From: Dehalococcoidia bacterium
Lineage (GTDB): Bacteria > Chloroflexota > Dehalococcoidia > Tepidiformales > Tepidiformaceae
Assembly (NCBI GenBank): GCA_020850615.1
Contig: JADZEI010000091.1
Span: 1 to 50,024, forward strand
DNA: 50,024 nucleotides
Direction: 5' to 3'
Shown here: piece after piece, positions 1 to 50,024 of the stretch
Layout of the letters: every line of letters starts with the position of its first letter
How positions within the stretch are numbered: position 1 is the first letter of the stretch
Position numbers and translations under genes: made by a program
The notes under the pieces: generated by a model
Told to the model about the DNA's origin: nothing
What the model saw: the letters and a program-made list of their open reading frames with translations, nothing else
The model's database searches: none

Positions 1-69
1 CACGTCCGCCCGGTACTCCGGCGTGAACGACCGCCGTCGCCGGCGTCCCTTGCTCTCCGTTTCTGACAT
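1..69 (-). CDS. IS3-type transposase OrfA, N-terminal end only (runs off the window)
   Basis: The reverse strand has ATG at 69 preceded by a GGAGAAGG ribosome site. It reads 23 codons off the left edge. The peptide is rich in arginine and then reads RRSFTPEYRADV, the usual opening of IS3/IS911-family OrfA helix-turn-helix proteins. This subunit binds the insertion sequence ends and, by programmed frameshifting with OrfB, makes the transposase in family members. Only the first residues are visible, so IS group and integrity are unknown. The element's end should lie between this start and about 140, but I cannot fix its terminal repeat. Confidence 0.6.
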   Translation of the reverse strand, partial: MSETESKGRRRRRSFTPEYRADV

Positions 70-137
70 CCTTCTCCGACCTCCCCGGTCATCTTGGATG
101 TCCGCCATTTCGGGGCAAGCCCACCACGCCCTCCCGG

Positions 138-165
138 CGTGAACCGTGAATCGTGGACCGTGAAT
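138..165. repeat. Period-7 array, CGTGAAT type, 4 units
   Basis: Four consecutive 7-mers: CGTGAAC, CGTGAAT, CGTGGAC, CGTGAAT. It sits beside the presumed insertion-sequence edge and is the reverse complement type of the array at 2826-2846. Confidence 0.8.
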
Positions 166-210
166 TGCTCAGCCACCCCGGCCAATGCCCCACTTCCCCA
201 ATGGCACGCA

Positions 211-514
211 TTGAAAGACGTTTTCTTAACAAACCTTGCGCCGGTATAGCTTGTGACCTGCATCACAGTTATCATCCCCGGGACTTCGCCGGATCACAGG
301 TGCACCCCCATTGCACGCCGCCGGTGGAAACGCTCACTCGACCAGGAGCCTGGAAAGCTCGGTTTCGCCACCCAGGGGGAAACCACTAAGCACCACCAGC
401 ACCGGCATTCCGTAGTTGCCGGGATAGTGACCTGAGGAGGAGAGGAGCACGGTAGAGGCAGGAACCAGCTGCCACCCGGGACCGTCCCGGCGCTACCTGG
501 CTTGAATTCCGCGT
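211..514 (+). promoter_or_regulatory. Long structured 5' leader and promoter of the LysM/M23 gene
   Basis: This gene-free stretch is lower in G+C than its surroundings. A TATAGC hexamer at 244-249 could be a -10 box, giving a leader of about 260 nt. Three stems can be drawn: 323-331 with 362-372, 346-349 with 357-360 nested inside, and a perfect 6-bp stem 402-407 with 417-422. A purine-rich GAGGAGGAGAGGA run follows at about 434-446, some 70 nt before the start codon. I do not recognise a known riboswitch class. The conserved ydaO core (AGCTAACCTCG) and the GEMM tetraloop/receptor are absent. A protein-binding or simple attenuating leader is equally possible. Confidence 0.35.
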
Positions 515-1750
515 ATGGGTACTGAGGGCACACGGGCGCGCTCGCACGCGCATGCACACCGCCGCCGCAGGATGGCCGTCCACTTCGTCGTGGTTGCCGT
601 CGCCCTCTTCTCGGTCGCCTTCGCGGCCCGCTTCCCCGAAACCTCGCCCGCCTCCGGCACCGGCCTCAACACACCCACGTTCGCTCTCTCCGGCATCACC
701 GGCGGCGAATCCGGGCGGGCCGTCACCTACTTCCGGCCCGGCACGAGCCAGCAGACCCGTGAATCCGTCGCCGCCATCATCACCACGAACGAAGTCGAAA
801 GCGTGCGTGCCGCGGGCGGTGTTTCGCCTGTCTCCGCGTTCTCCTCGGGCGTCGCCGCAGCTGCTGCGACCGGCACCGAACAGGGCGCCGGCATCCAGCC
901 GCTCGCCGACATCGTGGATCCCCTGAAGCCGTTCGTGCTCTACACGGCCCAGCCCGGCGACAGCCCCGCCTACATCGCCGAGCGCTTCGGCATCGAAGCC
1001 GGCACCCTCCTCGACAACAACCCGACCATCGAGGGCGACCTCCTCCTCGTCGGCCAGGAAGTCGTGGTCCCGCGCAAGGACGGCATCCTCTATAAGGTGG
1101 GCTTCGGCGACACCGTCGATTCGATCGTCGCGCAGTACGACAACATCACCTCCGGCACGGTCGTCGACTATCGCCCGAACGCGATCACGGACCCGAAGAG
1201 CCTCGAGTCCGGGCGCTACCTGCTCCTCGTGGGCGCGACGAAGAAGCCGCCGCCACCGCCCGAGCCCGAGCCGGTCGTCCCGTCCACCCCGAGCAGCGGG
1301 AGCGGCAGCTCCGGCGGCGGCAGCACGCCCACGGGCGGCGCCCCGGCCCCCGGCGGCGCGGGCCGCTTCAACTACCCGCTCTCGCGCTGGCACGGCGTGA
1401 GCGATCCTTTCGGCACCTATCGCGGCGTCGGCCGCATCCACGAAGGCATCGACCTCGACCTCTGGGGCATGCACCACTCGACGGTCTTCGCCGCCTGCAC
1501 GGGTGTCGTCGCGAAGGTGGAGTACCTGACCTATTCCTACGGCTACCACGTGATCATCGATTGCGGCGGCGGCTGGACCACGCTCTACGCGCACTTCGAC
1601 CGGATCGACGTCGTGGCTGGCCAGCAGGTCAGCGGCGGCACCCCGCTCGGCATCTCCGGCCTCACCGGCTACACCACCGGCGAGCACCTCCACTTCGAGA
1701 TCCGCATCAACGGCGCCCCGGTGAACCCCGCGAACTACCTGGGGTTCTGA
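515..1750 (+). CDS. Secreted LysM-domain M23 peptidoglycan endopeptidase
   Basis: A 411-residue zinc endopeptidase predicted to cut peptidoglycan cross-links outside the membrane. An Arg-rich n-region and one hydrophobic segment (about 21-38) anchor or export it. One clear LysM (about 140-186) and a second weaker one (about 192-240) should bind glycan. A Pro/Gly/Ser linker (244-282) leads to the M23 domain (about 285-408). The metal and catalytic set is visible: H309 and D313 in the HxxxD motif, H360 in YAH, and H391/H393 in HLHFE. The start at 515 keeps the positive n-region; 572 is the alternative. It stands alone behind a long leader. Its partner is probably the second M23 gene at 3287. 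Family is certain, target bond is not. Confidence 0.9.
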   Translation: MGTEGTRARSHAHAHRRRRMAVHFVVVAVALFSVAFAARFPETSPASGTGLNTPTFALSGITGGESGRAVTYFRPGTSQQTRESVAAIITTNEVESVRAAGGVSPVSAFSSGVAAAAATGTEQGAGIQPLADIVDPLKPFVLYTAQPGDSPAYIAERFGIEAGTLLDNNPTIEGDLLLVGQEVVVPRKDGILYKVGFGDTVDSIVAQYDNITSGTVVDYRPNAITDPKSLESGRYLLLVGATKKPPPPPEPEPVVPSTPSSGSGSSGGGSTPTGGAPAPGGAGRFNYPLSRWHGVSDPFGTYRGVGRIHEGIDLDLWGMHHSTVFAACTGVVAKVEYLTYSYGYHVIIDCGGGWTTLYAHFDRIDVVAGQQVSGGTPLGISGLTGYTTGEHLHFEIRINGAPVNPANYLGF

Positions 1751-1751
1751 G

Positions 1752-2357
1752 TAGCCAGGCGCCGCAGGCGTAGCCGCGGAGCATTGCTCCGCGGGACTGG
1801 CTTACCCTGTCCCACCGACAGGCCACCACGTCCCGGCGCTGCGAGGGCGGGAGCTCCGCGACCGCCCGGCTCGCGGAGCGACGCGCGTGCCCCCGGTACG
1901 GGCGGAATCGCACGCTGCCGCGGCCCGGCTGATCCTGGTTCGCGACGGTGCCTTCGATGCGGCACCCGTTTGGCTGACGCGCCGCCGAGGCAGGGCTCGG
2001 CAGACTACCGCGCTACGCGCTCGGGCGCCGCAGGCGTAGCCGCGCCCCTCGTGGGCGCTGGCGCCAGCCAAATGGATGCACCGCGGCAGCCACCAACGGA
2101 GGGCGGGAGCCCTGCGACCGCCCGGCTCGCGGAGCGACGCGCGTGCCCCCGGGTGCGGGCGGAATCGCACGCTGCCGCGGGGCGGCCGGGCCAGCTGCGC
2201 GGCCCGTCTGTCCGGGTTCGCGGCCATTCCTTCGATGCCACAGCCGTTGGGCTTAGACGTTCGTGCCCACAAGGGGCACCGGCTACACCCGATGGGCTGG
2301 GCTCGGCGGACTACCGCTCCTCTGGGTGGGCCGCGCCCCTGCCCGCCACCCTCCGCC
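1752..2357. repeat. Mosaic repeat island 1 (modules A-B-C-D in two rough tandem copies)
   Basis: No credible gene lies here. Module A is at 1758-1800 and contains the palindrome CCGCGGAGCA/TTGCTCCGCGG at 1774-1794. Module B is at 1811-1925 (GAGGGCGGGAGC core). Module C is at 1931-1980 (CCTTCGATGC core). Module D is at 1981-2012 (GAGGCAGGGCTCGGCAGA core). A second, degenerate round follows: A' 2027-2045, B 2097-2185, C 2214-2262, F (GTGCCCACAAGGGGCAC) about 2262-2290, D' 2296-2320. The same modules recur in eight other islands, often inverted. ORFs through this stretch have no coding-like composition or family. Confidence 0.8.
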
Positions 2358-2765
2358 CTACCCCGGCAGCGCCTCGAGCGCGCGCGTCAGCTTCGCCTTT
2401 GCCTGCTCGGCCACGTCGTGGATCGCCGGGTTCTGGACGATGCCCATCGCCGCGCCCGGGTCCATCGCTTCCACGATCGTCTCGCCGCCATGCGCCCGGA
2501 CGACCACGTTGCAGGGCAGGAGCAGGCCCACCTCCGGCTCGGCCGTCAGCGCCTGGTTCGCGAGCACCGGGTTGCAGGCGCCGAGGATCACATACGGCTC
2601 CCGCGTCACCCCGAGCTTCTTCTCCAGCGTCGCCTTCACGTCGATCTCCGTCAGGACGCCGAATCCCTCGGCCATCAACGCCTCCCGCACGCGCGCGACC
2701 GCGTCGTCGTAGCCCAGCGCCAGCGTCCGCCGGATGCCATACGTCCGTTGTTCCACAGCAGTCAT
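2358..2765 (-). CDS. DUF302 domain protein
   Basis: A 135-residue cytosolic protein that is almost entirely a DUF302 domain: a GYDDAVARVREAL opening helix, then EIDVKATLEKKLG, and the VILGACNPVLANQAL stretch with the family's Cys-Asn-Pro. DUF302 proteins are small dimers of unknown reaction, often found near metal or sulfur stress genes. The ATG at 2765 was chosen because an AAGGGGG ribosome site precedes it; an in-frame ATG at 2831 would lie upstream of the operator. A perfect CsoR/FrmR-like palindrome overlaps the ribosome site, so metal or persulfide control is likely. No regulator gene is adjacent. It lies between islands 1 and 2. Confidence 0.85.
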   Translation of the reverse strand: MTAVEQRTYGIRRTLALGYDDAVARVREALMAEGFGVLTEIDVKATLEKKLGVTREPYVILGACNPVLANQALTAEPEVGLLLPCNVVVRAHGGETIVEAMDPGAAMGIVQNPAIHDVAEQAKAKLTRALEALPG

Positions 2766-2769
2766 GTAG

Positions 2770-2786
2770 ATACCCCCTTGGGGTAT
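2770..2786 (-). promoter_or_regulatory. CsoR/FrmR-type operator overlapping the DUF302 ribosome site
   Basis: ATACCCC-CTT-GGGGTAT is a perfect 7-bp inverted repeat with a 3-nt centre. TACCCC/GGGGTA half-sites are typical of CsoR-family (DUF156) repressors that sense Cu(I), Ni/Co, formaldehyde or persulfide. It ends 5 nt before the start codon, so bound repressor would block transcription or initiation. The cognate sensor is not in this window. Confidence 0.6.
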
Positions 2787-2825
2787 AGTACCGGCCGGAG
2801 GCGCGAGTGGGTAGGCCCGAGGTGA

Positions 2826-2846
2826 ATTCACGTTTCACGATTCACG
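2826..2846. repeat. Period-7 array, ATTCACG type, 3 units
   Basis: ATTCACG, TTTCACG, ATTCACG. It forms the left edge of island 2 and is the complement of the array at 138-165. Confidence 0.75.
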
Positions 2847-2849
2847 CCG

Positions 2850-3262
2850 GGGCGACCGGTGTCGCCGAAGGGGCCGCCGGCGACCCTCGGGGCACGCCGA
2901 CCCGCGCAGAGGGGTAGTCTGCCGAGCCCTGCCTCGGCCCACTGGGTGTAGCCCGGTGCCCCTTGTGGGCACGAGCGTCTAAGCCCAGCGGATGCCGCAT
3001 CGAAGGCACCGTCGCGAACCAGGACAGTCGGGGCCGCGCAGCTGCCCCGGCCGTCGCTCGTCAGTGGCGCGACCGGCCGAGGGAGCGCTCCGCCGCACCC
3101 CGGCACCGCCGTCCCGCGCCAGCGCGCGACGCCACGCCCGCGACGCGCGTCGCGCCACGAGCCGGCCGGTCGCTCCGCTCCCGCCCTCGCAGACCCGGAC
3201 GCTGGTGGCCTGGCGGTGTCACATCCGTGGGCTTCCGCTCAGGGCCCACCAGGGGCCCGGGC
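2850..3262. repeat. Mosaic repeat island 2 (mostly inverted relative to island 1)
   Basis: Module D inverted at about 2915-2944, F at 2945-2975, C inverted at 2976-3030, E' at 3061-3090, B inverted at about 3140-3215, and an F-like GGGCCCACCAGGGGCCCGGG at 3242-3261. The 30 bp at 3061-3090 are identical to 22422-22451 in island 4. No gene is supported here. Confidence 0.75.
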
Positions 3263-3264
3263 CA

Positions 3265-3285
3265 CGACAGCCGACAGCCGACAGC
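3265..3285. repeat. Period-7 array, CGACAGC x3
   Basis: Three perfect CGACAGC units ending one base before the stop codon of the M23 lipoprotein. It closes island 2 on the right. Confidence 0.8.
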
Positions 3286-3286
3286 C

Positions 3287-4234
3287 CTAAAACCCGTTCG
3301 TCCCGTCCGTGAACCGCATCCCGTCCACCAGCACTCCGCCCGCCGACATCTCCCAGTGCAGGTGCGCGCCCGTGGAGAGGCCCGTGTTGCCGACGTAGCC
3401 GATGAGGTCGCCCTGCTGGACGAACTGGCCCTCGGCGACCGAGAAGGCGCTCATGTGGGCGTACCCGGAGAACAGTCCGCCGCCGTGGTCGACGACCACC
3501 ATGTTGCCGCGCAGCCGCAGCTCCCGGGCGAGCACCACCCGGCCCGTGTTCGTCGCGTATACGGGCGTCCCTTCGGCGGCGCCGATGTCCGTGCCGCCGT
3601 GGTGCCCGGAGGGCTCGCTGCCGTTGTACGACCGCTGTTCGCCAAACCGCGTGGTCAGCGCCCCCGCGGTCGGCACGGCCCACGGGCCCGTCCACAGCTT
3701 CTGCGGTGTGACCTTCGCGTACACGGAGTTCAGCAGCTCCAGCTCGTCGGCGCCGACCCGAGGGTCCAGCAGCCCCGTCTGCGATTCGGGCACATCGATC
3801 GCGTCGACCGTCCACTGCGCCGAGATCACGCTAATCGTCTCGTCGACGTGCCCCTGGGAGCCGTTCGAAAGCACGAAGTCGACCCGCAGCGGGTGGTCGC
3901 CCGGCGCGTCCTCCGCGTCGACCGGCACGAACGTGTAGAGGCTCTGGCTGCCCTGCGCGAGCGGGAACGTCCGCCCGAGGAACTGCACGTTGCCGCCGGT
4001 CACTTCGCCCACGACCGACACGAGCACCGCCCCCGCCTGGTAGACCGTCGTCGCCGAGAGGATCAGCTCCGGAGGAGGGATCGGCGTGGAGGTGGGCGTC
4101 GGGCTGGCGTTGGCCACGCTCGTGTGCGAGGGGCTGTTGAACACCAGCTTCGCGTCGCCGTCGCCGCCGCCCCCACAGGCACTGGCGAGGGCCACGATAA
4201 AGGCCCCGAGGATAAGCCCGGCAGCTCCGCGCAT
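3287..4234 (-). CDS. M23 family metallopeptidase lipoprotein
   Basis: A 315-residue lipoprotein. The signal sequence ends in the lipobox LASAC (Cys20), followed by a Gly/Asp and Pro/Thr spacer. An Ig-like middle domain of about 120 residues precedes the M23 domain (about 190-310). Zinc ligands are visible as HHGGTD, the catalytic YAH, and GAHLHWE. It should trim or remodel peptidoglycan from the membrane face. The start at 4234 is chosen because the signal peptide begins there; an upstream GTG at 4465 would add 77 unlikely residues. No strong ribosome site is visible. It is the second M23 enzyme within 4 kb; without LysM, it is probably not redundant with the first. Confidence 0.88.
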   Translation of the reverse strand: MRGAAGLILGAFIVALASACGGGGDGDAKLVFNSPSHTSVANASPTPTSTPIPPPELILSATTVYQAGAVLVSVVGEVTGGNVQFLGRTFPLAQGSQSLYTFVPVDAEDAPGDHPLRVDFVLSNGSQGHVDETISVISAQWTVDAIDVPESQTGLLDPRVGADELELLNSVYAKVTPQKLWTGPWAVPTAGALTTRFGEQRSYNGSEPSGHHGGTDIGAAEGTPVYATNTGRVVLARELRLRGNMVVVDHGGGLFSGYAHMSAFSVAEGQFVQQGDLIGYVGNTGLSTGAHLHWEMSAGGVLVDGMRFTDGTNGF

Positions 4235-4509
4235 CCCGTAAGAGTGCGTCAGCGTGCGGGAACGCGGAAGCCGCGAAAAAGTCGCCTTTCGCCGGCGAAA
4301 CCCGAAGGTGACAGCTGCGGGATAACCGCATACGCGCACCGGGACGTGACTCAAGTGTCGTATGAAGCGGCCGAATATCACCATGTGGACAAGAGGCGGT
4401 GAGCCGGGGCGACACGCCGCACTCTCCGGGTCAGGCCCTTCCCGGCTCATCCGCCCATCCCACACGGGTGCACAATAGGCGCGCTCGCCATTGCGAGCGG
4501 GGGAGCCCG

Positions 4510-5322
4510 GTGGACCTCAAGGCCACGAAGTACGCGGTGGCGGACCGTATCGCCACGCTCACGCTGAACCGCCCGCACCGCATGAACGCCTGGACCGGCC
4601 GGATGCACACCGAGTACCGCTGGTGCCTCGCCGAGGCCGACCGCGACCCCGCGGTGCGCGTCATCGTCGTCACCGGCGAAGGGCGGGCGTTCTGTGCCGG
4701 CGCCGACGCGGCCGCGCTCGAAGGGCACATCGCGAAGGGCGCCTACGACCCTGGCACGCCGGACGAGCTGTCCCTGCCGGGCTACGGCTTCCGCCCCGAG
4801 TTCGACCACGACTTCGCCTACCAGTTCGGGCTCTCGAAGCCGGTCATCGCGGCGGTGAACGGCGCGGCGGCGGGCGTCGGCCTCGCCATCGTCTGCTACG
4901 CCGACCTGCGGTTCGCGGCGAAAGGGGCCAAGCTCACGACCGCGCACGCGAAGCTCGGCCTCCCCGCCGAGTTCGGCCTCTCGTGGATTCTCCCGCGGAT
5001 CGTCGGGCTCACCCACGCGAACGACCTGCTCCTGTCCAGCCGCGTCGTCCTCGCCGAAGAGGCCGCGGGCATGGGCCTCTTCAACGGCGTGTTCGAACCA
5101 GACGAGCTCCTGCCGCGCACCTACGACTACGCCCGGATGCTCGCGGACCGGGTCTCGCCCGCCTCGCTCCGCGCCACCCGCCAGCAGGTCGCGCTCGACC
5201 TCCACCGCGACGTCGGCGCGGCGGTCGAAGACAGCAACGCGCGCCTGCGGGAGATGATGACCGGCCCCGAATACCGCGAGGGCGTCCGCGCCTTCCTCGA
5301 AAAGCGCCCGCCGAACTTCTGA
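4510..5322 (+). CDS. Crotonase-fold enoyl-CoA hydratase/isomerase family protein
   Basis: A 270-residue crotonase. The CoA/oxyanion parts are clear: GRAFCAGAD near residue 60 and the NGAAAGVG turn near 118. The two glutamates of classical enoyl-CoA hydratase are not at their usual places (Ala and His there). Instead GLPAEFGLSW supplies a Glu, as in a large subgroup of uncharacterised crotonases. Hydration of a straight-chain enoyl-CoA should therefore not be assumed. GTG at 4510 is chosen for its GGGGGAG ribosome site and the family's usual start; upstream in-frame sequence is not conserved-looking. It probably acts in acyl-CoA breakdown with the CoA-transferases and dehydrogenases farther along. 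Confidence 0.85.
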   Translation: MDLKATKYAVADRIATLTLNRPHRMNAWTGRMHTEYRWCLAEADRDPAVRVIVVTGEGRAFCAGADAAALEGHIAKGAYDPGTPDELSLPGYGFRPEFDHDFAYQFGLSKPVIAAVNGAAAGVGLAIVCYADLRFAAKGAKLTTAHAKLGLPAEFGLSWILPRIVGLTHANDLLLSSRVVLAEEAAGMGLFNGVFEPDELLPRTYDYARMLADRVSPASLRATRQQVALDLHRDVGAAVEDSNARLREMMTGPEYREGVRAFLEKRPPNF

Positions 5323-5329
5323 CCCCATC

Positions 5330-5357
5330 GACAATCGGTCATCGGCAATCGACAATC
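5330..5357. repeat. Period-7 array, GACAATC/GGCAATC type, 4 units (left of Uma2)
   Basis: GACAATC, GGTCATC, GGCAATC, GACAATC. It starts 7 nt after the crotonase stop and ends 5 nt before the Uma2 start codon, so it must carry or adjoin the Uma2 promoter. Confidence 0.85.
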
Positions 5358-5362
5358 GCGGT

Positions 5363-5914
5363 ATGCCGGTGAGCGAAGCAACGTACCGCCAGCTTTCTCT
5401 CGAAGACGACGACACGGTCTGGGAACTCGTGTGCGGCCGGCTCCGGGAGAAACCACCGATGACGCAGGCCCACGGGGACATCAGCTTCTACCTGGGGGTG
5501 TTGCTGCAGAACGCACTGCCCCGAAACCGGTATCGCGTGCTCGCCAACCACGCCCGGCTGCGGACGTCGCAGGGCACCTTCTACGTCCCGGACATCGCCG
5601 TCATCCCTGCGAGTGCGTTGCTGCCGATGGACCAGCGCGTGCAGGAGCTGGACGAGTACGCCGTGCCCCTGCCGCTTGTGGTCGAAGTCTGGTCGCCGTC
5701 CACGGGGCGATACGACGTGCGGGAGAAGCTCCCGGCCTACCGCGAACGTGGCGACGGCGAGATCTGGCTCGTCCACCCCATCGAGCGCACGCTCCGCGCC
5801 TGGCGCCGGCAGGGCGACGGCTCGTACACCGAAACCACCTATGGCGCCGATGCGACCGTCGAACCAGCCACCCTCCCCGGCGTCCGCATCGAGCTCGCCC
5901 AGCTGTTCGAGTGA
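5363..5914 (+). CDS. Uma2 family (DUF820) PD-(D/E)XK nuclease-like protein
   Basis: A 183-residue Uma2 protein. The nuclease core is visible: VPDIAVI (Asp), then LVVEVWSPST (Glu) and RYDVREKLPAY (Lys), then EIWLVHP. These match the D...ExK arrangement of the family. Uma2 proteins are abundant in Cyanobacteria and Chloroflexota; their role is unknown, with proposals of nuclease, transposon-linked or host-defence work. The gene is bracketed by two arrays of the same 7-bp repeat, 5 nt before the ATG and 9 nt after the stop. No ribosome site is seen, so a leaderless start is likely. It is one of three Uma2 genes here. Confidence 0.88.
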   Translation: MPVSEATYRQLSLEDDDTVWELVCGRLREKPPMTQAHGDISFYLGVLLQNALPRNRYRVLANHARLRTSQGTFYVPDIAVIPASALLPMDQRVQELDEYAVPLPLVVEVWSPSTGRYDVREKLPAYRERGDGEIWLVHPIERTLRAWRRQGDGSYTETTYGADATVEPATLPGVRIELAQLFE

Positions 5915-5923
5915 CCCGCCCCA

Positions 5924-5958
5924 CCCAATCGGCAATCGACAATCGGCAATCGACAATC
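5924..5958. repeat. Period-7 array, GGCAATC/GACAATC type, 5 units (right of Uma2)
   Basis: CCCAATC, GGCAATC, GACAATC, GGCAATC, GACAATC in the same orientation as the left array. It begins 9 nt after the Uma2 stop. Confidence 0.85.
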
Positions 5959-5998
5959 ACCCCACCCGCTCTTACCCAACCCCGCCAGCCGCCTACCC

Positions 5999-6211
5999 CT
6001 ACACCCGCTCCACCACCCCGCTCGATTCGAACTCGCCCTCTTCGATGTTCGCTTTCACGATCAGGAGCAGCGCGGGCGAGGGGTCGACCCCGTGGCCGTC
6101 CTTCGCGTGCCCGGCGGCGAGCTGGAGCAGCTCCTCTTCGTTCTCGGCGACGAGGATGTGGCCGCAGCCGGAGGTCGGGTTGATCTTCCCGCAGTCAAGG
6201 AATTTGGACAT
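5999..6211 (-). CDS. DUF1059 small protein
   Basis: A 70-residue soluble protein matching the DUF1059 pattern: MSKFLDCGKINPTSGCGHIL, then EEELLQLAAGHAKDGHGVDPSPALL. Two Cys in the front half and the conserved HAKDGHG helix end are present. No reaction is known for the family. It is monocistronic between the right Uma2 array and the secreted protein at 6301. Length is typical. Confidence 0.8.
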   Translation of the reverse strand: MSKFLDCGKINPTSGCGHILVAENEEELLQLAAGHAKDGHGVDPSPALLLIVKANIEEGEFESSGVVERV

Positions 6212-6300
6212 CGCGCAGGCTCCCGGCCTCGTTTGGTCGCGCCAGCATATGCGGCCCTTTTCCTCCGCTACGTGAACTGCGTCTCACAGCGGGGCTTGAC

Positions 6301-7530
6301 TCACCGCTGGATCGGCCCCGTGTCCACCACCTCGAACGCGCTTCCCGGCACCGTCTTGAGCTGGGCCAGGTCGTCGTCGTCCCAGCGCGGGTCCGTCGCC
6401 CCCGAGATGAACCAGTCCGAGCCGTTGTCCGCCACGATCATCCCGTACACCTTCAGCGCCTCCAGGATCACCCGGGTCTGGCCGGTGTACCCGGAGGTGT
6501 CGAAGTCGGCGCGCAGCCGGAGCCGCAGCCCCATTGGCGCGTAGTTCGGGTTCGTCGAGGAGCTCGCGAAGTGGGTCGCGGGCGCGATGTAGCCCCGCTG
6601 CGTCTTGCTCACCGTGAACCGCAGCGCGTGCGTGATCTCGCCCGCCGCCACCTCGTCGTACCGCACCAGTCCGGGCAGGATCGGCAGCCCCGCCGCGTCG
6701 GCCGAGGTCCACCCGGCCGGCCGCAGCGCGTTCGAGCGCAGGTCGAACACCGCGCCGGAATCGCCGCTCCAGCCCGTCGGCGTCTTGAACGCGCGGTAGA
6801 GCTCGTACAGCTTGCACGTCCCCTGCTGGAGCACGAGCACGTGCCGGTCGCCCGTCGCCGAAGCGCCGCCCTCGACCGGCGCGGTGGGCGGCACCGGGTA
6901 CGGGCCCGGGTCGCTTTCGTCGCCATAGGCCGTGAAGGTGATGGGCACCAGTGGCTGGCTCTCCGGCACCACCACGTAGGGGATGCCGTAGGCCGGGTTC
7001 TCGCCGAAGTCCGGGTGCAGCTTCGTCCGCCCGGCGTTGATCGCAGCGATGTAGTTCGCCGAGTTCGCGTGCACCGGGTACCCGGAGATGTCGGTGTTCC
7101 AGGCGTTGTTCGCGGGGAATACGGGGCAGCCAGCCAGCATCGTCGTGTACGCGCCGCCGGGTACCGTGGCTGTGGGCGTGGCCGTCTTCGTCGGGGTGGC
7201 GGTCGCCGTCTTCGTTGGTGTAGGCGTGGCGGTTTTGGTCGGTGTCGGCGTTGAGGTCTTCGTCGCTGTTGGCGTGGCGGTCTTCGTTGCCGTGGCCGTC
7301 CTGCCGCGGCGGCCCCCGGAGCTCGTCGCGGTCGCAGTCGCGCCCTTGCACGCCGCGCTGATCGTCGTCGCGTCCACGCGCGTGACCGCGAGCTCCGTGC
7401 CGGCGCAGGTGACGCGCACCTGGTCGCCCGCCCGCAAGGGGGCATCGCTCGATGCGGCGAAGGCGGCCACGCCGCCGAGGGCAGCCAGCGCCGCGCCCGC
7501 GACCAACCCGGGAATCCAGCTCCTGCGCAT
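6301..7530 (-). CDS. Secreted protein with Thr/Pro/Lys-repeat linker and conserved C-terminal domain of unknown function
   Basis: 409 residues. A basic n-region and Ala-rich hydrophobic stretch form a signal peptide (about 1-27). A short domain with two Cys follows, then a low-complexity linker of repeated TPTKTA units (about 75-135). The C-terminal domain of about 270 residues holds CPVFPANNAWNTDIS, GIPYVVVPE, GDRHVLVLQ, RPAGWTSADAAGLPILPGL and KVYGMIVADNGSDWF. I recall these blocks from secreted proteins of unknown function in Actinobacteria and Chloroflexota, but I know no assigned activity. ATG 7530 is chosen for its GGAGG site 8 nt upstream and the signal peptide. The linker DNA is slippage-prone. 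Confidence 0.8.
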   Translation of the reverse strand: MRRSWIPGLVAGAALAALGGVAAFAASSDAPLRAGDQVRVTCAGTELAVTRVDATTISAACKGATATATSSGGRRGRTATATKTATPTATKTSTPTPTKTATPTPTKTATATPTKTATPTATVPGGAYTTMLAGCPVFPANNAWNTDISGYPVHANSANYIAAINAGRTKLHPDFGENPAYGIPYVVVPESQPLVPITFTAYGDESDPGPYPVPPTAPVEGGASATGDRHVLVLQQGTCKLYELYRAFKTPTGWSGDSGAVFDLRSNALRPAGWTSADAAGLPILPGLVRYDEVAAGEITHALRFTVSKTQRGYIAPATHFASSSTNPNYAPMGLRLRLRADFDTSGYTGQTRVILEALKVYGMIVADNGSDWFISGATDPRWDDDDLAQLKTVPGSAFEVVDTGPIQR

Positions 7531-7667
7531 GCGCCAACCTCCGCGGCCGGGGATACCTCTCTCGCTGGTCACAGTCGTCGCTCCCGCGTGGCGCAGCGAG
7601 TGGCGGCCGGTGTCCCCTGCGTGACGAGTGGGTTGGCCGCAGTCTCGCGGCGACGGCCGAACGGCGG

Positions 7668-7673
7668 TACGAT
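7668..7673 (+). promoter_or_regulatory. TACGAT -10 box, 8 nt before ATG (leaderless)
   Basis: TACGAT lies 8 nt before the start at 7682 and no ribosome site lies between, so transcription should begin at or within 2 nt of the ATG. Confidence 0.5.
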
Positions 7674-7681
7674 TTTTCGTT

Positions 7682-8029
7682 ATGGGACGCCGCAAAAGCC
7701 GTAAAGCGGAACGCCGCCAGGCCGCGCGCGGCGGCGCGCCCGAGGCGAAGCCCGCAGACCCGCCGCTCTTTCTCGGCCGCACGTACGAACAGCTCTTCGG
7801 CGACGACGCCGGCGACGACTGGGGCGGCCCGCGGTCGCTCTCCCCACTCCCCCGGGCGGCCGCCACCTGCGGGAACTGCCACGAGTTCGTCGAAGACGCG
7901 GAAGGCGGACGCGGCACCTGCCTCCACCCCGGCAGCGGCGTGCTCGCCCCCTGGACCGACACCGAGGCCTGTCCCTTCTTCGAAGGGCGCCGCGTCCGCG
8001 CCATGGACCCGCGCCGCGAACGGTGGTGA
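7682..8029 (+). CDS. Small four-cysteine protein of unknown function
   Basis: 115 residues, cytosolic. A very basic start (MGRRKSRKAERRQAARGG) is followed by an acidic, Trp-containing middle and a Cys cluster: CGNC, then single Cys in GTCLHP and EACPFF. The spacing (CxxC, about 15, C, about 17, C) suggests a zinc or small Fe-S site. I do not recognise the family. It is likely transcribed with its neighbour at 8072 or separately, since both have their own -10 boxes. Third-position G/C bias and a leaderless promoter support it as real. Confidence 0.65.
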   Translation: MGRRKSRKAERRQAARGGAPEAKPADPPLFLGRTYEQLFGDDAGDDWGGPRSLSPLPRAAATCGNCHEFVEDAEGGRGTCLHPGSGVLAPWTDTEACPFFEGRRVRAMDPRRERW

Positions 8030-8057
8030 CTTTCCCTGCCGGCGCGCCTGCCGATGC

Positions 8058-8063
8058 TATGAT
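8058..8063 (+). promoter_or_regulatory. TATGAT -10 box, 8 nt before ATG (leaderless)
   Basis: TATGAT followed by 8 nt and the ATG at 8072; no ribosome site. Confidence 0.55.
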
Positions 8064-8071
8064 CAGCGTCC

Positions 8072-8848
8072 ATGTCCCGAACCGCAGGCCCGGCTGAGTC
8101 CCCCGAAAACGATGCGCCGATCGACGGCGAATACCTGCCCGCGCCCGAAGAGACGGTCCTCCGCATGCGCCAGGCAATCCTCGGCGGCGAGCACTGGTTC
8201 GAGGCGCTGCTCGACGCGGTCGCGCGCTGGCGCCTGCCCGTCGAGCGCATGGGCGACCGCACCTACACCTACCTGGTCGGCGGCGAAGCCTTCGACTGGC
8301 TCCTGCTCGCCGAACGCCTGCTCTCGGCCCTGCCCGATGTCGTCCCCTCGCGCGAATGCGAGGAGCTCCTCTTCCACGGGCGCTGGCCGCTCGAGCTGGA
8401 GGACGACGAGTTCGCCGCCCGCATCGGCCCGGCCAAGCACAGCGCGCACCTGAACTACCTCTACGGCGTGCTCGTGGAAGAAGCGCTCCAGCTCAGCGTC
8501 GAAGAGGAGATCCATAAGGAAAACCGCCACCGCGCCTGGGGCCACGACCCGCGCTCCGACGAGAACATGTACCAGCGTGTCTACGGCAAGACGCGCGAGG
8601 ACCTCCTCGCCCAGTACTACGTCGAAACCGGCCACCTCATCCGCGAAGCCTGCGAGCTCTCCCAGTACCGTGCGCTCACCTACTGGCTGTTCAAGACGCG
8701 CCTGAAGCTGCAGGACAAAGCGCGCGTCGCCAGCGACACTCGCCGGGGGCTCGCGCAGCTCACGCGCATGGAGCTCGCCGTCAGCGAACGGCGGCGCGGC
8801 GCAGTGCTCGGTGAGGCCGACTTCGCCGCCCGCTTCGCCTCTGCCTGA
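8072..8848 (+). CDS. Conserved-looking alpha-helical protein of unknown function
   Basis: 258 residues, soluble, acidic N-terminal half and basic C-terminal end. Predicted mostly helical, with Trp/Tyr-rich stretches (GEHWFEALLDAVARWRLP, YLVGGEAFDWLLLAERLL). No catalytic motif, signal peptide or membrane segment is visible, and I do not recognise a domain. Coding is supported by codon bias through its whole length and a textbook leaderless promoter. Its neighbours are equally unknown, so no pathway can be assigned. Confidence 0.75.
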   Translation: MSRTAGPAESPENDAPIDGEYLPAPEETVLRMRQAILGGEHWFEALLDAVARWRLPVERMGDRTYTYLVGGEAFDWLLLAERLLSALPDVVPSRECEELLFHGRWPLELEDDEFAARIGPAKHSAHLNYLYGVLVEEALQLSVEEEIHKENRHRAWGHDPRSDENMYQRVYGKTREDLLAQYYVETGHLIREACELSQYRALTYWLFKTRLKLQDKARVASDTRRGLAQLTRMELAVSERRRGAVLGEADFAARFASA

Positions 8849-8995
8849 AACCGTCTGTCTACCGGGATTGCAGGGGATCTCCCTAAAGCCGCCGCTCTAC
8901 CCGCCGGATACTGTGAAAGGGTTCCGTTAGGGAAAGCATGCCCGCATAGCGCATACATGCAGCGGGAAGCGTATCGTTGCGTCCGGAGGTCAGAT

Positions 8996-9205
8996 ATGAG
9001 TCGCAGCAAAGGTGTTGAATACGTCGTCCCGGCTGAGTGGCTCCGCGGGGAGGCCGGCGAAGAGCCCGGTCGCGCCGGCGGAGCCGTTGGCCTGAAAGAA
9101 CGCGAGAACATCCACACCCGTTCGCCCTTCCTGCTCCCCGGGGACCCGGAGGGCCGGTACACCAACGCCGAAGGCCCGGGGCTCAGCGACCAGAACCAGC
9201 GCTAG
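8996..9205 (+). CDS. Small polar protein of unknown function
   Basis: 69 residues. The body reads SKGVEYVVPAEWLRGEAG and later HTRSPFLLPGDPEGRYTNAE, with no Cys and no hydrophobic segment. ATG 8996 is chosen for the strong GGAGGT site 6 nt upstream; an upstream ATG at 8957 has none. Bases 8849-8995 hold a gene-free, lower-G+C stretch that should carry its promoter. Function unknown. Confidence 0.6.
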   Translation: MSRSKGVEYVVPAEWLRGEAGEEPGRAGGAVGLKERENIHTRSPFLLPGDPEGRYTNAEGPGLSDQNQR

Positions 9206-9234
9206 CCGCCCCCGCCTTCCTGCTCGAGCGGACC

Positions 9235-9747
9235 CTATGGGACCACGAACGTCGCCGCGTTATCGTTCCAGTGGAAGAGCGTTTCCCATTCCGGACCCGT
9301 CGCGAAGATACCCACCTTGACCACGTACGTGCCCGGGGCGGCGCCCGCCGGTGGTGTCCACGTGACGTTGAACGCCCGCTCCTCCTTCGCATTCAATGAC
9401 GCGCCGTTGAAGTACTGCTGATTGACCCGGGTGCCGGGCGGCCCGTAGACCTCGATGTCCACCACGACCAGGTCCGTCTGCTCCGCGGTCACCCGTGCCG
9501 TGATGTTCGCCTTGCCGCCCGAATAGACGGCCGTCGCGCTCGTCGCGAACTGGTTCTGCCCGACGGGCGAGAGCCCATCGCGCGCGAGCTGCGGCAACCG
9601 CACCTTGAACGGCCGCGCGGTCTGTTGCTGCGCGTCCGCCTGCTTGCTGCCCTGCCAGGCCGGCAGCAGCGCCCCGCCCGCGACGGCAAGCACCGCAAGT
9701 GCGCCGCCAACCGCCAGCCGCACCGTTCGTGAATCTGCGTACTTCAC
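9235..9747 (-). CDS. Secreted beta-sandwich (FN3/CBM-like) domain protein
   Basis: 170 residues. A signal peptide (hydrophobic about 12-30) is followed by one beta-sandwich domain. The C-terminal blocks VDIEVYGPPG, FNVTWTPPAGAAPGTY and TLFHWNDNAATFVV match the accessory domain often attached to secreted glycoside hydrolases of Chloroflexota. Here it stands alone, so it may be a surface or carbohydrate-binding protein. Start is GTG at 9747 with no clear ribosome site. Confidence 0.7.
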   Translation of the reverse strand: MKYADSRTVRLAVGGALAVLAVAGGALLPAWQGSKQADAQQQTARPFKVRLPQLARDGLSPVGQNQFATSATAVYSGGKANITARVTAEQTDLVVVDIEVYGPPGTRVNQQYFNGASLNAKEERAFNVTWTPPAGAAPGTYVVKVGIFATGPEWETLFHWNDNAATFVVP

Positions 9748-9795
9748 ACTGTTACGGTCGGCACGACCGGCCCGCTGGCACAGCGTCGCCGGCTT

Positions 9796-10536
9796 TCAGA
9801 TCCCCTGCGCCAGCTCCGCGAGCCCTTCGTCCATCACGATCCGGCGGTAGGTCTCGGCGTAGTCGAACGGCTGCGATGCGGCCTGCATCCGCGCCATCTC
9901 CGCCCCGAACTGGACCATGTCCTCGCCGAACTGGCTCGGGTGCGCGCGCATCGCCTCCATCTTCAGCTCGATCGTCGGCGTGATGTCGACCCAGAAGTTC
10001 GACTGCGCGCTCGACCCGAGCCAGAGTTGCTTCACGTTGTGCGGCTCCAGGCCGTCCGCCAGCAGCTCCGGGAAGGTCAGCCGGTCGCGCGCGCTGGGGA
10101 ACATCGCGTCGATCGCGGCGTCCCCGGCGGCGCGGTGGTCCGGGTGGTTCGGGTAGACGCCGCCGAAGAACCGCGTCTCCGGGTCGAACGTCATCAGCAC
10201 CTCCGGGCGGTAGCGCCGGAGCAGCCGCGTGATGTCGCGCCGCAGCCCGAGCGTGGGCTCCAGGTAGCCGTCTTCGTAGCCGAGGAAGAGGCACGCCCGG
10301 ACGCCGAGGATCCGCGCCGCCGCGCGCTGCTCCGCCTCCCGGATCTCGGTCAGGCGGCTCGGCGTCATCTCCGGGTCGGCGCTGCCCTTGTCCCCCTTCG
10401 TCACGATCACGTACGTCACGTCGGCGCCCGCCTGCGTCCACTTCGCCACCGTCCCGGCGAAGAGGAACTCGGTGTCATCGGGATGCGCGACGACGCACAT
10501 CGCCGAGGCCGGGACGTATTCGTTTGCCATGGGCAT
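9796..10536 (-). CDS. PIG-L/LmbE family N-acetylglucosamine-type deacetylase
   Basis: 246 residues. The zinc motif AHPDDTE (H18, D20, D21) and the second histidine block HPDH near residue 130 are intact. Family members remove N-acetyl groups from GlcNAc-containing glycoconjugates (MshB, BshB, GPI precursors). The closer substrate is not readable here, and no mycothiol or bacillithiol genes are nearby. The front starts directly at the core fold without a signal peptide, so it acts in the cytosol. ATG 10536 has GGAG 9 nt upstream; ATG 10530 is an alternative. Confidence 0.9.
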   Translation of the reverse strand: MPMANEYVPASAMCVVAHPDDTEFLFAGTVAKWTQAGADVTYVIVTKGDKGSADPEMTPSRLTEIREAEQRAAARILGVRACLFLGYEDGYLEPTLGLRRDITRLLRRYRPEVLMTFDPETRFFGGVYPNHPDHRAAGDAAIDAMFPSARDRLTFPELLADGLEPHNVKQLWLGSSAQSNFWVDITPTIELKMEAMRAHPSQFGEDMVQFGAEMARMQAASQPFDYAETYRRIVMDEGLAELAQGI

Positions 10537-10847
10537 CGCGGGGGACTCCAGGAGGCGGTCTGCCGGCTATTGTGCGGCCCCCGCCACCCCACCCGCCACC
10601 CGCGCCGGGGCCGAAAGACCCTTTGCGGAGGGCCCAAACGGCCCACTCAACGCCCCGCTGCTATGGCCACAATGCGGTATTCGAACGGCCCCCGGCACGC
10701 CCAACCGGGTGCCTGGAGCGCCACGTGCGGCCCCCGGCCCGGCGACACCCCGCCGGGCAGCGCCGTCACGCTGGCGATTGTGTCCTCCCCTTCGCCCGCC
10801 GGGAGAGGGGGTGAGGGCGGAGCGTTAGCAGAATCGAGGCACAGGCA
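10537..10847. other. Gene-free divergent spacer with a CCCTCTCC-type palindrome
   Basis: Divergent promoters should lie here. At 10784-10820 is a degenerate copy of the CCTCTCCC...GGGAGAGGGGGTGAGGG repeat that recurs at 36762 and 45252. Nothing else is recognisable. Confidence 0.5.
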
Positions 10848-11132
10848 GTGGATACACCGAGCTTTGCCCCGCGGCCGGGAGATCTCCTGGTCTCCCGCAC
10901 CGACCGCTTCATCGGGCACGTCATCAGCATCGAACCGCAGTCATTGACCGTGCAGGGCCGCGGCCGCGTCATCCTCGTGCCGCAGGACCGCATCCGGGTC
11001 CAGGTCGGCAGCACCTGGGTGCTCGACTGCGAGCCCGAGTCCATCGAGCTCGCCGTTGGCGGCACATCCATGCCGGCCGCGGCCATCCCCTGCGGCGATC
11101 GGGCACGGGAGATGCCGCAGCTCACGGTCTAG
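10848..11132 (+). CDS. Small protein of unknown function, PRC-barrel-like segment
   Basis: 94 residues from GTG 10848. The centre (GDLLVSRTDRFIGHVISIEP, then VQGRGRVILVPQDRIRV) looks like one small all-beta barrel, similar in pattern to PRC-barrel/DUF2171 proteins that bind partners rather than catalyse. That similarity is by eye only. There is no signal peptide and no clear ribosome site. It runs convergent to the hydrolase at 11178. Confidence 0.5.
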   Translation: MDTPSFAPRPGDLLVSRTDRFIGHVISIEPQSLTVQGRGRVILVPQDRIRVQVGSTWVLDCEPESIELAVGGTSMPAAAIPCGDRAREMPQLTV

Positions 11133-11177
11133 CGCGGCCCGCCCGTTGGTCGCGACCGCCGCCCGCAGTGCCCCGCG

Positions 11178-11999
11178 TCAGGCGGTCGCGGCCTCGGGCT
11201 CCCGCACGCCCGTGCCGAGGAACTCGAGCAGCGCGGCGTTGTACTCCTGCGGGTACTCCACGTAGCCCACGTGGCCGCCCTCCAGCTCGAGCACCTTCGC
11301 ACCGCCGATCTTGCTCGCGAGCTGCTTTGTCAGCCGCGCGGGGAAGAGAAGGTCGTCCTTTGCGGCGATGACCAGCGCCTCCTGCTTGATGCTGCCCAGC
11401 CGGTCGCGCGCGTCGAATTCGATCGCGGCGCGCGCCTGGCGGATGAAGGCGTGGTCCTGCTGCGCGTACGGGTTGCTCGCCGAGCTCAGGACCGCGCGCT
11501 CGTACCGGTCCTCGTCGTCCAGCAGGCCGGGACTATAAAGATAGGGCGACGTGAACCGCACCACCTGTTCGCGGCTCATGTTCGAACGGCGTGCGTCGAT
11601 CCAGGTGCGCACCACCGTGCGCCCATAGCCATCGAGCGCCGCCGCCGACCCGAGCAGGACCAGCTTCTGGACGCGCTTCGGGTGCGCGATCGCCAGTTCC
11701 TGGGCGATGAACCCGCCCATACCCACGCCCAGCACGTGCGCGCTTTCAACGCCCAGCGCGTCGAGCAGCGCGGCCGCGTCCTGGGCCATCGCCGCAATGC
11801 TGTACGGCCGGTCCGGCGCGCTCGAACGGCCCGCGCCGCGGTTGTCGAAGGCGATGACGCGGAAGTGCTTCGCCAGCTCCGGCACCTGGAGCGCCCAGGA
11901 CTGCAGGTCCCCCCCTAGGTCATTGATAAGGAGGAGCGCGTCGCCCTTCCCGGCCTCTTCGTAGTAGGTGGTGATGTCGCGGATGGCTGCGGTCGGCAT
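11178..11999 (-). CDS. Alpha/beta-hydrolase fold protein lacking the nucleophile serine
   Basis: 273 residues of the 3-oxoadipate enol-lactonase/hydrolase-like group: INDLGGD oxyanion loop, FDNRGAGRS, nucleophile elbow, AAKDDLLFP acid region and the histidine in EGGHVGYVE. At the elbow the canonical G-x-S-x-G reads G-V-G-M-G: codon 93 (11721-11723) is GGT where family members have AGT or similar. The catalytic serine is therefore missing by one base, while the rest of the triad region stays intact. It may be a non-catalytic binder, use another mechanism, or be newly inactive. AGGAGCTCCC precedes the ATG. Confidence 0.85.
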   Translation of the reverse strand: MPTAAIRDITTYYEEAGKGDALLLINDLGGDLQSWALQVPELAKHFRVIAFDNRGAGRSSAPDRPYSIAAMAQDAAALLDALGVESAHVLGVGMGGFIAQELAIAHPKRVQKLVLLGSAAALDGYGRTVVRTWIDARRSNMSREQVVRFTSPYLYSPGLLDDEDRYERAVLSSASNPYAQQDHAFIRQARAAIEFDARDRLGSIKQEALVIAAKDDLLFPARLTKQLASKIGGAKVLELEGGHVGYVEYPQEYNAALLEFLGTGVREPEAATA

Positions 12000-12347
12000 G
12001 GGAGCTCCTGGGTAGGCGCGCGGTATCGGGCGCGGCGGCCCGCGCCGATCCTACTCGACGCTCCGCCAACATTCGAACCGGGCAAACCCCGGATGCCGCG
12101 CTCCCTGGCGTCCGCCCGAAAGCCGCGAATTGCCGGTCGCGACAGGCCGTTGTGCGCGTTTCGGGAACGTGAAAATCCGGGATTCCCCCTAACGACAGGG
12201 TTTCGGGACGGTTGCTCCAATGCGGGAAACGGGTGGTATAGTGACCTCCCCCGGCGCACGCGGGGTGCTGTTGCCGGCCGGCAACAGGTGGCGCCGAGGA
12301 GTCCGTGTCGCCCCGTGCCTATCCTGTGAGCACAAGGACGGTCGGGT
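12000..12347 (+). promoter_or_regulatory. Divergent regulatory region upstream of the pseudo-phosphatase gene
   Basis: The stretch holds a TATAGT -10 candidate at about 12237-12242 (TTGCTC at about 12212, long spacer) and, 26 nt later, a perfect palindrome. On the other strand TAGGAT near 12050 could serve the hydrolase. No gene is supported inside. Confidence 0.45.
12268..12287. promoter_or_regulatory. Perfect 20-bp palindrome (operator or leader hairpin)
   Basis: CTGTTGCCGGCCGGCAACAG reads the same on both strands. It lies just downstream of the probable transcription start and 61 nt before the TTG start codon, a place suited to a dimeric repressor or RNA hairpin. Confidence 0.55.
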
Positions 12348-14828
12348 TTGACCGAACCTCTCCAGGTTGGCCAGTTCGCGATTGTCGATCACGAACCGGT
12401 TGACCGCGGTCCCAATGCCGGGGTGTTCCTGGGCAAGGGACCGGCCGACGACCGCGCAGAGTTGTACATCGTGGCTGAGGGCACCACGCCGGCCGGCGAG
12501 GCGTTCGCGGGTCACGTCGTCTCGGGCGCCGGCAACGCCTGGAACACGCTCGATATGAGCCTCACCGGCGCCCTCCGCCGGGTCTTCACCGACGCCGACC
12601 GCTCCCTTCGTGACTGGAACCGCAAGAGCATCGCCCAGCACCGCGTCAGCATCGGCATGAGCTGCTTCGGCCGCCGCGGCGCCCAGGCCGTCGTCGCCCA
12701 GGTTGGCCCCTCGGTCGTCTACCACCGCAGCGGCGACGAAGTGGCGGTCTACCTGCCCGATGAGGCGCACGGCCGCCCGCTCGGCCTTGGCGGCGAACCC
12801 GAGGCGCAGCTCCGCCGCATCGAATTCGCCGCCGGCGACCGCCTTCTCATGCTCTCCACCCCAGCCATCCGCGAGCTCGACGACGAGCTCATCGGCGGCA
12901 TCCTCGGCCTCGAGGAAGACAAGATCCTCGCCGAGCTCTACCACCGCATCCAGCACCTCAAGAACGTCACCGTGGTGCTCGTGACCCGGCGCGGGGCTAG
13001 CACCGCCCGCCGCGAACCGCAGCTCCCCGCAGACGAGCCCGCCGAAGAGGAGTACGTCATCGGCGAGGCCGCGCCCGAGCCGCCCGCCTTCGTCTCCCCG
13101 CGCGCCGAGCAGGTCATCGACAACACGCCGCGCAACTCCTACCAGCCCAGCCTCTTCATCGAAGCGCACGAAGAGGACGGCGTCTCCGCTGCCCGCCGCC
13201 GCCTCGTCGACGTCACCCAGCGCGCGCGCGCCGCTGTCGCCCCCGCCGTTGCGGGCGAGGAGCTCGACGCGATACCCGCGCCGCTCCAGCGCGCCTCCGG
13301 CGACAACACGCTCGCGGCGCTCGCCGCTGAACGCCGCGCCCGGGCCGCACTCGCCGTCGCCGCGGCCGCGGCCGGCCACCGCCGCCACAACGGCGGCAGC
13401 GTGACCACCTTCGACGAGCCCGCCAGCGCCGACGCTCGCCGCCGCCACCAGCGGCGCGACAGCTTCACCCGCGGCCTCGTCCGCGAAGAGCTCCCCGCCG
13501 CGCCCGACCCGCACGTCCTCGATGTCCCGCTCGCCAGCGAAATCGCCGACGACCTCCGCGCCCGCTCGTCCGTGGCCGCGCCCGTCGCCGAGACGATCGC
13601 CGGCGAGAACGCGGCCGCCATCAACACCGGCGGCTCGCTGGTGAAGGTCCGCGGCCAGATGACCGGCCGCTGGAAGGGCGACGGTTCGCTCTCGCGGCGC
13701 CGCCCGACGGCCCACGGCCACAGCGCCCCCACCTGGCTGATCATCGTCGTCGGGCTGGGCATCCTCCTCGCGCTCGTCGGCGCGATCACGGTGCCGGGCC
13801 TGCTCAGCGGCGACGATGCGAACGCCTACGCCGAGCTCATCGACGACGCCCGCTACAAGATCGTGACCGCAGAGGCGAACCCGGACCCGGCCATCCGCCG
13901 GGCCGAGCTCACCGACGCCCAGGCCATGCTCCTGGAGGCGAAGGAAGCGCCCAACGCCGGCCCCGAAGCCGACCAGCTCATCGCCGAAGTCGCCGCCGCC
14001 CTCGCCGGGATGGACGCTGTCCGCACGCCCACCGCGGTCGAAGTCGTCGCCAGCCTCGAACAGTTCGGCGAAAAGCCGGTTACGGCCGCCCGCCTCGCCG
14101 TCGGCGGCGAGTCCGCCTACATCCTCGACAGCAGCTCGAACCAGGTCATCACCGTCGCCATCGCCACCGGCGAACGGAAGGCGGTCTACGGCGAGGACAA
14201 GGAAGCGAAGCGAGCCCGCCCCGTCGCCATCGCCTACCTCGACACCCAGGACCTCGGCCAGCCCCTGCTCCTCGTCGCCGATAGCGGCCGCGCGCTCTGG
14301 GGTATCCAGCCGGACGGCCAGGTCCGCAGCATCGAGTTCGCCGCGCCGTCGAACCTCACGGTCACGGACATCGCCGTCAGCGGGCGCGACCTCTACGTGC
14401 TCGATGCGGCCGCGTCCACCGTCTACCGCTTCGCCCCCGGCGATTCCGGGTTCAACGCCGCACCGCAGAAGGTGCTCGACACGCCGGACCTCGCCGCCGC
14501 CCGCCGCCTCAACGTCGAACAGGAGATCCTCACCGCCGACGCCGACGGCACGATCCGGCGGTTCGCCGGGCAGGTCGTCCTCGCGCTTTCCGAGGCGGGG
14601 ATCAACAAGCGGCTCGTCGCGGCCCAGCTCCCGCAGCCTGTGGGCAAGGGCGGCGACATCGCCGTGCTGGACCCCGCGAACGACCGGATCGTCGTCTTCC
14701 GCAGCGACGGCGCCTTCTCGCACCAGTTCAAGCACAAGGACTTCACCGCCACCACGGCCCTGCGCATGATGCCGGACGGCACCGCCTTCACCTTCAGCGG
14801 CGGCAAGCTCCTCCGCGTCATTTTCTAG
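12348..14828 (+). CDS. Single-pass membrane protein: PP2C-like cytosolic domain plus extracytoplasmic beta-propeller-like domain
   Basis: 826 residues from a TTG start. Residues 1 to about 230 follow the PP2C fold outline: TLDMSLTGALRRVFTDADR, AVVAQVGPSVVYHRSGDEV and GDRLLMLSTPAIRELDDELI, where active enzymes have DGxG and SDGL metal aspartates. Those metal ligands are missing or changed (STPA replaces SDGL), so this half is probably a pseudophosphatase. A disordered Ala/Arg-rich section leads to one membrane segment (about 462-486). A helical stretch follows, then about 250 residues of repeated strands (AVGGESAYILDS, LLLVADSGRALW, VSGRDLYVLDA, ADADGTIRRFAG, IAVLDPANDRIVVF) typical of a propeller. 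A sensor-transducer role is inference. The gene is monocistronic with its own palindromic regulatory site. Confidence 0.75.
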   Translation: MTEPLQVGQFAIVDHEPVDRGPNAGVFLGKGPADDRAELYIVAEGTTPAGEAFAGHVVSGAGNAWNTLDMSLTGALRRVFTDADRSLRDWNRKSIAQHRVSIGMSCFGRRGAQAVVAQVGPSVVYHRSGDEVAVYLPDEAHGRPLGLGGEPEAQLRRIEFAAGDRLLMLSTPAIRELDDELIGGILGLEEDKILAELYHRIQHLKNVTVVLVTRRGASTARREPQLPADEPAEEEYVIGEAAPEPPAFVSPRAEQVIDNTPRNSYQPSLFIEAHEEDGVSAARRRLVDVTQRARAAVAPAVAGEELDAIPAPLQRASGDNTLAALAAERRARAALAVAAAAAGHRRHNGGSVTTFDEPASADARRRHQRRDSFTRGLVREELPAAPDPHVLDVPLASEIADDLRARSSVAAPVAETIAGENAAAINTGGSLVKVRGQMTGRWKGDGSLSRRRPTAHGHSAPTWLIIVVGLGILLALVGAITVPGLLSGDDANAYAELIDDARYKIVTAEANPDPAIRRAELTDAQAMLLEAKEAPNAGPEADQLIAEVAAALAGMDAVRTPTAVEVVASLEQFGEKPVTAARLAVGGESAYILDSSSNQVITVAIATGERKAVYGEDKEAKRARPVAIAYLDTQDLGQPLLLVADSGRALWGIQPDGQVRSIEFAAPSNLTVTDIAVSGRDLYVLDAAASTVYRFAPGDSGFNAAPQKVLDTPDLAAARRLNVEQEILTADADGTIRRFAGQVVLALSEAGINKRLVAAQLPQPVGKGGDIAVLDPANDRIVVFRSDGAFSHQFKHKDFTATTALRMMPDGTAFTFSGGKLLRVIF

Positions 14829-14896
14829 CCGACCTTCGACCCGAAAGGCCCGTCCCGTGCCGCCCGGCCGGGCCTGACGCGCGCCCGCCGCCCGGG

Positions 14897-14902
14897 CATA
14901 CT
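14897..14902 (+). promoter_or_regulatory. CATACT -10 box upstream of ATG 14913
   Basis: CATACT sits 10 nt before ATG 14913. This favours initiation at 14913, which is out of frame with the DUF454 coding frame. Confidence 0.35.
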
Positions 14903-14986
14903 GGATAGACCGATGTCGCTGCGAACCACCGCCGCCACGCCGCACACCCAGCGCCCCGGCCCTCGCGCAGCCGGCTGCTGCGTGCC

Positions 14987-15340
14987 GTGCTCTGGGCTGC
15001 CGGCGGCATATTCGTGGCCCTCGGCACGCTCGGGGTGTTCTTGCCCCTGCTCCCGGGCACGCCGTTCTTCCTCCTGGCCGCGGCCTGCTTCGGGAAGAGC
15101 TCGCCTCGCGCCTACCGCTGGCTCACGACCAACCGCTGGTTCGGCCGCCACCTGGAGCACTACCGCGACGACCGCGGCGCCACCGTCCCGGCGAAGGTGT
15201 TCTCCATCGGCACGCTCTGGCTCGGCATCGGCGGCAGCGCCTACCTCTTCCGCGATACCACCTGGGTGGCGGTCGTCCTCGCGGTCGTCGCCGTCGCCGT
15301 CACGGTCTATCTCGTCCGCCTCCGCACCGTCCACGGCTAA
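14987..15340 (+). CDS. DUF454 (YbaN-like) inner membrane protein, start uncertain
   Basis: 117 residues as drawn from GTG 14987. The DUF454 signature is clear: GTLGVFLPLLPGTPFFLLAAACFGKSS, then HRWL-type YRWLTTNRWFG and membrane segments at both ends. Function of the family is unknown. The start is unsatisfying: coding sequence (SRSRLLRAVLWAAGG) continues upstream of 14987 without an ATG, while the promoter points to ATG 14913 in another frame. A one-base indel near 14960 would join them. Either a true frameshift, a sequence error or a rare start is possible. Confidence 0.75.
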   Translation: MLWAAGGIFVALGTLGVFLPLLPGTPFFLLAAACFGKSSPRAYRWLTTNRWFGRHLEHYRDDRGATVPAKVFSIGTLWLGIGGSAYLFRDTTWVAVVLAVVAVAVTVYLVRLRTVHG

Positions 15341-15422
15341 GGCAGCCCGCCCCGCTTCTTGCCGATGGATCGACTCGCTGCCAGAATCGCCCCACGCGGC
15401 GCTTGCCGCAGAGGAGCAAGAC

Positions 15423-16445
15423 ATGGGCTTCAAAGTCGAAACGGGCCTCTACGCGGGCCGGCTGGAAGACGCCGCCGCCGCTGCGGTCCGCGCCGAAGAG
15501 CTCGGCTACGACGGCCTGAACACGGCCGAGACCTCGCACGATAGCTTCCTGCCGCTGGTCATCGCGGCAGAGCACACCAGCCGCATCTCGATCGGCACCT
15601 CCGTCGCCATCGCCTTCCCGCGCAGCCCCATGGTCACCGCTATGATCGCCTGGGACCTCCAGCGCTACAGCAAGGGCCGCTTCATCCTCGGCCTCGGCAC
15701 GCAGGTGAAGGGCCATAACCAGCGCCGCTTCAGCGTCCCGTGGTCGCCGCCGGCGCCGCGCATCAAGGAGTACATTGAGTCGCTCAAGGCCATCTGGCGC
15801 AGCTTCCAGACCGGCGAGAAGCTCGACTACGTGGGCGAGCACTACTCCTTCACGCTCATGACGCCGAACTTCAATCCCGGCCCCATCGATCACCCCCACG
15901 TCCCCGTGCACATGGCCGCCGTGAACGAGCACAACGCCCGCGTCGCCGGCGAAGTGGCCGATGGCATCAAGCTCCACGGCTTCAACACCATGAAGTACAC
16001 CCGCGACGTCATCCTCCCGCAGGTGATGAAGGGCCTCGAAAAGAGCGGCCGCACCCGCGACCAGTTCGAAGTCTGCGGCGGCGGCTTCCTCGCCACCGGC
16101 AAGACCTGGAGCGATGTCGAGCAGGCCGCACAGGAAGTGCGGCGCCAGATCAGCTTCTACGGCTCCACCCGCACCTACCAGAACGTCTTCGACCACCACG
16201 GCTGGGGCGACACCACCGCGAAGCTCCACGAGATGAGCCTCCAGAACAAGTGGGCCGAAATGCCCTCTGTCATCCCCGACGAGATGCTCGAAGAGTTCGC
16301 CGTCCTCGCCCCCTGGGACAAAGTCGCCGATGCCGCGAAAGAGCGGTACGGTGGCATCGCCGATCGCATTGGCTTCAGCGCCGCGATCAAGTCGCCCGAA
16401 GACGAGGACGCGGTGAAGACCATCATCAAGCAGCTCCAGGCGTGA
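15423..16445 (+). CDS. LLM-class (luciferase-like) flavin/F420-dependent oxidoreductase
   Basis: 340 residues forming a luciferase-like TIM barrel. MGFKVETGLYAGRLEDAAA opens the first strand; GTSVAIAFPRSPMVTA and RFILGLGTQVKGHNQRRF are the usual cofactor-site blocks. The sequence resembles the F420-dependent TIGR03617-type group more than FMN alkanesulfonate enzymes, but cofactor use is inferred. A GAGGAG site lies 7 nt before the ATG. An upstream in-frame run to 14913 exists but belongs to the DUF454 gene. A MarR regulator follows after 37 nt, suggesting a small operon for oxidation of a ketone, lactone or similar substrate. Confidence 0.88.
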   Translation: MGFKVETGLYAGRLEDAAAAAVRAEELGYDGLNTAETSHDSFLPLVIAAEHTSRISIGTSVAIAFPRSPMVTAMIAWDLQRYSKGRFILGLGTQVKGHNQRRFSVPWSPPAPRIKEYIESLKAIWRSFQTGEKLDYVGEHYSFTLMTPNFNPGPIDHPHVPVHMAAVNEHNARVAGEVADGIKLHGFNTMKYTRDVILPQVMKGLEKSGRTRDQFEVCGGGFLATGKTWSDVEQAAQEVRRQISFYGSTRTYQNVFDHHGWGDTTAKLHEMSLQNKWAEMPSVIPDEMLEEFAVLAPWDKVADAAKERYGGIADRIGFSAAIKSPEDEDAVKTIIKQLQA

Positions 16446-16482
16446 CCATGCGCCACCGTCAGCCCACCCCCGGGAGGCCCGC

Positions 16483-16962
16483 ATGACGAGCGAGGAACGG
16501 ACCGCGGCCGAAGATGCCACGATCCAGGCCCTGTTCGGCGCCAGCGGCCTGCTCGACGCCCTCCGCCTGCGCGTCTGGGACACCGAGGGCCTGACGGTGA
16601 CGCAGCTCCGCCTGCTCGCCTACGTCTTCCAGTCCGAAGGCATCAGCAACGCCGAGCTCGCCGACCGCCTGATGGTCACGCGGCCGTCCGTCTCGGCGTT
16701 GCTGGACCGCCTCGAGCGCGGCGGCTTCATCCGCCGCGAAATCTCGCAGACCGACCGCCGCGGCATCTGCATCTGGCTCCAGGATCGCGGCCGCGACGCC
16801 GTCACCCACACGCGCGAAGAGAACCGCGAGTACGTGCGCGGCCTGCTCGAAGACCTCGATACGGGCGACCTGGTGGAGATCACCGCGGCGCTGGAACAGC
16901 TCGCTGCCGCCGGACGCGCCCGCCGCGCCCGGGACCTCGCCGCCGACCCGAACGCGTTCTAG
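16483..16962 (+). CDS. MarR family transcriptional regulator
   Basis: 159 residues with the MarR winged helix: TVTQLRLLAYVF, SNAELADRLMVTRPSVSALLDRLERGGFI (recognition helix), and the wing REISQTDRRGICIWL. Terminal helices should form the dimer. Members bind aromatic or lipophilic ligands and repress nearby genes. It follows the LLM oxidoreductase by 37 nt on the same strand with a GGGAGG site, so it most likely controls that gene and itself. Confidence 0.9.
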   Translation: MTSEERTAAEDATIQALFGASGLLDALRLRVWDTEGLTVTQLRLLAYVFQSEGISNAELADRLMVTRPSVSALLDRLERGGFIRREISQTDRRGICIWLQDRGRDAVTHTREENREYVRGLLEDLDTGDLVEITAALEQLAAAGRARRARDLAADPNAF

Positions 16963-16976
16963 CCGCCCGCGCCCCA

Positions 16977-17335
16977 ATCAGTAGCGCGCGCGTGAGCAAG
17001 CGCTCGCGCGCCCCCCGGCACCTCCGCCACCGCGCAGCCCGCGCCATCGCCGTGCCGGGTGCTGTGCCCTGGGCCGGGCGGTCGCGCCCGGCATCGCCAT
17101 CAGTAGCGCGCGTCAGCGAGCGCCCGCGCGACCCCTGTGCCACCGCCACCGCGCAGCGCGCACCATCGCCGCGCCGGGTGCCGCGCCACTGCGGTGGCTA
17201 TGCCGAGGACACGCACTATCAGTAGCGCGCGCGTGAGCGAGCGCTCGCGCGACCCCTGTACCCCCGCCAACGCGCAGCCCGCGTCCCGTCCCCGCGCCGT
17301 GACCCCCGCCCGCGCGAGCGGCTATCCTGATCGGA
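16977..17335. repeat. Mosaic repeat island 3: module E in three ~120-bp tandem copies
   Basis: Copies start at about 16977, 17098 and 17218 with ATCAGTAGCGCGCG, followed by a CGTGAGC-AAGCGCTCGCG imperfect hairpin, then a weaker CCGCCACCGCGCAGCCCGCG block. The first 35 bp are best kept. A further copy of the head lies at 40106-40142. No gene is supported; the TATCCT at about 17323 may be the -10 box for the next gene. Confidence 0.75.
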
Positions 17336-17351
17336 CACGCAGGAGGCCGCA

Positions 17352-17798
17352 ATGGACGATCCCAAGCCCGAATCCATCCAGAAGATGTGGAAGTACGCCG
17401 AGAAGTTCGCAGAGAAGTCCGGCACGCACCTGCACCCCGACCGCTACATCACCGAAGGGGTGGTCCTCGGCCTCGCCTCCAACCTCGATGAGTACGGGCG
17501 CCCGCTCTGCCCCTGCAACTTCTACCCGCCCAAGGACGAGAACGGCAGCTGGCCCGAAGGCCTCTACCTCCCCCGCGAAGAAGAAGTGAAGCGCCGCGAC
17601 TGGATCTGCGCGTGCGACGAGATGCAGAAGTTCAAGTACTGCCACTGCCTCCTCTTCGTGACCGAAGAGGGCCTGCCGATCACGGAATACCTGCCCGAAG
17701 ACCACGAGGGGCGCGACATCTACGGCCTCGTCACCGACCCCACGCCGGACAAGGGCCGCGCCCTCGGCCGGGTCCTCGAACGCCGCAACGAGGAGTAG
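17352..17798 (+). CDS. Ferredoxin-thioredoxin reductase catalytic-domain protein
   Basis: 148 residues. Six cysteines form CPC (53, 55), CAC (86, 88) and CHC (97, 99). The C-x-C-x8-CHC spacing of the last two pairs is that of the FTR catalytic subunit, which holds a [4Fe-4S] cluster next to a redox disulfide and passes electrons from ferredoxin to thioredoxin. The first gap is longer than in plant and cyanobacterial enzymes (30 rather than about 16 residues). No variable subunit, ferredoxin or thioredoxin gene is adjacent. A GGAGG site precedes the ATG. Partner and redox role are inference. Confidence 0.82.
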   Translation: MDDPKPESIQKMWKYAEKFAEKSGTHLHPDRYITEGVVLGLASNLDEYGRPLCPCNFYPPKDENGSWPEGLYLPREEEVKRRDWICACDEMQKFKYCHCLLFVTEEGLPITEYLPEDHEGRDIYGLVTDPTPDKGRALGRVLERRNEE

Positions 17799-17802
17799 CG
17801 GG

Positions 17803-18342
17803 CTACCCCAGGACGGCCCAGAGTTCGGCCAGCGGCACCGCCAGGCCCGGCAGCGCCGCGGAGGTGAGCTCGCCGTCCGCCGGCAGCGTTACGGGCGCCG
17901 CGTCACGTTCGTGCACTTCGGCCGCGCGCGCCTCCGGGTCGACCAGCCACACGGTCTCGACGCCGTGCCCGAGCAGGTACGCCGCCCGCGTCCGCAGCGA
18001 TGCCCGCGACTGTTCCGGCGAGCGGATCTCGACCGCGAGCGTCGGCGGGTTCATCCGCGAACCTTCGCCGACCGCGCTGGCGTCACGCCAGAACGACACG
18101 TCCGGCAGCAGGAAGCGGTGGTCCCGGTGGTCGGGGAATTCGCTCCGGCTTTCGACCCCGCCGAATCCGCCATGTACGCGGCGATAGTCGCGGAGGAAGC
18201 CGCCAATCTCGAAGGCCAGTCCGGAATGATCTTTGCTGGGCATCGGTTTCGCCACGACCTCCCCATGCACGTACTCGAGATACGGCTTCTCTTCGGGGAG
18301 GGCGAGGTACTCCGCGACCGTCATCCGCTGCCGCACGATCAT
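17803..18342 (-). CDS. Uma2 family (DUF820) PD-(D/E)XK nuclease-like protein
   Basis: 179 residues. MTVAEYLALPEEKPYLEYVHGEVV is the standard Uma2 opening. The catalytic region shows LLPDVSFW (Asp), LAVEIRSPEQS (Glu) and then RTRAAYLLGHGVETVWLVDPE. The usual lysine is here Arg/Ser-Leu-Arg-Thr-Arg, so activity is less sure than for the gene at 5363. It is convergent with the FTR-like gene, 4 bp apart, and divergent from the GGDEF-EAL gene. A TATACT box 6 nt before the ATG makes it leaderless. Confidence 0.85.
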   Translation of the reverse strand: MIVRQRMTVAEYLALPEEKPYLEYVHGEVVAKPMPSKDHSGLAFEIGGFLRDYRRVHGGFGGVESRSEFPDHRDHRFLLPDVSFWRDASAVGEGSRMNPPTLAVEIRSPEQSRASLRTRAAYLLGHGVETVWLVDPEARAAEVHERDAAPVTLPADGELTSAALPGLAVPLAELWAVLG

Positions 18343-18348
18343 GGGCTC

Positions 18349-18354
18349 AGTATA
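18349..18354 (-). promoter_or_regulatory. TATACT -10 box, 6 nt before ATG (leaderless)
   Basis: On the reverse strand TATACT, GAGCCC, ATG at 18342. It is the closest match to consensus among the leaderless boxes here. Confidence 0.6.
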
Positions 18355-18476
18355 TCGCCCCGCCGCGGGCGCCGCCCGCTGTCCACCGTGCTGTCACCCC
18401 TTTTGAACGCGCCGCCACGTGCCGAACATCACAGGAGAGGGCGGGGGCCGGTGCTTCCCCTACCTTCGGAGGATAC

Positions 18477-20144
18477 GTGCCGCTTCGAGCTCTCCTCTGG
18501 CTGCCGCTCATCGTCGTCGCAGGCTCGTCTGCGGCGTTCGCTGGCGTCCTCGCCCAGAACGGCTTCACCTCCGCGATTGTCCAGCCGCTCATCGTCTCCG
18601 GGGTTGCCGCGACGTTTGCGGCCTGGCTCTTCCTCCGCGCGAACCGCGCCGCCATCCGCTGGGTCAGCGGCGCCACCGTCGTCGCCCAGGACCTCGCCGA
18701 AGGCCGGCTCGACGCGCGCATGCCCACCACCCACATCGCCGAGTTCGACTCGCTCGGCCAGCAGATGAACCGGATGGCCCAGTCCATCCAGGAGAAGACC
18801 GAGCACCTCCGCCGCCAGGCCTACCACGACACCCTCACCGGCCTCCCGAACCGCGCCCACTTCATGGTCCGCGCCCGCGAGGCCCTGCGCATGGGCCGCC
18901 CCGGCACGGTCTCCGTCCTCTTCATGGACCTCGACCGCTTCAAGGTCCTGAACGACACGCTCGGCCACGCAGCCGGCGATAGCCTCCTCCAGGTGGTCGC
19001 GAACCGCCTCCAGGAGGTCACCGGGCAGCTCGGGCTCGTCGCCCGCCTCGGCGGCGACGAGTTCACCATCCTCGTGTTCGACCCCCGCTCCGCCACGATC
19101 GCCACCCAGGTCGCCGACCGGATCGTCGAGCACCTCCGCCACCCCTTCGACATCGACGGCCACGCCATGTTCGTGACCGTCTCGGTCGGCATCTCCACAA
19201 ACGACTCCGGCACCGAGTCCGTCACCGACCTGATGCGGAAGGCGGACGTCGCGCTCTACCGTGCGAAGGGCAGCGGCAAGGCCCGCTACGCCGTCTTCGA
19301 TGCGGGCCTCGACGAGATCTCGATCGAGCAACTCCACCTCGATGCCGAGCTCCGCAGCGCGGTTTCCGATGGTCAGCTCCGGCTCTTCTACCAGCCCGAG
19401 ATCGACCTCCGCAGCGGACAGCTGCTCGGCATGGAGGCGCTGCTCCGCTGGGAGCACCCCCACCGCGGCATCCTCTCGCCCTCCGAGTTCATCGCCCTCG
19501 CCGAAGAGACCGGCGAGATCCTGCGCATCGGCAGCTGGGTCGTCGAGCACGCCTGCCGCGACATCATGGAGTTGAGCACCCGCAACCCCGCCGCCCGCGA
19601 CCTCGGCCTCGCGGTCAACCTCTCCGCGCCGGAGTTCAAGGAGCAGTCGCTCGTCGCCGAGATCGGCCGCGCCCTGAAACGCACTGGCATGCCGCCCCAC
19701 CGGCTCAAGCTCGAGCTCACCGAGAGCATCCTCATGGACGACATCCAGGCAACCCTGCGCACGCTCGAGCAGCTCAACCGGCTCGGCGTGAAGCTCGCCA
19801 TCGATGACTTCGGCACCGGCTACTCGTCGCTCGCCTACCTGCAATCGCTGCCGGTCGACACGCTCAAGATCGACCAGTCGTTCGTCCGCCGGATCGGCGC
19901 GGCGCCGCGTTCGAACGCGATCCTCTCGACCGTCGTGGACCTTGGCGCCGCCCTGGACCTGCACGTCGTCGCGGAAGGCATCGAAAGTGAGGAGCAGCTC
20001 CGCTTCCTGCGCGAAGCCGGCTGCCCCGCGGGCCAGGGCTACCTTTTCTCACCCCCCGTGACGATCGACGATTTCGCGAAGACGCTGGACCACGGCGCCA
20101 CACCGGCGCTCCTCCGCGGCATCCCCCAGCGCCGCGCGAGCTGA
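18477..20144 (+). CDS. Membrane GGDEF-EAL protein (diguanylate cyclase/phosphodiesterase)
   Basis: 555 residues from GTG with a GGAGG site 5 nt upstream. Two membrane segments (about 5-27 and 33-50) run straight into a HAMP-like helix (to about 100), so there is almost no periplasmic sensor. GGDEF: residues about 115-275 with intact RLGGDEF; the RxxD inhibitory site upstream is absent (QLGLVA there). EAL: about 295-545 with GMEALLRWEH, LELTES, the DDFGTGYSS loop, TLKIDQSF and AEGIES, all catalytic residues present. It can plausibly both make and break cyclic di-GMP. Net direction cannot be read from sequence. Confidence 0.92.
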   Translation: MPLRALLWLPLIVVAGSSAAFAGVLAQNGFTSAIVQPLIVSGVAATFAAWLFLRANRAAIRWVSGATVVAQDLAEGRLDARMPTTHIAEFDSLGQQMNRMAQSIQEKTEHLRRQAYHDTLTGLPNRAHFMVRAREALRMGRPGTVSVLFMDLDRFKVLNDTLGHAAGDSLLQVVANRLQEVTGQLGLVARLGGDEFTILVFDPRSATIATQVADRIVEHLRHPFDIDGHAMFVTVSVGISTNDSGTESVTDLMRKADVALYRAKGSGKARYAVFDAGLDEISIEQLHLDAELRSAVSDGQLRLFYQPEIDLRSGQLLGMEALLRWEHPHRGILSPSEFIALAEETGEILRIGSWVVEHACRDIMELSTRNPAARDLGLAVNLSAPEFKEQSLVAEIGRALKRTGMPPHRLKLELTESILMDDIQATLRTLEQLNRLGVKLAIDDFGTGYSSLAYLQSLPVDTLKIDQSFVRRIGAAPRSNAILSTVVDLGAALDLHVVAEGIESEEQLRFLREAGCPAGQGYLFSPPVTIDDFAKTLDHGATPALLRGIPQRRAS

Positions 20145-20148
20145 CACG

Positions 20149-20545
20149 CTAGGCCAGCCCGGCAATCCGCACCCCCGGGATGCGGTCGAAGTGGCGCCGG
20201 TTCCGCGTCACCACCTCCAGGTCATGCTCCACCGCCGTGCAGCCAATCAGCAGGTCCATGTCTGCCACGACCATGCCGCGCTTCCGAAGGTGCCCTCGGG
20301 CTTCGCCCCAGCGGCGCATGATCGGCTGGGTCAGCGGCAGCACATCTGAGGCCACCACGAGCGTGTCGAAAGTCCGCCTCGTGCCGGGCCCGATCGGTGC
20401 CATGCACGACCCCTTCGTAAAGCTCGCCGTACGAGATGATGCTCATGTGGAGTTCGCCTGGAGCGAGGGAGGCGACGAGCCTGCGCGCGTCAGCCCGCCC
20501 TTTGAGGAAGTCGATAAGCACGTCCGTATCGAACAGCAACCTCAC
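20149..20545 (-). pseudogene. vapC: VapC-type PIN-domain toxin, split by a frameshift
   Basis: Two reading frames together give one normal PIN ribonuclease of about 132 residues. Frame 1 (GTG 20545) has MRLLFDTDVLIDFLKG and ISYGELYEG, with the first Asp and the Glu. Frame 2 (to 20149) has ADMDLLIGCTAVEHDLEVVTRN and FDRIPGV, with the remaining acidic residues. The switch falls at about 20362-20374, within GGACTTTCGACACG on the reverse strand; one base is extra. It starts in a GTGA overlap with the antitoxin stop. It is either inactivated, needs frameshifting, or reflects a sequence error. Confidence 0.8.
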
Positions 20546-20964
20546 GGGTACTCATGCTGCCGGGACGGCACCTCACGGCTGGCGCGGATGTTCGCCTTCA
20601 GCGTGTCCGTGTCGACATCGGACCACGCCCCGGCAAGCGCCTGCAGTGCGGCCCACTCCTCGTCGGTGGGCACGCGGCCGGCCGGGCGTGGCAAGCCGGC
20701 ATCGCGGCTGGCGTAGATGTCCTCGACCAGCTTGTCGGTATCCATGTCCTTCCACGCGCCGGCCGCGGCGCGGAACGCCGCCATGTCCGCCTCGCTCGGC
20801 ACACGGTACCTGCGCTTCCGGCGCGGCTTCACCGGCACGATGCGCGCGATCTCTTCGCCGTCGCGCCGGAGCGTGCACGGCTCCTGCGTCGCCTGCACCT
20901 CTTCCGCAAGCGTGCGCAGTTTCGTGTCTCCGCTGATGTCCACCGACCGTTCTTCGTCGCGCAT
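20542..20964 (-). CDS. Antitoxin of the VapC pair, with a duplicated C-terminal module
   Basis: 140 residues. The front (DTKLRTLAEEVQATQEPCTLRRDGEEIARIVPV) is Phd/YefM-like and should bind DNA as a dimer. The tail holds two copies of one module: AFRAAAGAWKDMDTDKLVED-type, then ALQALAGAWSDVDTDTLKAN-type, both ending IxASR. In most such antitoxins this toxin-wrapping segment occurs once. ATG 20964 is chosen because a TAGCAT box lies 7 nt upstream; ATG 20973 would start inside that promoter spacing. Its stop overlaps the toxin start. Confidence 0.8.
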   Translation of the reverse strand: MRDEERSVDISGDTKLRTLAEEVQATQEPCTLRRDGEEIARIVPVKPRRKRRYRVPSEADMAAFRAAAGAWKDMDTDKLVEDIYASRDAGLPRPAGRVPTDEEWAALQALAGAWSDVDTDTLKANIRASREVPSRQHEYP

Positions 20965-20971
20965 GACAGTC

Positions 20972-20977
20972 ATGCTA
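20972..20977 (-). promoter_or_regulatory. TAGCAT -10 box, 7 nt before antitoxin ATG (leaderless)
   Basis: Reverse strand TAGCAT, GACTGTC, ATG at 20964. Supports that start over the in-frame ATG at 20973. Confidence 0.45.
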
Positions 20978-21057
20978 GCACGAGCTCCCGCCGCGCCGGG
21001 CACGACGAAGGGCCACCCGGATCCGGGTGGCCCTTGCTCTGCGTCCTGTACCGAAAC

Positions 21058-22224
21058 CTAGCCGCGGGGCAGCCCGAGGCCGCGCGTCGCGATGATGTTC
21101 CGCTGGATTTCGCTCGTCCCGCCCGCGATCGTCGAGGAGAGCGTCTGGCAGTATTCGATCGCGGACTCGCCGTTGAACGGCGCCCGGCTGTCCGTCAGCT
21201 GCCCGAACATGCCGAGCATGCGCACGTTCGTCCGCGCAACCCGCTGCGACAGCTCGCTCGCGAACATCTTCGCGATCGACGCCTCGGAGTTCGGGATCTG
21301 CCCGGCCGCCTGCATCGAGGCGATCCGGTAGGCCAGGTGCCGCGCCACCGAGGTCTCGATCGCGCGATCCGCCCACTGGTGGCGGATCGCGCTGTAGTCC
21401 GACGCCGACAGCTTCGCCTTGTTCGCGTTCAGGTACTTCACCGCCCGGTCGAGCGCCTTCTGCGCGCCCACTGCGCCGCCGATCGACGAGCGCTCGAAGT
21501 CCAGCGTCGTCGCGCCGACGTACCAGCCGCGGTTCACCTCGCCGACCACGTTCCGCGCCGGCACGCGCACGTCTTCGAAGAACACCTCGTTGAAGTGGTG
21601 GAAGTTGTTCAGGTTCACGAGCGGCCGGACCGTGATGCCCGGCGTCTTCATGTCGATCAGGAAGTAGGTGATGCCGCGGTGCTTCGGCGCGTCCGGGTCC
21701 GTCCGCGCCAGGCAGAACATCCAGTCCGCGCGGTGCGCGCCGCTCGTCCAGATCTTCTGGCCGTTGAGCACGAAGTCGTCACCATCGCGGACGGCGCGCG
21801 ACTGCAGCGAGGCGAGGTCGCTGCCGGAGCCCGGCTCGCTATAGCCCTGGCACCACACGGTCTCGCCGCGAAGGATCGGCGGCAAATGCTCCCGCTTCTG
21901 GTCCTCGTTGCCGATGGCGATGATGGTCGGGCCGAGCATCATGGTGGAGATGCCGCCCAGGCGCGGCGCGTCCGACTCGGCGAATTCCTCGCTGAGGATG
22001 AACTGCTCGATCGTGGTCAGGCCCGCGCCGCCGTACTCCTTCGGCCAGTGCGGGGCGATCCAGCCCACTTCGGCCAGCGACTTCCGCCACGACTCCATCT
22101 CGGGCGTCGGCTCGTGGTCCGCGAACGGGTCGGTGCCGGAAACGCCCTCCGGGAGCCGGTCCTTGATGAACTGCCGCACCGTGGCGCGCCACTCCGCCTG
22201 CTGGGGGTTGTCTTTCCAATCCAT
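21058..22224 (-). CDS. Acyl-CoA dehydrogenase
   Basis: 388 residues. MPEEYGG-type block appears as WPKEYGGAGLT. The FAD blocks QGYSEPGSGSDLASLQ and WTSGAHRADW are intact, and the C-terminus has AGGTSEIQRN. In MCAD-type enzymes the catalytic glutamate stands two residues before GT; here that position is Gly, as in many CaiA-like dehydrogenases. Chain specificity is unknown. ATG 22224 is chosen from the family start MDWKDNPQQAEWR; an upstream in-frame start would translate island sequence. It is divergent from the double CaiB gene and could act on its CoA-thioester products. Confidence 0.9.
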   Translation of the reverse strand: MDWKDNPQQAEWRATVRQFIKDRLPEGVSGTDPFADHEPTPEMESWRKSLAEVGWIAPHWPKEYGGAGLTTIEQFILSEEFAESDAPRLGGISTMMLGPTIIAIGNEDQKREHLPPILRGETVWCQGYSEPGSGSDLASLQSRAVRDGDDFVLNGQKIWTSGAHRADWMFCLARTDPDAPKHRGITYFLIDMKTPGITVRPLVNLNNFHHFNEVFFEDVRVPARNVVGEVNRGWYVGATTLDFERSSIGGAVGAQKALDRAVKYLNANKAKLSASDYSAIRHQWADRAIETSVARHLAYRIASMQAAGQIPNSEASIAKMFASELSQRVARTNVRMLGMFGQLTDSRAPFNGESAIEYCQTLSSTIAGGTSEIQRNIIATRGLGLPRG

Positions 22225-22636
22225 GGATGCCTCGATGGTGTGAAATACCGCGGCCCGGCCACGCCTGCCGCCAGCTGATTGCGAAATCCTAGCAGGAATG
22301 GCCCTACGTGCGGGCGCGCACGCGCGCCGCCCCGCATTCGCGCGCGAAACCGACAACGCAATCGGCGCGCGGGCTGTTGGCTATCGGCTGTTGGCCCCCC
22401 AAATCGCGACGACGCCGCTTATCAGTGGCGCGACCGGCCGAGGGAGCGCTCGCGTGCCACCAGCGACACCGGTGCCGGGCTCCGCCACCACCCGCGCCCC
22501 GCGATTCGCGCGCTTGGGGCAAACACGCCCGCGCCAGCCTGGCACCAACAGCCAACAGCCAATAGCCAACAGCACGCGCACAGCCAACAGCCAACAGCCG
22601 CCCTCGCCCCGTATAGTTGCCCGCGCGGAGGTGTGC
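22225..22636. repeat. Divergent spacer holding mosaic repeat island 4 between inverted 7-bp arrays
   Basis: Left array GGCTGTT, GGCTATC, GGCTGTT (about 22372-22392), island with module E' at 22422-22451 (30 bp identical to 3061-3090), then right arrays of CAACAGC (22546-22573 and 22585-22598). The arrays are reverse complements of each other. TATAGT at about 22611-22616 is the -10 candidate for the CaiB gene. Confidence 0.75.
22546..22598. repeat. Period-7 array, CAACAGC type, 6 units
   Basis: CAACAGC, CAACAGC, CAATAGC, CAACAGC at 22546-22573, then two more CAACAGC at 22585-22598 after an 11-nt gap. Confidence 0.85.
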
Positions 22637-25024
22637 ATGATGGGACAGGGTGCACTCGGCGATGTCGTGGTCCTCGAACTTGGCACGGGCGTCGCCGGCC
22701 CGTATTGCGGCAAGCTCCTCGCCGACCTCGGCGCGCAGGTCATCAAGGTCGAACCGCCGGGCGGCGACCCCCTCCGCGGCGATGGCCCGCTCCACAACGG
22801 CGAAAGCGCGTTCTTCAACTGGCTCAACGCCGGCAAGCTCGGCGTCGAGCTCGATGCCGCCGATGCCCGCGTCCGCGCCCTCGCGGCGAAGGCCGACATC
22901 ATCGTCCACGGCCTCATGGGCGCCCAGGCTGACCAGTTCGAGACGGCCGCCCGCGAGGCGAACAGCCACGCCGTCATCATCTCGATCACGCCCTATGGCC
23001 GCAGCGGCGAACGCTCCCACTGGAAGGCGAGCCCGCTGACCGAATACGCCACCAGCGGCTACGGCTACATCGCCGGCGACCCCTCCCGTGCGCCGCTTTC
23101 GCTGCCCGGCTACCAGGCCGAGTTCCACGCCGGGCTGCATGCGGCGACGGCCGCCCTCGCCGGGCTCTCCCACGCGCGCGACACCGGCGAAGGGCAGCTC
23201 GTCGAGATCTCCCGCCAGGAAGCCTTCCTCAACGACCACTCGTGGCTGACCACGATCTGGACGCACCAGGGCGTCGTCCAGCAGCGCACCGGCAGCCTCT
23301 ACGCGAAGTGCCTGGATGGCTACATCTTCCTCTTCAACCTCGTCGCCTACCCGGACCTCTTTGTCCTCACCGAGCGGTTCGACAAGCTCGACGACCTCGA
23401 GCTCCAGCTTCCGCTGAACTGGATGGCCCGGTTCGCGGAGGTGTTCGAAATCTTCCAGGCGTACGCGGCGACGCGCACCAAGCAGGAGATCTACCACGCA
23501 ACCCAGGAGCTCCGCATCGCCGTCACGCCCGTGAGCACGATGGAGGACCTCGCGAACAGCACCCACCTCGAGGCGCGCCAGTACTTCGGCGAGGTCATCG
23601 CCGGCGGCGCGTCGTTCAAGGCGCCGGGCTTCCCCTACAAGCTCACCGGCACGCCCTGCGCGGTCCAGGGCCCGGCCCCGGCGCTGGGGCAACATAACGA
23701 GCAGGTCTTCGCGCCCCGTTTCGAATGGGCGAACGCGGCGGTGCCGCACCACCGGCCGGTGCATGCGCCCGAGACGCCGCAGGGCCCGCTCGCCGGCCTC
23801 CGCGTCATCGAGATGACCGCGAACTGGGCGGGCCCGATCGCCGGCCGCCACCTCGCCGACCTCGGCGCCGACGTTATCAAGATCGAGCTCGCCACCAAGC
23901 CCGCCACCCGCGCCCTCGCCTGGGTCGCGAACGACCTCTGGCCCGAGCATTTCAACCGCAGCGGCTACTTCAACAAGCTCAACCGCAACAAGCGCACCGT
24001 CTGCCTGAACGTCGCCGACCCCGCGGGCCGGGCCGCCTTCCTCCAGCTCATCGAGACCGCCGACGTGCTCATCGAGAACAACTCCGCCCGCGTCATGGGC
24101 CAGCTCGGCATCGGCTGGGACACGCTCGAACAGCTGAACCCGCGCCTCGTGATGTGCTCGATGTCCGGCTTCGGCGCGACTGGCCCGGAGCGCAACTACT
24201 CGGCCTATGGCAGCAACATCGAGACCGCCAGCGGCCTCGCCAGCCTGCTCGGTTACGACAACACCCAGTACTTCGGCACCGGCACGTTCTACGCCGACCC
24301 CGTGACCGGCAACCACGGCTCGGTCGCGATCCTCGCCGCCCTCCACGCCCGCCGCACCACCGGCAAGGGGCAGTGGATCGACATGGCCCTGCTCGAAGCC
24401 GTGAACCCGTTCATCGCCCAGCAATTCCTCGAATACAGCGTCACCGGCGCCGTCCCCCAGCCGATGGGCAACCGTTCGGCCGTGTACAGCCCGCAGGACG
24501 TCTACCCCACCTTCGGCACGGATTGTTGGCTCGCGCTCACCGTCCGCGACGGCGAGGAGTGGGATGGGCTCTGCACCGTCCTCGGCCGTGACGACTGGAA
24601 GCAGGACGACTCGCTGCGCAGCGCCGAGGGCCGCCGTGCCCGCGCCGCCGAGATCGACGAGGCCATCCGCACCTGGCTCTCCGTCCTCGACCACGTCACC
24701 GCCGCGGAGAAGCTGCAGGAGGCCGGCGTTCCCGCCGCACCGGTGATGCCGAACTGGCAGCTGGCGTCGGATAATCACCTCCACGACCGCGGCTACTTCG
24801 TCCGCATTCGCCACCCGGAAGCCGGGACCTTCAACTTCCCCGGGTTCCCGTGGCGCTTCTCGCGGACGCCCGCCAGCGTTCGCCGCCCCGCGCCGATGTT
24901 CGCGGAGCACAACCGGGAGGTGTTCGCCGGCGTGATTGGCATGTCCGAAGACGAAATCGAGGCGCTCTACGCCGCCGGCGTCACCCGCGACGACCCGGAC
25001 TACGCGGAGCTCGGCTCCCTGTGA
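22637..25024 (+). CDS. Double CaiB/BaiF (class III) CoA-transferase fusion
   Basis: 795 residues holding two full-length class III CoA-transferase domains (about 8-385 and 390-795). Each opens with the family block: VLELGTGVAGPYCGKLLADL and VIEMTANWAGPIAGRHLADL. The catalytic aspartate position reads YADPVTG in the second half, intact, but QAEFHAG (Glu) in the first. The first half may thus be structural or altered; normally two subunits interlock, so the fusion could make a pseudo-dimer from one chain. It should move CoA between carboxylic acids in the cytosol. GGAGGTGTGC precedes ATG 22637. Its stop overlaps the next gene by GTGA. Confidence 0.88.
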   Translation: MMGQGALGDVVVLELGTGVAGPYCGKLLADLGAQVIKVEPPGGDPLRGDGPLHNGESAFFNWLNAGKLGVELDAADARVRALAAKADIIVHGLMGAQADQFETAAREANSHAVIISITPYGRSGERSHWKASPLTEYATSGYGYIAGDPSRAPLSLPGYQAEFHAGLHAATAALAGLSHARDTGEGQLVEISRQEAFLNDHSWLTTIWTHQGVVQQRTGSLYAKCLDGYIFLFNLVAYPDLFVLTERFDKLDDLELQLPLNWMARFAEVFEIFQAYAATRTKQEIYHATQELRIAVTPVSTMEDLANSTHLEARQYFGEVIAGGASFKAPGFPYKLTGTPCAVQGPAPALGQHNEQVFAPRFEWANAAVPHHRPVHAPETPQGPLAGLRVIEMTANWAGPIAGRHLADLGADVIKIELATKPATRALAWVANDLWPEHFNRSGYFNKLNRNKRTVCLNVADPAGRAAFLQLIETADVLIENNSARVMGQLGIGWDTLEQLNPRLVMCSMSGFGATGPERNYSAYGSNIETASGLASLLGYDNTQYFGTGTFYADPVTGNHGSVAILAALHARRTTGKGQWIDMALLEAVNPFIAQQFLEYSVTGAVPQPMGNRSAVYSPQDVYPTFGTDCWLALTVRDGEEWDGLCTVLGRDDWKQDDSLRSAEGRRARAAEIDEAIRTWLSVLDHVTAAEKLQEAGVPAAPVMPNWQLASDNHLHDRGYFVRIRHPEAGTFNFPGFPWRFSRTPASVRRPAPMFAEHNREVFAGVIGMSEDEIEALYAAGVTRDDPDYAELGSL

Positions 25025-25353
25025 GCGCCGTCCTCCTCGTCGTGCCCGAAGGGACCGCCATCGCCGCCGCGCCCGGCCGCCAGGTCGCGACATTCCGCGA
25101 CGCCACAGGGGCGGCCGAGCTGCTCGCCGGTCGCAGCGGCTCCGCTGTCATCCTCAGCGACACCATCCACCACGAGGCCCTGCCCGAGCTCGCCGCTGCC
25201 GTCCGCGCCGGGCAGGGCCCGGTGATCGAAGTCCGCAGCCACGCCTGGGACGGCACGACCTGGTCCGCCCTCAGCGCCGCCTGCCGCGGCGTCATCTCCG
25301 GCTTCGGCCCCGGCGTCCTCGAAGCAGCGGCGGCCACCGCGGCGGATTCGTAG
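25021..25353 (+). CDS. Small alpha/beta protein of unknown function coupled to the CaiB fusion
   Basis: 110 residues, starting at GTG in a 4-base GTGA overlap with the CaiB stop. Alternating strands and helices (SAVLLVVPEG, SAVILSDTIHHEAL, GPVIEVRSHAWDG) suggest one small Rossmann-like domain. There is no signal, membrane segment or recognised motif. Tight coupling suggests it serves the CoA-transferase, but that is inference from position only. Confidence 0.6.
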   Translation: MSAVLLVVPEGTAIAAAPGRQVATFRDATGAAELLAGRSGSAVILSDTIHHEALPELAAAVRAGQGPVIEVRSHAWDGTTWSALSAACRGVISGFGPGVLEAAAATAADS

Positions 25354-25413
25354 GGGCACGGCACGCATCGGATAGGACAGCGCCGCACGCTTCTGACGGC
25401 TGTCGCGGTCGTC

Positions 25414-25707
25414 GTGGCGGCCCTGCTCCTCGTTCCCGGCTGCCTGGTCGCCTCCGAGGTGCTCTGCGAGCTCACGCGCGGCGGGATCGACGATGCCGAG
25501 GGCATGGTCGAACGCGGTGAGCTGCTGGGGCTGTCCGCGGACGAGCTGGTGAAGCGACTGGGCGACCCGGAGACCGACGACCGTTTCTATCCCGCCGACT
25601 GGTACTACCACGCCGGTCCCGACGCCGCCTGCATCGACAACAGGTGGCTGTTGCTCAGATTCGGCGGCGACGGGCTCGTTGCCGACGCCCGCATCATGAC
25701 CGACTGA
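25414..25707 (+). CDS. Putative lipoprotein with SmpA/OmlA-like fold, start uncertain
   Basis: 97 residues from GTG 25414. LVPGC is a lipobox; the mature part (SADELVKRLGDPE, then DWYYHAGP, then LLLRFGGDGLVADARI) fits the small SmpA/OmlA-like alpha/beta sandwich. As drawn the signal peptide lacks its basic end. In-frame codons upstream (QRRTLLTAVAVVVAA) would supply it, but no ATG, GTG or TTG precedes them before the stop region. The true start may be a rare codon near 25372-25393. Confidence 0.55.
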   Translation: MAALLLVPGCLVASEVLCELTRGGIDDAEGMVERGELLGLSADELVKRLGDPETDDRFYPADWYYHAGPDAACIDNRWLLLRFGGDGLVADARIMTD

Positions 25708-25834
25708 CCCGCCGCGGCCGCCGCCGCCTGAACCTCCCGCGCCGCTCCGTACCGATGGGCGCGCCACGAGGGCCCATCGGGCGCTCCGGCGCTTGCCCCG
25801 GTGGCGTACCCTTCGCCTGTATCGGAGGTATGTG

Positions 25835-26599
25835 ATGGATCGTAGGGTCGGCGTCGTCACCGGCGCGGGCGGCAATATCGGCCGCGCAACCGCGGAGCTC
25901 CTCGGCCGCGAAGGCTTCGGCGTGCTCTGCGTCGATTCCAACCAGGCGACAGTGGACGCCACCGTCGCCGCCATCCGCGCCGCCGGCGGCCTCGCCGAAG
26001 GCTTCGCCGCCGACGTCACGGACGAAGCCCAGGTCTACGCCTATGCGGCGAAGTGCAACGAGCTCTGGGGCTGCGCCAACTTTTTCTTCAACAACGCCGG
26101 CGTCGAAGGCGCCAAGGCCCCGCTCGCCAGCTACCCCACCGACGCCTGGGACAAGGTCATCGCGGTGAACCTGCGCGGCGTCTTCCTCGGGCTGAAGGCG
26201 ATGTTGCCCCTGCTGCGCCACGCCGACGCCGCCCGGGTGGTCAACACCGCCTCGGTCGCGGGCATCATCGGCACGCCCATGCTCGCCGCCTATGGCGCGA
26301 GCAAGCACGCCGTCGTCGGGCTCACCATGACCGCCGCGATCGAGTTCGCGCCCATGGACATCGCCGTCAACGCCATCTGCCCCGGCCCGGTCGAAAGCGA
26401 CATGATGCGCCGCATCGAAGAGGGCGTGGCCCCCGGCGCCGCCGCCGCCGCCCACGACCAGTACGAGCAGAACATCCCGGCCACGCGCTACGCCAAGCTC
26501 GAAGAAGTCGCCGAGCTCGCCGTCTACCTGCTCACCAAGAGCCCCATGTACATGACCGGCCAGGCGGTCGCCATCGACGGTGCCATGACCGCGAAGTGA
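25835..26599 (+). CDS. Short-chain dehydrogenase/reductase
   Basis: 254 residues of a classical SDR. TGAGGNIGRAT is the dinucleotide loop, VDSN after strand 2 suggests NAD(H), NNAGVEG is the structural motif, and YGASKHA carries the catalytic Tyr and Lys. The serine is in NTASVAG. Substrate unknown; neighbours suggest a hydroxyacyl or alcohol intermediate of acyl breakdown. ATG 25835 is chosen for the GGAGG site; an upstream ATG at 25793 lies before that site. Confidence 0.9.
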   Translation: MDRRVGVVTGAGGNIGRATAELLGREGFGVLCVDSNQATVDATVAAIRAAGGLAEGFAADVTDEAQVYAYAAKCNELWGCANFFFNNAGVEGAKAPLASYPTDAWDKVIAVNLRGVFLGLKAMLPLLRHADAARVVNTASVAGIIGTPMLAAYGASKHAVVGLTMTAAIEFAPMDIAVNAICPGPVESDMMRRIEEGVAPGAAAAAHDQYEQNIPATRYAKLEEVAELAVYLLTKSPMYMTGQAVAIDGAMTAK

Positions 26600-26605
26600 G
26601 TCCCG

Positions 26606-26661
26606 AGTCCGTAGTCCTTAGTCCCTGGTCGCGCGCGGTTCGGGACTAAGGACTACGGACT
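26606..26661. terminator. Bidirectional hairpin built from 7-bp repeats
   Basis: 26606-26625 and 26642-26661 are perfect 20-bp reverse complements with a 16-nt loop. Each arm is itself a period-7 array (AGTCCGT, AGTCCTT, AGTCCC and GGACTAA, GGACTAC). It lies between the convergent SDR and sortase stops and could end both transcripts, though no U-tract follows. Confidence 0.6.
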
Positions 26662-26666
26662 AAGGA

Positions 26667-27344
26667 CTACCCCACGTACCGTTCCGCCACGAGGATCACC
26701 CGGCTCGTGTATTCGCCGCCGACCGCCGCGGGGATGAACGTGCCGCCGCAGCTGATCAGCGTGACCCGCTCGGTGGTGCTATCGAGCGGCGGGTACACCA
26801 CCGGGTTCATGTCCAGGTCGTCCAGGTGCACCAGCTCCACGGACCGCACGGTGTAGGTGTACACCTCGCCGTTCGCCATCGTCACGTAGAGCGCGTCTTC
26901 CGGCTTCGCGCTGAGCAGGTACGCGAACGGACCGTTGCCGTACCCGGCGTAGTTCACGTGCGCCGCGAAGATGGTGTTCACCGCCGGGCTCCCCGGGTGC
27001 CCGAACCTGCGGTAGTGGGCGATGTACTGCGGCGCGCTCGGGTCCTGGAACACCTCGCGGCCGCTCACCCAATTGGTGTCGCGCACCTGCACGGGCGCGC
27101 CGCCCAGGATCCGCGCCGAACCGAGGTAGATCGACGCCACCGGCCCGTCGTACGGCGCCGGGCGGGGGGTTGGCGTCGGGACCGCGGTGGGTGACGGCGT
27201 AGGCGGGAATTCGCCGCGCGTGACCACCGGCGCGTAGGCGCGGTACTTCAGCTTCGGCGGGTCCGCGCCCAGCACGAGCGTCGCCCCGAGGAGCCCACAC
27301 AACCCGACAGCCGCCACCAGGAGCGGGAGAACGCGTAACCGCAT
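26667..27344 (-). CDS. Sortase (class E/F-like) transpeptidase
   Basis: 225 residues. One N-terminal membrane segment (about 5-27) and a Pro/Thr linker place the enzyme outside the cell. The catalytic trio is visible: His129 in AAHVNY, Cys199 in TLISCGG, Arg215 in EYTSRV. Sortases cut LPxTG-like signals and attach proteins to cell-wall or other acceptors. The short single-anchor form fits class E/F. A likely substrate with an LPPATG tail is encoded at 30907. It follows an alpha/beta hydrolase by 8 nt in the same direction. ATG 27344 has AGGAAGG upstream. Confidence 0.85.
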   Translation of the reverse strand: MRLRVLPLLVAAVGLCGLLGATLVLGADPPKLKYRAYAPVVTRGEFPPTPSPTAVPTPTPRPAPYDGPVASIYLGSARILGGAPVQVRDTNWVSGREVFQDPSAPQYIAHYRRFGHPGSPAVNTIFAAHVNYAGYGNGPFAYLLSAKPEDALYVTMANGEVYTYTVRSVELVHLDDLDMNPVVYPPLDSTTERVTLISCGGTFIPAAVGGEYTSRVILVAERYVG

Positions 27345-27352
27345 GTACCTTC

Positions 27353-28216
27353 CTACGACCGGCCGGGGCCGGCTGATCGCCACCACGCCGCCAGCGTTTC
27401 GGCGAGCCGCCCGGGGGCCAGCAGCGGCACATTATGCCCCACCCCTGCCAGCTCCTCGTAAAGGACGCCCGGATTGCGACGCCGCATCTCCTCGGCCACC
27501 CGCGGGCGCAACTCGCGCGATTCTCCCCCGCGCACGAGCAGCGCCGGGATCGCGATCCGCTCCCAGTCGCGCCAGTAGTCCCGCGAGCGGTGGATGCGGA
27601 CCGTCTGCTTCAGTGCCTCGATGTCCGCGAGCCAGGCCACGCCGCCGCCGGGCAGCTCGCCCAGCCGTGCGACCGCCACATCCCGCAGCTCGGCGTCGCT
27701 CGCGAGCGCGGCATCGAGCGATTCCCCGCCGCGCCCGCGACCCGCGCGCCCAATGGCGCTCTCCGCGTCGGGCCACGAGGCCGGCAGCCGCTCGAACGCC
27801 TCCACGCTCTCGCGCCAGTTCGCGGCCCACGCCTCCGGGCCGATGTCGATGATGGCGGCCGAGCGGAAGCGCCCCGGGTACCGCGCCGCCGCGACAATCG
27901 CCACCCGGCCGCCCATCGAGTGCCCCACCAGGTGCGGCCGGTCGAGCCCGAGCTCCGCCACGGCCGCGACCACATCGGCGGCGAAGTCCGCGGCCGCGTA
28001 GCCGGATGGCGGCTTCGGGCTGTGCCCGTGACCGCGCTGGTCGATGGCGATGCACCGCGGCGCGCCCTCGCCAAGCCGCGCCACCACCGGCCCCCACACC
28101 TCCGCGATGCCCGTCAGGCCGTGCAGGAACACGGCCGTGGGCTCACTGCCGGGCCACTCGAGCGCGCGGAAACGCCCGGCGGGCAGGTCGAGCCAGCGGA
28201 CGGCCGGTGCGGTCAT
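27353..28216 (-). CDS. Alpha/beta hydrolase
   Basis: 287 residues with a complete triad setting: oxyanion FLHGLTG, IDQRGHGHS, nucleophile elbow GHSMGG with Ser, and GVGHNVPL with His. The lid region is Arg/Glu rich. Length and motifs fit the esterase/enol-lactonase/haloperoxidase-like group; substrate unknown. ATG 28216 is chosen as the family start. The sortase gene begins 8 nt after its stop, so the two are probably one transcript. It contrasts with the serine-less paralogue at 11178. Confidence 0.87.
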   Translation of the reverse strand: MTAPAVRWLDLPAGRFRALEWPGSEPTAVFLHGLTGIAEVWGPVVARLGEGAPRCIAIDQRGHGHSPKPPSGYAAADFAADVVAAVAELGLDRPHLVGHSMGGRVAIVAAARYPGRFRSAAIIDIGPEAWAANWRESVEAFERLPASWPDAESAIGRAGRGRGGESLDAALASDAELRDVAVARLGELPGGGVAWLADIEALKQTVRIHRSRDYWRDWERIAIPALLVRGGESRELRPRVAEEMRRRNPGVLYEELAGVGHNVPLLAPGRLAETLAAWWRSAGPGRS

Positions 28217-28265
28217 CGCCGCATCTTTGCGCGCCACGTCTCCCCGGTCGAGGGCGCGCAGCGCG

Positions 28266-28271
28266 TAGAAT
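28266..28271 (+). promoter_or_regulatory. TAGAAT -10 box, 6 nt before ATG (leaderless)
   Basis: TAGAAT, GGTGCC, ATG at 28278; no ribosome site. Confidence 0.5.
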
Positions 28272-28277
28272 GGTGCC

Positions 28278-28916
28278 ATGAGCGCGCCTTCGGACATGGT
28301 CGCGGCGGCCTGGCTCGAAACCGGCGACCGGATGGACCGCGAGGAGTTCCACCGGCGCTACGAGCTGGCGGCCCCGGACTTCCGCGCCGAGCTCGTGGAG
28401 GGAGTGGTCTACGTGGCATCGCCCGTCCGCTACGGTCTCCACGACGAGCAGACGATGCTCGTCCGCGAGTGGCTCGCCGCCTACCGCCGTAGCCACCCCG
28501 AGACGCGCACCGGCCACGACGCCAGCGTCTTCCTCGACGACCACAACGAGTACCACCCCGACGCGTTTCTCTTTCGCACCGGTCCGGGCGCATCGCTCCG
28601 CGAAGGCCCGGACCACTACCTGCGCGGCGCGCCGGAGCTCGTCGTCGAGGTCTCGGCCAGCACGCTCTCCCGTGACCTGAACGACAAAAAGGACGCTTAC
28701 GAGCGCAACGGCGTACGCGAGTACATCGTCTGGCGCGTCCTGCAGAATGCGGTCGACTGGTTCCGCCTGGACGACGGCGCCTTCGCGCGCGTCCAGCCCG
28801 GAAGCGACGGCATCATCGAGAGCGCGGTCTTCCCCGGCCTCCGCCTCGATGTCCCGGCCCTGCTCGCGATGGACAGCGAGCGCGTCCTCGCCACCCTCGT
28901 CGACTCCGCGCCTTAG
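28278..28916 (+). CDS. Uma2 family (DUF820) PD-(D/E)XK nuclease-like protein
   Basis: 212 residues, the longest Uma2 here. MDREEFHRRYELAAPDFRAELVEGVV is the family opening. The core reads YHPDAFLF (Asp), LVVEVSASTLSRDLNDKKDAY (Glu and Lys) and REYIVWRVL. All expected acidic and basic residues are present. It is leaderless, divergent from the hydrolase at 27353, and its stop overlaps the convergent HAD gene by 4 bp. No 7-bp arrays flank this copy. Confidence 0.87.
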   Translation: MSAPSDMVAAAWLETGDRMDREEFHRRYELAAPDFRAELVEGVVYVASPVRYGLHDEQTMLVREWLAAYRRSHPETRTGHDASVFLDDHNEYHPDAFLFRTGPGASLREGPDHYLRGAPELVVEVSASTLSRDLNDKKDAYERNGVREYIVWRVLQNAVDWFRLDDGAFARVQPGSDGIIESAVFPGLRLDVPALLAMDSERVLATLVDSAP

Positions 28917-29635
28917 CCCCGGTACACCGGGCTCGCGCGTTCCACCACCTGGCCCAGCGGCGTCTCCGCGATGTCTGCCGAGAGCAGGTGGTCGATGAGC
29001 TCCCGCACGCCCGCGCCGCTCACCTGCGTGGTCACCATCGCCGCCTTCGCCTTCAGGCTCTCCAGCGCGTTGGCCACCGCGACCGGGAAGCCGGCCGTCT
29101 CGAAGAGCGAGTGGTCGTTTTCCGCGTCGCCGATGGCCGCCACCTGCGTGCGCTCGACGCCGAGCTCGTCGATGACCGCCTGCAGCCCGACGCCCTTGTT
29201 CGAACCCGCGGGCAGGACCATCACGCTGCCCTTGTTGAAGATGATCTGGAGCTCCAGCCCCAGCTCCTGGATCGTCGCGAGCACCGTGTCCTGGTGCGGC
29301 TCCACCGTCGCCACGATGACGCGCCCCACGTCGAGGGGGTCCACGCCCTTGACCGCGAGCTGGATCGCGAACTCCTTCGGCGGCTGCGGTGCGATCGTCC
29401 GCACATTGCCGCTCCCGGGGTCGAACACCACCGCGCCGTTCTCCGCGACGACCCGGTCGCAGATCGAGAGCTCCGGGAAGACGTTCTCCAGGTCTTCGAG
29501 GATGCGCCCGGTGACCAGCACGAACCGCCGCCCCGATTCCTTCAGGCGTACCACCGCGTCGAGCGTCTCCGGCAGCACGCGCCCACGCGTGGCCAGGGTT
29601 TCGTCGAAGTCCGAAGCGAGCACCATGTGGCGCAT
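28913..29635 (-). CDS. HAD-superfamily (Cof/IIB type) phosphatase
   Basis: 240 residues. SDFDETLA gives the nucleophile and acid aspartates (about 9 and 11). LVTGR is motif II, the lysine stands in GSNKGVG, and IGDAENDHS is motif IV. The IIB cap between motifs II and III fits sugar- or glycolate-phosphate phosphatases. Substrate is not predictable. A GGGAGG site precedes ATG 29635. Convergent overlap with the Uma2 gene. Confidence 0.88.
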   Translation of the reverse strand: MRHMVLASDFDETLATRGRVLPETLDAVVRLKESGRRFVLVTGRILEDLENVFPELSICDRVVAENGAVVFDPGSGNVRTIAPQPPKEFAIQLAVKGVDPLDVGRVIVATVEPHQDTVLATIQELGLELQIIFNKGSVMVLPAGSNKGVGLQAVIDELGVERTQVAAIGDAENDHSLFETAGFPVAVANALESLKAKAAMVTTQVSGAGVRELIDHLLSADIAETPLGQVVERASPVYRG

Positions 29636-29732
29636 GGGGCGCCTCCCGGGGGTTGGTTTCTCCCACCCTAACAGGGTTGGGCGGCGGCGTGCCGCTTCCG
29701 CAGCGGGACGATGGCTCGCGGAAACGTAGCGT

Positions 29733-30755
29733 TCAGGGGAGCGCGGCCAGCTCCCCGCCGTGCGGTTCGAGCGCGCGGTAGACCGCTTCGCTCACGGCCT
29801 GCACCGGCTCCCACGCCCAGTCGCCGCCCGTCAGGATCGCGATCACGTACAGCCCCGAGGGCGCCGCCACGAAGGCGACATCGTGCGTGGCCCCGGGGTA
29901 GTTGCCCGTCTTGTTGCCCACGGCGACGTCCCGCGGGAGCCCCGCGGGGATGCCCACGCGCGTCTGTTGCGCGAGCAGGAGCCGCATCGCGTCGTCGCGG
30001 CCCCCGGCGCCGATGCCCTCGCCCGTGACCAGCGCCTCCATGACCCGGGCCATGTCCGCCGCCGTCGCCGGGAGGTCGTATGTGTTCACGGACGTGTCCT
30101 CGATGCCCAGACCGGCCAGCGTCCGGTCGATCGCACCTTCGTCGAACCGCCGCATCAGCGCCACCGCGCAGCTGTTGTCCGAAACGATGACCATCGCCTG
30201 CACGCAATCGCCGACCGTGAGGCCGTGGTCGCCGCCGGCGCTGCCGAGCGTGCCCAGGTCCTCGGCGATGTCCTCGGCGGTCAGTTCCATCTGTTCGGCG
30301 AAGTCGAGCTCGCCCGCGGCCCGCCGCTTGAGCGCCTCGTAGAGCACGGCCAGCTTGAACGTGCTCGCCGCGTAGTACACCTGGCCCGCGCCCACCGCCG
30401 CCGTCGTGCCGTCCGAAAGGCGGTGCACCGCCACGGAGACGTTCCCCTGGTGCGCGGGGCCGATCGCCGCGCGGATCGCCGCCTCCAGCGCGAGCGACCG
30501 TGTCGGCTGCACGGCCGGCTCCACTGTGGGCGAGGAAACGCGCGGCGCCGGCGCCGCCGCGCTACCCGCGGGGGCTGTTGTGGCAGGGGTTTCGACGGCG
30601 GTGGCCGCGCTCACGGGCTGCACGAGCCCCGGCCCGGCCGGCGGCGCATCCATCGCGCCGAGGACGACGAACGACAGCGTCGCCATGCTCGCGGCGAGCG
30701 CGAACAGGCCGCTCCCGAAAAACAGGCGCCAGAAACTATCCGCACCGCGGGACAC
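29733..30755 (-). CDS. Membrane-anchored class A beta-lactamase-like serine hydrolase
   Basis: 340 residues. One N-terminal membrane segment (about 10-33) and a long Ala/Pro/Thr linker (35-88) lead to the beta-lactamase/transpeptidase fold. Motifs: STFK (Ser121, Lys124), VSDNS, and NKTGNYPG. The omega loop has no clear ExxLN, so the Glu that drives deacylation in class A enzymes is doubtful. It may be a lactamase of unusual type, an esterase or a D,D-peptidase-like enzyme. GTG 30755 is chosen for its GGGAG site and TATACT box (about 30788-30793); upstream in-frame codons lie across that promoter. Confidence 0.82.
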   Translation of the reverse strand: MSRGADSFWRLFFGSGLFALAASMATLSFVVLGAMDAPPAGPGLVQPVSAATAVETPATTAPAGSAAAPAPRVSSPTVEPAVQPTRSLALEAAIRAAIGPAHQGNVSVAVHRLSDGTTAAVGAGQVYYAASTFKLAVLYEALKRRAAGELDFAEQMELTAEDIAEDLGTLGSAGGDHGLTVGDCVQAMVIVSDNSCAVALMRRFDEGAIDRTLAGLGIEDTSVNTYDLPATAADMARVMEALVTGEGIGAGGRDDAMRLLLAQQTRVGIPAGLPRDVAVGNKTGNYPGATHDVAFVAAPSGLYVIAILTGGDWAWEPVQAVSEAVYRALEPHGGELAALP

Positions 30756-30906
30756 AGGGAACTCCCGTGCCCGCCACCCGGTCAGGAGTATAGCGAAAAC
30801 CAACCCGCGAGTATCGAACTTTACCGCGCCGATCCGCGGAGACAGCGAACCCGGGCCAGCCGACCAAAGCGGGCCCGGGTTCGCTGGAGAGGCAGGGGCC
30901 GCGCGC

Positions 30907-31872
30907 TTACTGCTCGCGCCGGCCTGGCACAGAACGGACCGCCAGCACCGCACCCGGCGCGCAGAGCGCGAGCAGGGCGAGGGCGGCCACGAGGGAGACG
31001 CTGTTTGCGGGCGCCGCGGCGGCGTCCTGCGCCGTCCCGGAGCCCGTCGCGGGCGGCAGCGGCTCGTCGCCGCCGATACGGACGCCGCGCACTTCGTTGA
31101 TGCTGCCCGGCACGTCGACCGACGGCGATGGTGCGGGCGCGACCGGGTCGACCGGGATGCTCACGCCGAGCTCGTCCGGCGCTTCGTCGCAGACCGTGAC
31201 CGTGACCACCGCCGCCCCGCCGCCCGCGGCGTGCGTCACCGGCACGTTCGCGCCGTCCGTGGCGTAGAACGCAGCGCCGTCGCACACGGTCGCGGTGTCG
31301 CTGCCGAGCAGCTGCCGCACGGTGTACTGCCCGAATGGCAGGTCGCGAGATGCCGTGGTCGCGCGCGGCTGGTCGCCGCTCATGCTCACTTCCACGGTGT
31401 CGGCCACGGCCCCGGCGGCATCGACGATTTCGAACCGCCACGTCCGCGCCGAGGCAGCTGGCCCGTTCACCAGCGCCACTTCGATGCGGATGGGCGCGGC
31501 CTGCCCGAACTGGAACGTGCGCGAAGCGACGACCGTGCCCGCCATCCGCACCGAGAGCGTCGCCTCGCCGGCCGTCTCGCGCGCGACGAACACCGTCGCC
31601 TCGGCGATGCCCGGCTCGACGCGCGAGAGCGAGAGCGTGCCCTGGATCGCGCCGCCCTCGACCGCGTACTCGAGCGGCGCCAGCTCGGCGTCCTCGCCCA
31701 GCGCGCGCACGGTCACTGCGAGCGGCGACCCGGGCGTGCCCGAGCCTGCCGGTGCCACGACTTCGACCGTGAGCAGCCCGGAAGCGCCCGCCGGGCGCAC
31801 CGCCAGCAGCGGCGCGAGCGCGAGCACCAGCGCCACCAGCGCGAGCACGGGGACCAGGCGCGTCGTTGTCAC
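30907..31872 (-). CDS. Secreted surface protein with sortase-like C-terminal signal
   Basis: 321 residues. A signal peptide (about 1-32) is followed by two or three Ig-like domains of beta strands (LLTVEVVAPAGSG, IEVALVNGPA, FGQYTVRQLLGSD), a linker, then LPPATG near residue 274, a hydrophobic stretch (about 290-312) and a basic tail (GRREQ). That order is the pattern of sortase substrates, although the motif is LPPATG rather than LPxTG. The sortase at 26667 is the obvious candidate enzyme. GTG 31872 has GGAAG upstream. Divergent from the lipoprotein at 32088. Confidence 0.75.
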   Translation of the reverse strand: MTTTRLVPVLALVALVLALAPLLAVRPAGASGLLTVEVVAPAGSGTPGSPLAVTVRALGEDAELAPLEYAVEGGAIQGTLSLSRVEPGIAEATVFVARETAGEATLSVRMAGTVVASRTFQFGQAAPIRIEVALVNGPAASARTWRFEIVDAAGAVADTVEVSMSGDQPRATTASRDLPFGQYTVRQLLGSDTATVCDGAAFYATDGANVPVTHAAGGGAAVVTVTVCDEAPDELGVSIPVDPVAPAPSPSVDVPGSINEVRGVRIGGDEPLPPATGSGTAQDAAAAPANSVSLVAALALLALCAPGAVLAVRSVPGRREQ

Positions 31873-32087
31873 TGCCGGCCACTTCCTTTCCCGGGGCGTC
31901 ACCGCGTGGCAACCCGGGTGTCTATGCGGTAACAGTACCGCCGGGGGGCCGTCTCGAACCATATGAAGCCGGTAAGAACGAGGGAAACCCGGGAATTGGC
32001 GCGCGGCGGGCCCGGCCGCATCATGGGATCGGGTGTGCAGCGGGGGTGGTGGTTCGTTCGCCGCGCCCGGCACCCGGGAGCAGCTGA

Positions 32088-32879
32088 ATGACGAAGATTG
32101 GCAAGTTCGCCCTTTCGGGCGTGATGGCACTGACCCTCTCGCTGGGCCTCGCCGCCTGCAGCGACAGTGGCGACGACGACAACGCATCCGCAGACGCCGA
32201 CGAGACCCGCACCGCGACGCAAAGCGACAGCACGAAGCCGGCCAACAACACCGCGACTTCGACCGCCACCGCGACGGCGACGACGGGCGCCGACAACTCC
32301 GACGATGGCCTGTCGCTCCTGCGCGACGCCACCGCGAACCTCGAAGAGGCGACCTACAAGCTCGTCTACGAGCTCACGGGCGAAGATGATGGCACCGGCG
32401 CCCTCGACGGCACGCTGACCATCGCCGCCGACCCGCCGCGCCAGCTCATGGGCATCTCCGGCTCGCTCGGCGGCGAAGAGGGCTCGTTCATGATCCTCAA
32501 CGATGGCACGGACAGCTTCCTCTGCGTCGATTTCGATGGGGAGCAGAGCTGCATCAAGGGCACGGGCTCCGTGACCTCCGCCATCCCCCTCCCGTCGATC
32601 GTCTCGATCGAGGACTCCCTCGACGAGATCGCCGGGGCGCCCGACGTCGAGGTGAAGGAAGTGGCCGGCCAGGAGATCGCCGGGCGCGATGGCCGCTGCT
32701 TCGAAGTGACCAGCAGCGAAGGCACCGGCCTCGTCTGCATCGATGAGGGAGACGGCATCGTCCTGCTCGTCGACGGCGAGTTCGGCGGCAGCTCCGGCAC
32801 CCTCCGCCTGCGCGAGTACACCGACAACCCGGCCGCGTCCGACTTCGAACCCCCGTATCCCGTTACGGAAATCCCCTGA
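32088..32879 (+). CDS. Lipoprotein, LppX/LprAFG (LolA-like) type
   Basis: 263 residues. The signal ends in LAAC with Cys24, followed by an acidic and Thr-rich spacer. The mature domain (about 70-263) begins LLRDATANLEEATYKLVYEL and continues with DGTLTIAADPPRQLMGISGS and two later Cys. This is the half-barrel outline of LolA/LppX-like proteins that hold lipids, but no ligand can be assigned. GGGAG lies upstream of ATG 32088. It shares a 215-bp promoter region with the divergent surface protein. Confidence 0.75.
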   Translation: MTKIGKFALSGVMALTLSLGLAACSDSGDDDNASADADETRTATQSDSTKPANNTATSTATATATTGADNSDDGLSLLRDATANLEEATYKLVYELTGEDDGTGALDGTLTIAADPPRQLMGISGSLGGEEGSFMILNDGTDSFLCVDFDGEQSCIKGTGSVTSAIPLPSIVSIEDSLDEIAGAPDVEVKEVAGQEIAGRDGRCFEVTSSEGTGLVCIDEGDGIVLLVDGEFGGSSGTLRLREYTDNPAASDFEPPYPVTEIP

Positions 32880-32929
32880 TTCATCGGCGCGCCCGGCCGG
32901 GGCCGGCCCGGGCGCGCCAGCCCGCGTGT

Positions 32930-32935
32930 TAGAGT
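32930..32935 (+). promoter_or_regulatory. TAGAGT -10 box, 7 nt before ATG (leaderless)
   Basis: TAGAGT, CCGATCG, ATG at 32943; no ribosome site in between. Confidence 0.5.
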
Positions 32936-32942
32936 CCGATCG

Positions 32943-35717
32943 ATGCCAACCCTGCGGGCGGACGAGAACCGGTACCTGCTCCAGGCGGAGCCGTGGGAAC
33001 GCGGCTCCGTGCGCCGGATCCCCGGCTGCCGCTGGACCGGCCAGGCTGGCTGGCAGTTCCCGCGCCAGCCAGCCGTCGTCCTCGCGCTCGACCGCGTCTT
33101 CGGCGAAGACGGCTGGCGCTTCAACGACCCGGCCACCGGGATCGACGTCGACGACGCCCGCGAACGCCTCCGCTACGCCGCGCGCCCGCAGGACGTGGCC
33201 GTCGTCCGCCTCGAAGGGCCACAGCTCGCCGTGCGCTGCAGCATCGCCGACAAGGAGCTCGTGAAGCTCGTCCCCGGCTACCGCTGGTCGCCGGGGACGA
33301 AGAGCTGGTACGTGGCCGCCGTGCCCATGGCCCTCGACATCCTCCAGGAGCGCTTCGGCGACCGCCTCGACGTCGACGCCGAGACGCGCACGACGATCGA
33401 GCTGCGCCGCGCCGACGAACAGGCAGCCATCGACCAGGACGCGGCGATGCGCGCCCGCATGGCCGAACCCGCGCCGCCACCGCCCGCTCCTCCCGTCGCC
33501 GAACCGCCGCCCGCCGCGCCCCCCGTGCTGGTGGAAGCCGCCCGCGAAGCCGTCGAGGCGGGGGAAGCGCTGCGCGCGGCCACACCGGCCCCGGCCGACG
33601 CCACCGCCTGGGCAATTATCGAGCGCCTTGACTCCCGCCTCGACCGGCTCGCATCCGTGCTCGAACGGCTCGAGGCGAAGCTGGCGCCCCAGGCCGCGCC
33701 CGAACCGCCGCCACCACCCGCCCCCGCGCCCCCCGAGCCCGGCCCCGAGCCGCTCGACTGGCGCGAACTGCTCCGCCAGTCCCAGGACGATGCCGCCGGC
33801 GCCCTGGACCAGGCGAACCGCACCATCCAGGCCAGCAGCGACAACGCCGTGCTGCGCGCCGTCGCCGGCGTGGCCGCCCATCGCGCCGGGCGCCTCCAGC
33901 AGGCCTACGAGCACCTCTCCCAGGCCCTCCGCAGCGACGGCGCCGTCGAGGACGCGAACCTTTCGCGCATCGCCCGCGACGCCTTCCAGTCCGTCGTCCT
34001 CCGCTTCCTGAACGACGACATCGGCCCCATCGAGCCGATCGAGAACGTCGCCTCCGTGCGGAAGCTCCTGCTTGCCGAGCTCTATGGCGGCAACGGGTTC
34101 CGCCAGGACCGCGTCAGCTCGACCGCGGCCCTCGGGACGCTCCAGCGCCTCGTCGGCGACCCCGCCCTCAAGCGCACCGCCCCCGAGCTCGCCGACTTCT
34201 GCCGCGTCGCCCACCTGGTCGCGACGGTCCGGGGCGGCGGCCGCATGGTGGCGGGACTCGTCGCCGGTGTCCTGCGCGAAGAAGGCCTCCACCCCGACGC
34301 CCAGGCACTCGCCATATTGCTCTACGCCAACGTCCTCCACGGCGTCGACACCGTGAACGACTGGGTGCACAGCTGGCCGCGCGAATTCGACCAGGAGCAG
34401 CCGCTCGAAGCCGCCCGCCTCGTCGAGCTCGCCCTCCGCCTGCTTCCGCTCGTGGACAAGGAGCTCGCGCCGCCCGCTGCGCTGTCCACGCTCGCCTGCG
34501 TCGCCCTCGCCGATGAGGTCTCGCTGCGCGACCGGCGCCAGCTCGCCGGCTACGCCCCGCGCGCCGGCGCCGTGCGCCACTACGCGGAGTTCCTCGCCCT
34601 CTACCGCGCCGCCGCCAGCGGCGAACGCGCCCCCTGGAGCCAGTTCCCCGGCTACGCCGCGATCGTCGCCAACTCCCGCCTCGACCGCTCCTGGCAGCAC
34701 CTCCAGGAGGTGTTCATGGCCGGCTCCGGCCCCGAAACGGCCGTCCGCCTGCTCGCCGACGATGCGTACCTGCCCGCGCTCAAGACCTTCGGTGTCACCG
34801 ACCCGCGCACGCAGGTCATCGACCTCCTGGACCTCCTCCGCGCCGGGTCCCGCCCGGACAACCTGCTCAACGAGCTCGGCCAGCTCATCGAGGACGGCGG
34901 CTTCGAAGGCGCGGCCCTCTTCGACCGCGACCAGCGCATCGAGGTCTACCGCGCCGCCTTCGATGCTGCCCTCGCCCAGCGCCACGACATCGACGCCCGC
35001 GACGCCTTCCACCGGCTCGTCCGCGAGCTCCAGGAGGACGGCGACTCGACGCGCGTCCGCGATCTCTGCGCCGAGGCGATGGGCAAGCTGCGCCGCCTCA
35101 AGGTGCCCGCCCTCGCCATCCTTCTCGAAACCCAGCTGGAAGAGGGCGCGGACATCGCCAGCGCGATGGACTCCCTCGCCGCCATGCTCGCGGGCAAAGA
35201 CGACGAGGACCGCCAGGACGCCGAGGCGCAGCTCCAGGGCCTCCAGTTCGCCTACCCCGAGTTCGGCGCGCGCGTCCGGGAGACGCTCACCCAGCGCGGC
35301 ACCGAGCCCGCCCTCGAACAGGAACCGAGCTTCCCCGGGCGCAGCGTCGTCATCGTCGGCGGCCGGGAGTACATGCGGAAGCGCGCGATGCCCGTGCTCG
35401 AACGGTGGGACGTGCGCGCCCAGTGGCTCACGCCCGGCGCCGCGAAGCAGGGCGACCAGGCCGTCGCGGCCGCCGCCGGCAGCTGCGACATCGTCGTCGT
35501 GAACACCGCCTGCATCGGCCACGCCGCCAGCATCCGCACCGCCGAGGCGGCCCAGAGGGCGGGCAAGGAGCCTGTCTGGCAGCACTCCAACGGCGTCGGC
35601 ACCATGCTCCAGCGCGTCCGCCGCGCGCTCGAAGGGCTCGCCGCGGCGCCGCCCGCGCCCACAGTGGCCCCCGCGAAGCGCAAGTCGCAGGCCCTGCGCA
35701 AACGCGCAGGATTCTGA
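32943..35717 (+). CDS. Large protein with two HARP-like N-terminal segments, helical repeats and a C-terminal DUF2325 domain
   Basis: 924 residues, cytosolic. Residues about 8-60 (YLLQAEPWERGSVRRIPG, then WQFPR) and 85-137 (KELVKLVPGYRWSPGTKSWY) both follow the pattern of the HARP/SMARCAL1-type substrate module that sits before SNF2 helicases: a basic run, IPG/VPG, W..xxK.W.vP. Two Pro-rich linkers flank a short coiled coil (about 205-235). About 500 residues of helix pairs follow. The end (about 798-900) is DUF2325: RSVVIVGGREYMRKR, then CDIVVVNTACIGH and WQHSNG. No helicase or nuclease motif is visible. DNA or RNA binding is inferred from the front; DUF2325 function is unknown. Leaderless and monocistronic. 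Confidence 0.75.
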   Translation: MPTLRADENRYLLQAEPWERGSVRRIPGCRWTGQAGWQFPRQPAVVLALDRVFGEDGWRFNDPATGIDVDDARERLRYAARPQDVAVVRLEGPQLAVRCSIADKELVKLVPGYRWSPGTKSWYVAAVPMALDILQERFGDRLDVDAETRTTIELRRADEQAAIDQDAAMRARMAEPAPPPPAPPVAEPPPAAPPVLVEAAREAVEAGEALRAATPAPADATAWAIIERLDSRLDRLASVLERLEAKLAPQAAPEPPPPPAPAPPEPGPEPLDWRELLRQSQDDAAGALDQANRTIQASSDNAVLRAVAGVAAHRAGRLQQAYEHLSQALRSDGAVEDANLSRIARDAFQSVVLRFLNDDIGPIEPIENVASVRKLLLAELYGGNGFRQDRVSSTAALGTLQRLVGDPALKRTAPELADFCRVAHLVATVRGGGRMVAGLVAGVLREEGLHPDAQALAILLYANVLHGVDTVNDWVHSWPREFDQEQPLEAARLVELALRLLPLVDKELAPPAALSTLACVALADEVSLRDRRQLAGYAPRAGAVRHYAEFLALYRAAASGERAPWSQFPGYAAIVANSRLDRSWQHLQEVFMAGSGPETAVRLLADDAYLPALKTFGVTDPRTQVIDLLDLLRAGSRPDNLLNELGQLIEDGGFEGAALFDRDQRIEVYRAAFDAALAQRHDIDARDAFHRLVRELQEDGDSTRVRDLCAEAMGKLRRLKVPALAILLETQLEEGADIASAMDSLAAMLAGKDDEDRQDAEAQLQGLQFAYPEFGARVRETLTQRGTEPALEQEPSFPGRSVVIVGGREYMRKRAMPVLERWDVRAQWLTPGAAKQGDQAVAAAAGSCDIVVVNTACIGHAASIRTAEAAQRAGKEPVWQHSNGVGTMLQRVRRALEGLAAAPPAPTVAPAKRKSQALRKRAGF

Positions 35718-35777
35718 CGCGAGCGTGGGGCCGGTCTGGCGTAGAATCCCGGCACACCCCACTTGCCGGAGCTCCCC

Positions 35778-36584
35778 GTGGACTACAACGCCATCCTCTA
35801 CGCCGTCGAAGACGGTGTCGCGACCATCACCCTGAACAAGCCCGAGCGGCTCAACGCCTTTGACGACGAGATGCTGCGCGAATGGTGCGACGCCATCCTC
35901 CGCGCCGACCAGGACCGCGCCGTCCGGGTCATCATCATCACCGGCTCCGGGCGCGGCTTCTGCAGCGGCATGAACGTCGCCGCCGAGGCCGCCGGCGATG
36001 GCGTGCTCCGCACCCAGGCCACCGTCGCCGACCGCCGCCACAGCCTGCGCGACCGCGTGCACCCGATCCCGCGCGCGCTCATCCAGCTCGAAAAGCCGTA
36101 CATCGCCGCGATCAACGGCGCCGCCGCCGGCGCGGGCATGGACATGGCCTCGATGGCCGACATCCGCTTCGCCGCCTCCACCGCGCGCGTGGGCATGACC
36201 TACGTCCGCATGGGCCTGATCCCCGGCGACGGCGGCTGCTGGACGCTCCCGCGCATCGTCGGCACCCAGAAGGCGCTCGACCTGATCTGGTCCGGCCGCC
36301 TGATCACCGCCCAGGAAGCGCTCGACATGGGCTACCTCATGGCCGTGTACGAACCGGACGAGCTCATGCCGAAGGTCACGGAATACGCGAAGAGCCTCGC
36401 GAAGGGCCCCGCGACCGCGCTCCAGCTCGCCAAGAAGCTCGTCTACCGCTCCCAGAACATCCCCTTCGACGAGCACCTCGATATGGCCCAGATGAGCATG
36501 TTCATCGCCCAGACCACCGACGACGCCCGCGAAGGCCCGAGGGCGTTCGTGGAAAAGCGCGAACCCCAGTTCAAGGGCTGGTAG
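35778..36584 (+). CDS. Crotonase-fold enoyl-CoA hydratase/isomerase family protein
   Basis: 268 residues. GRGFCSGMNVA and INGAAAGAGMDMA form the CoA/oxyanion site. The first catalytic Glu position is Asp and the second is Tyr; IPGDGGCWTLPR adds an Asp seen in several non-hydratase crotonases. The exact reaction is open (isomerase, hydratase on unusual substrates, or other). GTG 35778 is chosen with a GGAG site and by analogy to the crotonase at 4510; TTG 35763 is the longer option. TAGAAT at about 35745 is a -10 candidate. Confidence 0.87.
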   Translation: MDYNAILYAVEDGVATITLNKPERLNAFDDEMLREWCDAILRADQDRAVRVIIITGSGRGFCSGMNVAAEAAGDGVLRTQATVADRRHSLRDRVHPIPRALIQLEKPYIAAINGAAAGAGMDMASMADIRFAASTARVGMTYVRMGLIPGDGGCWTLPRIVGTQKALDLIWSGRLITAQEALDMGYLMAVYEPDELMPKVTEYAKSLAKGPATALQLAKKLVYRSQNIPFDEHLDMAQMSMFIAQTTDDAREGPRAFVEKREPQFKGW

Positions 36585-36587
36585 GCG

Positions 36588-36620
36588 AGTTAGTGATCAG
36601 TCATCGGTCGTCAGTTATCA
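36588..36620. repeat. Period-7 array, degenerate AGTCATC type
   Basis: AGTGATC, AGTCATC, GGTCGTC, AGTTATC after the crotonase stop. The sequence drifts between units but the 7-bp spacing is kept. Confidence 0.65.
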
Positions 36621-36629
36621 GGTCGTTGT

Positions 36630-37070
36630 CCGGTGCGGGCGCCGCAGGCGTAGTCGCGGAGCATCGGCTCCGCGGCCCCCAGGATCATGCCGCGCGGTAG
36701 CCCGCGAATCCGCCACCCGTGGCGCAACGCACCGCGCGCGACCATCCACACCACGCCGTCTCCCCTCTCCCCCGCGGGGGAGAGGGGTCCGGGGGTGAGG
36801 GCGGCGTCGCCCCATGTCCACGCCGGGCACCGCAGGCGTATGCCGCGGAACACTGCTCCGCGGGACGGTCCGTGCCATGTCACACCGACGGGCGATGATG
36901 TGTTGCGCTGGCGTGGGGCGGGGTACCCGTGGACGCGCAAGGCTACCGCGGTGCATCCGTTGGGCTTAGACGCGCCGCCGAGGCTGGGCTCGGCAGGCTA
37001 CCGCTGCGCGGCGGGGCGCCGCGGGATTCTCCGTACGCCTGTCGCCCGGGCCCCCCGCCATCGCCCCCGC
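36630..37070. repeat. Mosaic repeat island 5
   Basis: Two degenerate A modules (about 36640-36680 and 36827-36868), a 12-bp perfect stem CCCCTCTCCCCC/GGGGGAGAGGGG at 36762-36787 followed by GTCCGGGGGTGAGGG, then joined C and D modules at about 36952-37005. No gene is supported between the crotonase and CMD genes. Confidence 0.75.
36762..36787. repeat. CCCCTCTCC palindrome repeat
   Basis: 12-bp perfect stem with a 2-nt loop. This CCTCTCCC...GGGAGAGGG-GGTGAGGG unit is widespread among bacteria as an intergenic palindrome; copies also at 10784 and 45252. Confidence 0.75.
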
Positions 37071-37073
37071 ACC

Positions 37074-37712
37074 CTACTCCCGCGAGATCGCCCCCATCAC
37101 GTCCGCGGCCTTCTGGCCCTCCGGCGCCGCGATCTCCACGATCCGCTCGGGCACGTCGTCGTACTCCAGCCGAAGCGCGCGCGTGATCGTCGCGTGCAGC
37201 ATGTAGGTGCCGATCGTGTAGGCGAGCTCGAGGATCGCTTCGTCCGAAAGGTGCTGCTTCAGCGCCGCGAACGTGCCGTCCTGCACGCGCCCATCGGCCA
37301 GCACCATCTCGTCGGTGAAGGCGAGGATGGCGCGCTCGGCCGCGTCGAACCGGTCGGAGATGCCCCAGCTCGGGATGTGCTCGAGCTGCTCGTCGGTCAG
37401 CCCCACGCTGCGCGCGGCCTTGCAGTGCTGCGAGAACACGAACTGGCTGCCCTGCGCGAACCCGGTCCGCGTGAGCGCCACTTCCCGCTGCTGCGGCGTC
37501 AGCTGGCGGCGCCGGCTGCTCACCAGCGCGAAGCCCCGCTGCGCGTGCGCCAGCACGTCCGGCACCAGCGCGAACACAGTCCACCAGTTGCCCGGCGTGC
37601 CCGTCGCCGTGCCCGGCTCGGCCACCGGGTCGCGGTCGCCGAAGAGGCCCTGGTAGACCTGCTTCACCTCGTCCGGCGCGTCGTTTTTCGAGACCTGGCG
37701 TAGTCGTGGCAT
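37074..37712 (-). CDS. Carboxymuconolactone decarboxylase (CMD) family protein
   Basis: 212 residues, all helical. The CMD/AhpD region is QREVALTRTGFAQGSQFVFSQHCKAARSVGL followed later by EAILELAYTIGTYMLHA. The CxxC of AhpD peroxidases is absent (FxxxHC instead), so disulfide peroxidase chemistry is unlikely. Many such Chloroflexota/Actinobacteria homologues have no assigned substrate. ATG 37712 has a GAGGAGG site. Divergent from the CaiB-HMG-CoA lyase operon with 138 bp between. Confidence 0.82.
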   Translation of the reverse strand: MPRLRQVSKNDAPDEVKQVYQGLFGDRDPVAEPGTATGTPGNWWTVFALVPDVLAHAQRGFALVSSRRRQLTPQQREVALTRTGFAQGSQFVFSQHCKAARSVGLTDEQLEHIPSWGISDRFDAAERAILAFTDEMVLADGRVQDGTFAALKQHLSDEAILELAYTIGTYMLHATITRALRLEYDDVPERIVEIAAPEGQKAADVMGAISRE

Positions 37713-37850
37713 GCTTCCCTCCTCGCGTTTTCGCGGACTTCCGGGCCCCCCTGGGTGGACCGGTCGGCGAATTGACAGACGGTATACCAAAACTGAGAAT
37801 CAGGACACCGCTGTGACGCGATTGTTGACCAGGCCGACTGGAGGACTGTA

Positions 37851-39095
37851 GTGACGGAAGACCGTGCCCGGGTCCCGGAGGGGGGACCTCTCGCCGGCCT
37901 GCGTGTCGTTGAAATGGGCTCGCTGATTGCGGGCCCGCTCTGTGCGCGCCTCCTCGCCGATTTCGGCGCCGACGTGATCAAGATCGAGCCGCCCGGCGCC
38001 GGCGACCCCCTGCGCCACTGGGGTACCGACAACGTCAACGGTCGCGACCTGCTCTGGACCATCTACGCCCGCAACAAGCGCTGCGTCACGCTCGACCTCC
38101 GCCAGGACAAAGGCCGCGACCTCGCGAAGCAACTCATCGCGAAGAGCAACGTCGTCGTCGAGAACTTCCGGCCGGGCACCATGGAGAAGTGGGGCCTCGG
38201 CCCGCAGGACCTCTTCGCCGCGAACCCGGACCTCGTGATGGTCCGCGTCTCCGGCTTCGGCCAGACCGGCCCCTATAGCCAGAAAGCCGGCTTTGGCAGC
38301 GTCGGCGAGGCGATGGGCGGCATCCGTTACACCACCGGCTACCCGGACCGCGCCTCCACCCGCACGGGCGTCAGCCTCGGCGATTCGCTCGCGGCGATGT
38401 TCGGCGCGCTCGGCGCCCTCGCGTCGCTCCAGGCAATCAAGTCCGGCGCCCGCGGCGAACCCGGCGCCGTCCGCGGCCAGGTCGTCGACGTCGCCGTCTA
38501 CGAAGCCGTCTACGCGCTCATGGAGAGCCTGGTGCCGGACTACCAGCTCCTCGGCAAGGTTCGCGAACGCAGCGGCCCCGTGCTCCCCCACGTCGCGCCG
38601 TCGAACACCTACCCGTGCAGCGACGGCGTCGACGTGCTCATCGCCGCGAACGCCGACAACGTCTTCCGGCGCCTCTGCGACGTCATGGAGCAGCCCGAGC
38701 TGGCGACCGATCCCCGCTTCGCCACCCACACCGCCCGCGGCGAGAACCAGGACGAGATCGACGGCATCGTCGGCCAGTGGACCCAGCAGTTCGACAGCCG
38801 GGCGCTCGTCACCCTGCTCGATGAGGCCGGCGTGCCGGCGGGCCCGATCTACACCGCCCGCAACATGGTCGACGACCCGCACTTCGCCGCCCGCGGCATG
38901 ATCCAGAAGATGATGCTGGACGAAGGCCTCGAGTTCCCGATGCCCGGCATCGTCCCGAACCTGAGCGGCACGCCCGGCGAGGTGCGCTGGGCCGGCCCGC
39001 TCACGCTCGGCAGCCACAACGCCGAGGTGTTCGAAGGGCTCCTCGGGCTCTCCGCGGCCGAACGCGCCGCGCTCCAGGAAGCCGGGGTTATCTGA
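37851..39095 (+). CDS. CaiB/BaiF (class III) CoA-transferase
   Basis: 414 residues. VVEMGSLIAGPLCARLLADFGADVIKIEPP is the class III opening; VSLGDSLAAM holds the catalytic Asp; NTYPCSDG and the C-terminal GSHNAEVF are present. It should transfer CoA between acids by a ping-pong anhydride mechanism. The HMG-CoA lyase gene begins in its stop codon (TGATG), so the acceptor is plausibly 3-hydroxy-3-methylglutarate, as for the SUGCT group. Start is GTG with GGAGG upstream; TATACC at about 37782 may be the promoter. Confidence 0.92.
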   Translation: MTEDRARVPEGGPLAGLRVVEMGSLIAGPLCARLLADFGADVIKIEPPGAGDPLRHWGTDNVNGRDLLWTIYARNKRCVTLDLRQDKGRDLAKQLIAKSNVVVENFRPGTMEKWGLGPQDLFAANPDLVMVRVSGFGQTGPYSQKAGFGSVGEAMGGIRYTTGYPDRASTRTGVSLGDSLAAMFGALGALASLQAIKSGARGEPGAVRGQVVDVAVYEAVYALMESLVPDYQLLGKVRERSGPVLPHVAPSNTYPCSDGVDVLIAANADNVFRRLCDVMEQPELATDPRFATHTARGENQDEIDGIVGQWTQQFDSRALVTLLDEAGVPAGPIYTARNMVDDPHFAARGMIQKMMLDEGLEFPMPGIVPNLSGTPGEVRWAGPLTLGSHNAEVFEGLLGLSAAERAALQEAGVI

Positions 39096-40009
39096 TGCCT
39101 GAGCTGCCGTCCGAGGTTCTGCTCGTCGAAGTCGGCCCGCGCGACGGCCTCCAGAACGAGAAGCAGTTCGTGCCCACCGCCGAGAAGGTGCGGCTGATCA
39201 ACGAGCTCTCCCGCGCCGGGTTCGCGCGCATCGAAGCCACCTCGTTCGTGAGCCCGAAGGCCGTGCCCCAGCTCGCCGACGCGGGCGAGGTCATGGCCGC
39301 GATCGACCGCGTGCCCGGCGTCCAGTACGCCGCCCTCATCCCGAACGAGCGCGGACTGGCACGCGCGCTCGAAGCGAAGGTCGACCTCGCGAACCTGGTC
39401 GTCGTCGCCAGCGAGTCGTTCAACCAGCGGAACGTGAAGATGAGCGTGCGCGAATCGATGGACCAGCTCCGCCAGGTGGTGCGCGCGGCCGAGCCCGCCG
39501 CCATGCCCGTCACCGTCGTCATCGGCACCGCCTACCACTGCCCGTTCGAAGGCCCCACGCCGCCCGAGCGCGTCCTCGGGCTCGTCGCCGAGTGCGTCGA
39601 CATGGGCCTCGAAGAAGTCACGCTCGCCGACACCATCGGCGCCGCCAACCCGTACGAAGTGGCCGCTCTCGGCGAGGCGGTGCGCGAGCGCTTCCCCACG
39701 GTGAGGCTCGGGCTGCACCTGCACGACACACGCGGCATGGGCGTGGTCAACGCGCTTGCCGGGCTGCAGAGCGGCTACACGCGCCTGGAGAGCTCGATCG
39801 GCGGCCTCGGCGGCTGCCCCTTCGCCCCCAAAGCCACCGGCAACGCCTGCACCGAAGAGCTCGTCTTCATGCTCCAGGGCTACGGCCTCGCCCGCGAAAT
39901 CGACCTCGACGCCCTCCTCGCCATCGGCGCCAACCTCGACACCGTCGTCGGCCACGCCCTCCAGAGCGGCCTCCTCGCCGCCGGCCGGCCGGTTCCGGTC
40001 AGCGCGTAG
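39095..40009 (+). CDS. Hydroxymethylglutaryl-CoA lyase
   Basis: 304 residues, TIM barrel. VGPRDGLQNEKQFV holds the active-site Arg-Asp and Gln, LHLHDTRGMG the metal histidines, and GGLGGCPFAPKATGN the active-site cysteine loop. All residues needed for HMG-CoA to acetoacetate plus acetyl-CoA are present. It shares one base with the CaiB stop, so the pair is translated together. This links the operon to leucine or terpenoid-type branched acid breakdown. Confidence 0.92.
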   Translation: MPELPSEVLLVEVGPRDGLQNEKQFVPTAEKVRLINELSRAGFARIEATSFVSPKAVPQLADAGEVMAAIDRVPGVQYAALIPNERGLARALEAKVDLANLVVVASESFNQRNVKMSVRESMDQLRQVVRAAEPAAMPVTVVIGTAYHCPFEGPTPPERVLGLVAECVDMGLEEVTLADTIGAANPYEVAALGEAVRERFPTVRLGLHLHDTRGMGVVNALAGLQSGYTRLESSIGGLGGCPFAPKATGNACTEELVFMLQGYGLAREIDLDALLAIGANLDTVVGHALQSGLLAAGRPVPVSA

Positions 40010-40342
40010 CGGCTGGCTGTCGGACATCAGCTCTCGGCACCACCGCCGCGACGACGGCGGAAGGCGCGCAGCGGTAGTCCGCCGAGCCTGCCTCGACGGC
40101 ACGTAATCAGTAGCGCGCGCGTGAGCAAGCGCTCGCGCGCTCCCAGCTACACCGCCCCGCGGCCGCGCGAACGGCCACGACCGGGGTGTAGCCGGTGCCC
40201 CTTGTGGGCACGAGCGTCAGCCAAACGGATGTGTCATCGAAGCCGCCGTCGCACCCCGGTACCATCGCCGCCGCGCCAGCGCGCGATACGGCATCGGCGC
40301 CGCGCCTGTGAGGAAGCGGGCGAGCGTGGTACGAGCGACCAG

Positions 40343-40396
40343 GTCCCGCGCCAGCCCACGACGCCCACCGTCCCGCGCCAGCCCACGACGCCCACC
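40343..40396. repeat. 27-bp direct repeat, two copies
   Basis: Two adjacent 27-mers beginning GTCCCGCGCCAGCCCACG and ending GCCCACC are identical. Confidence 0.9.
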
Positions 40397-40564
40397 GCCC
40401 GCCCGCCCGCGACGCCCCTCGCCCCGCGAGCCGGCCGGTCGCTCCGCTCCCGCCCCTCGCAGCCCCGGGGCGTGGAGCGGGCTGCCGCGGGGCGCCGGTA
40501 CTGGCAGCTCCGCCGAGGCAGGGCTCGGCGCACTACCCGCTCCGCGCGCCACCCACGCGGAAAC

Positions 40565-40600
40565 GCCAATCGGCAATCGGCAATCGACAAATCGGCAATT
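40565..40600. repeat. Period-7 array, GGCAATC type, 5 units
   Basis: GCCAATC, GGCAATC, GGCAATC, an 8-bp GACAAATC, GGCAATT. Same family as the arrays that bracket the Uma2 gene at 5363, but no gene sits against it. Confidence 0.8.
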
Positions 40601-40720
40601 GCCTCGTCCCACCGTGCCCGTAAGGGTTTACCAACCCCCCGTTAAGGACTCCTCCGCCCCACCCTCGGTCCACAGCTTATGGCTCGAACATAATTGCAAG
40701 GCGCACCCTTCTGGTTAACA

Positions 40721-40764
40721 CAGAGTTTGCAAACCTCTGCCGCTGCGCAGATGTTCCAGCGCAG
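40721..40764 (+). promoter_or_regulatory. Palindrome and hairpin in the leader of the SH3b gene
   Basis: GTTTGCAAAC (40725-40734) is a perfect 10-bp palindrome inside a nearly symmetric CAGAG...CTCTG frame; a second stem pairs 40743-40748 with 40759-40764. A CATAAT -10 candidate lies at 40689-40694. Confidence 0.4.
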
Positions 40765-40812
40765 GCCCCCGGCTACGGTCGAGCCTGCTTGCGACCCATT
40801 TGGGAGGTGTTT

Positions 40813-41922
40813 GTGAGGGGTTTCGTCGCACAGAAGTCACTTATCCGCGGGCTGCTCGTGCTGCTCGTTGTCGCACTGGCAGCTCCCGTCCTGGTCATGC
40901 GGGCCCAGCCGGCCCAGGCCCAGGAAGAAGAAAACGGCCCCATCGCCCGCGTCGCCCTGAGCTACCTCGGCACGCACGGCGGCCAGTGCTGGACCTTCAT
41001 GCAGCAGGTCGTGATGGAAGCGACCGGACGCAAGGTCGGCTACGACTACCGCCAGGGCTACTTCGAAGCCGGCGCCATCGAAGTCTCCGCCGCCGAAGCC
41101 CGCAACGGCGACATCATCCAGATCGCGTCTGATAGCAACAGCGGCGCGTACGCTTCGTACCCCGGCCTGCACACCGCGATCATCCTTTCGAACCTGGGTA
41201 ACGGCCGCTTCAACGCCGTCGATTCGAACCAGAACTGGGACGAGTGGGTGCGCCTGCGCCCGAACTACGATCCCTACGCCTCGGCTGCCCGCAACGGGCT
41301 GCAGGTCCACATCTACCGCATCCCCGGCGGCGGGCCCGGCGAATCCGGCGTCAGCACCGATGTCTCGGCCCCCGCGGCCGGTGGCGCGGTGGCCTCGGGC
41401 GACTCCGCCGTGGTCGCGGCCGATGGCGGCTGCCTGAACCTCCGTAGCGCGCCCGGCCTCTCCAGCGGCCGCGTGGACTGCCTGCCCTCCGGCACGGGAC
41501 TCACCATCACCGGTGAGGCGGTCGCGAAGGACGGCTTCTCCTGGGTGCCCGTGAGCTCGGCCCGCGGCAGCGGCTGGGTGGCATCGCGCTACGTCACGAA
41601 GACCGCCTCGGCGGTCGCGGACGCGGCGCCCGCAGCACCCGCCGCTGAGCCCGAACCCGAGCCCGAGCTCGCCGTCGCGCCGCCCGCGCCCGAGCCGGCC
41701 GTCAGCGCCGCCGGCGGCATCCCCGCCCGCACCGACGGCAGCCCCGGCTGCCTCCGCGTCCGGACGAAGCCCGACATCTCCGCGGGCGTGGTGGATTGCC
41801 TCGCCCCCAACACGCCTGTCACGATGGTTGATGGCGCCGGGCACGAAGCCGATGGCTACACCTGGGTGCACATCACCGGCAGGGCCGATGGATGGGTAGC
41901 GAGCGAATTCCTGGACTGGTGA
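40813..41922 (+). CDS. Secreted cell-wall protein: CHAP/NlpC-like domain plus two SH3b domains
   Basis: 369 residues. Signal peptide 1-37 (ending AQAQ). Residues about 40-170 resemble a CHAP/NlpC-type amidase: GGQCWTF carries the candidate Cys and GLHTAII the candidate His. Two bacterial SH3 domains follow (about 200-265 and 305-369), each with LNLRS/LRVRTKP, a Cys pair and GWVAS, joined by a Pro/Glu/Ala linker. It should bind and probably cut peptidoglycan. GTG 40813 has GGAGGT 5 nt upstream. The next gene overlaps its stop by GTGA. Confidence 0.82.
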   Translation: MRGFVAQKSLIRGLLVLLVVALAAPVLVMRAQPAQAQEEENGPIARVALSYLGTHGGQCWTFMQQVVMEATGRKVGYDYRQGYFEAGAIEVSAAEARNGDIIQIASDSNSGAYASYPGLHTAIILSNLGNGRFNAVDSNQNWDEWVRLRPNYDPYASAARNGLQVHIYRIPGGGPGESGVSTDVSAPAAGGAVASGDSAVVAADGGCLNLRSAPGLSSGRVDCLPSGTGLTITGEAVAKDGFSWVPVSSARGSGWVASRYVTKTASAVADAAPAAPAAEPEPEPELAVAPPAPEPAVSAAGGIPARTDGSPGCLRVRTKPDISAGVVDCLAPNTPVTMVDGAGHEADGYTWVHITGRADGWVASEFLDW

Positions 41923-42716
41923 GCGGTCGATTGAGTGGCCTCATGTGGGGGCGGCGCGGCCTGATGGCCGCGGCCGCCCTCGCTCTTTTCCTCGTGGGCT
42001 GCAGCTCCTCGGAAAAGGACGAGCCAACGCCCACGCCCCAACCCACCACCGCCGTCGCCATGACCCCGGCGGCCACCCCCACCCGGCCCGCCGCCACGCC
42101 GACCACCACCCCGACCCGGCCGTCCAGCCCCACGGTCACGCCGACGCCCACGCGGGCCGCGGCCAGCAGCACCGATGTGATCGACGCCGCGGTCGCCGCG
42201 CTCGGCGCCCGCCACCTGGATCGCTTCTCCCGCGACGCCTGCATGGAGGACAACCCGCAGGGCCTGCCCTGCATCCAGCTCGTCGCAGGGAGCAACTCGC
42301 TCGCGGGCGGCCTGGCGCTGTTCAACGGCGGCTACCCGGACGCGGGGCCGTTCACGCTGGTCATGGGCCGCAACGCCGCCGGCGCCTGGCAGGTCTGGTA
42401 CCTCACCCAGCAGCCCTCCTACACGCTGACGGCCGTGCCCGGCGAGGTGCTCGCCTGCGGTGGCGGCGCGGGTGTCGCCGTCCACGCCGAGCCTGGCGCC
42501 AGCTCGTCCACCGTGACCACCGTCGAGGACCTGGCCGAGCTCACCGCCGACGAGTTCGTGCTTACGTCACCGGGCGCACCGCCCGCGACCCGTGGCGAAG
42601 GCTGGTACCACGTCACCGGCGCCGCGGAGGGCTGGATCCCCGCCCGCAACGCCGCCGCCGCCCAGTTCGGCGACTGCCTCCTCCGCGACGAGCTCGAGCG
42701 CGGCTCCCACGGGTAA
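41919..42716 (+). CDS. Lipoprotein with Thr/Pro linker, partner of the SH3b protein
   Basis: 265 residues from GTG in the GTGA overlap (ATG 41943 is an alternative). The lipobox is LFLVGC. A Thr/Pro-rich spacer of about 65 residues leads to a domain with paired Cys (DACMEDNPQGLPCIQ) and a C-terminal part that looks like one SH3b-like barrel (CGGGAGVAVHAEPG, then GWYHVTGAAEGWIPARN). I know no enzyme activity. Translational coupling suggests joint work with the SH3b protein at the cell surface. Confidence 0.72.
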   Translation: MSGRLSGLMWGRRGLMAAAALALFLVGCSSSEKDEPTPTPQPTTAVAMTPAATPTRPAATPTTTPTRPSSPTVTPTPTRAAASSTDVIDAAVAALGARHLDRFSRDACMEDNPQGLPCIQLVAGSNSLAGGLALFNGGYPDAGPFTLVMGRNAAGAWQVWYLTQQPSYTLTAVPGEVLACGGGAGVAVHAEPGASSSTVTTVEDLAELTADEFVLTSPGAPPATRGEGWYHVTGAAEGWIPARNAAAAQFGDCLLRDELERGSHG

Positions 42717-43031
42717 CCGGCCGCGCACGCGGGCGGCGAACCGTCAGGTCCGGCCGTTGTTCGCCGGGTGGGCGGTTGCACCCGGGGGCACGGGCATCGC
42801 GCCACGAGCCGGTCGGTCGCGAGGCTCCCGCCCTCGCAGTCCCGGACGATGGTGGCCTATCAGTGGGCATGGTACGGGCAATCCCGCGGAGCAATGCTCC
42901 GCGGCTACGCCTGCGGCGCGCGCGGCCCGCGGCAGCGGTAGTCCGCCGAGTCCTGCCTCGACGGCGCGTCAGCCAAACGGAGGTGGCATCGAAGGCACGG
43001 TTGCGATCCGGGACAGCCGGGCGGCGAACCG
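42717..43031. repeat. Mosaic repeat island 7 (whole C-D-A-B unit inverted)
   Basis: Read on the reverse strand it runs C (about 43015-42967), D (42966-42930), A with the perfect palindrome 42884-42904, then B (about 42862-42795). This is the same cyclic order as island 1. No gene is supported. Confidence 0.8.
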
Positions 43032-43472
43032 TCAGGTCCGGGCCGGGTCGCCGTTTCCGGCTCGGAGCCTGAGGGCGAACGCCCGGAGCCGTGCCGCCAT
43101 CCGCTCCACGTCGTCATGGTTGAGTCGTACTGGCGATAGAAAGGCCCGCAGGTGCGTCAGCACTTCCGCTGCCAGCGGTTCGTCGAACAGGTCAATGATC
43201 CGGTGCAGCTCCGGCTTCGCTGGCGGCCAGGGTGTACCGTCGAGTTCGCGGTCTCCGTCGAGGCCGAGCTCCCGCTCGAGCTCCTCCAGCGAGACGGAGT
43301 CGCCAGCCGCAATCTGCGCGAGCCCCGTCTCGTGCGCCGCAATCTCCTCCGGCGTCGCCTCGTCGTCATCGCCAAGGTTGTTCAGGTAGTCGAGCACGTC
43401 CTGCGCCTGCTCGTCGTCCAACGCGTCCACGAGCTGGTGCAACTCATGCCGTGCCGTGGTTTGTTCGAGCAT
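43032..43472 (-). CDS. Antitoxin-like protein with two copies of a short helical module
   Basis: 146 residues. The front (HELHQLVDALDDEQAQDVLDYL) and a later block (ELHRIIDLFDEPLAAEVLTHL) are two copies of one helix-turn-helix-sized module of the kind found once in DUF2281/VapB-like antitoxins. SVSLEELERELGL between them is also typical of such antitoxins. No toxin gene is beside it. ATG 43472 is chosen because a TACACT box lies 5 nt upstream. It may be an orphan antitoxin or a small regulator. Confidence 0.6.
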   Translation of the reverse strand: MLEQTTARHELHQLVDALDDEQAQDVLDYLNNLGDDDEATPEEIAAHETGLAQIAAGDSVSLEELERELGLDGDRELDGTPWPPAKPELHRIIDLFDEPLAAEVLTHLRAFLSPVRLNHDDVERMAARLRAFALRLRAGNGDPART

Positions 43473-43477
43473 GCCCC

Positions 43478-43483
43478 AGTGTA
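43478..43483 (-). promoter_or_regulatory. TACACT -10 box, 5 nt before ATG (leaderless)
   Basis: Reverse strand TACACT, GGGGC, ATG at 43472. Confidence 0.45.
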
Positions 43484-43557
43484 AGGCCCCGGACCTCACA
43501 AGTTGTACTTCCGCCGCAACCCCGTCCCGGGTGATGTGCGCGTGCCCGGCCGCGCCC

Positions 43558-44745
43558 CTACCCGTGCGTACCCTCGATCAGCTGCAGCCCGAGTTCCATC
43601 GCCAGCGGCAGCGCGTCTTCGTCGACCATGAACCCCGGGTCGTGGTGGCGCCCGGCGATGCCCTTCGCCTCGTTCCGCGCGCCCATCCAGAAGTAGCAGC
43701 CCGGGCGCTCCTTCAGGTACACGCCCATGTCGTCCGCGCCCATCGTCGGCGTGCCGTGGATGTTCTCGAAGCCCAGCAGGCGGCCCGCCGTCTCCCGCAC
43801 GAACCCTGCGACGCCCGGGTCGTTGACCAACGTCGGGCAGCTCGTGTTGTGGAGGAAATCGAACGACGCCCCAAAGGCCGCGCACACGCCCCCGATGACC
43901 TCCTGCGTCCGCTGCAGCATCAGGTCGAGCATCGCATCGCTATACGTCCGGATCGTGCCCGTCATCGTCGCCGACTCCGCGATGACGTTGCCCCGGAACC
44001 CCGCGTTCAGCCGCCCGACGGTGAGCACCGCAGCCTCCGAAGGCGGCGCGGAGCGGCTCACGACCGTCTGGAGCGCGGTGATCACGTGCGCCGCCACCAC
44101 GATCGCATCGACCGACTGGTGCGGCGCCGCCGCGTGCCCGCCGACACCGTTGATGGTCACCCGGAACGCCGTGGGGGCTGCGAAGAACGGCCCGGGCGCC
44201 ACGTTGATCGCGCCAAGCGGGATGTCCGCACTGATGTGCAGGCCCAGCACGCGCGAGATGTCCGGCGACTCCAGCACCCCGTCGGCCACGCAGGCCTGCG
44301 CCCCGCCTGAGTGCTCTTCCGCGGGCTGGAACAGGAAGCGCACGCTCCCGGCGAGCTTGTCCCGGCGCGCCGCGAGCAGCTCCGCCAGGCCGAGGGCGAT
44401 CGCGATGTGCGTGTCGTGCCCGCAGGCGTGCATCACACCGTCGTTCACCGAGGCGAAGGGCAGGCCGCTCCGCTCGGGGATCGGTAGCGCGTCGATGTCC
44501 GCGCGCCACAGGGTCGCCGGCCCGCCCCGGCCGCCCTGGACGATGCCGGTCGCGCCCGTCCCCGCGACCGGCCGCACGTCGGCAAGGCCGAGCTCGCCCA
44601 GGCGCGTGAGGATTGCCTGCCCGGTGCGGTGCTCCTTCCACGAGAGCTCCGGGTGCTTGTGAAACTCGCGGCGCACCTCCGTGATGCGCGGCGTGATCGC
44701 CATGACCTCGGGCCGGACACGCTTCAGGAGGGGGCTCTGCTGCAT
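43558..44745 (-). CDS. M20-family amidohydrolase (IAA-amino acid hydrolase/HipO-like)
   Basis: 395 residues. The two-metal site is clear: MHACGHDTH, PAEEHSGGA, GLHISADIPLG and a late H in RHHDPGF. FHKHPELSWKEHRTGQ near the front and the inserted dimerisation domain (INGVGGHAAAPHQSVD) mark the M20D group, which cleaves N-acyl amino acids or hippurate-like amides. The substrate is unknown. A TACAGT box makes it leaderless; a divergent gene starts 15 bp away. Confidence 0.93.
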   Translation of the reverse strand: MQQSPLLKRVRPEVMAITPRITEVRREFHKHPELSWKEHRTGQAILTRLGELGLADVRPVAGTGATGIVQGGRGGPATLWRADIDALPIPERSGLPFASVNDGVMHACGHDTHIAIALGLAELLAARRDKLAGSVRFLFQPAEEHSGGAQACVADGVLESPDISRVLGLHISADIPLGAINVAPGPFFAAPTAFRVTINGVGGHAAAPHQSVDAIVVAAHVITALQTVVSRSAPPSEAAVLTVGRLNAGFRGNVIAESATMTGTIRTYSDAMLDLMLQRTQEVIGGVCAAFGASFDFLHNTSCPTLVNDPGVAGFVRETAGRLLGFENIHGTPTMGADDMGVYLKERPGCYFWMGARNEAKGIAGRHHDPGFMVDEDALPLAMELGLQLIEGTHG

Positions 44746-44751
44746 CGCCGA

Positions 44752-44757
44752 ACTGTA
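44752..44757 (-). promoter_or_regulatory. TACAGT -10 box, 6 nt before ATG (leaderless)
   Basis: Reverse strand TACAGT, TCGGCG, ATG at 44745. It lies within the 14-bp spacer to the divergent gene at 44760. Confidence 0.5.
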
Positions 44758-44759
44758 GC

Positions 44760-45287
44760 ATGGCGCGCCGGGCTGCGGCGGCGGGCCCCGCCGGACGAAG
44801 CTTCCAGTACGTGTTCGACGCCTACCCGTTCCTCCACGCCGCCGATGCAGCCAGCCACGCGCCCGTGTGGGCGCTCGCTGCCTGCCTCGCAGGCGGCGCC
44901 GCGGCGGGCCTGCTGGTCATCGCCGCGACCGCGCGCCTAACCGCCCCCGCCGACGGCGACACCGCGCCGTTCGCGCTGCGCAGCTCGGGCAGCCGCGGCG
45001 CCACCTGGTTCGCAGAAGTGGAACCGCGCGGCCCCGGGTTCGAACCATCCGCCGGTGCCTGGTACCTCCGCACCGCCGCCGGCACCGCCCTGCCGCTCAC
45101 GATCGAACCCCACCCCGCCGGCCATCTCGCCCTCATCGCCCCCCTCCGCCCCGGCGACCTCCCCACCGCCATCGAATACCACGCCCCCCACCCTGGAGCC
45201 GTCTCCCGCATCCCCCTCCCCTCCCGCACCGCCTCGGGCGAGCACCAGGCTCCCCTCTCCCGCGCACAGGAGAGGGGCAGGGGGTGA
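44760..45287 (+). CDS. Membrane-anchored protein of unknown function, C-terminus within a palindromic repeat
   Basis: 175 residues. A hydrophobic segment (about 36-58) is followed by a predicted extracytoplasmic beta-rich part (ATWFAEVEPRGPGFEP, AGHLALIAPLRPGD). No family is recognised. The last 14 residues (from about HQAPLSRAQERGRG) are encoded by the CCCCTCTCC palindrome repeat, whose GGTGAGGG supplies the stop. The repeat has probably replaced or extended the native C-terminus. No ribosome site or clear promoter is visible. Confidence 0.55.
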   Translation: MARRAAAAGPAGRSFQYVFDAYPFLHAADAASHAPVWALAACLAGGAAAGLLVIAATARLTAPADGDTAPFALRSSGSRGATWFAEVEPRGPGFEPSAGAWYLRTAAGTALPLTIEPHPAGHLALIAPLRPGDLPTAIEYHAPHPGAVSRIPLPSRTASGEHQAPLSRAQERGRG

Positions 45288-45290
45288 GGG
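45252..45290. repeat. CCCCTCTCC palindrome repeat inside a coding 3' end
   Basis: CCCCTCTCC (45252-45260) pairs with GGAGAGGGG (45269-45277), followed by CAGGGGGTGAGGG. It overlaps the end of the gene at 44760. Confidence 0.75.
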
Positions 45291-45296
45291 TTCGCC

Positions 45297-45324
45297 GGCC
45301 AACGGCCAACGGCCAACGGACAAC
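45297..45324. repeat. Period-7 array, GGCCAAC type, 4 units
   Basis: GGCCAAC three times, then GGACAAC, between the convergent genes at 44760 and 45330. Confidence 0.85.
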
Positions 45325-45329
45325 GCCCC

Positions 45330-46106
45330 CTACCGGAACCGCTCGAACCCGTCCGACACCCCCCGGTTGTCCCGCAGCCGCCCCAGCGCGTTCATCTGCC
45401 CGTGATAGCGGAACAGCGCGCCCACGCCCATGATCTCCAGCGACGTGTTGAGCGCCTCCTTGTTCTGGAGCGCCCCCTCCCGCGGCACCCCCAGGCAGTC
45501 CTGCGCGATGCTCTCGACCGTCGCGACGAGCTCGGACTGCGGCACGGCCATCGTCACCAGCCCGATCCGCTCGGCTTCGCGCCCGCTGATCGTGCGGCCT
45601 GTGAGCAGCAGGTAGCGCGCCTGCTTCAGCCCCAGCGCCACCTGCCAGAGCGGCATGCTGCTGACGCCGCCCATCTTCACCGCCGGGTGGCCCAGCTCCG
45701 CGTCTTCCGCCGCCACCGAGATGTCGCAGAGGAGCTGCAGGTAGCAGCCGCCGGCCAGCGCGTGCCCGTGCACCTGCGCGATCGTCGGCTTCGGGCAATT
45801 CCAGATGCGCTGGTAGCGCGCCTCCATGCCGCGCAGCGCCATCAGCGCGTTGCTCAGCGTCCAGCGGCCGTCCTTCTCCGGCGGCTTCGTGTAGTAGCTG
45901 CCCTTCAGGTCGTAGCCCGCCGAGAACGACGGGCCGTTGGCCGAAAGGATGACCACGCCCACGTCGTCGTCCTGTTCGGCCGCCGTGAAGGCCGCGTCGA
46001 TGTCGTCGAGGAGCTGGTGGTTCAGCGCGTTCCGCTTGTCCGGGCGGTTCATCACCACCCTGGCGATGCCGTTGTCGACGGTGTAGATGACAGTCTCGAG
46101 GTCCAT
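45330..46106 (-). CDS. Crotonase-fold enoyl-CoA hydratase/isomerase family protein
   Basis: 258 residues. GPSFSAGYDLKG and HGHALAGGCYLQLLCD are the CoA/oxyanion parts. The two catalytic glutamate positions are Tyr (GGCYL) and Ala (GHPAVKMGG), so classical hydratase chemistry is not supported. It is nearest to crotonases of unknown substrate in actinobacterial and Chloroflexota acyl-CoA pathways. ATG 46106 is chosen for the TAAGAT box 8 nt upstream and the family start MDLETVIYTV. Confidence 0.86.
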   Translation of the reverse strand: MDLETVIYTVDNGIARVVMNRPDKRNALNHQLLDDIDAAFTAAEQDDDVGVVILSANGPSFSAGYDLKGSYYTKPPEKDGRWTLSNALMALRGMEARYQRIWNCPKPTIAQVHGHALAGGCYLQLLCDISVAAEDAELGHPAVKMGGVSSMPLWQVALGLKQARYLLLTGRTISGREAERIGLVTMAVPQSELVATVESIAQDCLGVPREGALQNKEALNTSLEIMGVGALFRYHGQMNALGRLRDNRGVSDGFERFR

Positions 46107-46114
46107 GGCCGCGC

Positions 46115-46120
46115 ATCTTA
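46115..46120 (-). promoter_or_regulatory. TAAGAT -10 box, 8 nt before ATG (leaderless)
   Basis: Reverse strand TAAGAT, GCGCGGCC, ATG at 46106. Confidence 0.5.
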
Positions 46121-46231
46121 CGCGGCTCCCACAGCGGGGCGACATTCCTGCGCGCGAATCACCGCGTTTATCCCGGGTGATTGCGAGGCTGATCTCCGCT
46201 TTGCTACCATCCGCGCGATGGGACACCTCGC

Positions 46232-46759
46232 ATGGACGTTGGGGCGGTACTCGTACTGAATCAGAACTACGAGCCGCTGAACGTGTGCAACGTTCGGCGC
46301 GCGATGGTGCTCGTCCTGCGCGGGAAGGCCGAAGTCCTCGAAACCGGCCGCCATGTCATCCACACCGCCACCACCACCTTCCCCCTCCCCTCGGTCATCC
46401 GCCTCGTGAACCTGATCCGCCGGCCCCGGCCGCGCATCCGCCTCACCCGGAAGGAGATCTTCGCGCGCGATGGCTGGCTATGCGTCTACTGCGGGCGCGC
46501 GACCAAGGACCTCACGCTCGACCACGTCCTGCCCCGCCACCGCGGCGGCGCCCACACATGGGAGAACCTGGTGAGCGCCTGCAAGCCATGCAACCACCGC
46601 AAAGCCGGCCGCACGCCCCAGGAGGCCCGGATGGACATGCACGCCCAGCCACACATGCCGCGCGTTTCGATCTACTACGCGTTCTACCCCTATCTCGGCA
46701 CCCAGCTCGAATGGCGGAAGTTCGTGCCCGGCTACGATGGCGCCAGTGCCGCCGGCTGA
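46232..46759 (+). CDS. HNH endonuclease domain protein
   Basis: 175 residues. The front (VLVLNQNYEPLNVCNVRRAMVLVLRGKAEV) and the HNH nuclease (CVYCGRATKDLTLDHVLPRHRGG, then NLVSACKPCNHRKAGRTP) form a widely conserved single-domain protein of Actinobacteria, Cyanobacteria and Chloroflexota. The Cys pairs bind structural zinc; DH...N...H form the metal site. Conservation and lack of a methylase suggest a housekeeping DNA-repair role rather than restriction, but this is not established. Its end overlaps the hydrolase at 46737. Confidence 0.9.
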   Translation: MDVGAVLVLNQNYEPLNVCNVRRAMVLVLRGKAEVLETGRHVIHTATTTFPLPSVIRLVNLIRRPRPRIRLTRKEIFARDGWLCVYCGRATKDLTLDHVLPRHRGGAHTWENLVSACKPCNHRKAGRTPQEARMDMHAQPHMPRVSIYYAFYPYLGTQLEWRKFVPGYDGASAAG

Positions 46760-47537
46760 CCCCGACTACGGCCTCGCCGACCGCCTCGGCGCCGGGAGCA
46801 TGGTCTTCTACCCCCGGCGGGACGACTCGCCCGCGCCCCCCGGTGCCGCCGACCACGCGATCGAGGTCGAGCCCGGCGTCCTGCTCGGCGCCCGGTTCTA
46901 CGAGCAGGCGGACGGCGCGCCCACCATCCTCTACTTCCACGGCAACGGCGAAGTCGTGGCGGACCACGATGACATCGCCGAGTTCTACCGCGACATCGGC
47001 GTGAACCTGTTTGTCGTCGACTTCCGCGGCTACGGGCGCAGCTCCGGCCGCCCCACGTTCGCGACCCTCGTCAGCGACGCCGCTCCCGTGGCCGCGCGTT
47101 TCCACGCGATCCTCGATGCCCGCGGCTTCACGGGCCCGCGGTTCGTCATGGGGCGCAGCCTCGGCACCCAGCCCGCGCTCGAAGTCGCCGCGAACCACGC
47201 TGGCCGGTTCGCCGGGCTCATCGTCGAAAGCGGCGCCGGCAGCCTCCGCCGCCTCGCCGGGTTCCTCGGCCTCGACCCCGAGGCGGGCGAAGGCGGCGAG
47301 CTCGTGCGCGCCCACGAGGCCAAGGTCCGCCGCATCGCCCTCCCGGCCCTGATCATCCACGGCGAACAGGACGACCTCATCCCGCTTTCGCACGCGGCCG
47401 AGCTCTACGACCTGCTCGAAGCGGTCGAACGCGAGCTGGTCGTGATCCCCGGCGCCGGGCACAACGACCTCCTCTGGGTCGGCGCCGCGCCCTACTTCGA
47501 CGCAATCGAGCGCTTCGTCGAACGGTCCGGACACTGA
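46737..47537 (+). CDS. Alpha/beta hydrolase
   Basis: 266 residues. YFHGNGE is the oxyanion loop, FVVDFRGYGRSSGRP follows, MGRSLGTQ is the nucleophile elbow with Ser, HGEQDDLIP gives the acid and GAGHNDLL the His. The pattern is of BEM46/ABHD-type hydrolases; substrate unknown. The ATG at 46737 overlaps the HNH gene by 23 bp. A TACGAT box at 46733-46738 lies 7 nt before an in-frame GTG at 46746, which could be the true leaderless start. Confidence 0.85.
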   Translation: MAPVPPADPDYGLADRLGAGSMVFYPRRDDSPAPPGAADHAIEVEPGVLLGARFYEQADGAPTILYFHGNGEVVADHDDIAEFYRDIGVNLFVVDFRGYGRSSGRPTFATLVSDAAPVAARFHAILDARGFTGPRFVMGRSLGTQPALEVAANHAGRFAGLIVESGAGSLRRLAGFLGLDPEAGEGGELVRAHEAKVRRIALPALIIHGEQDDLIPLSHAAELYDLLEAVERELVVIPGAGHNDLLWVGAAPYFDAIERFVERSGH

Positions 47538-47603
47538 CCGCGGCGGGACAATTCCTATCGTTCCCGCCGGACGCATGACGGATTCCCGTGGTTCAATGTT
47601 GGT

Positions 47604-48167
47604 ATGACCCATCCGTGGCACGACATATCCGTGGACGCATCAACCATCGACGAGGCCCTGCCCGTCGTCATCGAAATCCCCGCCGGTTCGAAGAACAAGT
47701 ACGAGCTCGACAAGGACAGCGGCCTCCTCCGCCTCGACCGCGTGCTCTACAGCTCCGTGCACTACCCGGCGAACTACGGATTCGTGCCCCGCTCCTACTG
47801 CGACGACGGCGACCCGCTCGACGTCCTCGTCCTCGGCCAGGAGCCGATGCACCCGCTCACCATCTGCGTCGTCCGGCCCATCGGCGTCATGCACATGCGC
47901 GACCAGGGCAAGGCCGACGAGAAGATCCTCGCCGTGCACGCGAACGACCCCGCCTACGACCACGTGCGCGACCTCGCCGGCGTCCCGCCCCACCTCATGC
48001 GCGAAATCACCCGCTTCTTCCTCGACTACAAGGTGCTCGAAGAGAAGGAAGTGGTGATCGACCCCTTCGAAGGCCGCCAGAAGGCCCTCGCCGTCATCGC
48101 CAAAGCCCTCGTCGACTACGCCCACCTCCCCGCCGAAATCCGCTCCGCCGGCGCCCTCAACAAGTAG
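47604..48167 (+). CDS. ppa: Inorganic pyrophosphatase (class I)
   Basis: 187 residues. The family I enzyme is clear: EIPAGSKNKYELDKDSGLL, YPANYGFVPRSYCDDGDPLDVLV with the metal aspartates, and KADEKILAV. It splits PPi from biosynthetic reactions and pulls acyl-CoA synthetase-type steps forward. The C-terminal FFLDYKVLEEKEV is normal. No ribosome site is seen ahead of the ATG. It stands alone; island 8 follows its stop. Confidence 0.96.
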   Translation: MTHPWHDISVDASTIDEALPVVIEIPAGSKNKYELDKDSGLLRLDRVLYSSVHYPANYGFVPRSYCDDGDPLDVLVLGQEPMHPLTICVVRPIGVMHMRDQGKADEKILAVHANDPAYDHVRDLAGVPPHLMREITRFFLDYKVLEEKEVVIDPFEGRQKALAVIAKALVDYAHLPAEIRSAGALNK

Positions 48168-48169
48168 CC

Positions 48170-48451
48170 GGCGGGCGCCGCAGGCGTAGCCGCGGAGCAT
48201 TGCTCCGCGGGACTGTCCGCGCCATGCCCCACCGATAGGCCACCACCGTCCGGCGCTGCGAGGGCGGGAGCCCCGCGACCGCCCGGCTCGCACAGCGATG
48301 CGCGTCGCGTGCGCTGCCACGCGCTGCCGCGGTGCATGGACGCCGGTGCGCGGCCGTGCGCTCCCTATTGGTCGCGCCAGTGATCACCCGCCCCGCGAGC
48401 GGCTTGCACCCCGCGCCGGTAGGATCGCCACTGCCCCACGGAGGTGAGCAG
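48170..48451. repeat. Mosaic repeat island 8
   Basis: Module A 48174-48216 with the perfect palindrome 48190-48210, then module B 48222-48310 in the same contiguous order as island 1, then module E' inverted at about 48355-48385. The 22 bp at 48358-48379 are the exact reverse complement of 49667-49688. TAGGAT at about 48420 may be the promoter of the next gene. Confidence 0.8.
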
Positions 48452-49618
48452 GTGGATTTCGAGCCCACGGAAGCCCAACAGCAGATCCGCACCCAGGCGA
48501 AGGCCCTCGCCGGCCGCTTCGACGACGCCTACTGGCGCAAGTGCGACCAGGCCCACGAGTTCCCGTGGGAGTTCTACGAGGCCTTCGCCGACGCGGGCTG
48601 GCTCGGGATCGCGATGCCGGAGGAATACGGGGGAGCCGGGCTCGGGATCACCGAGGCCTCGATCCTCCTCGAAGAGGTCTCCGCCTCCGGCGCGGCGATG
48701 AACGGCGCGACCGCGCTCCACCTGACCATCTTCGGGCTCAACCCGGTCGTCCGGCACGGCACGGAGGAGCTCAAGCAGCGCATCCTGCCCGACGCCGCCG
48801 CAGGCCGCCTCCACGTCGCCTTCGGCATCACCGAACCGACGGCCGGGCTCGACACGCCGTCCATCACCACGTTCGCCCGGCGCGACGGCGACCGCTTCAT
48901 CGTCTCCGGCCAGAAGGTCTGGACCTCGAAGGCGAAGGAGTCGTCGAAGGTCCTCCTGCTCGCGCGGACCACGAAGATCGAGGAGTGCGCGAAGCGGACG
49001 GACGGCATGACCCTCTTCCTCGCCGACCTCGACCCGAAGTACGTGACCATCCGTGAAATCGAGAAGCTGGGCCGGCACGCGGTCGACTCGAACGAAGTGT
49101 TCTACGACGACCTCCCGGTCGACGCGCGGGACGTGGTGGGCGAAGTGGGGCGCGGGTTCTACCACCTGATCGACGGGCTGAACCCGGAGCGCATCCTGAT
49201 CGCAGCCGAGGCGCTGGGCACGGGACGAGTCGCGCTGGCGAAAGCGGCCGCGTACGCGAAGGACCGCGTGGTCTTCGGGCGGCCGATCGGGCAGAACCAG
49301 GGCATCCAGTTCCCGCTCGCCGACTCGTACGCGAAGCTGAAGGCGGCCGAGCTGATGATCCGCAAGGCCGCCTGGCTCTACGACACCGGCCAGCCCTGCG
49401 GCGCCGAAGCGAACATGGCCAAGTACCTCGCCTCCGAATGGGGCTTCGAAGCCGCGGACCGCTCCCTCCAGACCCACGGCGGCTTCGGCTACGCGAAGGA
49501 GTTCGACGTCGAGCGCTACTGGCGCGAAGTGCGGGTGATGCGCATCGCGCCCGTCACCCAGGAGATGGTGCTGAACTTCATCGGCCAGCACGAGCTCGGG
49601 CTCCCCCGGTCGTATTAG
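48452..49618 (+). CDS. Acyl-CoA dehydrogenase
   Basis: 388 residues. MPEEYGGAGLG, AFGITEPTAGLDTPSITT and GQKVWTSKAKESS are the FAD/substrate blocks; LQTHGGFGYAKEFDVERYWRE and RIAPVTQEMVLNFIG close the fold. The MCAD-type catalytic Glu position is Pro, as in a distinct subgroup ending in HELGLPRSY, so the base must lie elsewhere (often the position used by IVD). GTG 48452 is chosen for the strong GGAGG 10 nt upstream. Inverted 22-bp repeats bracket the gene. Confidence 0.92.
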   Translation: MDFEPTEAQQQIRTQAKALAGRFDDAYWRKCDQAHEFPWEFYEAFADAGWLGIAMPEEYGGAGLGITEASILLEEVSASGAAMNGATALHLTIFGLNPVVRHGTEELKQRILPDAAAGRLHVAFGITEPTAGLDTPSITTFARRDGDRFIVSGQKVWTSKAKESSKVLLLARTTKIEECAKRTDGMTLFLADLDPKYVTIREIEKLGRHAVDSNEVFYDDLPVDARDVVGEVGRGFYHLIDGLNPERILIAAEALGTGRVALAKAAAYAKDRVVFGRPIGQNQGIQFPLADSYAKLKAAELMIRKAAWLYDTGQPCGAEANMAKYLASEWGFEAADRSLQTHGGFGYAKEFDVERYWREVRVMRIAPVTQEMVLNFIGQHELGLPRSY

Positions 49619-49639
49619 CGGCCGGCACCGACCGAAGGC

Positions 49640-49905
49640 GGGCGCCCATCAGTGGCGGCTAATCAGTGGCGCGACCAATAGGGAGCGCTCGGCCGCACCC
49701 CCGCACCCCCGCCCCGCGCCAGCGTGTATCACACGCCTGCCCCGGGGTGGACCGCATCGCCGTACGAGCCGGCCGGCTGCTCCGCTCCCGCCCTCGGCCA
49801 CGGCTGCCGCGGGGCATCCGTTGGGCTGACGCCAGGGCCCACGAGGGGCCCGGGCTACACGTGAAGCGCGCCGGCCGCGCACATCGGTGGCGACCTATCG
49901 GTAGC
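49640..49905. repeat. Mosaic repeat island 9
   Basis: Module E' at about 49661-49705, B inverted about 49750-49800, C about 49815-49838, F-like GGGCCCACGAGGGGCCCGGG about 49837-49856. From 49906 to the window end I see no gene, RNA or further repeat. Confidence 0.75.
49667..49688. repeat. Right arm of a 22-bp perfect inverted repeat bracketing the acyl-CoA dehydrogenase gene
   Basis: Exact reverse complement of 48358-48379; the arms enclose 1.29 kb with a single gene. Both arms are parts of E' modules. Confidence 0.85.
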
Positions 49906-50024
49906 CCGACCATGAGGACATCTGTGGTTGTCCGTCAAGCGGCAGAGGCGGCCTTCCGGCATTGCCAGAGGTCGGGGTCGTAGCAGCGGCGGGTACGTAT
50001 GCAGGCAACCAGGCGCGCGAGGAG

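Follow-up and report, generated by a model that had tools for sequence, protein, structure and literature searches.

The window, i.e. the whole 50,024-nucleotide stretch of the Dehalococcoidia bacterium contig JADZEI010000091.1 analysed here, carries short heptamer arrays in its spacers. Twelve sites with consecutive 7-mers had been listed in a preliminary description; eleven are periodic at or near the places listed, but the arrays at 138, 5330, 22372 and 36588 are degenerate and the one at 40015 is barely periodic. A solo A-type (right-hand) arm of CGTGAAT lies at 138-165 on the minus strand (16/21 lag-7 matches), and its unit is that of the arms of an S23 gene (G000:C11, locus L100), S23 genes being matches to PF05635 (23S_rRNA_IVP / S23 protein) throughout. 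The T-type left arm of ATTCACG (2826-2846, plus strand, 12/14) also matches the L100 arm, and forms a heterotypic pair with the right arm of CGACAGC at 3265-3286 (minus strand, 15/15), which matches the arm of locus L098 at 12 or more of 14 positions. The latter touches the stop of the gene at 3287-4234 (minus strand). A degenerate arm of the CAATCGA family (5327-5358, minus strand, 19/25) lies between the genes 4510-5322 and 5363-5914, and 3' of the second of these, a Uma2 gene, an arm of CAATCGG/CAATCGA (5926-5958, minus strand, 23/26) matches no resident S23 arm. In a divergent spacer the degenerate left arm of GGCTGTT at 22372-22397 (plus strand, 13/19) is inverse to the right arm of CCAACAG at 22545-22599 (minus strand), with a unit also found at the S23 gene of the pheS-pheT spacer (L098/L044).

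The left arm of GAGTCC/TAGTCC at 26598-26624 (plus strand), again without a match to a resident S23 arm, and its partner, the right arm of GGACTAA at 26643-26669 (minus strand), show an inverted match of 14/14 and make up a compact S23-less pair of 72 bp, which folds as one long hairpin. Directly 3' of the stop of the gene 35763-36584 stands a degenerate left arm of the GTTATCA/GTCATCA family (36590-36620, plus strand, 17/24). A very degenerate possible left arm of the GGCTGTC family at 40012-40042 (plus strand, 11/24) is unconvincing by itself; the CAATCGG arm at 40567-40599 (minus strand, 19/26; spacer 40010-40806) matches no resident S23 arm. The arm of CGGCCAA at 45296-45325 (minus strand, 22/23) matches the L096 and L098 arms at 12 or more of 14 positions. 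It sits between the convergent genes 44811-45287 and 45330-46106. Thus the units do differ between loci, as described earlier, but some are related, since at several sites the unit is shared or corresponds to resident S23 arms. No Rfam match was obtained in the window, and no PF05635 gene was found in it or on its contig; since the window is without an S23 gene, we take its arrays for S23-less derivatives.

Nine stretches of the window reached at least 12/14 lag-7 matches, against a mean of 1.9 and a maximum of 5 in ten shuffles. Periods 6, 9, 12, 18, 21 and 24 were likewise above their shuffles, and since all of these are multiples of 3 this excess is probably of coding origin. The sample for periodicity comprised 850,024 bp (the window and 40 stretches of 20 kb from the same Dehalococcoidia-like genome), and arrays were called at a strict (13/14), a looser (12/14) and a longer (17/21) threshold of lag-7 matches. 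Under the strict threshold the intergenic DNA held 27 arrays of period 7, where none of five shuffles gave any, and 16 of period 14, with at most 6 for every other period from 4 to 30. The looser threshold gave 49 arrays of period 7 (2.6 shuffled, maximum 6) and 16 of period 6, the longer one 42 of period 7 against 0.5 shuffled. The proposed 7-bp excess over shuffled controls was thereby confirmed for this sample; the spacing is not always exactly 7, however, as a period-8 family is present (seven intergenic arrays).

Such arrays might be ordinary simple-sequence repeats, formed by slipped-strand mispairing in unconstrained spacers, with the S23 genes incidental. Heptameric repeats are over-represented in many bacteria according to the accessible text of PMC4692102, 34 of the 48 array-bearing spacers hold one called array only, and array lengths vary. 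Nevertheless, only period 7, its double and the smaller period-8 family exceed among the tested periods, and slippage alone is not expected to give polarity, an inverse match across a gene, or a peak at 50-100 bp in two phyla; we strongly disfavour this explanation.

The arrays had been described as lying against gene ends and never inside genes. Among 65 intergenic arrays 32 are within 60 bp of a 3' end and 7 near a 5' end, but 26 are farther away; with improved gene calls none lies inside a gene in the window, whereas 7 of the 72 arrays of the larger sample are inside predicted genes. The orientation of the arrays is non-random and polar in the larger sample (p=7e-9), also for solo arrays (p=4e-9). 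Ten T..A pairs were found, in two of which left and right units clearly differ, with two more borderline, while the TT, AA and AT arrangements were seen in one case each. Fixed orientation and inverted pairing had been overlooked in the preliminary description. The proximity of almost half of the arrays to 3' ends, together with the strong hairpins into which several compact pairs fold, could point to protein-bound regulatory or terminator hairpins that are independent of S23 and that S23 transcripts need as well. This is nevertheless improbable: pairs are found between divergent genes too, heterotypic pairs are unable to pair fully, polarity follows the side of the spacer, and like arms flank an S23 copy within 23S (LSU) rRNA, in Azospirillum (locus L199).

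The source genome has five PF05635 genes, four of which are enclosed by inverted heptad arms with four different units; the fifth has arms of 8 bp. An array was present on at least one side of 44 of 54 complete Chloroflexota S23 loci, on both sides of 30 and in inverted arrangement at 27. The corresponding numbers were 21, 10 and 9 for 26 complete Pseudomonadota loci (four of 30, cut by contig ends, were left out; with these kept, 24 of 30, 11 and 9), and 12, 11 and 11 for 15 plasmid loci. As a control, 730 genes of the source-genome sample gave 90 with an array on any side and 3 with arrays on both, among them 1 in which the arrays were inverted and of opposite polarity. Uma2, whose gene in the window (5363-5914) lies between arrays, was rejected as a partner gene: arrays occurred on any side at 6 and on both sides at none of the 28 complete Uma2 loci (from 30 fetched out of 41 genes). 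The two arms belong together: at 27 of 30 Chloroflexota loci they matched at 12 or more of 14 positions, against 4% of 870 swapped combinations. Wider flanks matched at 14 or more of 16 positions at 83% of the Chloroflexota and 62% of the Pseudomonadota S23 loci (5% and 10% swapped), and Uma2 flanks were slightly raised as well (14% against 5%).

Period-7 cover amounts to 30-35% at 50-100 bp from the S23 domain and 0-4% past 200 bp, and no other tested period covers more than 2.3%. The median S23 arm is 32.5 bp, or 4.6 units, long. A DNA transposon family unrelated to S23, with heptad terminal repeats, S23 as passenger and solo pairs as MITE-like copies, would account for the inverted ends, for the dispersal of S23-less pairs, and for the greater length of array-bearing spacers and their higher content of dispersed repeats (52% against 22% covered). 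However, at the 30 two-sided Chloroflexota loci the arms stay within 148 bp of the S23 domain on its upstream and 112 bp on its downstream side, which leaves no space for a transposase, and the units vary freely, so that we consider this origin very improbable. A single composite element with a fixed interior was also rejected; dispersed GC-rich repeats occur between many of the paired arms, but since their distances from the arms vary and the units differ, they look like other repeats sharing the same spacers.

S23 host spacers include pheS-pheT, tRNA-Leu/tRNA-Gln, cas genes and ribonucleotide-reductase genes; S23 adjoins pheS in 9 of 23 family genomes, and heptad arms are also present at S23 genes on cyanobacterial plasmids. 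None of the 20 Pseudomonadota loci (of 30) run against Rfam placed S23 inside rRNA, and phage records gave no S23 match. The 20 genomes searched behind L012-L035 were without S23, which is uninformative. A called array was absent at 10 of the 54 Chloroflexota and 5 of the 26 Pseudomonadota complete loci. Most of the ten Chloroflexota ones look degenerate or period-8 by eye, post hoc. Three two-sided Chloroflexota loci (two of them clearly direct) and the Pseudomonadota locus L220 have no inverted excess, and at L189 the arrays closest to the gene are direct.

Solo arrays resemble the S23 arms of their own genome. At 12 or more of 14 positions 34 of 63 (54%) matched a resident arm, against 23.5% when foreign sets were drawn at random (p=0.015), and at 13 or more 43% against 5% (0 of 5000); 29 of the 63, including the CAATCGG and GGACTAA arrays of the window, had no match at 12/14. 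Of the seven period-8 arrays in spacers, five match the single S23 arm of that period. In samples of 15-80 kb no arrays were found in 10 of 15 S23-bearing genomes. A dependence of solo-array number on S23 dose is not claimed: the Spearman coefficient was 0.64 (p=0.0017, 21 genomes), but presence/absence gave p=0.13, in a comparison that omitted stretches of G003, G007 and L076 picked around known matches and two 4.6-kb contigs of G018. The association of S23 with arrays, the inverse match of the arms, the link between unit and protein, and the change of units in place support the same reading: the arrays probably represent terminal arms, either of small S23 elements or of their S23-less derivatives.

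The proposed conservation of the period under changing sequence holds: heptamer units differ between loci and change in place even at orthologous sites of sister genera. Since the period survives this change, a copying or homogenising process is asked for. The arrays are nevertheless not free in sequence, because left and right arms match and related S23 proteins carry related units. The earlier view that no single element spreads holds for an element of one sequence, but not for a family: arms match, related proteins share units and solo arrays resemble resident arms, therefore an element family centred on the S23/IVP gene persists or spreads. Relatives show sites both with and without the S23 gene. 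Recent movement was not seen, as 19 of 22 S23 pairs of at least 0.70 identity share same-side flanks among the matches listed; of 32 pairs that share arms, only 5 are without homologous flanks.

As another route, an excised S23 RNA could be copied by reverse transcription. S23 and Avd of diversity-generating retroelements are related in fold, and for L162 the S23 protein has a sub-threshold bAvd match (E=1.3e-6, 29.3 bits, cut-off 40); furthermore, excision of rRNA intervening sequences as RNA is reported (PMC4990558, in its accessible part). On the other hand, RVT_1 (PF00078) was matched in 5 of 41 genomes searched and not in the source assembly (95% complete), where the reverse transcriptase gene of a diversity-generating retroelement was thus not found. 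A resident reverse transcriptase was therefore rejected as the copier, and we regard this route as highly unlikely.

In the S23 element proposed here, a complete copy would consist of a 5' arm of about 4-6 usually G-rich heptamers, one short gene for the S23 four-helix-bundle protein, and a 3' arm with the inverse heptamer. By analogy to rRNA intervening sequences, the transcribed arms might pair as a stem and be cut by RNase III, whereby the insertion would be tolerated. The S23 ring, made of five chains in each of the two solved relatives, may bind the arms with one subunit per heptamer, fixing the 7-nt register and leaving the sequence free. Unit slippage and conversion between the arms would spread mutations to both, so that the unit could drift without loss of period or pairing. 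The arrays of the window could be pairs that lost the S23 ORF, pairs that were never autonomous, or one kept arm. A bolder version is tentative and more doubtful than not: the arms might be a protein-measured, sequence-free code that the ring reads along a stem or strand in 7-nt steps, all heptamers of both arms being actively rewritten together, whereby a lineage could change its unit and still keep period, pairing and recognition, and the cyanobacterial, Xanthomonas and Beggiatoa repeats might all be remains of S23 elements.

If the S23 elements are real, two puzzles are joined, and repeats of unsettled origin could be explained: scattered heptanucleotide repeats gain an owner, the S23 protein a likely ligand, both testable in culturable cyanobacteria. 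The change of units at orthologous sites would offer a natural system for the concerted evolution of inverted arms. We know of no function for the S23 protein encoded in rRNA intervening sequences. For heptanucleotide repeats regulation, quadruplexes and rearrangement have been proposed (PMC4679880, PMC4692102, accessible parts). Among the matches listed, titles and abstract starts of the open-access literature did not connect S23 genes with heptamer repeats in general, and PMC4990558 was the only open-access PMC paper found with heptamers at an S23 ORF. The accessible part of that paper reports for the Coxiella intervening sequence GACAGAT heptamers before S23, in numbers varying among strains, a 28-bp terminal stem and excision by RNase III. 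As in the 23S rRNA intervening sequences of Coxiella and others, the S23 ORF lies here between inverted terminal repeats, which would form a stem; in contrast to them nearly all copies stand in ordinary spacers rather than in helix 25 or 45 of 23S rRNA, and the window arms enclose no S23 ORF. Eighteen S23/IVP genes have been reported within cas loci (PMC3936711, accessible part); since the two cas6-S23-cas4 copies examined here are flanked on either side by heptad arrays, such genes may be insertions of S23 elements.

The intergenic heptamers of Xanthomonas (GGGAATC, most commonly four units) and Nostoc (GGGGA(C/T)T) include 70 convergent close site pairs in Xcc, 75 in Xac and few inverted pairs in Nostoc; they have one unit type and are treated as quadruplex-forming, with no mention of S23 in the accessible text (PMC4692102). 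Xanthomonas campestris has an S23 protein, XCC0516 (PDB 2gsc). TAACTGA heptamers are intergenic in Beggiatoaceae, Cyanobacteria and Bacteroidetes, and in the Guaymas strain they stand mostly directly before start codons (PMC4679880, accessible part), whereas the arrays here mostly follow stop codons. This unit is a rotation of CTGATAA/GTTATCA, which is present here (L061:15238; L182). The STRR repeats of heterocystous cyanobacteria are dispersed heptanucleotide arrays, and the arrays described here resemble them as short tandem heptamers dispersed in spacers. The likeness may extend beyond the period, to the cyanobacterial plasmid S23 genes with the same type of arm.

The period-7 arrays are best read as the arms of intervening-sequence-like elements carrying an S23 gene (PF05635, 23S_rRNA_IVP), and of S23-less derivatives of such elements. 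The arrays noticed in the preliminary description are real: eleven of its twelve sites are periodic to some degree, whereas the one at 40015 is hardly so. Nine stretches of the window reached at least 12 of 14 lag-7 matches, against a mean of 1.9 and a maximum of 5 in ten shuffles. The source assembly amounts to 4.17 Mb in 95 contigs, from which we sampled 850,024 bp: the window itself (contig C91, 50,024 bp, 71% GC) and 40 stretches of 20 kb from seven long contigs, beginning at the contig start. The intergenic part of this sample held 27 strict period-7 arrays and each of five shuffles held none, which bears out the excess of 7-bp periodicity that had been anticipated; period 14 gave 16 strict arrays and every other period from 4 to 30 at most 6. 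After improved gene calling the sample contained 72 arrays, 65 of them intergenic. Further units (AGTGCTG, CTCGAGC, AGAGAAA, GAGGCAT), also with period 7, were met in stretches of relatives, some of which had been picked around hits.

The idea of solitary arrays free of sequence constraint was not upheld; the arrays are polar, sometimes in inverse pairs, and resemble S23 arms. T-type units (GTTGGCT, GTTGTCC, ATTCACG, GATTTTC, GTTATCA) mark the left ends of spacers, and their reverse complements, the A-type, the right ends. Typing by A and T counts gave 29 T and 8 A on the left, 2 T and 26 A on the right (Fisher p=6.7e-9); a short-word rule, applied after excluding both arms of one S23 element, gave 29/7 and 2/25 (p=4e-9). 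Two or more arrays were present in 14 of the 48 array-bearing spacers, and neighbouring arrays at least 12 bp apart followed the order T..A ten times, TT, AA and AT once each. Six of the ten T..A pairs matched inversely at 12/14 or better, compared with 13% for swapped partners. Several compact pairs (e.g. window 26598-26669) form long hairpins on folding; heterotypic pairs gave no arm-to-arm pairing.

Other features of the window were also recorded. Dispersed GC-rich mosaic repeats, of which GGCGCCGCAGGCGTAGCCGCGGAGCATTGCTCCGCGG and ATCAGTGGCGCGACC...GAGCGCTC are examples and which reach as many as 52 hits over a single position in the 850-kb sample, occupy intergenic DNA at 1751-2357, 2757-3286, 36585-37073, 40010-40806, 42717-43031, 48168-48451 and 49619-50024, and some copies appear to provide the stop codon of the adjoining gene. 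In the spacer 3' of the gene at 16483-16962, 2.5 tandem copies of a unit of about 119 bp occupy 16977-17282. The gene at 22298-25024 (start probably 22637) is a single ORF with two CoA-transferase family III matches; its protein is 58-59% identical to its closest named relatives, which stem from MAGs of Dehalococcoidia (Chloroflexota).

An inverted pair at 2360-2821 of stretch L044 encloses an ORF, located between pheS and pheT, which is a PF05635 gene. The source genome has five such genes, and its search returned none on the contig of the window. Inverted heptad arms surround four of them, with one unit per gene (GTTGTCC, AGTGCTG, CTGTTGG, ATTCACG), and the arms of the fifth (L099), likewise inverted, have an 8-bp unit, GGCGTAAA/GGCGTAGA. 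Among 63 solo arrays, those without an enclosed S23 gene, 34 (54%) match the arms of the four heptad-arm loci at 12/14, as against 23.5% when four random foreign loci were taken instead (p=0.015); at 13/14 the values are 43% and 5% (0 of 5000 draws). No heptad arm of the source genome matched the other 29 of the 63 at 12/14, including the window's CAATCGG and GGACTAA arrays. Of seven intergenic period-8 arrays in the sample, five (L056:9106, L057:13686, L058:15654, L060:14602, L064:19221) match the single period-8 S23 arm at 14/14 and two are C-rich tracts. Arrays were absent from 440 kb of six genomes without S23, and among 15 genomes with S23 (samples of 15-850 kb) they were found in five and not in ten; S23 is thus compatible with many solo arrays, but insufficient for them.

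We excised 63 S23 loci, a subset of the matches in the source genome, in 41 relatives and in 201 Chloroflexota genomes; 54 of them had complete flanks. An array within 300 bp of the gene was present on at least one side in 44 of these 54 and on both sides in 30, inverted in 27 of the 30. By the identical criterion, Uma2 loci gave 6/28 and 0/28 (30 of 41 genes fetched), and genes of the sample 90/730 and 3/730, one of the three being inverted, with opposite polarity. Uma2 (PF05685) has 41 matches in the source genome, including window 5363-5914, 17803-18342 and 28278-28916. Arms of the same locus agree at 12/14 or better in 27/30 cases; among 870 swapped combinations 4% do so. Inverse flank matches of 14/16, scored independently of the array caller, occurred in 83% of the 54 Chloroflexota loci (5% swapped), 62% of 26 Pseudomonadota loci (10%) and 14% of the 28 Uma2 loci (5%). 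Between 50 and 100 bp away from the S23 domain, 30-35% of bases belong to period-7 sequence, and past 200 bp 0-4% do, while periods 5, 6, 8, 9, 10 and 11 cover at most 2.3% in all distance bins. Inspected by eye and post hoc, most of the ten loci without a called array have inverted arms that are degenerate or of period 8; at L172 the inverted repeat lacks periodicity, and at L152 no clear arms were seen.

S23 was found in 51 of 299 Pseudomonadota genomes; among 26 complete loci of 30 excised, arrays stood on at least one side in 21 and on both in 10 (inverted in 9 of the 26). A plasmid search gave 27 records, the majority from heterocystous cyanobacteria. The 15 inspected (13 cyanobacterial, one Azospirillum, one Gemmatirosa) had an array in 12 and on both sides in 11, with an inverted pair in all 11, although in one of these (L189) the gene-proximal arrays are direct. 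Two plasmid copies lie between cas6 and cas4, one between ribonucleotide reductase genes, one (L195) between cas10 and cmr3, with irregular inverted arms unscored by the caller, and the Azospirillum copy (L199) lies inside an LSU rRNA gene, with heptad arms. Of six viral-contig loci three were called two-sided, one one-sided, and two have arms by eye.

pheS was located in 23 family genomes and, by coordinates, adjoins S23 in 9 of them, G003 being scored as lacking this S23 on a contig that stops 342 bp past pheS; the pheT neighbour was confirmed in the source genome, and homologous flanks were observed in the relatives compared. In a scan of 16 loci, an S23 gene with irregular inverted arms, unscored by the caller, fills the spacer of the co-oriented tRNA-Leu(CAA) and tRNA-Gln genes in genomes G031 and G003, where it measures 485 and 513 nt (loci of this kind are L248 and L143); in six other genomes of five genera the spacer measures 12, 19, 40, 41, 84 and 145 nt. 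Sharing of arm units tracks S23 protein identity (2080 pairs, 65 loci): its mean is 0.585 above 70%, 0.110 at 55-70%, 0.019 at 45-55% and at most 0.003 below 45%. Since same-side flanks are homologous in 74 of 169 pairs of at least 55% identity, and in 19 of the 22 pairs listed at 0.70 or above, much of this agreement reflects inheritance in place; 5 of 32 pairs with common units had no homologous flanks. As had been proposed, arrays were compared at orthologous sites of relatives, where the unit is altered and the period and inverse match are retained: units beside pheS are CCAACAG, CTAACAG, CCAATGG and AGCTGGC, and L134 has AGTGCTG where L155, with one arm called only, has AGTCCCG. In L213 and L230, whose S23 genes share 74% identity, the upstream flank of each locus corresponds to the downstream flank of the other (protein identities 26% and 45%), which might suggest that the gene flipped between its arms; the indication is weak and no proof.

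Direct observation is confined to the anatomy, the S23 association and the change of unit in place. The arms most likely act as the working termini of S23 elements and would pair as stems of RNA, or of extruded DNA; an S23 ring would recognise them in steps of 7 nt, the median arm being 32.5 bp or 4.6 units long, and slippage and conversion between arms would keep both alike. The source genome yielded no RVT_1 reverse transcriptase. The S23 protein of Xanthomonas campestris is XCC0516 (2gsc, five chains), and the title of its structure paper mentions five four-helix bundles.

These elements and their derivatives may form a class uniting several known heptanucleotide repeats. In the 23S rRNA intervening sequence of Coxiella, according to Warrier et al. 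(PMC4990558), the terminal stem measures 28 bp, the S23 ORF is preceded by tandem GACAGAT heptamers in a copy number varying by strain, and an RNase III site is placed at the first of these repeats. In Xanthomonas, PMC4692102 reports 70 and 75 cases in which two GGGAATC arrays lie convergent and close together.

Follow-up and report, generated by a model that had tools for sequence, protein, structure and literature searches.

A motor-less protein of some Dehalococcoidia combining paired HARP-like modules, an alpha-solenoid and a C-terminal DUF2325 domain

Within the 50,024-nt stretch of Dehalococcoidia DNA analysed here (the window), the gene at 32943-35717 (+ strand) encodes a protein of 924 aa in which two HARP/DUF5710-like modules are followed, in order, by a linker with a probable coiled-coil helix, an alpha-solenoid, a DUF2325 domain and a basic tail. 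As all of these parts belong to known superfamilies and their arrangement was not found described, the novelty of the protein lies in how familiar domains are combined: a search of the literature, itself sparse on both DUF2325 and DUF5710 (nearly nothing has been written on either), returned no described protein joining HARP-like modules to a solenoid and DUF2325, in agreement with the first-pass annotation of this DNA, which knew of no precedent. Work on HARP-type modules has dealt almost exclusively with their role in substrate recognition within fork-remodelling motors, and a family that keeps two of them without a motor, together with a scaffold and DUF2325, shows the module in another setting. 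We put at about 0.5 the probability that the gene encodes a structure-specific DNA-binding scaffold or sensor without a motor of its own, in which the solenoid would recruit partners and DUF2325 would act as a regulatory or ligand domain.

The gene, its family and its neighbours

The open frame is a protein-coding gene, because 12 full-length homologues preserve both its frame and its length and because the differences between close pairs of homologues fall mainly at third codon positions (83/88/189 and 72/65/210 changes at positions one, two and three). A 1525-aa open reading frame runs antisense across the gene (31899-36476, - strand); it was rejected as a gene and is an artefact of GC-rich sequence, since the gene is 74% GC (93% GC3) and the antisense frames are interrupted in most relatives. 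Conservation along the family alignment is highest in the modules and DUF2325, and lowest in the linker and tail.

Of 36 further genomes in its GTDB family (Chloroflexota, Dehalococcoidia), whole-genome searches recovered full-length relatives, 27-48% identical, in 12; one more genome within the class gave a partial match. With the source genome counted, the gene is present in 13/37 genomes of the GTDB family. Presence depends on lineage: one genus has the gene in five of its six genomes, another in none of eight. An alignment-based scan of 84,980 species returned 10 loci in Chloroflexota or unnamed bins (Tepidiforma sp., Tepidiforma flava YIM 72310, Dehalococcoidia bins, one Chloroflexi bin and Bacterium HR29) and no relative beyond those of the whole-genome search; a scan of the contig library with the single 924-aa sequence gave zero matches, where the alignment-based scan did find loci. 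One apparent match, in genome G132, was rejected as a chance similarity to a membrane protein. Tepidiforma flava, a cultured host, offers a route to test both the HARP modules and the widespread, functionally uncharacterised DUF2325 domain.

A gene identified from its sequence as leuC lies directly downstream on the same strand in 10 of the 13 members; a family-specific surface protein is encoded divergently upstream in eight. In the source genome leuC is on another contig, and an enoyl-CoA hydratase-like gene comes next after 32943-35717. In seven genomes of the same GTDB family without the gene, the family HMM detected no hidden homologue upstream of leuC. Among the neighbours of all 13 members and the open reading frames of the window there was no conserved repair, replication or defence partner, nor was any helicase a conserved neighbour.

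The tandem N-terminal modules

The first module spans residues ~1-60 (32943-33122, + strand; AlphaFold2 pLDDT ~95) and the second residues ~84-148 (33192-33386, + strand). Module 2 carries an invariant motif of the form P-G-Y-R-W...W (G112, Y113, R114, W115 and W122), the signature [I/V]PG.RW....W is common to both, and the alignment of their profiles by hhalign (probability 97) marks them as genuine repeats. In the AlphaFold2 model of residues 1-160 (pLDDT 96), each module consists of two strands, a helix, one or two further strands and a second helix. Each of the seven best re-scored PDB matches of this model fell on the damage-recognition domain of XPB (Z 5.1-6.2, rmsd 2.0-2.4 over 53-58 residues, sequence identity 10-16%); in the Foldseek comparison with the PDB the E-values were not significant (best 0.19), and unrelated rows ranked below XPB. 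Structures of SMARCAL1 and UvsW were absent from the PDB fold lists, an absence that is no evidence of unrelatedness. In a viral fold library, Bacillus phage vB_BcoS-136 supplied the second-best match with its HARP protein (Foldseek E 3e-6), itself a true HARP by Pfam (E 1.2e-11, in two stretches), and lower matches comprised a DUF5710 protein and phage SF2 helicases.

For profile comparisons, two sets were used: 1) the modules of SNF2 helicases from Mycolicibacterium, [Eubacterium] eligens and Microbacterium phage Crestdrop, whose SNF2 domains were confirmed by Pfam, except that of Mycolicibacterium TY66, which was taken from annotation; 2) a narrow, true-HARP set made of the modules of phage HARP proteins. 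The E-values that hhalign gives for profile pairs, which differ in kind from database E-values, were left unused; scores and probabilities are reported instead. Against the SNF2-helicase set, module 2 scored 48.6 (probability 97) and module 1 scored 35.1 (probability 93; its controls reached at most 16), where shuffled profiles gave a maximum of 14.5 and segments taken from elsewhere in the protein family a maximum of 18. Against the phage-HARP set, module 2 scored 25.6 (probability 67; control maximum 18) and module 1 scored 14.7, within the control range. When module 2 of the source protein was used as a query against plasmids, an Arthrobacter SNF2 protein ranked first. One Arthrobacter helicase, found through its similarity to the source protein, was excluded from the controlled test and included in another comparison.

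Plain Pfam searches give a different emphasis. HARP was not detected in the full-length 924-aa protein, and among the 19 modules of the family only one matched Pfam HARP (PF07443; E 0.23, under the gathering cut-off) vs nine that matched DUF5710 (PF18974; best E 1.1e-5), which outscores HARP for most modules; module 2 of the source protein reached 17.8 bits against DUF5710, below the cut-off of 26.5, which the other matches shown likewise missed. Members of DUF5710 are mostly small or mobile-element proteins. Searches of PDB sequences with the module profiles returned chance matches only. The modules have the HARP fold and a homologous sequence profile, though plain Pfam places DUF5710 nearer. 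The HARP-like pair proposed at first reading is upheld by fold (phage HARP and XPB) and by the SNF2-module profiles; in plain Pfam its HARP match stays below threshold and DUF5710 is the better one.

Linker, solenoid and DUF2325 domain

Behind the modules, a Pro/Ala-rich linker contains an amphipathic helix at residues ~222-250 (33606-33692, + strand), defined from the family alignment, in which R235, L236 and L247 are conserved and which, judging from its sequence, probably forms a coiled coil. The model of residues 265-924 (mean pLDDT 86) consists of some 30 helices and then an alpha/beta domain. Residues ~273-784 (33759-35294, + strand; pLDDT mostly 80-97) form a TPR/HAT/ARM-like all-helical solenoid of about 500 residues, bearing out the helical array anticipated from the translation; fold searches of residues 265-924 returned generic TPR/HAT/ARM solenoids and receivers only, and weak TPR matches occur in some family members. 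Helices occupy the position that a motor would take: the 924-aa protein has no match to SNF2 or Helicase_C, as had been predicted, and Pfam, NCBIfam and PADLOC reveal neither a helicase motor nor a nuclease domain in it.

The DUF2325 domain (residues ~799-896, 35337-35630, + strand) has a receiver-like alpha/beta fold and was correctly recognised at the outset. Pfam places PF10087 at residues 801-890 of the source protein (E 8.2e-11, 42.4 bits vs a cut-off of 33.6) and finds it in 13/13 members of the family; the hallmark residues GG806-807 and H860 are conserved. Receiver domains are its fold matches (Z ~9-9.5; for the PmrA receiver Z 9.5, rmsd 2.6 over 99 residues). Going by the order of secondary-structure elements and not by residue alignment, the acidic pair and the phospho-acceptor of receivers appear to correspond to GG806-807 and N854, and with N854 at the acceptor position phosphorylation of DUF2325 would not be expected. 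The chain ends in a basic tail at residues 897-924 (35631-35714, + strand; net charge +5). This tail and DUF2325 are the only basic parts of the protein, the two modules together having a net charge of about -1 and the solenoid one of -22. Taken over the whole length, fold and family searches neither separated the N-terminus from HARP nor placed the entire chain in a known family.

Possible functions and related architectures

In annealing helicases the HARP domain is reported to dictate annealing activity and to be one of the domains that bind DNA specifically at junctions (PMC4035279, PMC4666394). SMARCAL1/HARP annealing helicases, and the bacterial or phage SNF2 helicases with N-terminal HARP-like modules, possess an SNF2 motor, unlike the protein described here, whose modules nonetheless match those of the bacterial and phage enzymes by profile, well above controls; the XPB damage-recognition domain is the best PDB fold match of a module but is likewise embedded in an SF2 helicase. 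From their homology to HARP, the modules are predicted most likely to bind a DNA structure; lacking a motor, the protein would then serve as sensor or scaffold. The tandem modules would recognise a DNA structure, for example a fork, a junction of single- and double-stranded DNA or distorted DNA; the coiled-coil linker would probably multimerise the protein; the solenoid may recruit at least one partner protein; and DUF2325, with its receiver-like fold, could form the regulatory or ligand-responsive end. A more specific form of this proposal, in which motor-less HARP modules sense branched or damaged DNA and pass the signal along the helical scaffold to a receiver-like DUF2325 switch, in a protein confined to some Dehalococcoidia, is tentative and on balance rather unlikely; if true, it would be a DNA-structure sensing protein of a kind not described before.

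The DNA-scaffold reading is weakened by several observations: the modules lack a net positive charge and the solenoid is acidic; no repair or replication gene is found among the neighbours; and the XPB Z-scores are modest, with HARP-type folds able to serve protein contacts. The net charge of the modules and the higher Pfam scores of DUF5710 for most of them speak for a rival reading, a regulatory or signalling adaptor working on RNA or proteins, with generic recognition modules, a client-binding TPR-like solenoid and a DUF2325 domain responsive to stress, for example oxidative stress, and with DNA structure uninvolved. The Campylobacter jejuni DUF2325 protein Cj1384, whose gene is regulated by PerR and showed the strongest induction of all under photo-oxidative stress (PMC9426514), fits such a role, but is a stand-alone Cys-rich protein of 104 aa, where in the source protein DUF2325 is a C-terminal domain. 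A TPR protein with an unrelated N-terminus (G223:C446, L076) likewise has DUF2325 as its last domain. We nevertheless regard the adaptor as improbable, if with a real chance of being correct, for the modules find their closest relatives, by fold and by profile, within DNA motors, integrase-linked frames and HARP proteins.

Less probable still is an accessory factor acting in trans, a fork-remodelling cofactor that would lend its HARP modules to a separate helicase or nuclease without one. Other SNF2 motors do gain annealing activity from fused HARP domains (PMC4035279), and HARP-like modules beside a likely partner-binding solenoid, with no motor, would suit the task, but the conserved neighbours include no helicase. 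A part in conflict with phages or mobile elements, the defence role suggested at first reading, is very improbable: patchy presence in the GTDB family and a multi-domain, sensor-like architecture would accord with it, but PADLOC-DB 2.0.0 defence models give 0 families at E <= 1 for the 924-aa protein, the plasmids, phages and viral contigs searched hold zero members of its family, and its chromosomal site beside leuC is stable.

Returning to the scaffold or sensor as the preferred reading, its architecture recurs in a 1003-aa protein of another family in the class (G058:C147, L027, 188-3196, - strand), which joins a pair of HARP-like modules to coiled coils, a helical middle region and, at the C-terminus, DUF2325 (Pfam 1.5e-4) and aligns end to end with the source family (probability 98); as the sole gene on a 3.5-kb contig, its binning is uncertain. 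HARP/DUF5710-like, TPR and DUF2325 parts recombine among proteins, and the combination in the source protein is conserved. The vB_BcoS-136 HARP protein (PF07443; AYP68137 / A0A3G3BV76) resembles the source protein in having two tandem HARP modules and no helicase, and differs in being 245 aa long, without solenoid or DUF2325; its gene lies at 922-1659, so that motor-less HARP tandems exist in phages too.

Single modules were also met elsewhere. A 121-aa protein (G309:C2, ~896280, L074) comprises one DUF5710-like module and a helical tail. On an Arthrobacter caoxuetaonis plasmid (NZ_CP099467.1, 3908-6667, L080), an SNF2-type helicase with an N-terminal HARP-like module has its ATPase region split by an intein (Pfam Intein_splicing 2.6e-18), which a relative (L081) does without. 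Finally, a HARP-like module lies in a 241-aa open frame (G331:C6, ~361331, L075) whose overlapping downstream frame resembles, by eye, a tyrosine recombinase/integrase, and the two frames may represent a frameshifted fusion.
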